A stretch of 38,894 nucleotides of DNA from a bacterium (GTDB lineage: Bacteria > Cyanobacteriota > Vampirovibrionia > Gastranaerophilales > Gastranaerophilaceae): the NCBI GenBank assembly GCA_017467605.1, contig JAFUSQ010000042.1:1-38894 (forward strand), given 5' to 3'. Positions within the stretch are counted from its first letter, which is position 1. Every line of letters begins with the position of its first letter. Under the pieces are notes generated by a model. The model made no database searches. It was not told where the DNA came from and saw nothing but the letters and a program-made list of their open reading frames with translations. This document shows, piece after piece, positions 1 through 38,894 of this stretch. Both the position numbers and the translations under genes were made by a program.

Positions 1-284
1 AATTATCAGACGGAACATTAATTGCAGTAAATTTAAATGAATATAACTATAAAGGCTATTCTATAATGAATACTATTTCTGCTTATATTGATGTAAACGG
101 AACTTCAAAACCAAATAAAAATACGACTTGTGATGATTTATTGGGATTTGATGAAGGCGGTCAAGAAAACCCATGTATTGTAAAAAATAAAGATATAAAT
201 GACATATTTCAGGTTGGAATGTATAATTCAACAGTAATTCCATATGATAACGCAGGTGCATACGTATTGAATACTGCAAAATAA
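1..284 (+). CDS. Prepilin-like protein, C-terminal part (5' end outside window)
   Basis: The reading frame is open from base 3 and stops at 284, so this is the 3' end of a gene starting upstream. The visible 93 residues contain 'YIDVNG', a paired Cys segment and the ending 'YVLNTAK'. The same ending closes the prepilin-like proteins at 4214-4930 and 18290-19276, and the order 'IDVNG..xPNK...C...C.V....D..DIF' is shared by all three. It is therefore very probably the globular head of a type IV pilin-like (class with N-methylation leader) surface or periplasmic protein. The N-terminal cleavage motif and any partner regulator cannot be seen. Family assignment is by similarity to the other copies in the window; its role in a pilus or pseudopilus is inferred. 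Confidence 0.8.
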   Translation, partial: LSDGTLIAVNLNEYNYKGYSIMNTISAYIDVNGTSKPNKNTTCDDLLGFDEGGQENPCIVKNKDINDIFQVGMYNSTVIPYDNAGAYVLNTAK

Positions 285-410
285 ATATAAAATAGTTTTA
301 TGCTTGATTTTGTATATTTATCTGTTATGATGGGTGTGCGAGATTGATAACAGGTATCGTCAAGCGATAGTTTTTCATAATGAGCATGCGAATTATAGAA
401 AAACATTGTC

Positions 411-439
411 TTGAACTTGTTTCAGACTCTCGATATAAG
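411..439 (+). promoter_or_regulatory. Probable sigma-70-type promoter of tRNA-His
   Basis: -35 TTGAAC (411-416), 17-bp spacer, -10 TATAAG (434-439). The predicted start falls 1-2 bases before the tRNA. The -35 lies inside a segment resembling the dispersed 'CTGAACTTGTTTCAGAATC' repeat. Confidence 0.55.
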
Positions 440-447
440 GTAAATAT

Positions 448-524
448 GGCGGGTATCGTCAAGTGGTCAAGACCTCGGATTGTGGTTCCGATATGCGTGG
501 GTTCGAATCCCACTACCCGCCCCA
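448..524 (+). tRNA. tRNA-His (anticodon GTG)
   Basis: The sequence folds as a full cloverleaf. The acceptor stem is GCGGGTA pairing with TACCCGC, the anticodon stem TCGGA/TCCGA encloses TTGTGGT so the anticodon is GTG, and the T arm is GTGGG-TTCGAAT-CCCAC. The extra G at 448 (position -1) faces C73 at 521, which is the hallmark of tRNA-His. The 3' CCA (522-524) is encoded in the DNA. The D stem is short (GTC/GAC). Confidence 0.96.
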
Positions 525-546
525 TATATAAGACAGTTTTTTATTT

Positions 547-568
547 GGTGCGTATAAACGCACCCTAC
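547..568 (+). repeat. 22-bp palindromic repeat, copy 1
   Basis: GGTGCGT and ACGCACC arms followed by CTAC. The exact reverse complement of the whole 22 bp occurs at 1194-1215, so the two copies flank the Cys-repeat gene in inverted orientation. The rest of 285-608 holds only the tRNA and no supported gene. Confidence 0.8.
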
Positions 569-608
569 ATAACGTACTTGGTTACGGAGCACCTTTGCAG
601 ATTACATA

Positions 609-1061
609 TTATTTCAAAGGTACATTTGAGCGTATGTACCTAAATCCATTAGTACATAATTTTTTATTTGAAGTACAAACTATTCCGTTTTCTATATATA
701 ATGACTCTGCTGAGTTAGATGTAATTTTATGTTTTCCAATTGCGCAAATTTTTTTGTTTTTTGTACACAAAACAGAATTTGCAACAATCTCTATTGGAGT
801 TGTAGAACGCATGTAAGTAAAACCATTAGTACAAGTTTTACGGTTAAATGAACAAACTATTCCATCTGAAGTATATAGCGGTTTATTTGTAGACGTCATA
901 GAATGCTGCCCAACTGTACACATTTTTTTGTTTGGGGAACATATAACAAACATCTTATTATCTTGATTACTATCTGTTAAATTATCAATATTATTATTTT
1001 GTCCAAAAGCCGGTAAACAGAGTACAATCATTAAAATTATTATAAAATATTGTTTCATCAA
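609..1061 (-). CDS. Small exported protein with four Cys-x6-Cys repeats
   Basis: 150 residues. An N-terminal signal peptide (about residues 3-20, 'IIILMIVLCLPAFG') ends in a plausible signal-peptidase site. The mature part is four repeats of 29-30 residues, each with consensus 'g-V-C-x-x-N-K-K-x-C-t-x-G'. The Cys pairs are C41/C48, C70/C77, C99/C106 and C129/C136, always C-x6-C. Repeats 2 and 4 ('CTNGF.Y.RS') resemble each other more than repeats 1 and 3, suggesting duplication of a two-repeat unit. A Shine-Dalgarno AAGGAG precedes the start; Met2 is an alternative. I do not recognise the family. Four disulfide-closed hairpins in the periplasm or at the surface is inference. The gene stands alone, between inverted copies of a 22-bp repeat. 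Confidence 0.8.
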   Translation of the reverse strand: MMKQYFIIILMIVLCLPAFGQNNNIDNLTDSNQDNKMFVICSPNKKMCTVGQHSMTSTNKPLYTSDGIVCSFNRKTCTNGFTYMRSTTPIEIVANSVLCTKNKKICAIGKHKITSNSAESLYIENGIVCTSNKKLCTNGFRYIRSNVPLK

Positions 1062-1193
1062 ATTTCTCCTTTTATGTTCTTATAATATAAGAAAGTACTT
1101 TTCTTTTCAAAAATTGCTTTATTGTTGCAAAATTACATAATTACACTGTGTAAGTTCAAATACATATTAGACTAAAACGAACTTTTTTAGTGA

Positions 1194-1215
1194 GTAGGGT
1201 GCGTTTATACGCACC
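1194..1215 (-). repeat. 22-bp palindromic repeat, copy 2 (inverted)
   Basis: Exact reverse complement of 547-568. The GTAGGGTG beginning is also present in the palindrome at 30638-30661, so this belongs to a dispersed short repeat family. Confidence 0.8.
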
Positions 1216-1254
1216 ATTAATTACAGAAGTCTACTCTTCCAACTTTTTGTTAGA

Positions 1255-1539
1255 TTATAATTCCCATTTTCTTGAAGTATGAAGCACTCTTAATACATAA
1301 ATATTATTTTCTCTTACTTGATACGGAACAATATACGGATATTTTGATATAACTAATTCTCTTGTTCGCAGAACCCTGCCAGCTCTACCAATTGAGGGGT
1401 TGTCTGTTAATCGTTCTATGCTCTCTAGTATGTGCCTGACAACTTCCTGAGCTGCTTCAAAATTATCACAACATATGTATTGTTTTATGGCTCGCAAATC
1501 CTCTTGTGCAGGAATAGTAAATATTATTTCTTTTACCAT
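1255..1539 (-). CDS. parE: RelE/ParE-family toxin
   Basis: 94 residues, the usual size of this family. It has the alpha-alpha-beta-beta-beta pattern: 'IPAQEDLRAIKQYI' and 'AAQEVVRHILESIERLTDNPSIGR' helices, then 'RELVISKYPYIVPYQV' and 'IYVLRVLHTSRKWEL' strands. The 'L..NP..GR....RELv...ypyivpY.v....i.vlrvlH..r.w' signature is typical of ParE-type toxins (DNA gyrase poisons) rather than ribosome-dependent RelE, though the target cannot be read from sequence. The gene starts one base after the stop of the antitoxin gene, so the pair is translationally coupled. Expression should be controlled by the antitoxin at the operator at 1781-1820. Toxin activity is inferred from family. Confidence 0.88.
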   Translation of the reverse strand: MVKEIIFTIPAQEDLRAIKQYICCDNFEAAQEVVRHILESIERLTDNPSIGRAGRVLRTRELVISKYPYIVPYQVRENNIYVLRVLHTSRKWEL

Positions 1540-1540
1540 T

Positions 1541-1768
1541 TTATTTTAATTTCCATTCCTCTTTAATATTTTCAAGCAAGACAACCTTGCCTTCATCTAC
1601 AGCTTTTAATCCTTCTTGTATAGCTTTAATTTGCCATGATTCAAGTTCTAAGTATCTTTCAATAGCATCTTGAGCCAAAAATGCTTTAGTTCTGCCTGTT
1701 GCATCAGCAAGCTTTTGAAGTCTTTCTTTGGTTCCTTTAGGTAGTCTTAAAGAAAATTGTTCTGCCAT
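1541..1768 (-). CDS. Ribbon-helix-helix antitoxin (CopG/ParD-like)
   Basis: 75 residues. The N-terminal 'EQFSLRLPKGTKERLQKLADATGRTKAFLAQDAIERYLE' is a ribbon-helix-helix DNA-binding domain (beta strand FSLRLP, then two helices). The C-terminal 'WQIKAIQEGLKAVDEGKVVLLENIKEEWK' is the tail that wraps the cognate toxin. It is the first gene of the pair with the ParE-like toxin; its Shine-Dalgarno AAGGAG precedes the start. It probably represses its own promoter through the 10-bp repeat array immediately upstream (1781-1820). Confidence 0.88.
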   Translation of the reverse strand: MAEQFSLRLPKGTKERLQKLADATGRTKAFLAQDAIERYLELESWQIKAIQEGLKAVDEGKVVLLENIKEEWKLK

Positions 1769-1780
1769 AAACTGCTCCTT

Positions 1781-1826
1781 GTATTACACTTAATTACATT
1801 ATAATACATTGCAATACATTTTTCAA
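1781..1826 (-). promoter_or_regulatory. Toxin-antitoxin promoter overlapped by four 10-bp operator repeats
   Basis: Read on the minus strand: -35 TTGAAA (1826-1821), 17-bp spacer, -10 TATAAT (1803-1798). On the plus strand 1781-1820 divides into four consecutive 10-mers: GTATTACACT, TAATTACATT, ATAATACATT, GCAATACATT. The shared core is AATACATT. A repeat every 10 bp puts the sites on one helix face, as expected for cooperative RHH binding. Confidence 0.75.
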
Positions 1827-1920
1827 GTTTAATTATACTGTAAAAACTCTTTAACTTGTTCAATCATTTCTTCATAGTACAAACAAAGGCGCGCAAATTT
1901 AACGAAAATTATAAGAAAAT

Positions 1921-2053
1921 GAATAAATTAATATATAAAATTTCAGATGACAGTGCAAAGGTAGAATATTTTAAACTTGTATTTGAAGCTTTAACAACTC
2001 CAAGCGCACGGGAAAAACTGCACTCGTTACTTCTGGGCTTGGACTTAAAATAA
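1921..2053 (+). CDS. Possible small protein or gene remnant
   Basis: A 44-residue reading frame ('MNKLIYKISDDSAKVEYF...LLLGLDLK'). The frame stays open upstream to a TTG at 1856 but no good ribosome site is present at either start. Composition looks protein-like (amphipathic helix 'AKVEYFKLVFEALTTPSAREKLHSLLLG'). It could be the C-terminal remnant of a small helical regulator; no family is recognised. Low certainty that it is expressed. Confidence 0.3.
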
Positions 2054-2186
2054 TATAATTTACTTGCAAAAAAATTTTTAATACAATATTATATTTTCAG
2101 TAAGGTATTTATTTTTTAGTTCTTAATTGAACAGTTATCATCGGTATGAAACTTTATGCGTAATACCCCTTACAGAAGGGATTTTT

Positions 2187-3746
2187 GTGGAAAATGGAAT
2201 AGCGCAAGAGGGGCAAAAGCCTTTAGTCAGCCCATGGTTAATTACTATTCCTCTGGTAACGGCAGCTTTTTTATTTGCATTAAATGAAACTATTGCAAAT
2301 GTTGCCCTGCCATATATTGCAGGAACAATTTCTATAAGCCGAAATGAATCTACATGGATTGTTACAAGTTATCTTGTGGCAAGTTCTGTTGTAATTCCTG
2401 CTATCGGCTATTTTTGCAGAGTTTTTGGTAGAAAAAGATACTTTATATTTAGTATTCTTTTGTTTACTATTGCATCATTAATGTGCGGACTTTCACGTTC
2501 AATGCCAATGGTTATTTTATCCAGATTTTTGCAGGGAATCGGCGGTGGTGCAATATTACCTTTAGTTCAAGCTATTATGATGGAAATATTTCCTCAGGAA
2601 GAATGGGGGAAAGCAATGTCTTTGTACGGTTTTGCTTTTGTAATTGCCCCTATCTTAGGTCCTGTAATCGGAGGGTGGCTGACTGAGAATTGGTCTTGGC
2701 CCTGGATTTTTCTTATCAATGCCCCGATAGGACTTGTTTGCGCAATCTCTTTAAGTAAACTTATTAAAGACCCTCCTTATGCCAAAAAGCAAAAAGGTGC
2801 AAAAATGGACTTTTTCGGCTTTGGAATGCTGGTTATTTGGATTTTACTGTTACAAATAGTTTTAGACAAAGGAAATGATGCAGGTTGGTTTGATGCAAGC
2901 TGGATTTGCTGGCTTATGGGGATTTCAACAAGCGCAGGAATAATATTCTTTTACACTCAATTTAAAAATAAAAAAGATCCTTTACTTAATTTGAGATTAC
3001 TAAAAGATTTAAATTTTTTATTTGGAACATTGATTCAAATGGTGCTTTTGTTTGTTCTAATCGCGTCTGCAATGTTATTACCTTCTATGCTTCAAGGATT
3101 GCTTGGTTATACGGCATTTTTAGGAGGAGTTTCAATGCTGCCGAGAGGTCTTGGAAGTTTAGCTGGACTTTTAATTTTAGTCATATTCACAGGAAAAGTT
3201 CCTGAAAAAATATCTTGTTTGATAGGTTTGATATTAATTGGTATGGGAGGATTTTTGTTCGGGTTATTAAATATGCAAATTTCACTTTCAAATATTTTTA
3301 TCCCGAACTTTTTATACGGAGTTGGTATGGTTATGTCTATGACTCCCGTAATCAACCTTTCATGTGCAACTTTAAAAAAAGAAGACTTGACAATGGGAAG
3401 TTCGCTGCAAAATCTGATGAAAAATTTGGGAGCATCATTTGGGACATCTATTGCAACAACTTGTATTTCAAGATATTCACAAGTTCATCAAAATATGATG
3501 GTCGGATATTTAAATGATTTAAATCCTGTATTCTCACAACGAGTCCAAGAGGCTGCGAATTATATGGCGCAGTATACCGACTATTCAACAGCTCATTACA
3601 TGGCACTAAAACAAATGCATTTTTCATTACTGGAACAATCAACTTTATGGGCATTCATTGATACATTCAGAATATTTGCTCTTGCAAGCTTTATAATCAT
3701 TCCGCTTCTTTTATTGATGAAAGAAAAAACTAAAAAAAATATATAA
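2187..3746 (+). CDS. MFS multidrug efflux transporter, DHA2 (EmrB/QacA) family
   Basis: 519 residues from the GTG at 2187. That start is preferred because AGAAGGG ends 6 bases before it; the frame also extends to a TTG at 2127 without a ribosome site. About 14 hydrophobic segments, the number expected for the DHA2 drug:H+ antiporter family. Motifs: 'DETIANVALPYIA'-like first helix (here LNETIANVALPYIAG), motif A variant 'GYFCRVFGRKR', 'RFLQGIGGGAILPL', and motif C region 'GPVIGGWLTENWSWPWIFLI'. It would expel hydrophobic or cationic compounds across the inner membrane, often with an EmrA/TolC partner; no such partner gene is adjacent. The substrate is unknown. The gene converges on the XRE gene at 3751 with four bases between stop codons. 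Confidence 0.9.
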   Translation: MENGIAQEGQKPLVSPWLITIPLVTAAFLFALNETIANVALPYIAGTISISRNESTWIVTSYLVASSVVIPAIGYFCRVFGRKRYFIFSILLFTIASLMCGLSRSMPMVILSRFLQGIGGGAILPLVQAIMMEIFPQEEWGKAMSLYGFAFVIAPILGPVIGGWLTENWSWPWIFLINAPIGLVCAISLSKLIKDPPYAKKQKGAKMDFFGFGMLVIWILLLQIVLDKGNDAGWFDASWICWLMGISTSAGIIFFYTQFKNKKDPLLNLRLLKDLNFLFGTLIQMVLLFVLIASAMLLPSMLQGLLGYTAFLGGVSMLPRGLGSLAGLLILVIFTGKVPEKISCLIGLILIGMGGFLFGLLNMQISLSNIFIPNFLYGVGMVMSMTPVINLSCATLKKEDLTMGSSLQNLMKNLGASFGTSIATTCISRYSQVHQNMMVGYLNDLNPVFSQRVQEAANYMAQYTDYSTAHYMALKQMHFSLLEQSTLWAFIDTFRIFALASFIIIPLLLLMKEKTKKNI

Positions 3747-3750
3747 ATAT

Positions 3751-4074
3751 TTATTCATCAAATAATGCACAAATCATTCTGTGAGCCAAACGAATTTTTT
3801 GACTTGGGGCATTTATTATTAGTCTGTTTATATCTTCTATTAATTCCTTGTCGGTAGACATTTGTGAAAATTTAAACAAAGTTTCCGGCTGAACATTTAG
3901 TATTTGTATCATTTTTTCAAGATTTTCTTCCTTAGGAAAATGTTTGCCAGCAATCATTCGGCTGATACTTTGAGGATCTATATCCAGTTTAGAAGCAAGT
4001 TCGCATTGTTTCATTTTATTAATTTTAAGTAATTCTTCAAGTCTTTTGCCAAACAATTCTCTTAATTTCGCCAT
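3751..4074 (-). CDS. XRE-family HTH regulator paired with the prepilin at 4214
   Basis: 107 residues. Residues 6-62 form a lambda-repressor-like HTH ('LFGKRLEELLKINKMKQCELASKLDIDPQSISRMIAGKHFPKEENLEKMIQILNV', helix-turn-helix centred on 'CELASKLDIDPQSISRM'). The remaining 45 residues form a helical C-terminal segment, probably for dimerisation. The start has a good ribosome site (TAGGAG, 7-base spacing). It is divergent from the prepilin gene at 4214. The shared 139-bp intergenic region has four copies of ACATGTTA, which I infer to be its operators. It is probably a repressor of the prepilin gene and of itself. Sign of regulation and inducer are unknown. Confidence 0.85.
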   Translation of the reverse strand: MAKLRELFGKRLEELLKINKMKQCELASKLDIDPQSISRMIAGKHFPKEENLEKMIQILNVQPETLFKFSQMSTDKELIEDINRLIINAPSQKIRLAHRMICALFDE

Positions 4075-4090
4075 AAATGCTCCTATTTAG

Positions 4091-4200
4091 ACATGTTACT
4101 ACATCTAATTTGTAAATACATAGAGTGGTATGTTGACAAAAACATAATAAACATGTTATTGTACTACATGTTATTTTCAAAAACTAAACATGTTACTACA
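4091..4200. promoter_or_regulatory. Operator array ACATGTTA x4 between XRE and prepilin genes
   Basis: ACATGTTACTACA occurs at 4091 and 4188, and ACATGTTATT at 4151 and 4166. A -35 TTGACA (4133-4138) lies 18 bp before TATTGT (4157-4162), so two copies cover the prepilin -10 and start point. One copy lies just after the predicted start region and one lies in the XRE leader. Candidate binding sites of the divergent XRE protein. Confidence 0.65.
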
Positions 4201-4213
4201 AAAGGAGGGAAAA

Positions 4214-4930
4214 ATGAAACAGATGAAAGATTTTAAAATAGGGTTTACTCTTGCGGAGGTGCTTATAACTCTTGGAATTATAGGAGTAGTCGCAGCAATG
4301 ACTATTCCAACGCTTATGGCAAACATAAAGGGAATGAGAAATAGGGCGCAATTTAAGAAAACTCTTTCAACACTTAATCAAGCAGTAAGAATGAACAAAG
4401 CCAATTACGGCTGGGATTTTTCCACAATTGATGAAGACGATAACTATTGTGAAGCTTACAGTAATCCTGAAGTTGACAGAACATTTTGTGCAATATGGTA
4501 TGGAAATATGACCGGAGTAAGAAGTATTGAGCAATATGAGGTAATAAATGAAAGTAAAATAACTAACCCTGCAACTACATTTCATCAACTTGCAGATGGC
4601 ACGGTTGTAGCACATGATGGTTGGCTGTCCGGAACCGGAGGTAATACTTTGCCTATTGGTAAAACTTTATCAAGTATGCTTAGTAATATTTTTGAAGATG
4701 ATGATAACCGTCATTTTTCTTGGTACATAGGTTTTATAGATGTTAATGGAGAACTTGGGCCAAACAAATTTGTTGAATGTTCCGGAGATACGAAAACTGC
4801 ATTAGATCCCGAAAAACCTTGTGTTGTTAAAAATTCTGATATAACTGATATATTCCCTGTAATATTTCATGATGATGTAATTGAACCTGTAACAAACGCT
4901 GCAAAATATGTTCTGAATACTGCAAAATAG
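4214..4930 (+). CDS. Prepilin-like protein (YVLNTAK type)
   Basis: 238 residues from ATG 4214, chosen because AAAGGAGGG lies 4-5 bases upstream; the in-frame ATG at 4190 falls inside an operator repeat. Leader 'MKQMKDFKIG' then F11 'FTLAEVLITLGIIGVVAAM': the prepilin peptidase (PilD) site G/F and Glu5 are canonical. The hydrophobic N-terminal helix is followed by 'R.QFKKTLSTLNQAVRMNKANYGWDF' and a globular domain with Cys pairs, a 'FIDVNGELGPNK' loop that may bind calcium (as in GspG-type pseudopilins; inference) and the ending 'YVLNTAK'. No pilus assembly genes are nearby, so assembly genes must be elsewhere. Divergent from its XRE partner at 3751. Confidence 0.88.
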   Translation: MKQMKDFKIGFTLAEVLITLGIIGVVAAMTIPTLMANIKGMRNRAQFKKTLSTLNQAVRMNKANYGWDFSTIDEDDNYCEAYSNPEVDRTFCAIWYGNMTGVRSIEQYEVINESKITNPATTFHQLADGTVVAHDGWLSGTGGNTLPIGKTLSSMLSNIFEDDDNRHFSWYIGFIDVNGELGPNKFVECSGDTKTALDPEKPCVVKNSDITDIFPVIFHDDVIEPVTNAAKYVLNTAK

Positions 4931-4942
4931 AGGTAAATTTAC

Positions 4943-4968
4943 TGTCGGTACAGCAATGCCGACCTACA
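4943..4968. repeat. Imperfect palindrome TGTCGGTA...CCGACCTACA
   Basis: Left part GTCGGTA and right part CCGACCTAC around CAGCAATG. It resembles dispersed REP/MITE-type repeats; it begins 13 bases after the prepilin stop and may also act as a weak hairpin terminator. Confidence 0.55.
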
Positions 4969-4974
4969 TTACTA

Positions 4975-5026
4975 CCCTCTCCCATTGGGAGAGGGAGTGT
5001 TGACAGTTCCTCCCCGGCGGGGGAGG
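4975..5026. repeat. Two GC-rich perfect hairpins
   Basis: CCCTCTCCCA/TGGGAGAGGG (4975-4995) and CCTCCCC/GGGGAGG (5009-5026). Their GC content is far above the surroundings. Part of the first (CGCACCTTGTGGGAGAGGG-like) recurs inside the leader of the prepilin at 18290. Confidence 0.65.
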
Positions 5027-5046
5027 TTAGGTGGGGTACATTATTT

Positions 5047-5120
5047 GTCATTCTGAACTTGATTCAGAATCTATTTCAAAACAGACTGGATTGCTTCGGT
5101 CGTTCCTCCCTCGCAATGAC
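5047..5120. repeat. Dispersed repeat GTCATTCTGAAC...GCAATGAC
   Basis: Begins GTCATTCTGAACTTGATTC and ends CGCAATGAC, with GTCATT and AATGAC as terminal inverted ends and an inner CTGAAC/TTCAG hairpin. Related copies occur at 18371-18434 and 32578-32710. Confidence 0.65.
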
Positions 5121-5408
5121 ATTTACGATTTATTAATATGTGCTTCAGCACCGTATTGGACTTAACGGTCTTATCGGTCTTAACGGACTTTGGACAATAT
5201 TGAGATTCTTCGCTCACTTCCGTTCCCTCTAAATGACAACTTTATTCTGCCCCGATTGAGGAAGCGGCACGAAGTGCCAAAGGGGAATTATCCCGTAGGG
5301 AAATGGGAAATAAGTAATAAGAGCGATAAGACCGTTAAATACTTATTACCCTATTACCTTATTAACTTACCATATTTATGCTAAAATGTATCTGAAAAAG
5401 AGGGATAT

Positions 5409-7094
5409 ATGTTTGACAGAAAAAAAGTGTTGGGGTGTATTTTAGGTCTTATTTTAATAGCTTGCGCTATTTGGGCAAGAATCTTATATGTTGGAACTGA
5501 CCTTTGGTATGATGAAGCATGTTCTTGGTTTACAGCCAAACAAAGTTTTCCTTTTGGAATTATGGATAATCTTTTACACAGAGATTTACAACATACTCCG
5601 TTATACTTTTTTGTACTTCATTTTTGGATAAAAATGTTTGGCAATAGCGAGATTGCAATGAAATCTTTGTCTGTAATTTTCGGAATTTTAACCGTTCCCC
5701 TTGTTTATATAACCTCTAAAAAAATATTTGATAAATTTATTTCTATAAGTGCTGCCATTATCGCTTCAATCAGCCCGTTACTTATTTATTTTGCAGCTGA
5801 AGTCAGAATGTACCCTATAGTTGTATTTCTTGTTTTGTTATCTCTTAATTATTTAATAGATTTTGAACAAAAAAGAGATAATAAATCTTTAATAAAACTT
5901 GTTATTGTAAATCTATTAATCCCTTACACATTGGTTGGCGGAATTTTTTACAATATATCTCTGGCAATTTGCTATGGGAAATATTTATGTAAAGAGCACA
6001 AAGATGTTTTAAAAAAATACTTAAAATCTGTTATATCGGAATTTATTTTACTTATTCCATATTTTATTTTAATAGGTTACTACGCAAAAATGCGTTGGTT
6101 ATTTGTATTAAAACACGAAGGGGCATTGAATTTTGTACATATTGTTGATTTAATAAGAAACTTTTTTGCAATCGAACTTGTTAAAAACATATATTGGCCG
6201 TCAAATGATCCATATACAATGAATTTTATTTTCACTTTACTCGTTGTTGTGCCTGTTGTGTATTTTTTATACGGATTAATTTCAGGATACAAAAAATCCG
6301 ATAAATTCATAAAAGTTCTTTATAATTTATTTATTTTAAGTTTTGTTTTTTCGATTATTAGTGCACTTTTGCAAATTAATGTTTTTACAGTGAGATATAT
6401 TTTATATCTTCTTCCTCCTTTTATAATATTATCTGTTGCAGGACTTTATAAAAATCTGAATAAAAAACATTTTATAGGATTTATAGCATTTTTCACAATC
6501 GGTTCAATTTATTCAAATTATCAATATTACAAAATCGAAAAACCGCTAAAAACTATGGCATTTAAAACTGTCAAGATAGAATCCGACAGACTTGGGTTAA
6601 CTCCTGATGATATTATTATAATGCCGTTTGGTTCAGATGCACCTTATTATTTTAGGAAATTAAGCGACCCGAGAGTCTTAGATTTTGATTTACATAAAGA
6701 ATTACGAAATCCGTACAATGATAAATTCTATGATAAAGATCAACAAAAATTAATGGATAAAAAAGATAAATACAGTTTAATTTTTGACAGAATTTTTGAT
6801 GATAACAGTTTTTCTAAAACTCATCTTGAATATTTTATAAATAACATTAACAGAACAGTAGACTCAGGACATTACGTTTTAATAGCTTTATACGGCTCTG
6901 ATGCAAATGCAATAGTAACAGTTGATAATATGCGCAAATCAATAAAAAGTCCGGCAGATGTAAAAAATAACATAACAATTATATTACTGCAAAAATATCT
7001 ATTGGATATAAGAGTTATGCTTGATGTGGATTTCAACTTCTTAGGAACATATACAAAAGATAACTACACATTTCTGCTATTCCAAAAAAAATAA
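5409..7094 (+). CDS. Integral membrane glycosyltransferase, ArnT/PMT (GT39/GT83-like) type
   Basis: 561 residues with about 11-12 hydrophobic segments in the N-terminal 380 residues and a soluble C-terminal part. The early periplasmic loop has 'DLWYDEACSWF', the conserved acidic motif of the GT-C fold (dolichyl/undecaprenyl-phosphate sugar transferases such as PMT and ArnT). 'HRDLQHTPLYFFVLHFW' and 'AAEVRMYP' are further motifs of the family (PMT_2-like). It would transfer a sugar from a polyprenyl-phosphate donor to lipid A, glycan or protein on the outer face of the inner membrane. The acceptor is not evident. Start has AGAGGG 4-5 bases upstream. It is a single gene with no sugar-pathway neighbours. 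Confidence 0.82.
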   Translation: MFDRKKVLGCILGLILIACAIWARILYVGTDLWYDEACSWFTAKQSFPFGIMDNLLHRDLQHTPLYFFVLHFWIKMFGNSEIAMKSLSVIFGILTVPLVYITSKKIFDKFISISAAIIASISPLLIYFAAEVRMYPIVVFLVLLSLNYLIDFEQKRDNKSLIKLVIVNLLIPYTLVGGIFYNISLAICYGKYLCKEHKDVLKKYLKSVISEFILLIPYFILIGYYAKMRWLFVLKHEGALNFVHIVDLIRNFFAIELVKNIYWPSNDPYTMNFIFTLLVVVPVVYFLYGLISGYKKSDKFIKVLYNLFILSFVFSIISALLQINVFTVRYILYLLPPFIILSVAGLYKNLNKKHFIGFIAFFTIGSIYSNYQYYKIEKPLKTMAFKTVKIESDRLGLTPDDIIIMPFGSDAPYYFRKLSDPRVLDFDLHKELRNPYNDKFYDKDQQKLMDKKDKYSLIFDRIFDDNSFSKTHLEYFINNINRTVDSGHYVLIALYGSDANAIVTVDNMRKSIKSPADVKNNITIILLQKYLLDIRVMLDVDFNFLGTYTKDNYTFLLFQKK

Positions 7095-7126
7095 TTATTC
7101 CTAAATATGAATGATGATTTTCTTTG

Positions 7127-7148
7127 CAAAATTATTATAATAATTTTG
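7127..7148. promoter_or_regulatory. Perfect 22-bp AT-rich palindrome over a promoter -10
   Basis: Arms CAAAATTATTA and TAATAATTTTG meet without a spacer. TATAAT (7136-7141) lies in the palindrome, and the ATG of the next gene follows at 7150. It could be an operator or a terminator of the glycosyltransferase gene; there is no following T-run. Confidence 0.5.
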
Positions 7149-7149
7149 T

Positions 7150-7533
7150 ATGAAAAAAATATTTGCTGTAATTTTTATTTTAATATCTGTTTCTTGTTGT
7201 TTTGCACAAGAAAGCGATACAAATTGGCAAAAAGTTGCGGAGAACAACTATATAAATCCTGATGGCATAGTAAATATTGAGAATTTTAAATATTCTTTTT
7301 TACTAAAGGCTTATAATAAAGGGCAATATGAGCCAATGTACGGTAAAAAAATATGGTACACATTGAGTCAATACACTCTTGATTGTTCTGAAAAAACCTA
7401 TAAAATCGGAGTAATTGATTCTTACGGTTACGAAGATAATTTTATAAATGGGGATTACAACAGATATGCAGATTTTCAACCTATAGTTCAGGGCTCTGCA
7501 GTTGGAGAAGTTGCAAAATTCTTATGTAAATAA
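7150..7533 (+). CDS. Exported small protein resembling surface-adhesin E domain
   Basis: 127 residues. Signal peptide 'MKKIFAVIFILISVSCCFAQ' (Cys pair just before the cleavage region; lipoprotein processing is possible but the lipobox is poor). The mature part has 'NWQKVAENNYINPDGIVNIENFKYSFLLKAYN', a central Cys in 'YTLDCSEKTYKIG' and a terminal Cys in 'VAKFLCK'. The pattern (W...v.....yiD..., K......dC...y......Y...g......v..gs....v..C) resembles the Adhesin_E/protein E-like fold, where the two Cys form a disulfide. This is a pattern judgement of moderate strength. The start has almost no leader (ATG 9 bases after the -10). The stop overlaps the start of a hairpin repeat at 7535. Confidence 0.7.
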   Translation: MKKIFAVIFILISVSCCFAQESDTNWQKVAENNYINPDGIVNIENFKYSFLLKAYNKGQYEPMYGKKIWYTLSQYTLDCSEKTYKIGVIDSYGYEDNFINGDYNRYADFQPIVQGSAVGEVAKFLCK

Positions 7534-7534
7534 A

Positions 7535-7590
7535 GGTGCAAATTTCCTGACTTCCACGTTCCGTTTCTGTTTGACAAGGAAATTTGCACC
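7535..7590. repeat. Long hairpin element, copy A
   Basis: Arms GGTGCAAATTTCC (7535-7547) and GGAAATTTGCACC (7578-7590) are perfectly complementary around a 30-base loop containing CCACGTTCCGTTTC and TGTTTGAC. A homologous element with different but again complementary arms lies at 21984-22041. Confidence 0.75.
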
Positions 7591-7622
7591 GTAAAATTAC
7601 CCTATTTAGAAAAATATTTATA

Positions 7623-7961
7623 TTATGCAGCTACATCTAATTTTTGTCCGACAACCGTTTCTTGTTGTTTTGGTTCTGCCGGTTCAGGCTTAGTTTCTGC
7701 AACGACCTTTGTATCTGCAGATTTTTGAGAAATTTCAACTGTATCAGTTTCCGGAGATTTTTCCAATTTTAAATCAGCAATATTCGGTAATTCTTTTGTT
7801 ATAAAATCCTCTAACGGAATTTGACGAACTCCGTTTTTATCCCCAACAAGAGTAACAATACCGTCTTTTTTAGTTGCCGTAACAGCTTCTCCATCTTTTG
7901 TCATATACTTAATAGTTGTAAACGGCTGCAAAGGCTGCGTTTGAGTAACTGCATCTACCAT
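7623..7961 (-). CDS. Hypothetical protein with disordered acidic tail
   Basis: 112 residues. A compact N-terminal part ('TIKYMTKDGEAVTATKKDGIVTLVGDKNGVRQIP...DFI') looks like a small beta domain. The C-terminal 45 residues are rich in Thr, Glu, Lys and Pro ('ETKPEPAEPKQQE') and are probably disordered. No signal peptide. AGGTAGGT ribosome site upstream. I do not recognise the family. Divergent from the PadR gene at 8070. Confidence 0.6.
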   Translation of the reverse strand: MVDAVTQTQPLQPFTTIKYMTKDGEAVTATKKDGIVTLVGDKNGVRQIPLEDFITKELPNIADLKLEKSPETDTVEISQKSADTKVVAETKPEPAEPKQQETVVGQKLDVAA

Positions 7962-8034
7962 ATATCTACCTACCTTTCTTTATAGTTTAGTTAATAACGG
8001 TGAAAATTTATAATTGATATAATATTAAATAATC

Positions 8035-8063
8035 TTTACATTTCTTCAATTTATTGATATGCT
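8035..8063 (+). promoter_or_regulatory. Promoter of padR-like gene, apparently leaderless
   Basis: -35 TTTACA (8035-8040), 17-bp spacer, -10 TATGCT (8058-8063). The A of the start codon (8070) is exactly 7 bases after the -10, and no Shine-Dalgarno is present. Confidence 0.5.
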
Positions 8064-8069
8064 AAGAAT

Positions 8070-8597
8070 ATGATTGATTTAATGATTTTATACGTTTTGC
8101 TAAAGCACGATCTTACAATGTATGCTATACATAAACGTATTCAAGAGAATTTTTTGGCTTATACAAGTCCAAGTTTTGGGGCAATAAAACCATCTCTTGT
8201 CAGACTTGAAAAACAAGGGTGCATAAGTTCCTCAAAAATTATGTCTGACGGCGGAAAATTATCCGTATACTATTCAATCACAAAAGAAGGTCTTAGAGAG
8301 TTAAAAGCTTTACTATTAAAGCCGTTATCTTCAAATCCTTTACAATTTTTATCAGATGCCAGAGTTAAATTGTCCTGCATATCATTTTTAGATAAAGAAA
8401 GCAGCGAGGAAGTCTTTGAAAATATTAAATCAAATGCCCTAATGCATAAAGTTAATGCAGAAAAAATTTTAGCTGATGAATACACTCCGCTTACTTTTCA
8501 TCAGAGAATTGTACTTGATAATACAATTTGTGAATATAAAAATTTCATATCAATGGTAGAAGGTTTAGAAAAAGATAATGCCGGCAATAGTAAATAG
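8070..8597 (+). CDS. PadR-family transcriptional regulator
   Basis: 175 residues. The N-terminal winged helix is typical: 'ILYVLLKHDLTMYAIHKRI', 'SPSFGAIKPSLVRLEKQGCISSS', wing 'GGKLSVYYSITKEGLRELKALL'. The C-terminal half is the helical PadR (Vir-like) dimerisation region. PadR proteins repress genes for detoxification or transport in response to small molecules. The gene overlaps the next gene (DUF512 radical SAM) by 20 bases, so the two are probably co-translated, though a functional link is only inferred. The translation start probably coincides with the transcript start. Confidence 0.85.
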   Translation: MIDLMILYVLLKHDLTMYAIHKRIQENFLAYTSPSFGAIKPSLVRLEKQGCISSSKIMSDGGKLSVYYSITKEGLRELKALLLKPLSSNPLQFLSDARVKLSCISFLDKESSEEVFENIKSNALMHKVNAEKILADEYTPLTFHQRIVLDNTICEYKNFISMVEGLEKDNAGNSK

Positions 8598-9855
8598 TGT
8601 TTTAGAAAATTCAATAGCCGAAGAACTTGAAATAGAAAAAGGTGACGAAATCCTTTCTGTTGATGGAATTAAAATGCTTGATATGATTGATTATAACTTT
8701 TATATGAAATCAGAATTAATAACTATTGAAATAAAAAAGAAAAATGGCGAAATTGAAGAATATGAGATAGAAAAAGATTATGATGAAGATTTGGGAATTG
8801 TATTTGAAAGTGCTGTTTTTGACAAAATTAAGCCTTGCTTAAATCATTGCATTTTCTGTTTTGTTGACCAGCAGCCAAAAGGTTTGCGAGATACCCTATA
8901 CATTAAAGATGATGATTACCGCTTATCATATCTTCAAGGAACATACATTACTTTAACAAATTTAACGGATAAGGACAAAGAACGAATCCGCAAAATGCAC
9001 TTAGGACCTTTTTATGTTTCTGTTCACACAACTAATCCCGAATTACGCGTAAAAATGCTGAGAAATCCCAATGCCGGTAAAGCTTTGGAAAATTTAGCCT
9101 GGTTCAGAAAAAATAAAATTCCGTTTCACGCTCAAATTGTTTTGTGCCCCGGAATAAATGACGGAAAAGAACTGGATAGAACTCTGTCAGATTTGGAAAA
9201 GTTAAAAAAAACAGTTCTATCCGTTGCTATTGTTCCTGTCGGAATTACTCAATTTAGGGGAGAAAACAACTTAAATAACCTAAAATCAGTTGATGAAAAA
9301 TGCGCAAAAGAAACTTTAGAAATAGCTTCAAAATATAAAAGAGTTTGCTGTTCTGATGAATTTTTCCTGCTTGCAAATGAACCAATACCACCCGCAAAAT
9401 ATTATGGAAATTTCTGCCAGTTAGATGACGGTGTCGGTTCATTAAGATTAACTCTTGATGATTTTTATAAATTAAAACTTCCAAAAAAAATCTCCAAACC
9501 GTTTAAAATTGTTTTTGCCTGTTCTTATGCTGCCAAAAATATGCTTGATGAAATTTCAATAAAATTGAATAAAATCAAAAATTTAGAAGTTAAAATATGC
9601 CCGGTTAAATCAGAATATTGGGGTCAAGATATAACAGTTGCCGGTTTAATCACAACAGAAGATTTAATAAAAACCGTAAAAAATGAAATCTGTGATATTG
9701 TTGTAATCCCTTCAGTTATGCTTCGTCCGTATAGTGAAGATTTTCTTGACGGAAAAAATCTGGATTACGTAAAAGAACAATCCGGAAAGAAATTTTTTGT
9801 CCAACAAAATATATATTCATTAAAAGAAGTGGTAGAATTTATCTCTCAATTATAG
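8578..9855 (+). CDS. PDZ-like / radical SAM / DUF512 protein
   Basis: 425 residues. The N-terminal PDZ-like domain is 'PAIVNSVLENSIAEELEIEKGDEILSVDG' (residues 1-60). The iron-sulfur motif 'CLNHCIFCFVDQQPKGLR' (C-x3-C-x2-C, about residues 88-105) matches radical SAM clusters. The family features 'GTYITLTNLTDKDKERI', 'GPFYVSVHTTNPELR.KML.NP', 'QIVLCPGINDG.EL..TL', 'VPVG.T' and 'DEFFLLA' follow, with the DUF512 domain in the C-terminal third. Members are common in Cyanobacteria and Clostridia; the reaction is unknown. The start lies inside the padR-like gene. The 3' end overlaps the converging XRE gene by six bases. Confidence 0.93.
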   Translation: MPAIVNSVLENSIAEELEIEKGDEILSVDGIKMLDMIDYNFYMKSELITIEIKKKNGEIEEYEIEKDYDEDLGIVFESAVFDKIKPCLNHCIFCFVDQQPKGLRDTLYIKDDDYRLSYLQGTYITLTNLTDKDKERIRKMHLGPFYVSVHTTNPELRVKMLRNPNAGKALENLAWFRKNKIPFHAQIVLCPGINDGKELDRTLSDLEKLKKTVLSVAIVPVGITQFRGENNLNNLKSVDEKCAKETLEIASKYKRVCCSDEFFLLANEPIPPAKYYGNFCQLDDGVGSLRLTLDDFYKLKLPKKISKPFKIVFACSYAAKNMLDEISIKLNKIKNLEVKICPVKSEYWGQDITVAGLITTEDLIKTVKNEICDIVVIPSVMLRPYSEDFLDGKNLDYVKEQSGKKFFVQQNIYSLKEVVEFISQL

Positions 9856-10077
9856 AATTTTAAATCCTGCCAACTCGTCTAATGATACCCCAAATACTTC
9901 AGCAAGTTTAATGAAAGTCGGAAATCCTATAGTCTCTCTGCCTGTCTCAAGGCGGTTTACGTGTTCTCTTGTTCTGTCAATCAGTTCTGCAAGATATTCT
10001 TGAGAATAGTTATTTTTCTTTCTTAGTTTTCTTATATTCTGAGCCAGTATATCGTTATAATTATTCCCCTCTTGCAT
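9850..10077 (-). CDS. XRE-family HTH regulator paired with the prepilin at 10145
   Basis: 75 residues, almost only the HTH: 'LAQNIRKLRKKNNYSQEYLAELIDRTREHVNRLETGRETIGFPTFIKLAEVFGVSLDELAGF', a single-domain lambda-repressor-like fold. No Shine-Dalgarno precedes the ATG; a -10-like TAGAAT on the minus strand (10090-10085) ends 7 bases before it, so the mRNA may be leaderless. The prepilin gene's -35 (TTGCAT, 10072-10077) includes the complement of this start codon, so the two promoters are interlocked. It probably controls the prepilin gene and itself through the palindrome at 10089-10103. Confidence 0.85.
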   Translation of the reverse strand: MQEGNNYNDILAQNIRKLRKKNNYSQEYLAELIDRTREHVNRLETGRETIGFPTFIKLAEVFGVSLDELAGFKIL

Positions 10078-10103
10078 AATTTAAATTCTACATGTATAAT
10101 GTA
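10072..10103 (+). promoter_or_regulatory. Prepilin promoter and TACAT-N5-ATGTA operator
   Basis: -35 TTGCAT (10072-10077), 17-bp spacer, -10 TATAAT (10095-10100). TACAT (10089-10093) and ATGTA (10099-10103) form an inverted repeat over the -10. Candidate binding site for the XRE protein encoded by 9850-10077. Confidence 0.65.
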
Positions 10104-10144
10104 ATTAATCTGTGATAAATACCGCACATAATAAAGGAGGATAT

Positions 10145-10795
10145 ATGAAAAATCCGGGATTTACATTAGCAGAAACACTAATAACAATAGGTATAATCGG
10201 AGTAGTTTCAGCTATGACAATACCGACACTCATTACTAAATATCAAAAATCTCAAGTTGAGACACGACTTAAACGATTTTATTCAATGATAAACCAAACC
10301 GTACGACTTTCTGCAGCAGAAAATGATGACGCAGACGGTTGGGTAACACTGAATGGAGAATATTCATACAACAAAAATCTGGAATGGTTAAAACAATATA
10401 TATATCCTTATATGAAACATATAAACTATAAACAGTGCTATAACGGCGGGAATTATAATGCAGTCTGTACGACCTTATTTGACGGCAGCGTAATGATATT
10501 TAAAATTGATACAAACGGAGCTTTTATAAAATTATTCTTAGATGGTAATATTGAAAATTTAAAAGAACGAAATTATTTTTTCTTTCAATTTAATTCAGCC
10601 AAAACCGTTGGAGGTAAGATATCAAATAGTATTAATTTTGTTGAACCAACAACGTTAGATTGGGACGGAACAAGTGTTGAAACTTTAAAAAATGATTCTA
10701 AATACGGTTATAGGCACAGTTCTGATAGCTGCCGCTTTTGTACTAAAATTATTCAACTGAACAATTGGAAAATCCCTGATGATTATCCTTGGTAA
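10145..10795 (+). CDS. Prepilin-like protein (C-terminal WKxPxxYPW type)
   Basis: 216 residues from ATG 10145, which has AAAGGAGG 4 bases upstream; the in-frame ATG at 10112 would be almost at the transcript start. The very short leader 'MKNPG' is followed by F6 'FTLAETLITIGIIGVVSAM', a canonical G/F prepilin peptidase site. The globular part has 'YKQCYNGGNYNAVCTTLFDGSVMIF' and ends 'CRFCTKIIQLNNWKIPDDYPW'. This ending differs from the YVLNTAK type; it resembles the ending of the protein at 33064 ('CGARLIEEGKMNY'). Type IV pilin-like or minor pseudopilin; assembly genes are not nearby. Divergent from its XRE partner. Confidence 0.86.
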   Translation: MKNPGFTLAETLITIGIIGVVSAMTIPTLITKYQKSQVETRLKRFYSMINQTVRLSAAENDDADGWVTLNGEYSYNKNLEWLKQYIYPYMKHINYKQCYNGGNYNAVCTTLFDGSVMIFKIDTNGAFIKLFLDGNIENLKERNYFFFQFNSAKTVGGKISNSINFVEPTTLDWDGTSVETLKNDSKYGYRHSSDSCRFCTKIIQLNNWKIPDDYPW

Positions 10796-10798
10796 AAA

Positions 10799-11101
10799 TT
10801 ATGTTCTTTGGTAAAATAATATTCCGTCAGTATCAATACTTTTTTTAATTCCGTCAGAGGACAATGTTTTATAATCTATAGTGTCAAATTTGTATGGGGT
10901 AGGAAGTTCATCGAGTTCATATGCAATACTATTAAAATCGCTGTGATTTTCTGTCCATATTGCAAAATCTATATCCGAGCCGTTATGGTATGTTCCTTTT
11001 GCACGAGAACCGTATATCAAAACTTTTTCGATATCTGTTTTAGTACAAAAATACTCGATTAAATCTTTTCGGGTTTTTTCAGGCAAACCAAAATTATTCA
11101 T
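10799..11101 (-). CDS. mntA: MNT-type nucleotidyltransferase antitoxin
   Basis: 100 residues, the usual size of minimal nucleotidyltransferases. The motif 'GSRAKGTYHNGSDIDFAIW' contains GSRAxG and the DxD (SDIDFA) metal-binding pair; a third acidic residue may be in 'KFDTIDY'. In HEPN/MNT (type VII) modules this enzyme AMPylates and inactivates the HEPN toxin. It is the second gene of the pair and overlaps the HEPN-like gene by 8 bases. Converges with the prepilin gene, with 3 bases between stop codons. Confidence 0.88.
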   Translation of the reverse strand: MNNFGLPEKTRKDLIEYFCTKTDIEKVLIYGSRAKGTYHNGSDIDFAIWTENHSDFNSIAYELDELPTPYKFDTIDYKTLSSDGIKKSIDTDGILFYQRT

Positions 11102-11495
11102 TAATAAATCCCTTTATTTGTTCCCTAAATTTAGATAATTCTTCATAATATTCCGAACTGATTTTTATCAAAATTTCTTGAACCTTTTCAAGCTTATATT
11201 CATGAGAAGTTGCATTTCTGGATTGCAGCATATCAATCCATATTTGTCCGTTTGGTATCACTTCAAAATGAAAAGCTTCTTTGATCACATCTTTAGGAAG
11301 ATATACCTGTACTTCCTTAGTTGCAAGATAATCTTTTAAAACCTTCCAGCCAAGTTCTATACATATTTCAAAAGATTGTAATAAAGCCATATGATTTATA
11401 ATATTTTCGCTATCTTTTCGATATTCCTCTACTACTGTAGCAAATAATTCAAATGCTTTGTTGTAATTTTCGATTCTTTCGCTTAATCTGGACAT
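11094..11495 (-). CDS. hepT: HI0074-family HEPN-like partner of the nucleotidyltransferase (putative toxin)
   Basis: 133 residues, all-helical. 'RLSERIENYNKAFELFATVVEE' and 'LLQSFEICIELGWKVLKDYLA' match the HI0074 nucleotidyltransferase substrate-binding family. 'RNATSHEY' fits the HEPN R-x4-H motif (Arg and His of the RNase centre), and the downstream Tyr is a possible AMPylation target. RNase activity is inferred from the family. GAGGT precedes the start. Co-transcribed with the downstream antitoxin by an 8-base overlap. Confidence 0.85.
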   Translation of the reverse strand: MSRLSERIENYNKAFELFATVVEEYRKDSENIINHMALLQSFEICIELGWKVLKDYLATKEVQVYLPKDVIKEAFHFEVIPNGQIWIDMLQSRNATSHEYKLEKVQEILIKISSEYYEELSKFREQIKGFINE

Positions 11496-11545
11496 TTTAT
11501 ACCTCTTGGTGCTATGTTAGCATAAATTATTTATTAAATAAACAT

Positions 11546-11752
11546 TTACGGCACAGGGTCGTAACCTCCGGGATTTCCCGGGTGGCAGCGGCAAATTCTT
11601 TTTATGCCAAGCCAAGAGCCTTTCAATGCACCATACTTAATAATAGCTTGTTTTGTATACTCTGAACATGTCGGGTGAAATCTGCAAACCTTTGGAGTAA
11701 ACTTTGAAAAATATTGATATATTTTTATTAAAAAAAGTAAAATTTGTTTCAT
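11546..11752 (-). CDS. yidD: Membrane protein insertion efficiency factor YidD
   Basis: 68 residues with the family signature: '[11 protein letters not shown]', '[15 protein letters not shown]', '[28 protein letters not shown]'. It supports YidC-mediated insertion of inner-membrane proteins. In most bacteria it sits in the rpmH-rnpA-yidD-yidC cluster; here it is separated from those genes, next to a HEPN/MNT pair, which is unusual. Confidence 0.95.
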
Positions 11753-11765
11753 TTCAAGCTGATAA

Positions 11766-11782
11766 TATCATAAATTATGATA
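11766..11782. promoter_or_regulatory. 17-bp palindrome between divergent genes
   Basis: TATCATAA and TTATGATA around a single A, in the 57-bp space between yidD (minus) and the GYGY-domain gene (plus). It may be a shared operator; -10-like TATGAT overlaps its right arm. Confidence 0.45.
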
Positions 11783-11809
11783 AAATTCTATCAGAAAGCA
11801 GGTGTTTAT

Positions 11810-12106
11810 ATGAAAAAAATATTAGTTGTTTCAGCAGTTTGTTTACTATTTAACTTTGTTAGTGTTATAAGTTTTGCCTCTGATAACGGAAATATTGGAA
11901 CTGCCGGTAAAAGTTATGCAGGCTACGGGTACACTCATGGTTATATTCCTGTAAATGAAGATGTTGAGGGAACATCAATTTTTGATAGCGACATTATGAG
12001 ATATGATGTTAACAACTCAAAACCTGCCGATTTTTATTTCAACCAAAATGATTTAAAACAAAACTATGCTGATGAAAATAATTTAATTCAGCATTATAGC
12101 AGATAA
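11810..12106 (+). CDS. Small exported protein with a domain shared with the TpsB-like transporter
   Basis: 98 residues from ATG 11810 (GCAGGTG ribosome site; an in-frame ATG at 11777 lies in the palindrome). Signal peptide residues 1-23 ('MKKILVVSAVCLLFNFVSVISFA'). Residues 32-71 align without gaps to residues 40-79 of the outer-membrane transporter at 34563, with 22 of 40 identical by my count. Shared landmarks are GYGY, G.IPV, DSD and MRYDVN. The tail 'FYFNQNDLKQNYADENN' is polar. It lacks POTRA and barrel domains. Function unknown; it could bind a partner of the transporter or share an anchoring role. Confidence 0.75.
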   Translation: MKKILVVSAVCLLFNFVSVISFASDNGNIGTAGKSYAGYGYTHGYIPVNEDVEGTSIFDSDIMRYDVNNSKPADFYFNQNDLKQNYADENNLIQHYSR

Positions 12107-12119
12107 CCGGATTGCTTCG

Positions 12120-12160
12120 GGGGTAAATAAAGCAAATTTAAAAGTCCGTACATTTACCCC
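12120..12160. repeat. Inverted repeat GGGGTAAAT / ATTTACCCC
   Basis: 9-bp arms at 12120-12128 and 12152-12160 in the gap between two converging genes; the right arm touches the flhA stop codon. It may form a bidirectional hairpin, but without T-runs. GGGGTAAA also recurs near 18146, 18333 and 18496. Confidence 0.45.
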
Positions 12161-14268
12161 TAATCAGTAATATATGCTTCACCAATTGTATCGATTGCTT
12201 CAACTTTTATGTCGGTAATCAATTCTGAATAAGAAATTACAACAATTGTCGGGATATGGCGTTCTAAGAGTTGATAAAGCGGAAGCCTTATTCTTGGAGA
12301 ACACAATACGACAGGCTGACGTCCGCAAGTTTGATGAGCACGAAGCAGTGTTGTTGCTGTCGTTTCAATAAGTTCTTGAACTTGAACAGGGTTAAGCAAA
12401 AACATTGTGCCAAGTTCTGTTCTTTGGCAGCTGTCATCAAGCGTTTTTTCCCATTCAGGAGACAAGGTAAGAGCGTATAAAACTTTATCATCTTGAACAT
12501 TTGAAAGACAAATCTGTCGTCCTAATGCAGCTCGCAAACGCTCTGATAATATATCCGGTTCTTTCGAAAATCTTGCATAATCGCAAAGTCTTTCAAATAC
12601 GAATATAATATCTTTAATAGAAACCTTTTCTCTGATTAAGTTAACAAAAATCTTACGCAAGTCACTTGTAGAAATAATTGTCGGTACAAGGTCATTAACA
12701 AGAGTCGGGTCTTGCGAACGTACAAGTTCCATAAGTTTAAGAACATCAGTTTTTGTCATAACTTCATCAACGTGTTTTCTTACACATTCTTGAAGATGAG
12801 TAACAATAACATCTGTTGCATCAACCGCAGTAACTAACCTTGCGGATTTTGCATCTTCTTGCGAAATCCAATAAGCCTGAGTCTGATATGTCGGGTCAAT
12901 ACCGATAATTGCATCATCAGGCACCTCTTTTTTCATAGAATCCCACTGATCGGCAATTACCATAAATTTACCCGGATAAACATAACCGGTTGCAACAGTA
13001 TTACCACGAATAGAAATCATATATTCATTAGCATCAAGAGCTGATGAATCCATAATACGAATGTTAGGTAAAATATACCCTAGTTCATCAGTTACCCTTT
13101 GACGTAAAGCCGCAATTTTTGCCAACAACTGCCCTTCTTGATCAGGATCGGCAATAACCAAAAGATTTGAACCAACCTGCAAACTTAAAATATCAACCCC
13201 TAAACGTTCGTACATTCTATTTGGGTTAACAAGGTCTTGCATATTTTGACGAACATTTTCCAACTGTCCGAGTTGTGATTGAACATCAGCATTAATAAGA
13301 ACTTGAAATCCTGCAATAAACAGAGCTACCGCAAAAATAAAGAATGGTAACGGCGGTAAACCCGTTCCTTGCCAAAACGGAGTATGACCTGTAATACCAA
13401 GCAAAATCAAAAATCCTGCAGCAAAGAAAAGAGCATATGGTTTACTTGTGATTTGAGCCGTAACATCTGCCCCCAATGATGGACTTGCGGCAGAAGCACG
13501 AGTCATAAATACACCGGCTGCAATTGACATCAAAAGTGACGGAACCTGAGATGCCAATCCGTCACCAATGGTTAATACAGTATATTTGCTAACAGCATCA
13601 CCGATTTGCATTTGATTCATTAAACAGCCGACACACAACCCCCCGATAATATTAATAAGTACAATAATAATCCCTGCAATCGTATCCCCTTTTACGAATT
13701 TCATAGCACCGTCCATTGAACCCATCAAATTTGATTCTCTGGACAAATCTTCACGTTTTTTAGTTGCTTCTTCAGGAGAAATTAAGCCGGCATTAAAATC
13801 TGCGTCAATTGTCATTTGTTTACCGGGCATTGCGTCCAATGCGAAACGTGCGGAAACTTCCGCAATACGCTCTGCACCTTTCGTGATTACCATAAACTGT
13901 ACAACGGTAATGATTAAGAAAATTACACCCCCGACAATCATATTACCGCCTGTTACGAATGTTCCAAAAGCATGAATTACTTCACCCGCTTCACCTTTTG
14001 CCAGAATCAAACGGGTAGAAGCAATTGAAAGACACAATCGGAACATAGTTCCGACCAGAATAATTGACGGAAATGATGATAATTCCAAGGTCTTTTGGAC
14101 GTATAATGCAAACATCAAAAGAACAATTCCCAAAGTTATATTAAGGCAGATACAAATATTGATTACCCAATTTGGCAATTCAACAAGTAAAATTACCAAA
14201 AGGAACAGTACAAATACTGCCATTAAAAATTCACTTATAGGATTTGCATTTCCTTCCGGTGCCGCCAT
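12160..14268 (-). CDS. flhA: Flagellar/type III export gate protein FlhA
   Basis: 702 residues, normal length. N-terminal membrane half with about 8 segments, the FHIPEP signature region at residues 141-163 ('RFALDAMPGKQMTIDADFNA'), and a C-terminal cytoplasmic domain from about residue 345 with 'LSLQVGSNLLVIADPDQEG', 'GIDPTYQTQAYWI' and 'EVMTKTDVLKLMELVR'. FlhA forms the nonameric ring that receives substrates and couples the proton gradient to export. It is the last gene of the fliE-F-G-H-flhA operon; its ATG overlaps the fliH stop by one base (TAATG). fliI, the ATPase gene, usually follows fliH but is absent here. Confidence 0.95.
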   Translation of the reverse strand: MAAPEGNANPISEFLMAVFVLFLLVILLVELPNWVINICICLNITLGIVLLMFALYVQKTLELSSFPSIILVGTMFRLCLSIASTRLILAKGEAGEVIHAFGTFVTGGNMIVGGVIFLIITVVQFMVITKGAERIAEVSARFALDAMPGKQMTIDADFNAGLISPEEATKKREDLSRESNLMGSMDGAMKFVKGDTIAGIIIVLINIIGGLCVGCLMNQMQIGDAVSKYTVLTIGDGLASQVPSLLMSIAAGVFMTRASAASPSLGADVTAQITSKPYALFFAAGFLILLGITGHTPFWQGTGLPPLPFFIFAVALFIAGFQVLINADVQSQLGQLENVRQNMQDLVNPNRMYERLGVDILSLQVGSNLLVIADPDQEGQLLAKIAALRQRVTDELGYILPNIRIMDSSALDANEYMISIRGNTVATGYVYPGKFMVIADQWDSMKKEVPDDAIIGIDPTYQTQAYWISQEDAKSARLVTAVDATDVIVTHLQECVRKHVDEVMTKTDVLKLMELVRSQDPTLVNDLVPTIISTSDLRKIFVNLIREKVSIKDIIFVFERLCDYARFSKEPDILSERLRAALGRQICLSNVQDDKVLYALTLSPEWEKTLDDSCQRTELGTMFLLNPVQVQELIETTATTLLRAHQTCGRQPVVLCSPRIRLPLYQLLERHIPTIVVISYSELITDIKVEAIDTIGEAYITD

Positions 14269-14963
14269 TAAATTTCCTTCAATACTTCACTTATTATTGC
14301 CAATTGAGATTCTATTGTTGCATCAATAACACCATTTGTTGTTGAGACAATACAACCGCCTTCCATAACACTTTCATCTGAAACTATATAAATTTTAGCT
14401 TCTAAGCCTAATGAATTCGCTACTTCCGGAACTTCTTGTTTTAACATCGAAACTTGTGCAGGATTAACCTTCAATGTTATTTTTGCTTCTTCTTTTGATA
14501 ACCCTTTCATAATATCTTTAATATTCTCAAGAATTATTTCAGGATTATCAACCATTTCTTTTTTAATAATTTTTTTTGCAATATCAAGACTTATTTCCAG
14601 TATATCGGGAGCAATACTTTCATAAACTTCTTGTTTAGCACTAAAGAATACTTCAAGCGCATTTTTAACGCTTTCAATATCGCTTCTTGCAGCCTGCAGC
14701 CCCTCCTGATAACCGTCCTTTGCAGCGGCTTCTTTTATTGCACTCGCTTCTTCTCTGGCTCTTGATATTAAATTTCTGTCATCAATTCGGCGGAAGCCTC
14801 TGCGCCTGTCACCTTTTCGGCGTTCTTGGCGTTGTTTAAAATCTATATTATCCAAATCAAACAAGTCGATATCATCTTTTTCTGACTCAACCGAATTATT
14901 ATCCTGCAGAGCTTGCTGCTCCAGTTCTCCCTCAACCGGTTTATGTTTCTTTTTTATAATCAT
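14268..14963 (-). CDS. fliH: Flagellar assembly protein FliH (ATPase regulator)
   Basis: 231 residues. A charged N-terminal region ('RQERRKGDRRRGFRR') leads to the helical 'GYQEGLQAARSDIESVKNALEVFFSAKQEVYESIAPDILEISLDIAKKIIKKEM' and the C-terminal domain 'ITLKVNPAQVSMLKQEV...VSDESVMEGGCIVSTTNGVIDATIESQL', which are standard FliH/SctL features. It normally binds the FliI ATPase and the C-ring. The next gene is flhA rather than fliI. Confidence 0.9.
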   Translation of the reverse strand: MIIKKKHKPVEGELEQQALQDNNSVESEKDDIDLFDLDNIDFKQRQERRKGDRRRGFRRIDDRNLISRAREEASAIKEAAAKDGYQEGLQAARSDIESVKNALEVFFSAKQEVYESIAPDILEISLDIAKKIIKKEMVDNPEIILENIKDIMKGLSKEEAKITLKVNPAQVSMLKQEVPEVANSLGLEAKIYIVSDESVMEGGCIVSTTNGVIDATIESQLAIISEVLKEI

Positions 14964-14975
14964 GATACAACATTA

Positions 14976-15980
14976 TTATACACTATCAGCTAAATGTGTG
15001 GCAACAATACTTGCAACTTTTGGAGGCATATTCTCGTAATATTTACCCTCTAACGCGTTAAATACAAGACGTTTAACCTCCATACGTTCTCTTATTAATA
15101 TTGTATCTATTTCTTTACGTGAATATTTCGATACGGCTTTTCTTAATCTGTATACTATTTTATTAGGAGTTAAATCTCTTGCTTTAGGTAAATTCATTTT
15201 TATTTCCTGTAAGCATCTGAGGGCATTTGCAGTACCTACTCTTTCCGCCAAATCAGGAATTCGCATATATTTGATAACGGTTTGAGCATCATCAGGATCA
15301 AATTTATTCAAAATTGATTGAACTTTATCCTGCTTCATTTTATTAAACAACATTGCAACAGTCGCAAGTTTTAATGCCTTAGAATCAACTTTAGGAAATT
15401 CTGTCGGAACATTTCCGGAAGGCAAAGGAAGTCCGTTATTGCTTTGATTAGGTGCAGAAATTTCACCGGAAGCTTGTTGTTGCTGCATCTCTTGAGCCAT
15501 CTTGTCCATATTAGATTGAGATGCGGCAAATTCCATTAACCCGTCATCTATTGCACCTTTATTACGTAACTCAGTTATTGCATCAAGATAACTCTTTTTT
15601 ACGTGATGTTCAATGAGTTCAAGAATTTTTTCATGCGGAAGCCCTTGCGTAAAGGTCTGCTTAGCAATTTCAAATATTGTATACGCAATTTTTTGCATAA
15701 CTGCGTCCCAATATTGCTGAGGAATTCCGGAACGAATTAAATCTACGGATTTATGAAACGACCATTCTGCAATAATTTGAGTAATTGTAATAGCTTGATC
15801 TGCATTAAAATTTAATGCAGGATCTTCTGCAAGTGCTTTTCCTGAAAGCATTGCAAAATTTCCTAAAGTGTTTATTACATATTGTTTTTGATTATCATTA
15901 AACTCTGGCGGAACAAGTTCTTGAGCTTGCGCTGCCAGGTTTTGGGCAAAATTTTCATAATCAAAATCTTTTGTAGCCAT
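14976..15980 (-). CDS. Protein at the fliG position; divergent FliG-like
   Basis: 334 residues, close to FliG length, lying between fliF and fliH. The N-terminal 150 residues are helical and do not look like FliG-N. A Gln-rich linker follows (residues 165-195). 'KLATVAMLFNKMKQDKVQSILNKFDPDDAQTVIKYMRIPDL' (about residues 205-245) resembles one FliG ARM-type repeat. I do not find the EHPQ motif of the middle domain or the charged torque helix of FliG-C. The FliF C-terminus ('IKSWIEEGSARE') keeps the form that binds FliG. So this is either a very divergent switch protein or a structural scaffold without motor function. The product name rests mainly on position. Confidence 0.6.
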   Translation of the reverse strand: MATKDFDYENFAQNLAAQAQELVPPEFNDNQKQYVINTLGNFAMLSGKALAEDPALNFNADQAITITQIIAEWSFHKSVDLIRSGIPQQYWDAVMQKIAYTIFEIAKQTFTQGLPHEKILELIEHHVKKSYLDAITELRNKGAIDDGLMEFAASQSNMDKMAQEMQQQQASGEISAPNQSNNGLPLPSGNVPTEFPKVDSKALKLATVAMLFNKMKQDKVQSILNKFDPDDAQTVIKYMRIPDLAERVGTANALRCLQEIKMNLPKARDLTPNKIVYRLRKAVSKYSRKEIDTILIRERMEVKRLVFNALEGKYYENMPPKVASIVATHLADSV

Positions 15981-15983
15981 TTT

Positions 15984-17678
15984 CTATTCCCTTGCTGAAC
16001 CTTCTTCTATCCAACTTTTTATCTTGTCGGCAGAATCTTCGGTTATTTCACCTGAAATACTGTCTAATGAATCAACAAGCAGATTTTCATCAAATTGCGG
16101 TATTGCATTTCTGGTTTGCTGATTTAATAAATCTTGTGCCAATTCTGATTGTCTTTGAGTTAATTGGCTTGCACGAGAATTAATATCATTTAATTGACGT
16201 TCTTGTTCAAGTGCTCTTTGTCTTAAGTTTTCAACTTCAATTTCGTTTTCTTCTTTAATTCGTCTAACTTTTGATGATATAGCCCTAAATATAATAATCA
16301 ATCCTAAACCGGATAAAAGCAAAGCCAACCACCAAGGATTTCCTGATTCGTCAACTTTTGGCAAGTTTTGCTGTTTTTCAGGTGTTAAATACGGATCGTT
16401 TGAATTTGTAAAGGCAATAGATACATTTGCAGCAGTAACTTTTGGACTTGCAGCCCTTGCAATAAGTTCTTTTAATTCTTCCAATGTGGTATCTGTCGGA
16501 AGATTATTTTTGTCAATAGTTACCGCAATTGAAATTTCTTCAACAACGCCGGGTTTAATATATTCATTGGTTTGAGTTTTAGTTACACCGTATTGAGTTT
16601 CTGTTGCTTGGCGAGAATAGTTTCTGTTTTGACTTGAATCTGTCCCGCTTGTCGGCAAACCGTTTGGAAGGTAGGTGCTTACCGCATTTATACCCTGAGA
16701 TGAATCTTTGGTTTGATCACCTAAACCTTCTCTAAATGATTGTTCAGACACAGATGCCTTTTTGGTAGGGTCATATTCAATTGAAAATCTTTCAATCGGA
16801 GCTTGTCTTAAAAATGTACTAACAGTTGCAACGTAATTTCCCGGCCCGACAAGTCTGTCAAGTTGTTTTGAAATTTTTTGCTGCATATATCTGTCATTTT
16901 CTTCAAGTTTTTGAAGCATTTCGTCTTCAGCGTCCATAATACTGTGATAAACATTACCATTAGTGTCGCTAATCGAAATATTTTCAGCCTTTAAACCGGA
17001 AACACTGCCTAATAACAAGTTTGTTATAGCTTTAACTTTTGTTTGATCTAACTTTGTCACCCCGTTATTTTCTTTTGACGGAGGTGGCAAAACAATTTGA
17101 ACAGTAGCAGTTTTTGGCTTTTCTTGATCAAAATAACTGCTATTATCAGGAATAGAAATAAATACCGTTGCATTTTGAATCGGCGGAATTTGTTTAATAA
17201 GCCTTGCCAATTCACCATTCATAGCCCTTGCAAGACGGATTCTTTTATCTTCCTTTGTAGATGTAAAATCACCTTTATCAAAGATTTCCAAACCTACATT
17301 TTGATCGACTAAACCGCTTTGAACAATTGCAATAATAGCGTTATCTCTATCTGTTATGGTACATTTTTTAGATAAAGTCGAACAATTATTTTTATTTAAT
17401 ACCAATTTAGATTTGGTACCGTCAAGCTGACGTTCCGCGGTAATACCCTGCCTTGCAAGTAAGGCTTGAATTTCTAAGGCTTTACCGACATTATCCGTAG
17501 TTAATAGGTCAACGTTTGAATTAAGAGGTTCTGCTCCAACTACAGGTTTGCTATTGTCACCCTTATTCCCGTTTGAAGCAATTACCGCCCCTAAAATAAC
17601 CAACACAAGTATCAGAACAACCCCTCCGATTATTCCGTACAGTAAAGGTTTATTTTCTAAAATTTTACTAAAATCCAT
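15984..17678 (-). CDS. fliF: Flagellar MS-ring protein FliF
   Basis: 564 residues. TM1 at about residues 11-32 ('LLYGIIGGVVLILVLVILGA'), then ring-building motifs 'GLEIFDKGDFTSTKEDKRIRLARAMNGELARLI' and 'NATVFISIPDNSSYF', 'VKAITNLLLGSVSGLKAENISI', the outer loop with a Ser/Gln-rich insert, 'YIKPGVVEEISIAVTID', TM2 ('WWLALLLSGLGLIIIF', about residue 448) and a coiled-coil cytoplasmic tail ending 'IKSWIEEGSARE'. FliF forms the base ring in the inner membrane. It is followed after 3 bases by the FliG-position gene. Confidence 0.93.
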   Translation of the reverse strand: MDFSKILENKPLLYGIIGGVVLILVLVILGAVIASNGNKGDNSKPVVGAEPLNSNVDLLTTDNVGKALEIQALLARQGITAERQLDGTKSKLVLNKNNCSTLSKKCTITDRDNAIIAIVQSGLVDQNVGLEIFDKGDFTSTKEDKRIRLARAMNGELARLIKQIPPIQNATVFISIPDNSSYFDQEKPKTATVQIVLPPPSKENNGVTKLDQTKVKAITNLLLGSVSGLKAENISISDTNGNVYHSIMDAEDEMLQKLEENDRYMQQKISKQLDRLVGPGNYVATVSTFLRQAPIERFSIEYDPTKKASVSEQSFREGLGDQTKDSSQGINAVSTYLPNGLPTSGTDSSQNRNYSRQATETQYGVTKTQTNEYIKPGVVEEISIAVTIDKNNLPTDTTLEELKELIARAASPKVTAANVSIAFTNSNDPYLTPEKQQNLPKVDESGNPWWLALLLSGLGLIIIFRAISSKVRRIKEENEIEVENLRQRALEQERQLNDINSRASQLTQRQSELAQDLLNQQTRNAIPQFDENLLVDSLDSISGEITEDSADKIKSWIEEGSARE

Positions 17679-17724
17679 CTCTTGTCCCGTCGTCTGATTT
17701 TATTATTTACAAGTCAAGGCAGGC

Positions 17725-18063
17725 TTATACAGAAATTTGAGAAATTCTGTCATAAGCGTTAATAACTTTACCGACAATTTGAGTTGCAACGCTGATACTG
17801 ATTTCAGATTTTGACATAGCTGTCATTACATCATGGATATCAACATTTTGGTTGCCTGACATAACGTCTTTTAACAAATTATCGGGAGCATTCATTTCTG
17901 TATTCAAATCCTCCATCAATCCGGAAAATACCTGTTTAAAATTAGGACTTTCGGTAGATTCAACCCTGTTCATTCTGGCACTTGGCATATTGCCAAATCC
18001 TGTGTCAAATTTGGTGTGCTGAATTCTGGAAGCTAAATCATATTGTGGAAAATTGCTATACAT
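17725..18063 (-). CDS. fliE: Flagellar hook-basal body protein FliE
   Basis: 112 residues. The C-terminal half 'NVDIHDVMTAMSKSEISISVATQIVGKVINAYDRISQISV' matches the FliE signature (D.H.VM.A..KA..S...A.QV..K...AY..I....V). FliE joins the MS ring/export gate to the rod. First gene of the operon; AGAGAGGT precedes the start. Confidence 0.92.
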   Translation of the reverse strand: MYSNFPQYDLASRIQHTKFDTGFGNMPSARMNRVESTESPNFKQVFSGLMEDLNTEMNAPDNLLKDVMSGNQNVDIHDVMTAMSKSEISISVATQIVGKVINAYDRISQISV

Positions 18064-18081
18064 ACACTACCTCTCTATTTT

Positions 18082-18111
18082 ATATTACATTATCTGTCCG
18101 ATTGATTTCAA
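18082..18111 (-). promoter_or_regulatory. Probable promoter of the fliE-flhA operon
   Basis: On the minus strand: -35 TTGAAA (18111-18106), 18-bp spacer, -10 TAATAT (18087-18082), 19 bases before fliE. The form is sigma-70-like, with no flagellar sigma-28 or sigma-54 signature. Confidence 0.45.
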
Positions 18112-18228
18112 CTTTTTAATAAAAAATCAGCTAAATGATGTATAGGGGTAAATATTATTTAATGTTCAAAGTAAAAAAGTCAAATTATAAAAGATTTTAA
18201 TATACGTTTTTACAAATTGAAACATGTA

Positions 18229-18257
18229 TTGAAATACCAAATTCAATTTGGTATAAT
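18229..18257 (+). promoter_or_regulatory. Prepilin promoter with palindromic operator filling the spacer
   Basis: -35 TTGAAA (18229-18234), 17-bp spacer, -10 TATAAT (18252-18257). A perfect palindrome, ATACCAAATT and AATTTGGTAT around one C, spans 18234-18254, filling the space between the two boxes. A near-copy lies upstream of the XRE gene at 19308-19326. Confidence 0.8.
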
Positions 18258-18289
18258 TATTAATGTTAAACAACAGAAAGGAATTTAAT

Positions 18290-19276
18290 ATGCAACATGA
18301 GGTATTAGAAAGAAAATGTAAAATTGAAAATGGGGGTAAAATTAACTGTTACCCCAGGGATAAATATAATTGTCATTCTGAACTTGTTTCAGAATCTATT
18401 AAAAAACAGACCCTGAATCAAGTTCAGGGTGACATCTGTGATGTCAGTTCAAATGACAAAATTTTGGGTTCGCTTTGTAAAGTTCAGGGTGACAGGGGTA
18501 AATGCAATTCCCTCGCACCTTGTGGGAGAGGGAAGAAAGCAGCCTTCACACTTGCGGAAGTACTAATTACACTCGGTGTGATTGGTGTTGTGGCGGCAAT
18601 GACAATACCTACACTTATGGCAAATATCAGAGGTCAGCAATACCGAAGCCAATTTAAAAAGACTCTCTCAACTCTAAACCAAGCAGTACGCATGAATAAA
18701 GCTCAATATGGTTGGGAATTTTCAGATATAAACGTCAATATGTGTAATGAAGCACAAGACGATAATCCTGAAACAACGCATTCTATTTGTGCAATTATCA
18801 ATGGTAATCTAAAAGGGCATACCGCATTAAATTATACTATTTGCTCAGAAGATAGTGATTCATGTGATTACATTATTCCTATGCCGTCAGATGGCTTTGC
18901 AAGCTCAAATACCCCATATTCTGATTTATTTTCAAGACCCGGAATTGGTATCCAGTTTGCTCTTGCTGATGGCTCTATTGTCGTGTTTATAGGCCCTGAA
19001 TTGGCAAATAATTGCTACAAACCAAGTAGTTGGGAAGAAAGTAAAGGTGCTATATATTATGGTTGTGTAGGATTTATTGATGTTAACGGCATTTCGGGAC
19101 CAAATAAAGAAGTAGAATGTTCACAAGGCTCAATAGAGAACATTGGTACAAGTTCATATAAAGATTGTGTTGTTAGTACAAAATCTATGGGCGATATTTT
19201 CCCTATTGTTTTCTATGATTCAGTAGTAGAACCATTGACAAACGCTTCAAAGTATGTGCTTAATACGGCAAAATAA
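18290..19276 (+). CDS. Prepilin-like protein (YVLNTAK type) with repeat-derived 85-residue leader
   Basis: 328 residues from ATG 18290 (GAAAGGA upstream; an ATG at 18263 would be at the transcript start). Normal prepilin leaders have 5-15 residues; here 85 residues precede 'AFTLAEVLITLGVIGVVAAM'. The leader is encoded by intergenic repeat DNA: 18371-18434 is a copy of the GTCATTCTGAAC repeat, read as 'CHSELVSES' and 'LNQVQGD', and 18509-18535 resembles the CCCTC...GAGAGGG hairpin. The -1 residue is Ala rather than Gly. The body has 'QFKKTLSTLNQAVRMNKAQYGWEF', 'GFIDVNGISGPNKEVEC' and ends 'YVLNTAK'. Export and cleavage may still work, or translation may begin at an internal TTG. Confidence 0.82.
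   Translation: MQHEVLERKCKIENGGKINCYPRDKYNCHSELVSESIKKQTLNQVQGDICDVSSNDKILGSLCKVQGDRGKCNSLAPCGRGKKAAFTLAEVLITLGVIGVVAAMTIPTLMANIRGQQYRSQFKKTLSTLNQAVRMNKAQYGWEFSDINVNMCNEAQDDNPETTHSICAIINGNLKGHTALNYTICSEDSDSCDYIIPMPSDGFASSNTPYSDLFSRPGIGIQFALADGSIVVFIGPELANNCYKPSSWEESKGAIYYGCVGFIDVNGISGPNKEVECSQGSIENIGTSSYKDCVVSTKSMGDIFPIVFYDSVVEPLTNASKYVLNTAK
18371..18434 (+). repeat. Dispersed repeat copy inside the prepilin reading frame
   Basis: TGTCATTCTGAACTTG...CAGAATCTATT followed by the CCCTGAA/TTCAGGG hairpin and GTGACA. The same order occurs at 32578-32710, and the first half at 5047. Its length and phase keep the frame open. Confidence 0.75.
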
Positions 19277-19300
19277 TATAAACAATACAAAAATAACTTT

Positions 19301-19333
19301 ACCCTGTATACAAATTGAATTTGTATGCGGGGT
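19301..19333. promoter_or_regulatory. Palindrome/hairpin upstream of XRE gene (second operator or terminator)
   Basis: ATACAAATT (19308-19316), G, AATTTGTAT (19318-19326), close in sequence to the prepilin operator at 18234. Flanks ACCCTGT and GCGGGGT extend it to a 16-bp RNA stem with G-U pairs, so it may also end the prepilin transcript; no T-run follows. Confidence 0.6.
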
Positions 19334-19369
19334 ATTAAATTTGTTCTATAGAAAGAAAATTGCAATTAG

Positions 19370-19375
19370 TATAAT
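19370..19375 (+). promoter_or_regulatory. -10 box of a leaderless XRE transcript
   Basis: TATAAT ends 9 bases before the ATG at 19384, and no Shine-Dalgarno is present. The -35 is weak. Confidence 0.4.
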
Positions 19376-19383
19376 CTAAAGCA

Positions 19384-19710
19384 ATGGACGAATTTTTAAA
19401 AAAGTTTGGTGAAAAAGTCAGAAGTTATAGAGAAGTATATGGCTACAGTCAGGAAAAACTTGCAGAAATTGCCGACGTTTCAACAAATACTGTCAATTCT
19501 ATAGAAAATGGTAAAACATTTTTTACTTATCAGACATTAAAAAATATCAGTACGGCACTCAATGTCACTATGACTGATTTGTTTGATTTTACTATTAAAG
19601 AAGATAAAGTTCAGGACAAGCTTTTAGAACAAATTATTGCCTATGCAAGACCTCTTTCTCCCGAACAAAAGACTCAAGTTGTCGGGATTCTTAAAACTTT
19701 CAAAATTTAG
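19384..19710 (+). CDS. XRE-family HTH regulator downstream of the prepilin at 18290
   Basis: 108 residues. Residues 7-63 are the HTH ('FGEKVRSYREVYGYSQEKLAEIADVSTNTVNSIENGKTFFTYQTLKNISTALNVTMTDLF'); the C-terminal 40 residues are helical ('LSPEQKTQVVGILKTF'). It follows the prepilin gene in the same direction, unlike the other three divergent pairs. Near-identical palindromes upstream of both genes suggest that it controls both. The stop faces that of the dCMP deaminase gene 4 bases away. Confidence 0.85.
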   Translation: MDEFLKKFGEKVRSYREVYGYSQEKLAEIADVSTNTVNSIENGKTFFTYQTLKNISTALNVTMTDLFDFTIKEDKVQDKLLEQIIAYARPLSPEQKTQVVGILKTFKI

Positions 19711-19714
19711 GTTT

Positions 19715-20164
19715 TTACTTTACTTGTTCCAATTCCCGTCTCAAATCGTCAACAGAAACCCTTACAATAGGAGAATTTTCGTCTTTTTTAAGCACACAAT
19801 TTTTTATTCCGGATTGAACAATAAAACGCTTACAAAGAATACAAATAAAATTATGCCCCCAAATGTAAATTGTAGCATCTTTGCATCTGTCTTGGCCTGC
19901 TTGAATTATGGCATTTTGTTCTGCGTGAATTGAACGACAGGTTTCATATTGAGTGCCTGAAGGAATGTTATTTTTTATTCTGTAGCATTCTCCGCGTTCG
20001 GCGCAGGATTCAACTTTTGAAGGAGTACCGTTGTAGCCGGTTGCTTTAATTTTTTTATCTTCTCCGACAATTACCGCGCCAACTTGTGCTCTTATACAAT
20101 TTGAACGTGATGCGCAAGTCTTTGCCAAATCTAAAAAATATTCGTCCCAAGGTTTAATTTCCAT
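19715..20164 (-). CDS. dCMP deaminase (ComEB-like)
   Basis: 149 residues. 'WDEYFLDLAKTCASRSNCIRAQVGAVIV', 'ATGYNGTP', the zinc/catalytic 'CRSIHAEQNAIIQAG' (His ligand and catalytic Glu), and 'FICILCKRFIVQSGI' with the two Cys zinc ligands. Family members convert dCMP to dUMP for dTTP synthesis. The usual Pro before the first Cys ligand is Ile here. Upstream on the same strand is the AICARFT-like gene, 15 bases away, so the two may form a nucleotide-related operon. Confidence 0.92.
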   Translation of the reverse strand: MEIKPWDEYFLDLAKTCASRSNCIRAQVGAVIVGEDKKIKATGYNGTPSKVESCAERGECYRIKNNIPSGTQYETCRSIHAEQNAIIQAGQDRCKDATIYIWGHNFICILCKRFIVQSGIKNCVLKKDENSPIVRVSVDDLRRELEQVK

Positions 20165-20179
20165 ACTTCACCTCTATTA

Positions 20180-21115
20180 TTAATATCTGTTATTTCTAAT
20201 TCCGGTTTTTATCAGTGCAATATTGTATTTATCAGCAAGTTTTACAATTTTACCTGAATTTGCACCATCACAAGCCTCAATTATAAGACCGATACGACCT
20301 TGTATTGCCGTGTTGATTATTTCTTCGTTTTCTATTGTACCGTCAAGCGCGAGTATAGCATCTTTTGAATTTTCACAAGCTATGTCCATTGCTCGTTCTA
20401 CGGGTTCAATGGCATTTGTGCGCCCTTGAACAATTGCTCTCGTCACTAAATCTTTTGCAATTACTGCGGATCTGCTTTTTATATATTTTGAAACTTTCCA
20501 GGCAAAAATGGCATCTTCCGCTTGCTGCTGCGACGGCTTCGTTTTTCCTGCAACTTTGAATGAAGATTTTGTCAATTTACTTTGATTTTGCTCTTGAATT
20601 AAATAGCCAAAAGGTGTAACTTTGATATCTTTTTCACAAAAACCTAAAAGCTCCTGTAACGGGCTTTTCACTTGAATTATATTTATATCACTATTCTTTT
20701 GCAGATAATCAAGTGCATCTTTTTCAAAATTAGGAGCAATTACATTCCTTATTTTCATTGCATTTAACTGCTTTGAACACTCTAAATCTAAAATTTTTGT
20801 AAAACCTATAGTCGCACCAATCACAGATATAGGGTCGCAATCTATAAGCTTCTCAAATGAATTTTCAATCGAACTGCCTAATGCAACTGCGCACAACATA
20901 TTTTCTTTAGCCATTGCAGATGCATTTACATCAAAGAATTCTGCCAAAATCTCAACAACTTTTGACAAATTTAAATAATCAATATATTCCAACGCATTAC
21001 TATCACTAAGTATTTCATATTCCACCCCGTTTTCCGCAGGAGAAATAAATGCTTTTTGAGTAATATTTTCACCGAACGGCAATTCTTCAAATTCTTTTAT
21101 TTCAATAGTTTCCAT
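20180..21115 (-). CDS. Degenerate AICAR-transformylase-like protein (PurH C-domain homologue)
   Basis: 311 residues from the ATG at 21115, chosen for its GAGGAAAATT leader; the frame extends to 21148. It aligns in order with the AICARFT domain of PurH: 'LPFGENITQKAF' (for LRYGENPHQ), 'DCDPISVIGATIGFTKILD' (for DPVSAFGGIIAFN), 'RNVIAPNFEKDALDYL', 'DAIFAWKVSKYIKSRSAVIAKDLVTRAIVQGRTNAIEPVERAMDIA' and the terminal 'ADKYNIALIKTGIRNNRY'. The IMP cyclohydrolase domain is missing. The catalytic Lys-His of the 'KHANPCG' motif reads K70-E71, and the SDAFFPF and PGGSIRD motifs are lost. It is likely not a normal transformylase; its role is unknown. Confidence 0.78.
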   Translation of the reverse strand: METIEIKEFEELPFGENITQKAFISPAENGVEYEILSDSNALEYIDYLNLSKVVEILAEFFDVNASAMAKENMLCAVALGSSIENSFEKLIDCDPISVIGATIGFTKILDLECSKQLNAMKIRNVIAPNFEKDALDYLQKNSDINIIQVKSPLQELLGFCEKDIKVTPFGYLIQEQNQSKLTKSSFKVAGKTKPSQQQAEDAIFAWKVSKYIKSRSAVIAKDLVTRAIVQGRTNAIEPVERAMDIACENSKDAILALDGTIENEEIINTAIQGRIGLIIEACDGANSGKIVKLADKYNIALIKTGIRNNRY

Positions 21116-21274
21116 AATTTTCCTCATTAACAGTTTTGATGCTAACACAAAATTATACCTCTATCAAGTTAAGAAATCTTAAAGTATTTTTACTATATTA
21201 TTAATATGTTCTTGATAAATTAATTTGTCTTTAATATAATAATCGTGTTTAAAACAATTTTTAATGAGGGTAAA

Positions 21275-21931
21275 ATGGCTACAAATAACTTAAATGACGG
21301 AGTAGGGAAAAAGATAGTTGAAGCATTAAAAATGCAATCAGCAGAAGCAACAGATGAAAATTTTATAACAGAAGAAGAACCCGAAATCTCTGTTGAACAA
21401 CAAGAAGTTGTCTCAAATGATTCTAATGACTTCTTTGAAGAAAACGATTCCGATTTTGAACTTTCTCAACCTCAAGAACAAACTCCTGTATCTGATATTC
21501 AAGCAAAAGTTCAGTCACAATTGCAATTCCAAGCTGCAATTCAACCTCAATCAAATATTGATAGCGCATTTAATCAAAGCTTAGCCCAAAATCTCGGAGC
21601 ATCTTATGCCCAAAATGACGATTTTGATTACCCTTCAAACGTTGCAGTTCTAAAACAATTGATTGCAAAACTTCCCGCAGGAGTTTCAAAACAAACAGGA
21701 GCATTGATTATTAAACAGACAATGGAAGCTCTCGGGATATCAATGGGAAGCGTTTTACAAGAAGCTAAACAGGTTCAGGAAACCTTGAGCGCAAACTCCA
21801 AAGAATGTCAAAACAATATCGTTGAATATCGCAAACAAATCGGTATTCTTGAAGCTAAATCCCAAAATTATCAACGACAAGCTTCCGTAATGAATGATAT
21901 TATTAACCTTTTCATTCAAACCAGAGGCTAA
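21275..21931 (+). CDS. Hypothetical acidic/Gln-rich coiled-coil protein
   Basis: 218 residues from ATG 21275 (GAGGGTAAA upstream). Residues 25-110 are acidic and Gln-rich and probably disordered. Residues 120-160 form a compact helical motif 'YPSNVAVLKQLIAKLPAGVSKQTGALIIKQTMEALGIS'. Residues 160-218 form a long coiled coil ending 'MNDIINLFIQTRG'. No signal peptide or membrane segment. The family is not recognised; the build suggests a cytoplasmic structural or adaptor protein. Single gene, followed by a long hairpin element. Confidence 0.7.
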   Translation: MATNNLNDGVGKKIVEALKMQSAEATDENFITEEEPEISVEQQEVVSNDSNDFFEENDSDFELSQPQEQTPVSDIQAKVQSQLQFQAAIQPQSNIDSAFNQSLAQNLGASYAQNDDFDYPSNVAVLKQLIAKLPAGVSKQTGALIIKQTMEALGISMGSVLQEAKQVQETLSANSKECQNNIVEYRKQIGILEAKSQNYQRQASVMNDIINLFIQTRG

Positions 21932-21983
21932 TTTTTGGCGTTTTTTAACTTTTTATTGCGAAAATAATATTATGTCATTCAGA

Positions 21984-22041
21984 AGGTCAAATCTTTCGAG
22001 ATACCACGCTGCGCTTTTGTTTGACTCGAAAGATTTGACCT
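21984..22041. repeat. Long hairpin element, copy B
   Basis: 17-bp perfect arms AGGTCAAATCTTTCGAG (21984-22000) and CTCGAAAGATTTGACCT (22025-22041), loop with CCACGCTGCGCTTT and TGTTTGA. Homologous to 7535-7590: loops agree at 18 of 22 positions of the core while the stems differ and remain complementary. Confidence 0.75.
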
Positions 22042-22108
22042 GTGGAATCTCCTATTGCCAAATCAATGAAAAGTTAACAAGCCCTAAATTTTGATATAAA
22101 GCTTACTC

Positions 22109-22441
22109 TTAAGCTATGTTATAAGAGAATGAAGTCTTGATGTTAGCTTCAATCATTGAATTGCAGGATTGAATTTCTTCTGCGTATTCTTTAATTTGAA
22201 GTTCAAGAGCTGATTTTTGAGCGTCTAATTTTTGTTCTAATAATTTTAATTTATACTGTCGCTGCTGCAATTTCTTTGAAATCAAACTGTCATCTTCATA
22301 ATCTGTTCCGACTTGCAACAAATTATTTGCTGAATTCTGTGCGGTCATTTTTGCCTGGGTAATAAGTTGAAGTTTCCATTCCGCATTGGCCTTCATCATG
22401 CATAAATATCGTTTTCTGATAATTCCGATAAGTAAACCCAT
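22109..22441 (-). CDS. Hypothetical coiled-coil protein
   Basis: 110 residues. 'MGLLIGIIRKRYLCMMKANAEWKLQLITQAKMTAQ' is followed by a long coiled coil 'SLISKKLQQRQYKLKLLEQKLDAQKSALELQIKEYAEEIQSCNSMIEANIKTSF'. The end resembles that of the protein at 23757 ('...VHKIISKNIEGTFKTF'), suggesting distant kinship. GGCGGAAAG lies before the start. Last of four minus-strand genes (24809 to 22109). Family not recognised. Confidence 0.68.
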   Translation of the reverse strand: MGLLIGIIRKRYLCMMKANAEWKLQLITQAKMTAQNSANNLLQVGTDYEDDSLISKKLQQRQYKLKLLEQKLDAQKSALELQIKEYAEEIQSCNSMIEANIKTSFSYNIA

Positions 22442-22455
22442 TTTGCTTTCCGCCT

Positions 22456-22728
22456 TTACCTTTTTTGATCGAGGTTCGCACCTTTTAAGAAATTGTGCTG
22501 GCTGTTTTCGGCAATTAACTGTTCCATTTTATTAAGTTGATGTCTGTGATAGTTAAGCCTGTACTGCGCCATTCTTAATTTCTTTTTGACCGTCAAAAAA
22601 TCTTTAATTCCTTCTACTACCGAACTTGCTATAGATTGAACAGGATTCTTTCTAATTAGATAATTCTTTGTGTAAATTAAGAATTCTGAGATTCTTTTCA
22701 GGTATAGCTCCAGAGTTTCTCGAAACAT
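22456..22728 (-). CDS. Hypothetical small basic helical protein
   Basis: 90 residues, basic and helical ('LELYLKRISEFLIYTKNYLIRKNPVQSIASSVVEGIKDFLTVKKKLRMAQYRLNYHRHQLNKMEQLIAENSQ'). No signal peptide. It precedes the coiled-coil gene by 14 bases and is probably co-transcribed. AAGGAGCATA contains its ribosome site. Family not recognised. Confidence 0.62.
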   Translation of the reverse strand: MFRETLELYLKRISEFLIYTKNYLIRKNPVQSIASSVVEGIKDFLTVKKKLRMAQYRLNYHRHQLNKMEQLIAENSQHNFLKGANLDQKR

Positions 22729-22741
22729 TATGCTCCTTACA

Positions 22742-22919
22742 CTTTAGACCTACATATATTTAAAAACATTACTCACTATATAATTGATATTTTTTCGATT
22801 TTAGGCGTAACATTTCTTAATATAAGATCTAAATTTGTCGTATATTTATAGTATACGGCAAAAAATAAAAAAACTTTAATTACTAAAAAATCAGGCTATT
22901 TATTTAAGAATTCAAATAA
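22742..22919. other. AT-rich intergenic gap with a short palindrome
   Basis: No gene seen. It contains CGTATA/TATACG arms near 22839-22857 and A/T runs. It probably carries the promoter of the 22728-22109 pair; no clear boxes can be assigned. Confidence 0.4.
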
Positions 22920-23726
22920 TTACAAGTTTTGGATAGCTTTACTATCGGAATCTATTCCTTCTTTAAGCATTTTTTTAGCGACATCACCTTGAGTATCAAG
23001 CATTTTACAAACTGTTTCAATATTTCTTACTTTTGTTGAAAGTATTGTATCGGCATTTGCGGTAATATTACCCGAAATATTTTGATAAGCCGCTAAAGCT
23101 GCAGAAGAAGTACCTTGCATAAGGTTTCCTAAAACTGTTGTTCCTGCACCATATACCCCTAAATATGGTGAAATTGCAGTCAAAATTCCTCCAAAGCCTG
23201 ATATTGTACTGGCAAAAGGCATAACTATATTTGAAGAAATTTTACCCAAACCTGTACCTGTTCCGATACCATAAGCAGCAGCATTGGCAACACTGGCACC
23301 TACACTTGAAGCATATCCGGTCGGAGTCCCGTTTGTTCCCCAGCCTCCAAGCACAGATGAAGCCCCGCCAGTTGCTAATCCGTATATAGAATTAATCGAA
23401 GCTGCTCCGCTTGGAAATCCTGAATAATTGTACAAAGAATCAACCCCGTATGCTGAACCGGAATTATTTTTTGAATAATACGAAGTTCCGGAAATGTTCA
23501 TAGTCTCAGAACTTCCAAAAACTGTCGCAAATGATGATGGTGCAAGCAAACTTGCAATATTATATAATAAACCGCCTGCAGATTCAAAACCAGTTCCCGT
23601 TCCACTGCCTGAAACAGTTAAATCTCTCAATCTGTCATAAGTTTCCCAAAGTTGAGCTTTTGCCGCTGAACTTGCATCACTGAATCTGTTTGCTATTACC
23701 AAATTACTGTCATATTTATAAGACAT
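22920..23726 (-). CDS. Gly/Ser/Ala-rich protein of unknown function
   Basis: 268 residues. The N-terminal helix ('SYKYDSNLVIANRFSDASSAAKAQLWETYDRLRDL') and C-terminal helices ('NITANADTILSTKVRNIETVCKMLDTQGDVAKKMLKEGIDSDSK') flank a low-complexity Gly, Ser, Ala and Tyr-rich centre (residues 38-215). No classical signal peptide. A helix-variable middle-helix layout without a Sec signal is common in proteins exported by flagellar or other type III systems, but this is only an architectural likeness. GATGAGG ribosome site. It follows the gene at 24809 by 30 bases and is likely co-transcribed. Confidence 0.68.
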   Translation of the reverse strand: MSYKYDSNLVIANRFSDASSAAKAQLWETYDRLRDLTVSGSGTGTGFESAGGLLYNIASLLAPSSFATVFGSSETMNISGTSYYSKNNSGSAYGVDSLYNYSGFPSGAASINSIYGLATGGASSVLGGWGTNGTPTGYASSVGASVANAAAYGIGTGTGLGKISSNIVMPFASTISGFGGILTAISPYLGVYGAGTTVLGNLMQGTSSAALAAYQNISGNITANADTILSTKVRNIETVCKMLDTQGDVAKKMLKEGIDSDSKAIQNL

Positions 23727-23756
23727 TTTAACCTCATCATATTAATGTAAATTTTA

Positions 23757-24809
23757 CTAACTTTCAAAAGTTTTAAATGTACCTTCGATATTTTTAGAAA
23801 TAATTTTATGCACTGCGTCCATTTCTGTTTGAAGCGCATTTTGCTCGGTATCCAATGCTTTTAGTCTTAATTCCAGAGTTCTGTCTTCTGTTTGAATTTG
23901 TTCAGTTTTTGCATTGATATCTTGAACTTGCTTTTCATAAAGTTGTTGATCATATGTATACTGATTCATTGCATCGTTATATGCTTTATCATCAGTAATA
24001 CTTTCTGTTTTTAAATCATATACAATAGAGGAGCCTTCCAATTGAAGTGATGTAGCCCGCCCGCTATCATCATATTCAACTATACCGTACTTTGAAACCT
24101 CTTTATTTTTTTCCTGATAATCAGCATAATAAGAATGAAGTGATAATGTATTATCTGCTCTGCAAGCCTCTAAACTATCATTTGTAGTAGCAGTTTGAGA
24201 GGCAAAATTTACTTCATTATTACTGTCTGTCCAGAAATATATATTATCAAGGGTACCAACATCACCGCTTTCTCTATAATTCTTCCAGTCTTTAGCCAGT
24301 TGTGTATCCGGCCAATCTGTTGATATTTGATCTAACTGAGCACAATATGTACCCCAAGCACCGGTTTCACTTGTATCGGTTCTATCAACGGTATTTAAAC
24401 AAACAACTTTTTTTGTTCCGACCATATAATAACCATCACCCTCAGTCGGTACAACATATTGTACCTGAGGATTTGATTTTGTGTTTCTTATACCTGTATA
24501 TTCAGATATTTTAGAATAATACGTTACGTATGAATTATAATGAATATTATCTGAATCAGTATAATCAGCACTCTGAATTTCCGAAATAGTTTGAGTAACA
24601 TCACCGTTTTTGAATGAATACTGAGTTTTTGTATAATCATTCGTACTCGGCGGAGTTGGGACTTTCATATTATAAAGTTGATTCCATAATTCGGAGCTTT
24701 GATTAGCCAATGCAGTTCTTGCTTGGTTAATTTGCTGTCCTTCATATTCAACATTTGTTTTTCTTGCGGCAAGTGATATCCACCTTGCTTGAGAAGCTGC
24801 CATGCCCAT
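23757..24809 (-). CDS. Protein with flagellin/hook-like terminal helices, unknown function
   Basis: 350 residues. N-terminus 'MGMAASQARWISLAARKTNVEYEGQQINQARTALANQSSELWNQLYNM' is one amphipathic heptad helix. The middle (residues 50-280) is polar, rich in Tyr, Thr, Asp and Ser. The C-terminal 75 residues form a coiled coil 'QIQTEDRTLELRLKALDTEQNALQTEMDAVHKIISKNIEGTFKTFES'. No Sec signal. This resembles the D0/D1 plan of flagellar axial proteins and type III translocators, where N- and C-terminal helices pack together; no sequence motif of flagellin or hook proteins is present. A strong AAGGAG site precedes it, suggesting abundant expression. First gene of the pair with 22920. Confidence 0.7.
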   Translation of the reverse strand: MGMAASQARWISLAARKTNVEYEGQQINQARTALANQSSELWNQLYNMKVPTPPSTNDYTKTQYSFKNGDVTQTISEIQSADYTDSDNIHYNSYVTYYSKISEYTGIRNTKSNPQVQYVVPTEGDGYYMVGTKKVVCLNTVDRTDTSETGAWGTYCAQLDQISTDWPDTQLAKDWKNYRESGDVGTLDNIYFWTDSNNEVNFASQTATTNDSLEACRADNTLSLHSYYADYQEKNKEVSKYGIVEYDDSGRATSLQLEGSSIVYDLKTESITDDKAYNDAMNQYTYDQQLYEKQVQDINAKTEQIQTEDRTLELRLKALDTEQNALQTEMDAVHKIISKNIEGTFKTFES

Positions 24810-24995
24810 TTATACTATCTCCTTCTACGGTTTATAAAATTTTATTTTCATATTGCTTTTAATGAGTTTTTTTAAAAAGTCAATATTATCTATTAAAATT
24901 ATACATAATTTGTTAAGTTTTATATAGCCTAATCCTGAAAAATCAACCGTATGGAGGAAATATTGTTATATTAAACCTGCAAAAGTCGAAAAACC

Positions 24996-25025
24996 TTGAA
25001 ATTTTTTCGTAGTTTCTGCTAAGAT
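24996..25025 (+). promoter_or_regulatory. Probable promoter of the MCE-lpxK genes
   Basis: -35 TTGAAA (24996-25001), 18-bp spacer, -10 TAAGAT (25020-25025). The gene starts at 25059 with GAAGGG in front. The remaining 24810-24995 is AT-rich with no gene. Confidence 0.45.
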
Positions 25026-25058
25026 AATTACAAGCTTATAATAAACGAAGGGTATAAA

Positions 25059-26426
25059 ATGAAATTTTCGTCATCATTTAAAGTTGGATTATTAACACTG
25101 GTAGCATTAGTTCTTCTTGTTGGAACAGTATTAAAAGTTAAAGGCAGAGCTTTCTCATCAGCAGAAAGAATCGAAATACAATTTAAAGATGTTAACGGTT
25201 TAAGACCCGGCGCAGGAGTTCAAATTATGGGATTAAAAGTCGGTCAGGTTGAAGAAATAACCCCTATTGTAGAAGGTGATGACAGTTATGTAAAAGTAAA
25301 ATTTGTAATAACTGATCCTAATGTTCAAATTCCGAGAGCTTCATCATTTTCAATCCAACAATCAGGCTTGATTGGAGAATTGTTCTTGGAAATCACTCCG
25401 CCAAAAACAAAAACTATATATATACCTATGGTTAACAGACATTTACTATACAAAAACGACCCTGTTCAAATGAAATTGAGCGACAAATATTATGATGTAG
25501 GTTTGATTAAATCTGTAGAAGTCGTTTCTCACGAATCATTACCTTACAATTTTAAAGATAAAATTAAAACCGCATATGCTTATAAAGTTCAATACTTTAT
25601 AAATCTTCCGGGATTGGTTTTACCTGATTTTCTTCAAGGTAATGCAATAAATGAAGGTAAATTGCACAAATTAAGACTTGTACCTCTAGATGAAATGCCT
25701 ATAGCATATCCTAATCAGGATTCACCATACACGATATTAGAACCTATGAGATTGTCTGATTTTATGGATTGGCAATATAAAGCGGCTGAAACTTTAACCG
25801 AAACAAATCAAAAAGTTAACGAAATTCTTACTGATGAAACTATTGCAGACTTAAAGAAAACAATTTCAAATATAGATGCTTTAACTGCAAAATCAAATGT
25901 AACTTTAGGTAAAATTGATGATTTATTAGATTCGTCTAAGTCAGATATTGAACAACTTTTAGCTATAACAAAACAAGCTACAGATGATTTTTCAAAATTA
26001 TCTGATAATGTTAATAACATTATCGGGGATAAAAAATTCAAAAAAACATTACTTTCTACTGCTGATTCTGTTGATAAATTGGCTCAAAATCTTAACAAGA
26101 TTATGGACGCGGCAGATGCAGAAGAAACAGGAAAGAATTTAAAAATTATTTCTCAAAATTTGGCACAAATCAGCGAAAGTGTTAACTTAATGACTAAAGA
26201 TGACAATTTAAAAAATCAGTTAACAACCGCTATTACAAATGTAAACAGTGCAATGGCAGAAGTTGCAACCGCTCTTGATACGGTCAACAGAGTAAATCCT
26301 TCAAATCCGGGACAAGCTTCAGACTTGCAGCAAATCGTAAAAGATACTGTTTGCACAACTGCTAATTTGAAAAAATTCTCAGAAAAATTGAACAAAAGAT
26401 TTTTACTGTTCAGATTATTATTCTAA
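25059..26426 (+). CDS. MlaD/MCE-family lipid-transport protein
   Basis: 455 residues. A single N-terminal membrane anchor (residues 7-24, 'KVGLLTLVALVLLVGTVLKV') is followed by one MCE domain (about residues 35-115: 'IEIQFKDVNGLRPGAGVQIMGLKVGQVEEI...VKVKFVI.DPNVQIPRASSFSIQQSGLIGELFLEITP'). The long C-terminal part (from about 240) is helical with repeated 'I...L..T...L..L...' patterns and ends in the hydrophobic 'RFLLFRLLF'. MCE proteins form hexameric rings or tubes moving lipids between membranes. No MlaE/MlaF genes are adjacent. lpxK follows by one base, placing it in envelope biogenesis. Confidence 0.9.
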   Translation: MKFSSSFKVGLLTLVALVLLVGTVLKVKGRAFSSAERIEIQFKDVNGLRPGAGVQIMGLKVGQVEEITPIVEGDDSYVKVKFVITDPNVQIPRASSFSIQQSGLIGELFLEITPPKTKTIYIPMVNRHLLYKNDPVQMKLSDKYYDVGLIKSVEVVSHESLPYNFKDKIKTAYAYKVQYFINLPGLVLPDFLQGNAINEGKLHKLRLVPLDEMPIAYPNQDSPYTILEPMRLSDFMDWQYKAAETLTETNQKVNEILTDETIADLKKTISNIDALTAKSNVTLGKIDDLLDSSKSDIEQLLAITKQATDDFSKLSDNVNNIIGDKKFKKTLLSTADSVDKLAQNLNKIMDAADAEETGKNLKIISQNLAQISESVNLMTKDDNLKNQLTTAITNVNSAMAEVATALDTVNRVNPSNPGQASDLQQIVKDTVCTTANLKKFSEKLNKRFLLFRLLF

Positions 26427-26427
26427 T

Positions 26428-27447
26428 ATGCAAAATATAAAAACTAAAATTACACAAATACATTACCAGAGAAATCCTAAAGGAATATTTTTTGATTTCT
26501 TAAAGTTTTGTTCATATTTTTACGGTATCGGAAGCGGTTTAAAAAACTTTTTATATGACAAAAAAATAATAAAACCTAAAAAAGTTGATGCATACGTTAT
26601 TTCCGTAGGGAATATGACAACCGGCGGAGTAGGAAAAACTCCTATTGTATCAGAAATTGCCAAATATTTAATTGCACAAGGTCAAAAAGTTGCAATCGTA
26701 TCTCGCGGATATGGCGGAAGATTAAGTAATCGCAGTATTAATATGATATCTGACGGTACAACAATTTATTATGATGCACTGCAAGCGGGAGATGAACCGT
26801 TTTGGCTTGCTGAAAATACACCCGGTTGTTACGTTTTCACCTGTAAAAACAGGTATTTAGCTTCAAAATATGCAGTTGATAAATTTGGCGTTCAAATAAT
26901 CATTTTAGATGACGGATTTCAGCACAGAAAGCTTCACAGAGATTTAGATATTGTACTTATGGATAGCGTTAAGGGTTTCGGAAATGAAAACCTTCTTCCT
27001 GCAGGACCACTAAGAGAAGGGCCGGAAGCACTTGAAAGAATTGATAAATTCGTTGTTGTGAGCAAAAATACAAAGCATACCGTAGCTGAAAAAGTTGCGC
27101 GTATCATGCAGAAAAGGTTAAATATTCCTACATCAATTTGCTACACCGAACCGGATTACGTATACAACATTAAAAACGGTCAGCGTCTAATGGAAGGTTT
27201 GGCGGTTACTGCAATGTGTGCAATAGGTCAGCCCCAGCAATTTTATGACTTTTTAACAGGATATCAGGTTGTTAAAACAATCACTTTCGATGACCATCAT
27301 CAGTATGCACCTATTGATATCGTTGATATCTCAGGAAGTATTATAACAACGGAAAAAGATGCCGTTAAACTTGCAAGATTTGACCGTAATAATATCTATG
27401 CATTACGTTTAAAAACAATTATTGACGTTGAAAATTTATTGAAATAA
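26428..27447 (+). CDS. lpxK: Tetraacyldisaccharide 4'-kinase LpxK
   Basis: 339 residues. The Walker A variant 'SVGNMTTGGVGKTPIV' (about residues 60-75), 'IVSRGYGGR', 'GDEPFWLA', 'DDGFQHRKLHRDLDIVLMD' and 'LLPAGPLREGPEALERID' are the LpxK signatures. The C-terminal part contains 'TFDDHHQYAPIDI' and 'IITTEKDAVKL'. It phosphorylates the lipid A precursor at the inner membrane, so the organism makes lipid A. The ATG lies one base after the MCE stop and has no ribosome site, so translation is probably coupled. Confidence 0.96.
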   Translation: MQNIKTKITQIHYQRNPKGIFFDFLKFCSYFYGIGSGLKNFLYDKKIIKPKKVDAYVISVGNMTTGGVGKTPIVSEIAKYLIAQGQKVAIVSRGYGGRLSNRSINMISDGTTIYYDALQAGDEPFWLAENTPGCYVFTCKNRYLASKYAVDKFGVQIIILDDGFQHRKLHRDLDIVLMDSVKGFGNENLLPAGPLREGPEALERIDKFVVVSKNTKHTVAEKVARIMQKRLNIPTSICYTEPDYVYNIKNGQRLMEGLAVTAMCAIGQPQQFYDFLTGYQVVKTITFDDHHQYAPIDIVDISGSIITTEKDAVKLARFDRNNIYALRLKTIIDVENLLK

Positions 27448-27466
27448 TTAAAAATTAGTATATAAT
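27439..27466 (+). promoter_or_regulatory. Possible leaderless promoter of nth inside the lpxK end
   Basis: -35 TTGAAA (27439-27444), 16-bp spacer, -10 TATAAT (27461-27466). ATG 27473 is exactly 7 bases past the -10, with only T residues between and no Shine-Dalgarno. Confidence 0.5.
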
Positions 27467-27472
27467 TTTTTT

Positions 27473-28096
27473 ATGATTGATGAAGTTGTAAGATTACTGG
27501 AAGATGCAAAACAAACAAAAAGCGATTTTGTTGGCTTAATGGATTCGTTCAATGACCCTTACTTAGTTTTAATTTCTTGTATTCTAAGTCTCAGAACAAA
27601 TGATAAAACGACCTATCCTGCAACTTTGCGAATGCTAAAACTGGCAAAAACCCCTCAAGAAATGATGCAGGTAAATGTAGAAGATTTAGAAAAAGCCATT
27701 TATCCTGTCGGATTTTATAAAAATAAAGCAGGACAAATTATAGAATTATCAAAAATTCTCGTTGAAAAATATAATGGTAAAGTTCCCTGCAATATAGATG
27801 AATTGTGTAAATTTAGAGGTGTGGGGAGAAAAACCGCAAATTTAGTTCTATCTCGCGGATTTAACACTCCGGCAATATGTGTTGATGTCCATGTTCACAG
27901 GATTTTTAATCGTTTGGGGTATTTAAAAACAAAAAATCCGGAAGAAACAGAATTTGCCCTGCGTAAAAAACTTCCGAAAAAATATTGGATACCTATAAAT
28001 ACTTTGCTTGTAACCCACGGACAAAATGTGTGTAAACCTATTAAACCAATGTGTAACAAATGTCCTGTTGAAAAATATTGCGCAAAGATTATATAA
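27473..28096 (+). CDS. nth: Endonuclease III
   Basis: 207 residues. Helix-hairpin-helix 'LCKFRGVGRKTANLVLSRGF' with the catalytic Lys of 'GVGRKTAN', then the catalytic Asp in 'CVDVHVHRIFNRLGYL'. The [4Fe-4S] motif at the C-terminus is C-x6-C-x2-C-x5-C ('CKPIKPMCNKCPVEKYC'). It removes oxidised pyrimidines from DNA and cuts the abasic strand. The start seems leaderless. Confidence 0.96.
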   Translation: MIDEVVRLLEDAKQTKSDFVGLMDSFNDPYLVLISCILSLRTNDKTTYPATLRMLKLAKTPQEMMQVNVEDLEKAIYPVGFYKNKAGQIIELSKILVEKYNGKVPCNIDELCKFRGVGRKTANLVLSRGFNTPAICVDVHVHRIFNRLGYLKTKNPEETEFALRKKLPKKYWIPINTLLVTHGQNVCKPIKPMCNKCPVEKYCAKII

Positions 28097-28258
28097 AATA
28101 ATAATATATAAACCTCGCCCCTACGATTTTAACCATAAAGTCTGATACTTGCTTTTTATAACTTTTATATGATAATATTATTATGTTAATTGCCTTATGG
28201 ATAAATAGTACAAGGCAGTTGTGGGTTAATACAATTGAATATAGATAGGAGTTCGAAA

Positions 28259-28762
28259 ATGAGTGTGGAAAATCCGCATAAAATCGACACTGCTAAGTTG
28301 GATTACATTATAGAGAGTAATGGGGGTAAAAAATCCAACTTAATTGCGATTTTACAAAAAGTTCAGGAAGAATATCGTTATTTACCTGAAGATGCGTTAA
28401 TTTACATTGGAACTAAGATGGAAGGGTTGTCTCCTGCAACAGTTTATGGAGTTGCAACATTTTATGCACAATTCTCATTAGATCCAAAGGGTAAATACGA
28501 AATAAGAGTTTGTGATGGTACGGCATGTCACGTTAGAGGTTCAATGCCGGTACTTAACGCAATAAAAGCTCACTTAGACTTAAAAGACGGACAAATGACA
28601 ACAAAAGACGGTTTATTCTCTTTAGAAACCGTTAGTTGTCTTGGTGCTTGCGGGCTTGCTCCTGTTTGCGTTATAAATGGAAAAGTTTATCCTCAAATGA
28701 CTTCTGATGCTATAAAAGTTATCTTAGACACACTTTTAAAAGAAGAAAGAGGGGTAAATTAG
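28259..28762 (+). CDS. hydC: NuoE-like subunit of bifurcating [FeFe] hydrogenase
   Basis: 167 residues from ATG 28259, preceded by ATAGGAG; the frame also extends to a TTG at 28235. Thioredoxin-like NuoE fold with 'KSNLIAILQKVQEEYRYLPEDALIYI', 'VYGVATFYAQFSL' and the [2Fe-2S] ligands 'CDGTAC' and 'CLGAC'. It is the small electron-transfer subunit working with the NuoF-like and HydA proteins downstream. Start of a three-gene operon. A weak promoter may lie near 28152-28180. The leader 28097-28258 also holds 'CCTCGCCCCTACG', which resembles a repeat fragment. Confidence 0.92.
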   Translation: MSVENPHKIDTAKLDYIIESNGGKKSNLIAILQKVQEEYRYLPEDALIYIGTKMEGLSPATVYGVATFYAQFSLDPKGKYEIRVCDGTACHVRGSMPVLNAIKAHLDLKDGQMTTKDGLFSLETVSCLGACGLAPVCVINGKVYPQMTSDAIKVILDTLLKEERGVN

Positions 28763-28764
28763 TT

Positions 28765-30621
28765 ATGACAGCACTAAATATAAATATTAATGATGAGCAA
28801 ACAAGAGCTCAAGATGAAATAAAAAAACAAGGATTAAGAGTTTTGGTTTGTGCAGGTACAGGTTGTGTTGCAAACGGTTCTTTAAAAATTATTGAAAGAT
28901 TTAAAGAATTAGGCGCAGATGTTTCTGCAATGACTGATTACGATAAAATGACAATCGTTCCGACAGGCTGCCACGGTTTTTGCGAACAGGGTGTTTTGGT
29001 AAGTATTCCGGACAAACACGTTACTTATGTAAAAGTAAAACTTGATGATGTTGAAGAAATTTTTGAAAGTCATATCAAAAACGACACGCCTGTTGAAAGA
29101 CTTTTATATACAGATCCGAAAACTCACGAAAAAATTCACAAAGATGAAAATATTAACTTTTATGCAAAACAAACTCGTACAGCTTTAGCAAATTGCGGTC
29201 ATATAAATGCTGAGTGCTTAGATGAAGCAATTGCAGTTAGAGGTTACGAAGCTTTAGCAAAAGTTATTGAACAAAATGACCCTGATGCAGTAATTGCTGA
29301 AATTGAAAAATCAGGATTAAGAGGACGAGGAGGCGGAGGCTTCCCAACCGGTATGAAATGGAAATTTACGGCTGCAAACAGAGGCGGAAAATCTTATGTT
29401 GTTTGTAACGGGGACGAAGGCGATCCGGGTGCATTTATGGACAGATCCGTTATGGAAGGGGATCCTCATAAACTTTTGGAAGGAATTGCAATTGCAGCAT
29501 TTGCAATTGGGGCTGATGAAGCTTATATTTATGTTCGTGCGGAATACCCGCTTGCAATCAAACGTTTAAGAAAAGCAATTAAAGATGCTGAGGAACGTCA
29601 TTATTTAGGTAACAACATAATGGGTTCTGATTTTAATTTGGAAATCCATATTAAAGAAGGGGCAGGCGCATTTGTTTGCGGAGAAGAAACAGCTCTTATC
29701 GCTTCAATTGAAGGTGAACGCGGTATGCCAAGACCAAAACCGCCGTTTCCTGCAAATAAAGGTTTGTTTGGCAGACCAACTTTGATTAACAATGTTGAAA
29801 CTCTTGCTAACGTACCCGTAATATTGTTAAAAGGTGCTGATTGGTTTGCTTCAATGGGTACAGAAAAATCAAAAGGTACAAAAACTTTCGCCCTAACCGG
29901 TGAAGTTAACAATACAGGACTTATTGAAGTTCCTATGGGTACAACTCTTAGAGAAATTATTTTTGATATAGGCGGCGGAGTTCGTAACGGAAAGAAATTT
30001 AAAGCTGTTCAAATCGGCGGACCTTCCGGCGGCTGCTTAACAGAAGAACATCTTGATATTCCGATGGATTATGACAATTTGATTAAGGCAGGAGCTATGG
30101 TTGGTTCAGGCGGTCTTGTTGTTATGGCGGAAGATACCTGTATGGTTGAAGTTGCCCGCTTCTTCCTGAACTTTACTCAAAACGAATCTTGCGGTAAGTG
30201 TGTTCCTTGTCGTGAAGGTACAAAAAATATGTTGAAAATATTAGAAAAAATCGTCGCAGGCAAAGGCGAAATGAAGGATTTGGAAATTCTTGAAGATTTA
30301 GCTTATGCCGTTAAAGACGGTTCTTTATGCGGTTTAGGCAAAACTGCTCCAAACCCTGTATTATCAACATTAAAATACTTTAGAGATGAATACATTGCAC
30401 ATATTAAGGATAAAAAATGTCCTGCAGGTGTTTGTACCGCAATGAAAAAAGTTGTTATTCAAGAATCGTTGTGTAAGGGTTGCACAAAATGTGCAAGAAC
30501 TTGTCCGGTCGGAGCGATTTCAGGAACAGTTAAGCAGCCTCACCATATTGATCAATCAAAATGTATTAAGTGTGAAGCTTGTTTAACTAACTGTCCGTTC
30601 AAAGCGATTGTTTTAGAGTAA
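28765..30621 (+). CDS. hydB: NuoF-like (NADH/FMN) subunit of bifurcating [FeFe] hydrogenase
   Basis: 618 residues. An N-terminal thioredoxin-like [2Fe-2S] domain ('VCAGTGCVANGS', 'TGCHGFCEQGV') is fused to the NuoF core: the NADH-site 'GLRGRGGGGFPTGMKW', the FMN-site 'NGDEGDPGAFMDRS', and the N3-type [4Fe-4S] 'ESCGKCVPCREGTKNM' with a later Cys. The C-terminus adds a two-cluster ferredoxin domain ('CKGCTKCARTCPVGAI', 'CIKCEACLTNCPFKAI'). This layout is typical of HydB/HndC of electron-bifurcating hydrogenases that couple NADH and ferredoxin to H2. Two bases separate it from hydC. Confidence 0.95.
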   Translation: MTALNININDEQTRAQDEIKKQGLRVLVCAGTGCVANGSLKIIERFKELGADVSAMTDYDKMTIVPTGCHGFCEQGVLVSIPDKHVTYVKVKLDDVEEIFESHIKNDTPVERLLYTDPKTHEKIHKDENINFYAKQTRTALANCGHINAECLDEAIAVRGYEALAKVIEQNDPDAVIAEIEKSGLRGRGGGGFPTGMKWKFTAANRGGKSYVVCNGDEGDPGAFMDRSVMEGDPHKLLEGIAIAAFAIGADEAYIYVRAEYPLAIKRLRKAIKDAEERHYLGNNIMGSDFNLEIHIKEGAGAFVCGEETALIASIEGERGMPRPKPPFPANKGLFGRPTLINNVETLANVPVILLKGADWFASMGTEKSKGTKTFALTGEVNNTGLIEVPMGTTLREIIFDIGGGVRNGKKFKAVQIGGPSGGCLTEEHLDIPMDYDNLIKAGAMVGSGGLVVMAEDTCMVEVARFFLNFTQNESCGKCVPCREGTKNMLKILEKIVAGKGEMKDLEILEDLAYAVKDGSLCGLGKTAPNPVLSTLKYFRDEYIAHIKDKKCPAGVCTAMKKVVIQESLCKGCTKCARTCPVGAISGTVKQPHHIDQSKCIKCEACLTNCPFKAIVLE

Positions 30622-30637
30622 GGCGATAAGTAATTTT

Positions 30638-30661
30638 GTAGGGTGGGGTACCTACCCCACC
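30638..30661. repeat. GC-rich palindrome between hydB and hydA
   Basis: GGTGGGGTA and TACCCCACC around CC, preceded by GTAG. It shares the GTAGGGTG start with the 22-bp repeat at 1194. Insertion inside an operon could lower downstream expression or protect the mRNA; it is not a terminator since no T-run follows. Confidence 0.6.
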
Positions 30662-30687
30662 GATAAAAATATTAAGAGGAAAATAAA

Positions 30688-32454
30688 ATGACTGAAGATA
30701 AAAAAACATTATTTATAGAAGGCAAAGAGGTTGAATTTACAAATGAACCGAATTTGCTTGAAGTTATCAGAAAAGCCGGTATGAATGTCCCGACATTCTG
30801 TTACAGACCTGACTTGACTCAATTTGGTGCTTGCAGAATGTGTGTTGTGGAAGTTGAATATCCTAACGGCAGAAAAATGATAAATTCATCTTGTACAATG
30901 CCTCCTGAAGCAGGCATTAAGGTTTCATTAAATACCGCAAAAACAAGACGTATCAGAAAAACCGTTCTTGAATTGTTATTGGCAAATCACGACAGAAAAT
31001 GCCTGACTTGCGACAGAAGCGGGAACTGTGAATTGCAGCAATATGCGGAAGAATATGGAATTAAAGACATAAGATTCCCTGACAAATCATTAGACGATTA
31101 TTTGCCTGTAGATGATAGCAGTCCGTCACTTGTTAGAGATGCTAATAAATGTATTCTTTGCGGGGCTTGCGTAAGAGCTTGTACAGAATTCCAAGGACAC
31201 GGGGTTTTAGGTTTTGCAAACAGAGGTTCTAAAACATTGGTTCAACCAATGGCAGGCAGACCTTTAGGACAGGTTGATTGCGTAAATTGCGGACAATGTG
31301 CGGCAGTTTGTCCGACAGGTGCTTTGACAATTAAAAACGAAACAGATAAAGTTTGGGATGAAATTACTAATCCTGACAAAACTGTTGTCGTTCAAATGGC
31401 TCCTGCAACACGTGTTGCATTAGGTGAAATGTTCGGACTTGAACCGGGAGAAAACACGATTGGTTTAATGAATGCGGCATTGAGAAAAATAGGTTTTAAT
31501 TTAATATTTGATACTAACTTCTCCGCAGATTTGACAATTATGGAAGAAGCAAGTGAATTTTTGGAAAGAATTAAAAAAGGCGAAAATTTACCGCTATTTA
31601 CATCTTGCTGCCCTGCTTGGATTAAATATATGGAAGACCAACACCCTGATATGTTAAATCATTTATCAAGCTGCAAATCTCCAATGAGTATGTTATCACC
31701 TGTATTGGTTGATTTAGTACCTAAATATTTCAACGTTGCAAGAGAAAATTTAGTAGTCGTTGCGATTATGCCTTGTACTGCTAAAAAATATGAATGCAAA
31801 CGTCCTGAAATGTATAGAAACGGCAGACCTGATACAGATTATGTTCTGACAACTCAGGAACTCGGCAGAATGATTAAAACCGCAGGCATTGATTTTAAAG
31901 CATTAAAACCTGAACCAAACGATTCTCCGTTTGGCGAATATTCCGGTGCAGGAACAATTTTCGGAGCATCAGGCGGTGTTGCGGAAGCTGCGGTTCGTAC
32001 TGCGTATGAATTTGCAACAGGAGAAGTTTTACAAGATGTTGATATTAAACAAATGCGCGGAACTTCTAATCGTTCAAAAACAATTGAATTGGATTTGAAA
32101 GGAACAAAACTTGTTGTTAGAGTTGTTTCAACACTAAGAGAGGCTGAAAAGGCAATTCAGGAAATTAAAAACGGCACTGCTAACTTCCAGATGCTTGAGG
32201 TTATGGCTTGTCCGGGCGGCTGCGTAAACGGCGGCGGTCAGCCAAGAAGCTGCGATAATTCAAAAATAAAATCTGAACGTGCAAAAGGTTTGTATAAAGA
32301 AGATACCGAACTTCCGGTTCGTAAATCTCATATGAATCCGTCAATTCAAAAGCTTTATCAAGAATATTTGGAACACCCGAATTCTCATAAAGCTCACGAA
32401 ATTCTTCACACAACTTATCGTGACAAGTTTGCAGGTTCATACAAAGACGTTTAG
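30688..32454 (+). CDS. hydA: [FeFe] hydrogenase catalytic subunit
   Basis: 588 residues. N-terminal [2Fe-2S] domain (C38, C49, C52, C69), His-Cys cluster region ('HDRKCLTCDRSGNC', 101-114), two [4Fe-4S] motifs ('CILCGACVRAC', 155-165; 'CVNCGQCAAVC', 198-208) and the H-cluster domain with L1 'TSCCPAW' (305-311), L2 'MPCTAKKYE' (361-369) and L3 'EVMACPGGC' (504-512) followed by 'GGGQP'. All H-cluster ligands are present. With the NuoE/NuoF-like partners it matches group A3 bifurcating hydrogenases. It should produce H2 from NADH plus reduced ferredoxin during fermentation. A strong terminator follows. Maturation genes (hydEFG) are not in the window. Confidence 0.97.
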   Translation: MTEDKKTLFIEGKEVEFTNEPNLLEVIRKAGMNVPTFCYRPDLTQFGACRMCVVEVEYPNGRKMINSSCTMPPEAGIKVSLNTAKTRRIRKTVLELLLANHDRKCLTCDRSGNCELQQYAEEYGIKDIRFPDKSLDDYLPVDDSSPSLVRDANKCILCGACVRACTEFQGHGVLGFANRGSKTLVQPMAGRPLGQVDCVNCGQCAAVCPTGALTIKNETDKVWDEITNPDKTVVVQMAPATRVALGEMFGLEPGENTIGLMNAALRKIGFNLIFDTNFSADLTIMEEASEFLERIKKGENLPLFTSCCPAWIKYMEDQHPDMLNHLSSCKSPMSMLSPVLVDLVPKYFNVARENLVVVAIMPCTAKKYECKRPEMYRNGRPDTDYVLTTQELGRMIKTAGIDFKALKPEPNDSPFGEYSGAGTIFGASGGVAEAAVRTAYEFATGEVLQDVDIKQMRGTSNRSKTIELDLKGTKLVVRVVSTLREAEKAIQEIKNGTANFQMLEVMACPGGCVNGGGQPRSCDNSKIKSERAKGLYKEDTELPVRKSHMNPSIQKLYQEYLEHPNSHKAHEILHTTYRDKFAGSYKDV

Positions 32455-32472
32455 TTTTTAGTATAATTTGAT

Positions 32473-32511
32473 AAAGAGGCGGCACCTTAGTATAAGGTGC
32501 CGCCTCTTTTT
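32473..32511 (+). terminator. Rho-independent terminator of the hydrogenase operon
   Basis: A 17-bp perfect stem, AAAGAGGCGGCACCTTA with its complement, around loop GTA, followed by T residues. Confidence 0.93.
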
Positions 32512-32752
32512 AGTATTAAAAAATTAAGGTAACTATATAGAATTTACCGCTAAAACGTTCCAAGAATTAACTATATAGTCATTCTGAACTTTACAAGTTC
32601 GAACAGGCGCAACGAAGTGAGCCTTGTGAGACTGTATGCATGGGAGCGAAGCGAGTCGTAGTTTCAGAATCTATTAAATTGAAAGCCCCTGAAATAAATT
32701 CAGGGTGACAGTCTCCACTATCTTGGTGGTGCCTCATATATAATCACCAAAA
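32512..32752. other. Intergenic gap with direct and dispersed repeats
   Basis: No gene. TAACTATATAG is present twice (32530-32540 and 32568-32578), the second copy adjoining the large dispersed repeat 32578-32710. Confidence 0.6.
32578..32710. repeat. Long composite copy of the GTCATTCTGAAC repeat
   Basis: It begins GTCATTCTGAAC and ends TTCAGGGTGACA. An inner segment with CTTGTGAGACTG and GGAGCGAAGCGAG splits the CTGAAC/CAGAATCTATTAAA unit, as if one repeat were inserted into another. The end part matches 18391-18434. Confidence 0.65.
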
Positions 32753-32974
32753 TTAATTATTATCAAAATTAGTAAGTTCAGAAACAGTTGTTTCCATAGT
32801 TTTTGCTATATATATAAGAGTATCAAGAGATGGTTTAGAAAAAGCAACTTCAATTTTACCCACAAAATTTAGAGACATATCAAGTTTATCAGCAAGCTGT
32901 TGTTGTGTAAGCTTTAATTCTTTTCTGCGCTTTTTTATATTAGCCCCTAAATTTTTATAAAATTGCTCGTGCAT
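32753..32974 (-). CDS. XRE-family HTH regulator paired with the prepilin at 33064
   Basis: 73 residues, single HTH domain: 'NLGANIKKRRKELKLTQQQLADKLDMSLNFVGKIEVAFSKPSLDTLIYIAKTMETTVSELT'. No Shine-Dalgarno; the ATG overlaps the edge of the first TACGTA operator, so the transcript may start at or near the codon. It is divergent from the prepilin gene with an 89-bp gap containing two TACGTA-N7-TACGTA sites. Probably autoregulatory and a regulator of that prepilin. Confidence 0.85.
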   Translation of the reverse strand: MHEQFYKNLGANIKKRRKELKLTQQQLADKLDMSLNFVGKIEVAFSKPSLDTLIYIAKTMETTVSELTNFDNN

Positions 32975-32975
32975 A

Positions 32976-33028
32976 TACGTACAGTGTATACGTAAATTTT
33001 TGTAAATAATACGTACTATTGATACGTA
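32976..33028. promoter_or_regulatory. Two TACGTA-N7-TACGTA operators
   Basis: TACGTA at 32976, 32989, 33010 and 33023: two doublets of identical 13-bp pitch, 34 bp apart. A -10 TATAAT (33037-33042) for the prepilin gene lies just after the second doublet, whose position covers the expected -35. Confidence 0.75.
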
Positions 33029-33063
33029 AAATGGTTTATAATAAAGAAAAAAGGAGGCAGAAC

Positions 33064-33768
33064 ATGAAAAACAAAAATACAGCTTTTACATTAGCCGAGG
33101 TTCTCATAACCCTCGGCATAATCGGTGTGGTCGCAGCAATGACAATTCCGGGGTTGATGAATACATATAAGAAAAAGCAATATTATACTCAATTTATGAA
33201 GGCAAGAAGTGTAATTGAAAATACGCTTAGAATGTACGCGAACGACAACGACTGTGAAATAACCGACGGAAGCTGCGATTTTGAAAAATCAGAAAATGTC
33301 GAAAAACTCGGCAGATATTTTAAAGGAGTTCAATATATTACAGAAGATAACTGTACAAAACTACTTTCGGGTTATGACAAAATGCCGGTAAAAGATTATG
33401 ACAAACAACCTGTTGATGAAGCAATGGACATTGACTACCTATGTGGAGGGGAATTAGGTTTACCAAATGAGTGGGGATTTACCGCAATTGAGGGTATGAC
33501 TTTATTTTTTGAACCTGACATTGGCTATGGTAGTGGGCATTTGCTTGATGTAAATGGGCCAAATTCAGGACCCAATGTATTTGGTCGTGATATTTTTGTA
33601 TTCTATACTCGTCCAGCAGTAGGAGAGGGTTTCTGCAATTCAATCTGGGGAGTTTCTAAAGCCTGTAAAGAGAAAAATAACTATGGTTGGGGTGCTGAGT
33701 GTTATAATGGAGACTTTAGTTCAGACTGCGGGGCTCGTTTAATAGAAGAAGGCAAGATGAATTATTAG
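33064..33768 (+). CDS. Prepilin-like protein (C-terminal GKMNY type)
   Basis: 234 residues from ATG 33064 (AAAGGAGGC in front; the in-frame ATG at 33019 lies in the operator). Leader 'MKNKNTA' then F8 'FTLAEVLITLGIIGVVAAM'; the -1 residue is Ala. Globular domain with several Cys, a 'LLDVNGPNSGPNVFGRDIFVFY' loop and the ending 'CGARLIEEGKMNY'. The DVNG..GPN..GRD.F pattern is the variant seen in many Gram-negative type IV pilin-like proteins. Divergent from its XRE partner and closed by a bidirectional terminator. Confidence 0.88.
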   Translation: MKNKNTAFTLAEVLITLGIIGVVAAMTIPGLMNTYKKKQYYTQFMKARSVIENTLRMYANDNDCEITDGSCDFEKSENVEKLGRYFKGVQYITEDNCTKLLSGYDKMPVKDYDKQPVDEAMDIDYLCGGELGLPNEWGFTAIEGMTLFFEPDIGYGSGHLLDVNGPNSGPNVFGRDIFVFYTRPAVGEGFCNSIWGVSKACKEKNNYGWGAECYNGDFSSDCGARLIEEGKMNY

Positions 33769-33778
33769 AATATATACA

Positions 33779-33817
33779 AAAAAATAACCCTCATTCATAA
33801 TTTGAGGGTTATTTTTT
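33779..33817. terminator. Bidirectional terminator between prepilin and skp-like genes
   Basis: Stem AAAAAATAACCCTCA with TGAGGGTTATTTTTT and a 9-base loop. A-rich on one side and T-rich on the other, so it can serve both converging genes. Confidence 0.88.
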
Positions 33818-33826
33818 AATTTCATT

Positions 33827-34279
33827 TTATTTTACAGCTTTGATTACTTCTGAAGTTATATCCTTACCGCCGTATAAAACAATTCCTTTGCTCAATACTA
33901 AATCATAACCTTGAGCTTTAGCCTGTGTTTCAATCTGCTGAGATATAGAAGCATCAATTGCTTTCAATTTTGCAGCATAATCAACTTCCATTTTTTCTCG
34001 TTTTTGCTGGAGTTCTTTTGTATATTTTTCTTCAGCAGCTTTCTTTTTATTTGCATCAGTTATTCCCGCAACATCTTTTCTTGCTTTTTCAATAAATTTC
34101 ATAACTTCTTCAGCTTTTGCCTGTTGATCTTTCTTTAGAGCCTGAACTTGAGCTGATGCACTTACAACCTGAGGAACATCAACAATAGCGACATTAAAGC
34201 CTTCAGCCTGGGCAGACAAGCCGGCAGATAATCCTGCAAAAATAGCAATCCCCGCTAAAACACCTAAATTTTTCTTCAT
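33827..34279 (-). CDS. OmpH/Skp-family periplasmic chaperone
   Basis: 150 residues. Signal peptide 'MKKNLGVLAGIAIFAGLSAGLSAQA'. Mature: 'FNVAIVDVPQVVSASAQVQALKKDQQAKAEEVMKFIEKARKDV', a long coiled-coil arm ('KKKAAEEKYTKELQQKREKMEVDYAAKLKAIDASISQQIE') and the end strand 'GYDLVLSKGIVLYGGKDITSEVI'. This is the Skp tentacle plan, holding unfolded outer-membrane proteins. It is divergent from the TpsB-like barrel gene, a possible client. AAGGAG precedes the start. Confidence 0.92.
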   Translation of the reverse strand: MKKNLGVLAGIAIFAGLSAGLSAQAEGFNVAIVDVPQVVSASAQVQALKKDQQAKAEEVMKFIEKARKDVAGITDANKKKAAEEKYTKELQQKREKMEVDYAAKLKAIDASISQQIETQAKAQGYDLVLSKGIVLYGGKDITSEVIKAVK

Positions 34280-34366
34280 ATTAAATCTCCTTATGACTAT
34301 GTCATATTATCACAAAATAAAAATTTATGTCTAATCGTCCATTTGATTTATTTTTTTTGTTACATC

Positions 34367-34395
34367 TTTACATAAATTACGTAATTTTGTATAAT
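34367..34395 (+). promoter_or_regulatory. Promoter of the TpsB-like gene with palindrome in the spacer
   Basis: -35 TTTACA (34367-34372), 17-bp spacer, -10 TATAAT (34390-34395). The perfect palindrome AAATTACGTAATTT (34374-34387) occupies the spacer. It implies a roughly 160-base leader before ATG 34563 with no other gene in it. Confidence 0.6.
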
Positions 34396-34562
34396 GTTAC
34401 GGTAGGTGTAGAATAAACCGAGGAGCTTTATTTTATAAACGAGTTGTTACAAAAGTTCAAAAAAGGTTTTTATTTTACTATCCTCGTTGCAAAATATACT
34501 TAACAGATATATTAAAAGATATATGACTAGATATACAAGTAATTATATAGAAGGTGAATAGA

Positions 34563-36596
34563 ATGAAGAAGATTAAAAATAATCGATTATTTAGAACATT
34601 GTTGATGACATCAGCAGTATGTACCTTATCTTTTTCTTGCCCCGCATTTGCCGTTGGAGAAGCCTTAATAAATGGCAGCGCAGGAAGTACTTTTTCAGGA
34701 TACGGATACTCAAGAGGTGATATTCCTGTTTTGAACGAAATAGGTGGAGCATCAACTCACGATAGCGATTTGATGAGATATGACGTAAATCGAAGAAAAA
34801 GTGAATCAGATTACTACCAATATGAACAAAAACGTTACGGAACAGGCGGAACTGCAGTAAAAAATTATGCAACATCTGCCAACAGTATTCCGGACGCAAT
34901 GAAAGCTACTATTGACGAAGTTGGAACAAAAGGAGTTTATGTTAATTCTATAGAAGTTTCACCATCTGAAATTCTTACAAAAGAAGAAATTAATAGCGTA
35001 ATTGGTCAATATGTCGGCCGCAATGTTTTTATGTCAGATATCCAATCTGCAATTAACGGATTGAACAATTTATACGCTGAAAAAGGGTATGTTACAGCAA
35101 GAGCATATTTACCTGAGCAAACTGTTTCAAACGGAAATATTAGAATTGAATTAATCGAAAGTAAAATTGGTAATATTACGGTTGTTAACAACAAATATAC
35201 AACTGATAAGTATATTTTGAAACGTATGCCTGAAAAATCAGGAGATTTATTTGATATTGTAAACTTAGAACAAGATGTACTTGATTTTAACAGATATCAC
35301 GACGGTGTAAACCTTGCAGCAAACTTAAAAGCAGGTGAAATTCCCGGCACAACAGATATTGAATTGACCGCACAAGAAACTTTCCCATTCCACTTAATAG
35401 GTATGATGGATAATGCAGGTCGTAGAAGTACCGGTTCACTCAGAGGCGGTCCTGCTATTGTAGCGGACAGTTTATTCCACCACAGAGACCAAATGTCTGT
35501 TGGTACTTATTTTTCAAAAGGCGCAGTAAGCCCGTTCTTCGATTACAGTATTCCAATTAACAAAAAAGACGGTAGAATAGGTTTTTCTTATTCATCAACT
35601 TTTGCAAAAATCAAAAATTTAGATAATCCTATTGCTGATGCAATTTATTCAAATCGCTTAAAAACTTATTCATATTTATATAGTTTGTACTATGATCAAC
35701 CTTTAGTTAGGAAAAGAGGTTTTGAATTAAGATCATATGCTGCTTTGAATTATAAACGTTCAAGAACCTGGGCAACTACGGGTATTGATGTATTTGATGA
35801 CTGGGTTGCTGATACTGATCAGGTTACAAGTTTGAGCGCAGGATTTAATATTAGAAAAGATACAAAATATGGTATTTGGTACTTTAACCAAATGGCTGAA
35901 ATGGCATTCCCAATATTGGACAGAGATTCAAGCTACTTTAAATATTCAGGCGGATTTTTAAGATTACACGACTTTTCACATGGTGTAATCGGTCAATTGC
36001 GCGGAAGTTATCAAGTTATTCCTAACAGTAAGCATATTCCATATTTGGATCAATTCCAAACAGGTGGTTTGGCAACAGTTAGAGGATATTCCGAAGGTGT
36101 ATTGATGGGTAAGAGCGGTTACTTCTTCAGCGGTGAATTAATGTTCCCTTTGTTACCAAGAACCATCACTACAAAATCCGGTGAAACCAGAAACTTTATC
36201 GGTAACTACTTAAAAGGTGCTGTATTTGCAGATACGGCAGGGGTTTTCCCTTATGTTAGAGAAGATGCTTACGGCGGCAGCTACTTCTTAGCTTCTGTCG
36301 GTATGGGGTTAAGAGTTCAATTGCCGGGTGATTTGAGTGCTCGTTTATATTGGGGCTTCCCATTGATTAACAATGCTTACGAACATCACAGACATATGGG
36401 CAGATTCCACTTTGAATTAACAGTTGAACCTGATATTGACGGTTTACTTGCAAAACGTTCAACTAAGGCTCAACCTGTTCAACCTGCTCCGCAGCAGCCG
36501 GCTCCTCAGTTGGCTCCGGTTCAGCCAATTGAAAATAACTATGATGATATTCGTCACTATGACTATATGTTAGATGGTTCTGCAACGGCATTATAG
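34563..36596 (+). CDS. ShlB/FhaC/HecB-like outer-membrane transporter (TpsB-like) with extra terminal regions
   Basis: 677 residues from ATG 34563 (AAGGTG, 6-base spacing; GTG 34554 is an alternative). Signal peptide 1-31. Residues 40-79 are the 'GYGY...DSDLMRYDV' domain shared with the small protein at 11810. A POTRA_2 domain (about 125-202) contains 'YVNSIEVSPSEILTKEEINSVIGQYVGRNVFMSDIQSAINGLNNLYAEKGYVTARAYLPEQTVSNGNIRIELIE'. The barrel follows with 'RGYSEGVLMGKSGYFFSGELMFPL' and last strand 'GRFHFELTVEP'. About 50 further residues, rich in Pro and Gln, extend past the barrel, which is unusual. TpsB proteins secrete a TpsA partner; none is adjacent, so a general Omp85 role is also possible. 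Confidence 0.9.
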   Translation: MKKIKNNRLFRTLLMTSAVCTLSFSCPAFAVGEALINGSAGSTFSGYGYSRGDIPVLNEIGGASTHDSDLMRYDVNRRKSESDYYQYEQKRYGTGGTAVKNYATSANSIPDAMKATIDEVGTKGVYVNSIEVSPSEILTKEEINSVIGQYVGRNVFMSDIQSAINGLNNLYAEKGYVTARAYLPEQTVSNGNIRIELIESKIGNITVVNNKYTTDKYILKRMPEKSGDLFDIVNLEQDVLDFNRYHDGVNLAANLKAGEIPGTTDIELTAQETFPFHLIGMMDNAGRRSTGSLRGGPAIVADSLFHHRDQMSVGTYFSKGAVSPFFDYSIPINKKDGRIGFSYSSTFAKIKNLDNPIADAIYSNRLKTYSYLYSLYYDQPLVRKRGFELRSYAALNYKRSRTWATTGIDVFDDWVADTDQVTSLSAGFNIRKDTKYGIWYFNQMAEMAFPILDRDSSYFKYSGGFLRLHDFSHGVIGQLRGSYQVIPNSKHIPYLDQFQTGGLATVRGYSEGVLMGKSGYFFSGELMFPLLPRTITTKSGETRNFIGNYLKGAVFADTAGVFPYVREDAYGGSYFLASVGMGLRVQLPGDLSARLYWGFPLINNAYEHHRHMGRFHFELTVEPDIDGLLAKRSTKAQPVQPAPQQPAPQLAPVQPIENNYDDIRHYDYMLDGSATAL

Positions 36597-36630
36597 TTTG
36601 TTAATTTATAAATTGTTTTTGATATATAAT

Positions 36631-36658
36631 ATAAGCGGTAACTAATGTTACCGCTTAT
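36631..36658 (+). terminator. Hairpin between TpsB-like gene and bioD
   Basis: ATAAGCGGTAAC and GTTACCGCTTAT around TAAT, followed by a weak AATTTA tail. It probably terminates the upstream transcript; an operator role for the biotin genes is also possible. Confidence 0.55.
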
Positions 36659-36680
36659 AATTTAGGGAGAAGTCGAAGTT

Positions 36681-37373
36681 ATGAATAGAAAAAAAGCAGT
36701 TTTCGTAACGGCAACAGGAACAGATATAGGTAAAACCTATGTATCGGCATTACTTGTAAAAAAAATGAGAGAATACGGCTTAAATTGCGGTTATTACAAA
36801 CCTGCATTAAGCGGTGCTATTAAACAAAAAGACGGCACCTTACTTCCCGGAGATTGCGACTTTGTTGCTAAGTTTGCAGGAATTGATATTGACCCCAATG
36901 AATTGTTCTCATATTGCTTTGAAGAAGCTGTTTCTCCCCATTTAGCTTCTTATAGATGCGGAATAAATATTGAATTGACCAAAATTATTGAGGATTACGA
37001 AAAATCTTTTGACAAATTTGATTATCTGCTCGTAGAAGGCGCAGGCGGAATTACTTGTCCGTTTAATTTGAAAGAAGAAAATAAAATATTACTTCCTGAT
37101 GTAATTACGGCTTTAGATCTTGGGATTGTCATTGTTGCAGATGGAGGTCTGGGTACAATAAATTCTGTTCTCTTAACCGTTGATTACGCAAAAACACATA
37201 ATATAAAAGTTAAAGGTGTTATTTTAAACAATTATGATGAAAGTAATTTTATGCACATTGATAACAAAATTCAGATAGAGAATTTGACAGGAACAAAAGT
37301 CATTGCAACAGTTGCAAAAAATGAAACAGAGTTAAAAATTGATAAAAACACATTAGAAAAATTATTTATATAA
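36681..37373 (+). CDS. bioD: Dethiobiotin synthetase
   Basis: 230 residues. P-loop 'VTATGTDIGKTYVSALL' (residues 9-25), 'YYKPALSGA' with the substrate Lys, 'EEAVSPHLAS' and 'DYLLVEGAGGITCPF', then 'VIVADGGLGTINSVLLTVDYAK' and 'GVILNNYD'. It forms the ureido ring of dethiobiotin from DAPA, CO2 and ATP. TTAGGGAG ribosome site. Followed after 12 bases by bioA, the preceding step. Confidence 0.96.
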   Translation: MNRKKAVFVTATGTDIGKTYVSALLVKKMREYGLNCGYYKPALSGAIKQKDGTLLPGDCDFVAKFAGIDIDPNELFSYCFEEAVSPHLASYRCGINIELTKIIEDYEKSFDKFDYLLVEGAGGITCPFNLKEENKILLPDVITALDLGIVIVADGGLGTINSVLLTVDYAKTHNIKVKGVILNNYDESNFMHIDNKIQIENLTGTKVIATVAKNETELKIDKNTLEKLFI

Positions 37374-37385
37374 GAGGATAAGTTT

Positions 37386-38735
37386 ATGAATTGGCAAGAA
37401 GAAGATTTAAAATACATTTGGCACCCATGTTCGCAGATGAAAGACTATGAAACATTACCACCAATAGTTATTGACCACGCAGAAGGCATTAATCTATATG
37501 ATATTGACGGGAAATGTTATAAAGATGTCGTAAGCTCATGGTGGTGCAATCTTTTAGGCCATTGCAATCCAAGAATAAATAATGCAATGAAAAAACAATT
37601 AGATACCTTAGAACACGTTATTTTTGCTAATTTTACTCATAAAACCGCAATTACATTATGTCAGAAATTGGTAAAAGTTTTACCAAAAGGACTCTGCAAA
37701 TTTAATTTTGCAGATAACGGTTCGGCTTCAATTGAAATGGCTATGAAAATGAGTTTCCAATACCACCAACAAACAGGAAACTCGCAAAAAAAACGATTTA
37801 TGGCTTTATCTGACGCTTATCATGGAGAAACAATCGGAGCTTTATCTGTTGGTGCGTGCGATTTATATTCCGAAATTTATAAACCAATTTTAATGGACGT
37901 TGTACGCGTTCAGGGACCGGATTGTTTTAGATGCCCGTACGGCCAAAATAGAGATAATTGTAATTGTGAATGTTTTGAACAGGCTGAAAAAACTTTCGAA
38001 AAATTTGGAAATGAAACCTGCGCAATGCTTGTTGAGCCTCTTTTGCAAGGCTCTGCCGGAATGAAAATTTATCCGCCTTTATATCTGACAAAATTGCGAA
38101 AACTTTGCGATAAATATAATGTTCACTTGATAGCTGATGAAATAGCAACAGGTTACGGCAGAACAGGAAAAATGTTTGCTTTTGACCACGCAGGAGTATC
38201 ACCTGACATTATGTGCTTGTCAAAAGGACTAACCGGCGGGTATATGCCAATGTCAATTTGTGTAACAACTCAAGATATTTATGATGCATTCTATGATGAT
38301 TATGGTAAAGGAAAAGCGTTTATGCATTCACATACCTATGCAGGGAATCCGCTTGCCTGCTCTGCAGCAATTGAAGTGTTGAATATTTTGGAAGATGAAC
38401 AAATAATTCCAAAAGCAGTTGAAAATGCAAAATATTTTAATAAAATAATTAATGAAAAATTTGCTAATCTTCCATATGTGGGAGAAATCCGCCACATAGG
38501 TTTAGTTAACGCAATTGAAATAGTTAAAAACAAAAAATCTAAAGAAGCTTATCCTTCAAACTTACGTTTAGGATATCAAATATATAAAAAAGCCCTAAAA
38601 AAAGGGGTTCTCCTTCGCCCGTTAGGGGACGTCATTTACTTTAATCCTCCTCTAATTATTACTTGGAAAGATATGAATTTTGTAACAGATGTTGCCCTTG
38701 AATGCATGACAGAAATTATGAAAAATCAATTATGA
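37386..38735 (+). CDS. bioA: Adenosylmethionine-8-amino-7-oxononanoate aminotransferase
   Basis: 449 residues. PLP fold type I class III: 'YIWHPCSQMKDYE', 'SSWWCNLLGHCNPRIN', 'NGSASIEMAMKMSFQY', 'AYHGETIGALSVG', 'HLIADEIATGYGRTGKMFAFDH' with the PLP Asp, and 'CLSKGLTGGYMPMS' with the Schiff-base Lys, then 'HSHTYAGNPLACSAA' and 'RPLGDVIYFNPPLII'. It makes DAPA from KAPA with SAM as amino donor. A Cys cluster ('CFRCPYG...CNCEC', about residues 179-196) resembles the one seen in some class III aminotransferases. Operon with bioD; bioB and bioF are not in the window. Confidence 0.96.
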   Translation: MNWQEEDLKYIWHPCSQMKDYETLPPIVIDHAEGINLYDIDGKCYKDVVSSWWCNLLGHCNPRINNAMKKQLDTLEHVIFANFTHKTAITLCQKLVKVLPKGLCKFNFADNGSASIEMAMKMSFQYHQQTGNSQKKRFMALSDAYHGETIGALSVGACDLYSEIYKPILMDVVRVQGPDCFRCPYGQNRDNCNCECFEQAEKTFEKFGNETCAMLVEPLLQGSAGMKIYPPLYLTKLRKLCDKYNVHLIADEIATGYGRTGKMFAFDHAGVSPDIMCLSKGLTGGYMPMSICVTTQDIYDAFYDDYGKGKAFMHSHTYAGNPLACSAAIEVLNILEDEQIIPKAVENAKYFNKIINEKFANLPYVGEIRHIGLVNAIEIVKNKKSKEAYPSNLRLGYQIYKKALKKGVLLRPLGDVIYFNPPLIITWKDMNFVTDVALECMTEIMKNQL

Positions 38736-38864
38736 TAGATGTTTTCCTCGAATATATTAAGAAATATTACAAAATATATACAAAGTAGATAAAAAATAAG
38801 CAATTTTTAAATCAAAAAATACTTTATATAAATGTAAGGGAATTGATATTAAGGGGAACAGATT

Positions 38865-38894
38865 ATGAGAAATGATTATGAAATGGTAACAGTA
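38865..38894 (+). CDS. Start of a further gene (3' end outside window)
   Basis: ATG preceded by AAGGGG at 8-base spacing; only 'MRNDYEMVTV' can be read. The 129 bases between bioA and this start are AT-rich with no clear terminator. Identity cannot be judged. Confidence 0.5.
   Translation, partial: MRNDYEMVTV

Follow-up and report, generated by a model that had tools for sequence, protein, structure and literature searches.

Small Xre-family regulators with conserved intergenic sites as candidate private heads for exchangeable prepilin genes in a Gastranaerophilaceae bacterium

Introduction

Divergent modules built on Xre-family autorepressors are known from phage repressor regions and from the C proteins of restriction-modification systems. 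The loci described here resemble them in combining a small HTH_3 protein, a divergent target, a common intergenic region and dyads at both starts, but differ in that the target is one prepilin gene, that more than 100 private-looking copies are present per genome and that the target appears to be exchanged between regulators. We use the term head for the small regulator plus its short regulatory gap, and payload for the prepilin gene facing away from it. Pilin variation is known from Neisseria, where the pilE/pilS system has a single locus for expression and silent copies that lack promoters. The present loci share with it a pilin repertoire and a conserved pilin start as the likely exchange point; here, in contrast, the paired prepilins have promoter-like sequences above the level of shuffles and one regulator each.

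Surface loci with private regulators occur in Bacteroides, for example the polysaccharide loci with their ECF sigma/anti-sigma pairs. Many surface systems per genome, each with a local regulator, are common to both cases, whereas here the payload is a single gene, the small regulator is sensor-free and the head is separable from its payload. Pilin gene expansions are also found in gut Elusimicrobia, where prepilin genes likewise number in the dozens; we know of no private-regulator arrangement among them. Rickettsia palindromic elements are inserted in frame and, like the repeats described below, are interspersed within coding sequence; here the repeats lie in prepilin leaders and, unlike the Rickettsia elements, are presumably removed with the signal. 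A literature search found no description of such a surface-variation strategy in the gut relatives of Cyanobacteria.

Results

The window is the whole analysed stretch of 38,894 nucleotides (GCA_017467605.1, contig JAFUSQ010000042.1, positions 1-38,894) from a Gastranaerophilaceae bacterium. It contains four prepilin/XRE pairs, at the positions given by an earlier sequence-only reading of this DNA (Table 1). All four regulators pass the HTH_3 cut-off (Pfam PF01381; 33.9, 56.0, 44.0 and 45.7 bits, cut-off 23) and all four prepilins pass TIGR02532 (NCBIfam; 17.7-19.8 bits, cut-off 16.3), while Pfam N_methyl is passed by three of them, the 4214 product falling just under it (20.0 versus 21.2). 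An AlphaFold2 model of the 4214 prepilin had a pLDDT of 82.5; the 11 entries listed by VIA-align for this model were all type IV pilins or pseudopilins, with Z scores of only 2.1-3.8, and Foldseek returned no match at E<=0.001 and several weak Ntn-hydrolase-type rows. Orthologs of the 9850 regulator have a divergent prepilin at four loci (L331-L334), a cut or frame-broken one at L330 and none at L335 and L336. The second dyad of module 2 reads, by eye, TGTGA-N6-TCACA in L332-L334.

Table 1 Features of the four prepilin/XRE pairs in the window
Feature	Position	Strand	Remarks
Module 1 XRE/HTH_3 regulator, 107 aa	3751..4074	-	HTH_3 match; orthologs of 66-76% identity with divergent prepilin at L306-L308
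Module 1 regulatory gap	4075..4213		ACATGTTA at 4091, 4151, 4166, 4188
Module 1 prepilin (payload)	4214..4930	+	TIGR02532 above cut-off
Module 2 XRE/HTH_3 regulator, 75 aa	9850..10077	-	HTH_3 match
Module 2 regulatory gap	10078..10144		Dyad TACAT-N5-ATGTA at 10089-10103; dyad TGTG-N10-CACA at ~10111-10128
Module 2 prepilin (payload), DUF6613 + N_methyl	10145..10795	+	Profile matches
Dyad TACCAAATTCAATTTGGTA	18235..18253		Upstream of tandem prepilin
Tandem prepilin (18290 gene)	18263..19276	+	Long in-frame leader of interspersed repeats
Dyad TACAAATTGAATTTGTA	19309..19325		Upstream of XRE 19384
XRE/HTH_3 regulator of tandem pair	19384..19710	+	3' of prepilin, same orientation, atypical topology
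Module 4 XRE/HTH_3 regulator, 73 aa	32753..32974	-	HTH_3 match
Module 4 site 1, TACGTA-N7-TACGTA	32976..32994		One base from regulator start codon; proposed autoregulatory site
Module 4 site 2, TACGTA-N7-TACGTA	33010..33028		Prepilin promoter region; proposed payload site
Module 4 prepilin (payload)	33064..33768	+	In other species, different prepilins behind same regulator and sites

The motifs noted for the four pairs were confirmed. All four copies of ACATGTTA fall within 105 bp of the gap between 3751 and 4214, surrounded by a promoter-like TTGACA-N18-TATTGT; the clustering is the striking part, the 8-mer count by itself not being rare (17 of 100 shuffles reach four). Both window copies of TACGTA-N7-TACGTA lie in the gap between 32753 and 33064 (none of 100 shuffles), TACAT-N5-ATGTA occurs once, at 10089 (five of 100 shuffles reach one), and CAAATT-S-AATTTG twice, at 18238 and 19311, against a chance mean of 0.02. 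Own-genome counts cover 668 kb of 2.19 Mb (~30%). Within these 668 kb, exact matches of the two main window motifs are restricted to their own gaps, both exact copies of ACATGTTAnTACA are in the module 1 gap, and the CAAATT-S-AATTTG core has three copies, the third elsewhere on contig C45.

The tandem pair 18290/19384, whose prepilin has its mature-pilin motif from near 18533 onwards, after the leader, is a probable variant of the arrangement and not a conserved pair. No prepilin adjoins the 19384 orthologs (42-64% identity) at six of six other-species loci (L338-L343, 1.5 kb), and similar dyads were seen by eye upstream of four such orthologs without a prepilin. A first view of the pair as incidental, taken from these six loci, was dropped because the rare dyad core is common to both its promoters.

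Most prepilins of the window's genome obey the same pairing rule. After exclusion of matches below 25 bits (4 of 169 XRE, 1 of 179 prepilin), 165 XREs and 178 prepilins were counted in the 668 kb, and 114 of the prepilins are divergent to an adjacent XRE gene. This orientation accounts for 114 of the 117 neighbouring XRE-prepilin pairs. Random placement of genes gave a mean of 20.3 divergent pairs and a maximum of 35 in 500 runs, so that the enrichment of XRE genes beside prepilins on which the sequence-only reading depended is indeed present. Among the matches listed, 87 of 150 prepilins and 99 of 150 XREs belong to divergent pairs, and 51 of the 165 XREs are outside any such pair. This genome is extreme in its HTH_3 matches, with at least 150 versus 79, 27 and 30 in three congeners, and its regulators, mostly 70-115 aa long, leave no room for a sensor domain. 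On 80 prepilin loci from other assemblies, 25 of 25 XREs are divergent to a prepilin; across the 95 prepilins of these loci the rule fits a lower proportion than in the window's genome, namely 29, another 15 are too close to an edge and 51 are without such a regulator. In the relative G007, 24 of 54 XREs examined have no prepilin within 1 kb.

Starting from three seed proteins divergent to prepilins without an XRE, a second small regulator-like family was found, and all 27 of its own-genome members are divergent to prepilins that lack an XRE. Three of these proteins were compared with DUF6471 and stayed below the Pfam cut-off (best 23.6 versus 26.8 bits). From its position this family seems to fill the same role as the XREs, and pairs of both kinds together amount to about 140 pilin-type genes, each divergent to a small regulator gene of its own.

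Regulator and site are inherited as one unit, as comparison between species shows. One of the 114 pairs, without a start codon on one side, was set aside, and one of the remaining 113 gaps (<50 bp) was omitted from single-gap tests; dyads reached p<=0.05 in 17 and direct repeats in 19 of the 112 gaps, a mild enrichment over the ~6 to 7 expected. Because these statistics are weak alone, comparison between species was used instead. From 80 relative pairs, 36 whose best own XRE was below 58% identity and 3 own-genome loci were removed, leaving 41 orthologous regulators from other species, which belong to 24 heads and are not independent (8 come from one head). The matching gap ranked first of 113 for 29 of the 41 and lower for 12, and 16 of the 24 heads had at least one first-ranked ortholog. 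The module 1 gap ranked first in three of three orthologs; for module 2 (9850) the ranks were 8 and 69 of 113, and operator conservation was not seen in this ranking.

The site-1 pattern of module 4, searched without reference to the regulator, was found in 39 of 288 genomes at one copy each, the reversed control giving none. At all 30 loci retrieved and inspected (9 of the 39 were left out) the 32753-type regulator adjoins site 1, and the two-site arrangement is conserved across species. Site 2 occurs at 21 of the 23 prepilin-bearing loci and at one of the 7 that lack a prepilin, two of these 7 ending at a contig edge 102 and 396 bp beyond the site; site 1 is retained at loci without a prepilin. 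The autorepressor pattern of dyads at both the regulator start and the target promoter is thus present in module 4 and was not seen for module 2. Conservation of the motif with its regulator, as the sequence-only reading had expected, holds for 29 of 41 orthologs and for the module 4 site (30 of 30), but was not seen for the 9850 module.

Recognition-helix positions were identical in orthologs at 144 of 164 positions (88%) versus 245 of 368 matched positions (67%). Taken singly, 18 of the 24 heads showed the higher identity at the recognition positions (Wilcoxon p 0.003). Among paralogs, recognition-helix identity is near random (0.12 versus 0.13); together with motifs confined to their own gaps, this makes the heads look mutually private. 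The suggested co-variation of motif and recognition-helix residues found no support among own-genome paralogs, in which the similarity of operators was not related to that of the helices (permutation p 0.25), and no binding code is thereby demonstrated. The absent helix-operator signal fits no two heads being alike, and yields no code.

An alternative is that the XREs are purely autoregulated and prepilin promoters independent, adjacency arising, for example, from co-mobility of the cassette. It would account for the 19384 orthologs that retain their upstream dyad without a prepilin, for a site 1 that is placed at the regulator start and kept in prepilin-free loci, and for the varying gene neighbourhoods of the 32753 cassette between species; a divergent prepilin accompanies this regulator at 11 of 29 other loci, and below ~69% identity most loci are without one. 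We regard it as improbable, given the position of site 2 in the prepilin promoter region and its near-restriction to loci with a prepilin, the almost uniformly divergent orientation and the second family obeying the same rule.

The payload, by the same kind of comparison, differs between species behind the same head. After nine of the 41 orthologs with payloads shorter than 150 residues were dropped, the payload ranked first in none of 32 orthologous heads, with a median of 44.5 among 101. A clear own-genome relative exists for 27 other-species payloads (29 table rows, two of them own-genome loci), and in no case is it behind the orthologous head: 14 of these relatives belong to another XRE, and 13 are not part of any XRE pair. 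One locus common to two genomes has an XRE 86% identical and a payload tail of 20%, and payload lengths at the module 4 head alone range from 222 to 347 residues, excluding two (34 and 127) that look cut. Within the window's genome, XRE and prepilin similarity are almost uncorrelated (Spearman 0.045); this value and the payload ranks led us to reject a simple copying of cassettes as whole units.

Linkage is nevertheless retained between some close species. Payload tails of at least 0.45 were seen in two of seven comparisons with XRE identity above 0.8, and in 6 of 117 comparisons with XRE identity from 0.5 upwards versus 19 of 400 random pairs. Head and payload are both retained in L348/L350 (XRE 0.81, tail 0.65) and in L201/L351 (XRE 0.85, tail 0.71). 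These two retained combinations and the diversity of the prepilins could be expected if an XRE-prepilin cassette had been duplicated many times and pilins merely evolved faster, with exchange unneeded. The missing correlation, the 0 of 27 relatives, the spread of lengths at one head and the abrupt onset of payload identity described next all oppose this duplication history, which we hold to be quite improbable.

Among 62 own-genome DNA alignments, 25 start within 12 bp of the mature pilin start, 19 of which run on to a contig or sequence end; payload DNA that is 94-97% identical begins there, upstream DNA being unrelated. Of 21 alignments starting far upstream, 18 stop at +60 to +95. A strictly conserved, dedicated recombination site in the 66 bp that open the mature coding region was considered and rejected: at some codons the third position is skewed without being fixed, so that protein constraint explains much of the start conservation.

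All genomes are drafts in which repeats interrupt contigs, and some gene joints could therefore be assembly errors. Contigs terminate inside prepilin genes and leaders, and leaders contain interspersed repeats, as would be the case if exchange were an artefact of false joins at prepilin starts in draft metagenomes. Most of the near-identical payloads stop at a contig or sequence end instead of being read through (19 of 25), however, the payload comparison spans many independently assembled genomes, some in few contigs (G007 in about 20), and the combinations in L348/L350 and L201/L351, unlike that of the window's genome, each recur in two genomes. An artefact is the least probable of the explanations weighed here.

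Promoter scores towards the prepilin were above threshold in 78 of 91 paired gaps (22 of 113 outside 55-200 bp were omitted) versus 45.5 in shuffles, which does not agree with a Neisseria-type organization of one expressed locus and promoterless copies. Upstream of prepilins without an XRE, scores of at least 15 were found in 46 of 51 cases, a figure without a shuffle baseline. At C51:39775 the dyad ATAACGCGTATACGCGTTAT occupies the promoter spacer. Dyads overlapping sigma-70-like promoters that face the prepilin favour repression, and the regulator most likely represses both divergent genes. The same overlap does not separate switching from a low constant level, and it is possible, though on balance we doubt it, that the regulators act as activators or limit dosage, holding all pilins at such a level with no off-on switching. 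No inducer is evident, and negative autoregulation by single-domain, sensor-free regulators generally favours a steady level.

Pilus assembly genes are not near the pairs, as had been noted, and lie on other contigs: four T2SSE ATPase matches and a prepilin peptidase (C46:13303-14394, 73% identical to the G007 protein used as query). A type IV pilus or type II secretion system would find both its prepilin peptidase and its assembly ATPase in this genome. The peptidase had appeared absent in a Pfam model search, a result overturned by the match to the relative's protein. The G007 peptidase itself is below the Pfam cut-off.

Discussion

We consider it likely that conserved private repressor-operator heads are joined to exchangeable pilin payloads. 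In such a head the gap would hold two regulator sites, an autoregulatory one at the regulator start and another within the promoter of the pilin gene, and the regulator, bound to these promoter-overlapping sites, would hold both genes down. Payloads would be swapped by recombination in the conserved prepilin gene start, at or near the mature-start codons, perhaps assisted by the interspersed repeats of the leader. About 140 surface pilins could then each be off or low under a private brake, with one or a few shown at once, and exchange would create new switch-pilin combinations. Of the separately switched repertoire with one private repressor each that the sequence-only reading had envisaged, the pairing and the conserved sites are seen in the genomes, while from sequence we infer surface-pilin function, repression and switching. 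There may be an even chance that the whole is a combinatorial system, in which ~140 private heads and a pool of pilins are re-joined at mature-start codons so that any pilin can come under any switch.

Pilin exchange between regulators, the second regulator-like family and the adherence of most prepilins of the genome to one rule go beyond that earlier reading. The arrangement offers a concrete candidate for surface variation in uncultured gut relatives of Cyanobacteria, in which gene control and gene, which usually co-evolve, would be separated, the control being conserved and the gene exchanged. Paralogous regulators and orthologs with readable sites form a natural data set on how Xre recognition helices choose their sites. 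If the combinatorial reading is true, these heads would rank among the largest natural collections, in a single genome, of orthogonal operators and single-domain repressors.

Prepilin genes are paired with divergent XRE regulators

Three of the four XRE regulator and prepilin pairs in the window lie head to head, and one lies in tandem with the regulator downstream (table). In a profile search all four regulators passed the HTH_3 cut-off and all four prepilins that of TIGR02532, confirming the pairs proposed by the sequence-only reading, and the motifs that it named are present. For a model of the module 1 prepilin, Foldseek returned a weak list with several Ntn-hydrolase-type entries besides pilins, none significant. 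The intergenic DNA (gap) of module 2 contains a dyad, TGTGA-N6-TCACA in its relatives at three fetched loci (L332-L334), which we take to be CRP-like, so that this prepilin may be under additional control of a global regulator.

Coordinates of the features discussed (window positions unless a contig of the same genome, C, or a fetched locus, L, is named)
Feature	Location	Remark
Module 1, XRE / prepilin	3751 / 4214	divergent
Module 2, XRE / prepilin	9850 / 10145	divergent
Tandem module, XRE / prepilin	19384 / 18290	regulator downstream
Module 4, XRE / prepilin	32753 / 33064	divergent
Site 1, module 4	32976..32994	TACGTA-N7-TACGTA
Site 2, module 4	33010..33028	TACGTA-N7-TACGTA
Modelled prepilin, module 1	4214-4930	
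Dyad, module 2 gap	10111-10128	
Leader repeats, tandem module	18290-18532	in frame
Promoter with dyad	C51:39775	
Prepilin peptidase, own genome	C46:13303-14394	
Prepilin peptidase, genome G007	L424 555-1670	
Fused prepilin-type gene	L413 9555-11708	
XREs facing small proteins	C13:11434, C61:8779, C75:16658, C76:8863	

The genome from which the window derives (2.19 Mb) yielded at least 150 HTH_3 and at least 150 N_methyl matches; among the matches listed, 99 of 150 XREs and 87 of 150 prepilins were in divergent pairs. Stretches around these matches, together with earlier loci (668 kb), were searched with models built from the matches. They held 165 XREs and 178 prepilins forming 114 divergent pairs, compared with a mean of 20.3 and a maximum of 35 in 500 trials in which the same number of prepilins was placed at random on the same sequence, bearing out the predicted enrichment of prepilins for adjacent XRE genes. 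A non-divergent XRE was the nearest neighbour within 1 kb for only three prepilins. Visual inspection placed about 14 of the 51 XREs outside divergent pairs close to a contig end, opposite leader-like frames that are full of repeats and run off the contig. Each of four XREs that lack a prepilin (table) faces a small protein; by eye, these proteins have the pattern GG(I/V).(F/Y)(N/D).. in common close to their starts and may represent another type of payload.

A further group of small proteins, roughly 70 residues long, does not belong to the XRE set and scores below Pfam cut-offs in a profile search (nearest: DUF6471). This second family faces 27 of the 64 prepilins that lack a divergent XRE in the 668 kb, and all 27 members found there are divergent to a prepilin (e.g. 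L054, L057). With the 114 XRE pairs, 141 of 178 prepilins thus have their own divergent regulator-like gene.

At 80 related loci of other assemblies (mostly Gastranaerophilales, Melainabacteria or uncultured bacteria), for which the presence of a prepilin was the sole selection criterion, all 25 XREs and all four second-family members found were divergent to a prepilin; 51 of the 95 prepilins had neither, and 15 were too near an edge to judge. Among examined XREs of three other genomes of the genus, 30 of 54 (G007), 6 of 11 (G045) and 2 of 10 (G074) were divergent to a prepilin. With at least 150 HTH_3 matches versus 79, 27 and 30, respectively, the window's genome stands out as extreme in HTH_3 number.

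Regulator and site stay together

All seven orthologs of the module 4 regulator at 69-77% identity, two from the same genus and five from other genera, have a divergent prepilin; counting these seven, one is present at 11 of the 29 other loci examined for this regulator. Ten aligned gaps of this head (the regulator and its gap) carry two TACGTA-N7-TACGTA-type sites 34 bp apart, site 2 being exact in nine, with free spacer letters. The site 1 pattern (17 fixed bases, one two-way base and one free base) occurred in 39 of 288 genomes, in single copy each, and its reversed control in none of the 288. At all 30 of the 39 loci inspected the regulator (49-77% identity) adjoins the site, and at 23 a prepilin lies on its far side. 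Site 2 is present at 21 of these 23 versus one of the seven without a prepilin; there the contig ends 396 bp on, and at another of the seven after 102 bp. From this distribution, site 1 is read as a putative autoregulatory site and site 2 as the probable site of the payload, the prepilin.

Gap ranking covered the heads whose regulator has an ortholog at 58% identity or more, which gave 41 pairs from 24 own heads, set against 113 own gaps. The matching gap ranked first of 113 for 29 of 41 orthologs and in the top five for 31, with at least one first rank for 16 of 24 heads. The module 1 gap was first in all three orthologs and that of module 4 in seven of eight (7th in the remaining one); that of module 2 was never first (8th and 69th). 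The proposal that each motif is conserved with its regulator is supported for modules 1 and 4; for module 2 the ranking gave it no support.

Exposed recognition-helix positions are variable among own paralogs (identity 0.12, versus 0.13 at the most variable other positions) and kept in orthologs (0.88 versus 0.67, p 0.003 over 24 heads), as private specificity predicts. Counting against private specificity, helix similarity does not predict gap similarity within this genome, and the suggested co-variation of motif and recognition helix found no support there.

Payloads differ behind orthologous heads

The prepilin behind an orthologous head was the best own match in none of 32 cases and in the top five once (median rank 44.5 of 101). 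Of 27 other-species payloads with a clear relative in this genome (identity ≥40%, coverage ≥70%; two own-genome rows removed), none had that relative behind the orthologous head; 14 relatives lay behind a different XRE and 13 had no XRE pair. At loci L411 and L412, which by eye, from protein starts, have a common gene neighbourhood, the regulators are 86% identical and the payload tails 20%; the cassette is also found in unrelated neighbourhoods in other species. Payload identity of at least 0.45 was kept in 6 of 117 head pairs of at least 0.5 identity, versus 19 of 400 random pairs, and in two of seven head pairs above 0.8; linkage between head and payload across species is not zero. One gene with a divergent XRE (L413) fuses a prepilin-type start to repeats, presumably SIAIGN-type head repeats, and a C-terminal part that we take to be chaperone-like.

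Some prepilin loci of the genome have 94-97% identical DNA in common over 186-384 bp, beginning at most 12 bp from the codon at which the mature pilin starts; upstream of this shared DNA, their leaders, gaps and regulators are unrelated. Among 62 own-genome alignments with identity of 88% or more over 110 bp or more, the mature start lies no more than 12 bp from the beginning of 25, 19 of them running to the end of the contig or examined sequence; 21 begin far upstream, 18 of these ending at +60 to +95; and three span both sides of the mature start. We infer that payloads may be exchanged by recombination at a joint near the mature start.

Leaders exceed 40 codons in 59 of 154 prepilins with a recognisable start, and many are filled by repeats that also occur between window genes. 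These interspersed repeats are in frame in many leaders, in the window and across the genome; the FTLAE motif is sometimes duplicated on both sides of the insert, and, in the 500 bp preceding the mature start, the word AAGTTCAGGGTGACA has 20 sense and five antisense copies. Insertions here would do no harm because the leader is presumably cut off by prepilin peptidase, which the genome encodes. The Pfam model for this peptidase misses that copy, falls below cut-off in G007 and exceeds it in 34 of 40 family genomes.

Possible regulation of the pilin repertoire

The component parts are of known kinds. Our literature search on pilins or prepilins of Gastranaerophilales, Melainabacteria or Vampirovibrionia, and on XRE with pilin, which covered few subscription papers, did not find the arrangement described; single pilA-pilD genes are mentioned in one relevant paper (PMC5877343). 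As far as can be told, one regulator per pilin with exchanged payloads is new.

With a median length of 139 bp (n=113), the gaps are short. In 78 of 91, a sigma-70-like promoter points towards the prepilin, where shuffles give 45.5; in the XRE direction the excess is weaker (53 versus 41.7). Some promoters are overlapped by dyads, most clearly where ATAACGCGTATACGCGTTAT fills the spacer of a consensus promoter, and most of the regulators (58-131 residues) have no room for a sensor domain. Promoters in short gaps, overlapping dyads and sensor-less regulators together suggest that each regulator would be an autorepressor and repress its pilin as well. A rival possibility is steady, low pilin expression; our preferred guess is that repression is lifted by chance escape, which would give rise to cells with different pilins.

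What the first reader, a model, noticed from the sequence alone, without database searches (positions are those of the whole stretch)
14976..15980. FliG-position protein lacks recognisable switch/torque motifs
The gene lies exactly where fliG is expected and is the right length, and FliF keeps a FliG-binding type tail. Yet I see no EHPQ motif and no charged torque helix, and only one ARM-like stretch. If confirmed, the export apparatus may be uncoupled from rotation, i.e. a flagellum-derived secretion machine or non-rotating appendage in this lineage.
Basis: partly seen in the sequence, partly recalled or inferred. Interest (0 to 1): 0.68.

Follow-up and report, generated by a model that had tools for sequence, protein, structure and literature searches.

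The report
Motorless flagellar export machine, FliG-like adaptor
In a large group of gut bacteria related to cyanobacteria, a set of flagellum-type genes encodes a separate protein-export machine in which the motor part FliG is replaced by a different adaptor protein, so it most likely secretes proteins rather than rotates.

Summary
ORF 14976-15980(-) sits between fliF and fliH but has no FliG_C torque domain and no EHPQ motif. It is a two-part protein. Residues 1-172 form a new helical domain. Residues 200-334 resemble FliG_N, the FliF-binding domain, by fold, weak profile matches and co-folding with the FliF tail in a joint model.

The genome (96.5% complete) has no FliG_C, no MotA (only a TonB-type ExbB), no flagellin, and one double-SpoA protein instead of FliM and FliN. 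It retains the export gate, ATPase, MS ring, FliE and FlgB/C/G-type rod proteins. Gastranaerophilales families that still carry a canonical flagellum encode this system as well, at a separate locus with its own FliF and FlhA. The window's genus lost the flagellum and kept the second system under purifying selection (dN/dS about 0.1). Gene order was the same in 80 of 80 loci.

I conclude that this is an order-wide, motorless, rod-bearing flagellar-type secretion system, so far counted in the literature as complete or incomplete flagella. Export activity, substrates and the partner of the new domain are inferred. Whether it arose by old duplication of the flagellum or as a separate branch is unresolved.

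The parts
14976..15980 (-). FliG-position adaptor, 334 aa
   Evidence: model
15465..15980 (-). residues 1-172: new all-helical N-domain with invariant EWxxHKxxD core; also found in a membrane-anchored paralogue and in one FlhA_C fusion
15384..15464 (-). residues 173-199: disordered, fast-evolving linker
   Evidence: pLDDT under 50 at 173-198; high dN
14979..15383 (-). residues 200-334: FliG_N-like, FliF-binding type domain (ARM fold at about 200-287)
15984..17678 (-). FliF, MS ring (YscJ_FliF plus the flagellar YscJ_FliF_C domain)
15987..16094 (-). FliF C-terminal tail, FliG_N-binding type helix (DSADKIKSWIEE)
17725..18063 (-). FliE, proximal rod/gate adaptor
   Evidence: Pfam FliE 2e-16
14268..14963 (-). 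FliH, ATPase stator
   Evidence: Pfam FliH 3e-25
12160..14268 (-). FlhA, export gate (second-system branch)
   Evidence: Pfam FHIPEP 2e-215; tree

Best explanation
The ORF is the MS-ring adaptor of a motorless flagellar-type type III secretion system that is conserved across Gastranaerophilales. Its C-terminal FliG_N-like domain co-folds with the FliF tail and so coats the cytoplasmic face of the MS ring. Its new N-terminal domain takes the place of FliG_M/FliG_C and, instead of meeting MotA, most likely holds the double-SpoA (SctQ-like) protein and through it the FliH-FliI ATPase under the FlhA/FlhB/FliPQR gate. Substrates pass through a FliE-FlgB-FlgC-FlgG-type rod across the envelope. Shown by sequence: gene content, absence of motor and filament genes, conservation, purifying selection, coexistence with a separate flagellum in sister families. 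Predicted by model: FliF-tail docking. Inferred: N-domain/SpoA contact, active export, absence of rotation, nature of the substrates.
For: No FliG_C in any of the 36 genomes of the genus, the window's own included, against 20 of the 23 others. Flagellin over cut-off in 1 of 36 genus genomes, that one 6% contaminated. MotA-family hit is ExbB only. Only one SpoA protein, with two SpoA domains, upstream of fliO-P-Q-R. flhB, fliI, flgC-flgB-flgG-flgG and fliJ-fliK-flgE/G-like genes present elsewhere in the genome. Sister families carry the operon at a separate locus from the canonical one, their second FlhA being only 38-40% identical to the window's. FliG-type fold at 197-287: the listed structural rows confined to that stretch are all FliG entries. 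Joint FliF-tail model matches FliG_M, Z 8.2, rmsd 2.7, 84 residues, as expected since FliG_N plus FliF tail is known to resemble FliG_M (PMC6079021). Profile-profile with FliG_N over its full length p=0.0012, none for the N-domain. dN/dS 0.07-0.12. Gene order 80 of 80.
Against: Structural Z-scores are middling for helical domains, sequence scores for FliG_N are below curated cut-offs, and the joint model is a read-through fusion with a shallow alignment (pTM 0.46). No partner of the N-domain and no substrate was identified. FlgH, FlgI, FlgD, FliD, MotB and secretins were not searched in this genome. The non-rotating conclusion rests on absences in draft genomes.
Confidence: 0.74

Rival explanations
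1. Decaying remnant of the ordinary flagellum after loss of motility, as Soo et al. 2014 and Di Rienzi et al. 2013 read such incomplete sets.
For: The genus lacks the canonical flagellum while relatives have it; Di Rienzi reports missing filament, cap, junction and L/P rings in a single-scaffold genome and reads it as reduction.
Against: Sister families hold the canonical flagellum and this system side by side as separate genes; dN/dS 0.07-0.12; a match in about 98% of sampled genomes of the family; the FliG-like architecture is the same in flagellated families, so it predates the loss.
Confidence: 0.07
2. A rotating flagellar-type structure with a very divergent FliG and an unconventional stator.
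For: MS ring, rod proteins and a FliG_N-like domain are kept.
Against: No FliG_C, MotA, FliM/FliN pair or flagellin; Flg_bb_rod hits are four, all in this system, so no canonical hook or junction protein is evident.
Confidence: 0.06
3. A divergent non-flagellar injectisome (NF-T3SS), with the ORF as a SctK-type protein.
For: Double-SpoA, SctQ-like protein; in the unrooted FlhA tree the second-system branch is not nested among flagellar FlhAs (90/86).
Against: FlhA scores higher as FlhA than as SctV (696 v 584 bits); FliF carries the flagellar C-terminal domain; FliE and FlgB/C/G-type rods are present, which injectisomes lack in that form; the ORF's C-domain matches FliG_N.
Confidence: 0.06
4. 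A rod-only envelope structure that exports little beyond its own parts, for example a scaffold or a cell-wall-associated organelle.
For: No filament or hook found; a muramidase lies in the operon of other families.
Against: Complete gate, ATPase and FliK/FlhB-type genes are kept; this is more than a static structure would seem to need, but they would also be needed to build the rod, so it is not excluded.
Confidence: 0.07

Closest known systems
Canonical bacterial flagellum (FliF-FliG-FliM-FliN, MotAB)
   Same: FliE, FliF, FliH, FliI, FlhA, FlhB, FliO-R, FlgB, FlgC and FlgG-type rods; FliF tail with a FliG_N-like partner
   Different: no FliG_C motor domain, MotA, FliM plus FliN pair, flagellin, canonical hook or junction protein found; new domain on the adaptor
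Buchnera aphidicola flagellar basal bodies (PMC8109811)
   Same: non-motile, kept basal body and export gate without fliC, motA, motB
   Different: Buchnera's are remnants of its flagellum and include ordinary FliG and FliM; here a separate system coexists with a flagellum and has a different adaptor
Myxococcales 'Myxo' NF-T3SS (Abby and Rocha 2012, PMC3459982)
   Same: motorless export system lacking FliG and MotAB, conserved in a whole clade, once taken for a relic
   Different: Myxo systems lack FliE and FlgB/C rods; here they are present, with flagellar-type FliF
Injectisome sorting platform (SctD-SctK-SctQ-SctL-SctN)
   Same: works alike as proposed here: adaptor between membrane ring and a double-SpoA protein, no torque
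   Different: adaptor built on FliG_N rather than SctK; membrane ring is FliF

Membership tests
FliG | FliG_N domain binding the FliF tail | tested here: inconclusive
   fold and profile support at residues 200-287, below curated cut-offs; docking only predicted
FliG | FliG_M domain with EHPQ(R) motif | tested here: not met
   no EHPQ in 34 homologues; an invariant E298-R299, ERP in four homologues, is the nearest thing
FliG | FliG_C torque domain with charged helix | tested here: not met
   no match in protein or genome, controls positive
Bacterial flagellum (rotary) | MotA stator | tested here: not met
   only ExbB in a TonB cluster
Bacterial flagellum (rotary) | FliM and FliN | tested here: not met
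   one double-SpoA protein only
Bacterial flagellum (rotary) | flagellin filament | tested here: not met
Bacterial flagellum (rotary) | L and P rings (FlgH, FlgI) | not tested
   Di Rienzi et al. report them missing in MEL.A1
Flagellar-type T3SS export apparatus | FlhA, FlhB, FliP, FliQ, FliR, FliI, FliH | tested here: met
   FlhA, FliH, FlhB, FliI; FliP, FliQ, FliR by position after the SpoA and FliO genes and by similarity to the same genes in L089
Flagellar-type T3SS export apparatus | FliF with YscJ_FliF_C, FliE, FlgB/C rods | tested here: met
NF-T3SS injectisome | SctF needle, SctD, secretin | not tested
   no genome searches left; none seen in the operons read
NF-T3SS injectisome | SctQ-like protein with two SpoA domains | tested here: met
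   402-aa protein, two FliMN_C stretches

The most novel reading that the evidence does not exclude
A third lineage of type III secretion machine, neither flagellum nor injectisome, derived independently from a flagellum in the Vampirovibrionia, in which FliG was rebuilt into a torque-free, SctK-like adaptor by joining its FliF-binding domain to a new module that is also used in membrane-anchored and FlhA-linked proteins.
Probability: 0.4. Interest if true: 0.86.

Novelty: new variant of a known kind. Interest (0 to 1): 0.72.

Why it matters
How a rotary flagellum becomes a secretion device is known essentially from one exaptation, that of the NF-T3SS. This order offers what looks like a second case, with flagellum and derived machine still side by side in several families and only the machine left in the window's genus. 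It would also change the reading of 'flagellated' or 'non-functional flagellum' in gut Melainabacteria. From gene order and numbering I infer that eight or so of the 13 genes used by Di Rienzi et al. for their flagellar phylogeny belong to this second system.

Tried and rejected
Direct profile-profile comparison of whole proteins (A1 v A2) gave nothing useful; only the C-domain alone against FliG_N gave a signal. Foldseek against the PDB had no hit under E 0.001; PDB sequence search with the family profile had none of note. Pfam P16-Arc and NCBIfam aceE hits are judged chance. No plasmid encodes a relative. The AU test did not settle whether the second-system FlhA is sister to the order's own flagellar FlhA (p 0.115). 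SctK did not appear among the structural rows, which says nothing either way. An alternative assignment of the C-domain to FliG_M was weighed: FliG_M and FliG_N share the fold, but the full-length profile match and the FliF tail favour FliG_N.

Full report
What is at the locus. The 334-aa ORF at 14976-15980(-) lies between fliF and fliH in the run fliE-fliF-ORF-fliH-flhA. Pfam and NCBIfam name its neighbours but not it. The window belongs to a draft genome of 2.19 Mb, 96.5% complete. Named relatives show that it is Candidatus Gastranaerophilales (Melainabacteria).

Is it FliG? No FliG_C exists in the genome, although the same search finds it in four control genomes. No homologue has EHPQ. An AlphaFold2 model from 34 homologues (pLDDT 82, pTM 0.49) gives two domains: helices 8-172, a disordered stretch 173-198, helices 200-333. 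Structural realignment puts FliG entries, and nothing else in the list, on the stretch about 197-287 alone: 8wo5 Z 6.7 (rmsd 2.9, 62 residues), 8umd Z 6.4, 5wuj (FliF-FliG complex) Z 6.2 (73 residues), 5tdy (FliF tail with FliG_N) Z 5.5 (86 residues). These Z values are modest for a helical domain, so independent support matters. Eight of 34 members have weak FliG_N Pfam hits; the best spans nearly the whole profile (positions 6-93 of 104, E 0.0015). HHalign of this domain with the order's own FliG_N aligns 93 columns (p 0.0012), while FliG_M gives 0.029, FliG_C 0.4 and the N-domain nothing.

FliF docking. All 14 second-system FliF proteins examined keep a C-terminal tail with a conserved LKxWIE-type helix where canonical FliF of the order has DPxEAARLLLxYIKE. 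In the window fliF and the ORF are in the same frame, one codon apart, so a read-through of the fliF stop gives a tail-ORF chain that can be modelled. In that model the tail forms two helices at pLDDT about 80, and an alignment running from the tail to the FliG_N-like domain matches Salmonella FliG 104-188, i.e. FliG_M (8wo5 Z 8.2, rmsd 2.7, 84 residues, 16% identity). This is what co-folding predicts, because the complex of FliG_N with the FliF tail is known to resemble FliG_M (PMC6079021). It is a prediction with low pTM (0.46), not a measured contact.

What the genome has and lacks. Present: a double-SpoA protein followed by fliO-P-Q-R (C76), flhB (C57), fliI (C22), flgC-flgB and two FlgG-type genes (C55), and fliJ, fliK-like and a further FlgE/F/G-type gene (C69). 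Absent: FliG_C, separate FliM and FliN, flagellin; the MotA-family hit is ExbB within a TonB-ExbB-ExbD cluster. Flg_bb_rod has four matches, all in this system, against six to nine in most flagellated relatives, so hook and junction proteins are not evident. FlgH, FlgI, FliD, MotB and secretins were not searched here.

A second system, not a leftover. Across 59 relatives, 20 of 23 genomes outside the genus have FliG_C and 21 of 23 flagellin; none of the 36 in the genus has FliG_C. In those flagellated families the ORF's homologue lies in its own operon, on a different contig or far from canonical fliG; where read in full it comes with fliI, flhA, fliH, fliF, fliE, a muramidase, flgC, flgB and FlgG-type genes. 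Most such genomes have two full-length FlhAs, one 66-77% and one 38-40% identical to the window's. Class-wide, 291 of 336 good genomes match the family profile, nearly all of the window's family, with weak matches in a few families of other orders. In 80 named loci the gene order is the same as far as contigs extend. dN/dS of the ORF within the genus is 0.07-0.12; dN is low in the N-domain and high in the linker; dS is above 1, so these are approximate. This does not look like decay.

Origin. An FlhA tree of 30 rows makes the second-system proteins one clade (100/100) apart from SctV; they branch outside the flagellar rows with moderate support (90/86), on a long branch. Grouping them with the order's canonical FlhA is not rejected (AU p 0.115). 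Duplication of the flagellum within the class and a deeper separate origin both stay open.

Mechanism. The best reading is that the C-domain binds the FliF tail and the new N-domain replaces the torque and switch domains, linking the ring to the double-SpoA protein and the ATPase complex, much as SctK links SctD to SctQ. The N-domain is a reusable module: it occurs in a 221-aa paralogue with a C-terminal membrane anchor in nearly every genus member, in a 187-aa copy beside the ORF in one family, and in a fusion to the FlhA cytoplasmic domain. The N-domain-SpoA contact and export itself are inference.

Prior knowledge. Di Rienzi et al. 2013 called Melainabacteria flagellated and read the missing filament, cap, junction and L/P rings of MEL.A1 as reduction. 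Soo et al. 2014 read incomplete sets as loss of a functional flagellum. Their accounts do not, in the passages read, separate two systems. The gene list in Di Rienzi (flgG, flgG, flgC, fliF, fliH, flhA, fliI, flgE on one contig, numbered 15 to 28) fits this operon gene by gene, including the gap at the ORF's place; that is my inference. The Myxo systems of Abby and Rocha and the Buchnera basal bodies are the closest described cases and differ as listed. Literature searches found no description of this system, within an open-access library only.

Noticed in passing
L253:8353-9834 (G000:C53:14353-15834): Nearly every searched genome of the order, flagellated or not, carries a soluble ~493-aa protein with only the FlhA cytoplasmic domain (about 27% identity to the window's FlhA) behind a short N-terminal domain; in flagellated G041 it precedes fliJ-fliK-flgD-flgE-like genes.
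   Followed up: partly
L037:6818-7483 (G000:C52): 221-aa paralogue of the ORF's N-domain with a C-terminal membrane hairpin, conserved in the genus.
   Followed up: partly
L108:7164-9023 (G005:C113): 619-aa protein joining the ORF's N-domain, a transmembrane stretch and an FlhA cytoplasmic domain.
   Followed up: partly
L103, L104 (G035): One 99% complete genus member lacks the full-length ORF and the membrane FlhA but keeps the rod genes: possible recent loss of the machine or a missing contig.
   Followed up: no
10799-11495(-): Adjacent Polbeta-type nucleotidyltransferase and NTase substrate-binding (HEPN-like) pair, resembling an MNT/HEPN toxin-antitoxin module, just beside the operon.
   Followed up: no
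L158, L123, L182, L184: Public records titled Fusobacterium sp. CAG:439, Muribaculaceae, Ruminococcus sp. and Heliobacteriaceae carry this operon and look misnamed.
   Followed up: no
4190-4930, 10112-10795, 18263-19276: Several pseudopilin-like proteins with N-methylation motifs in one window.
   Followed up: no
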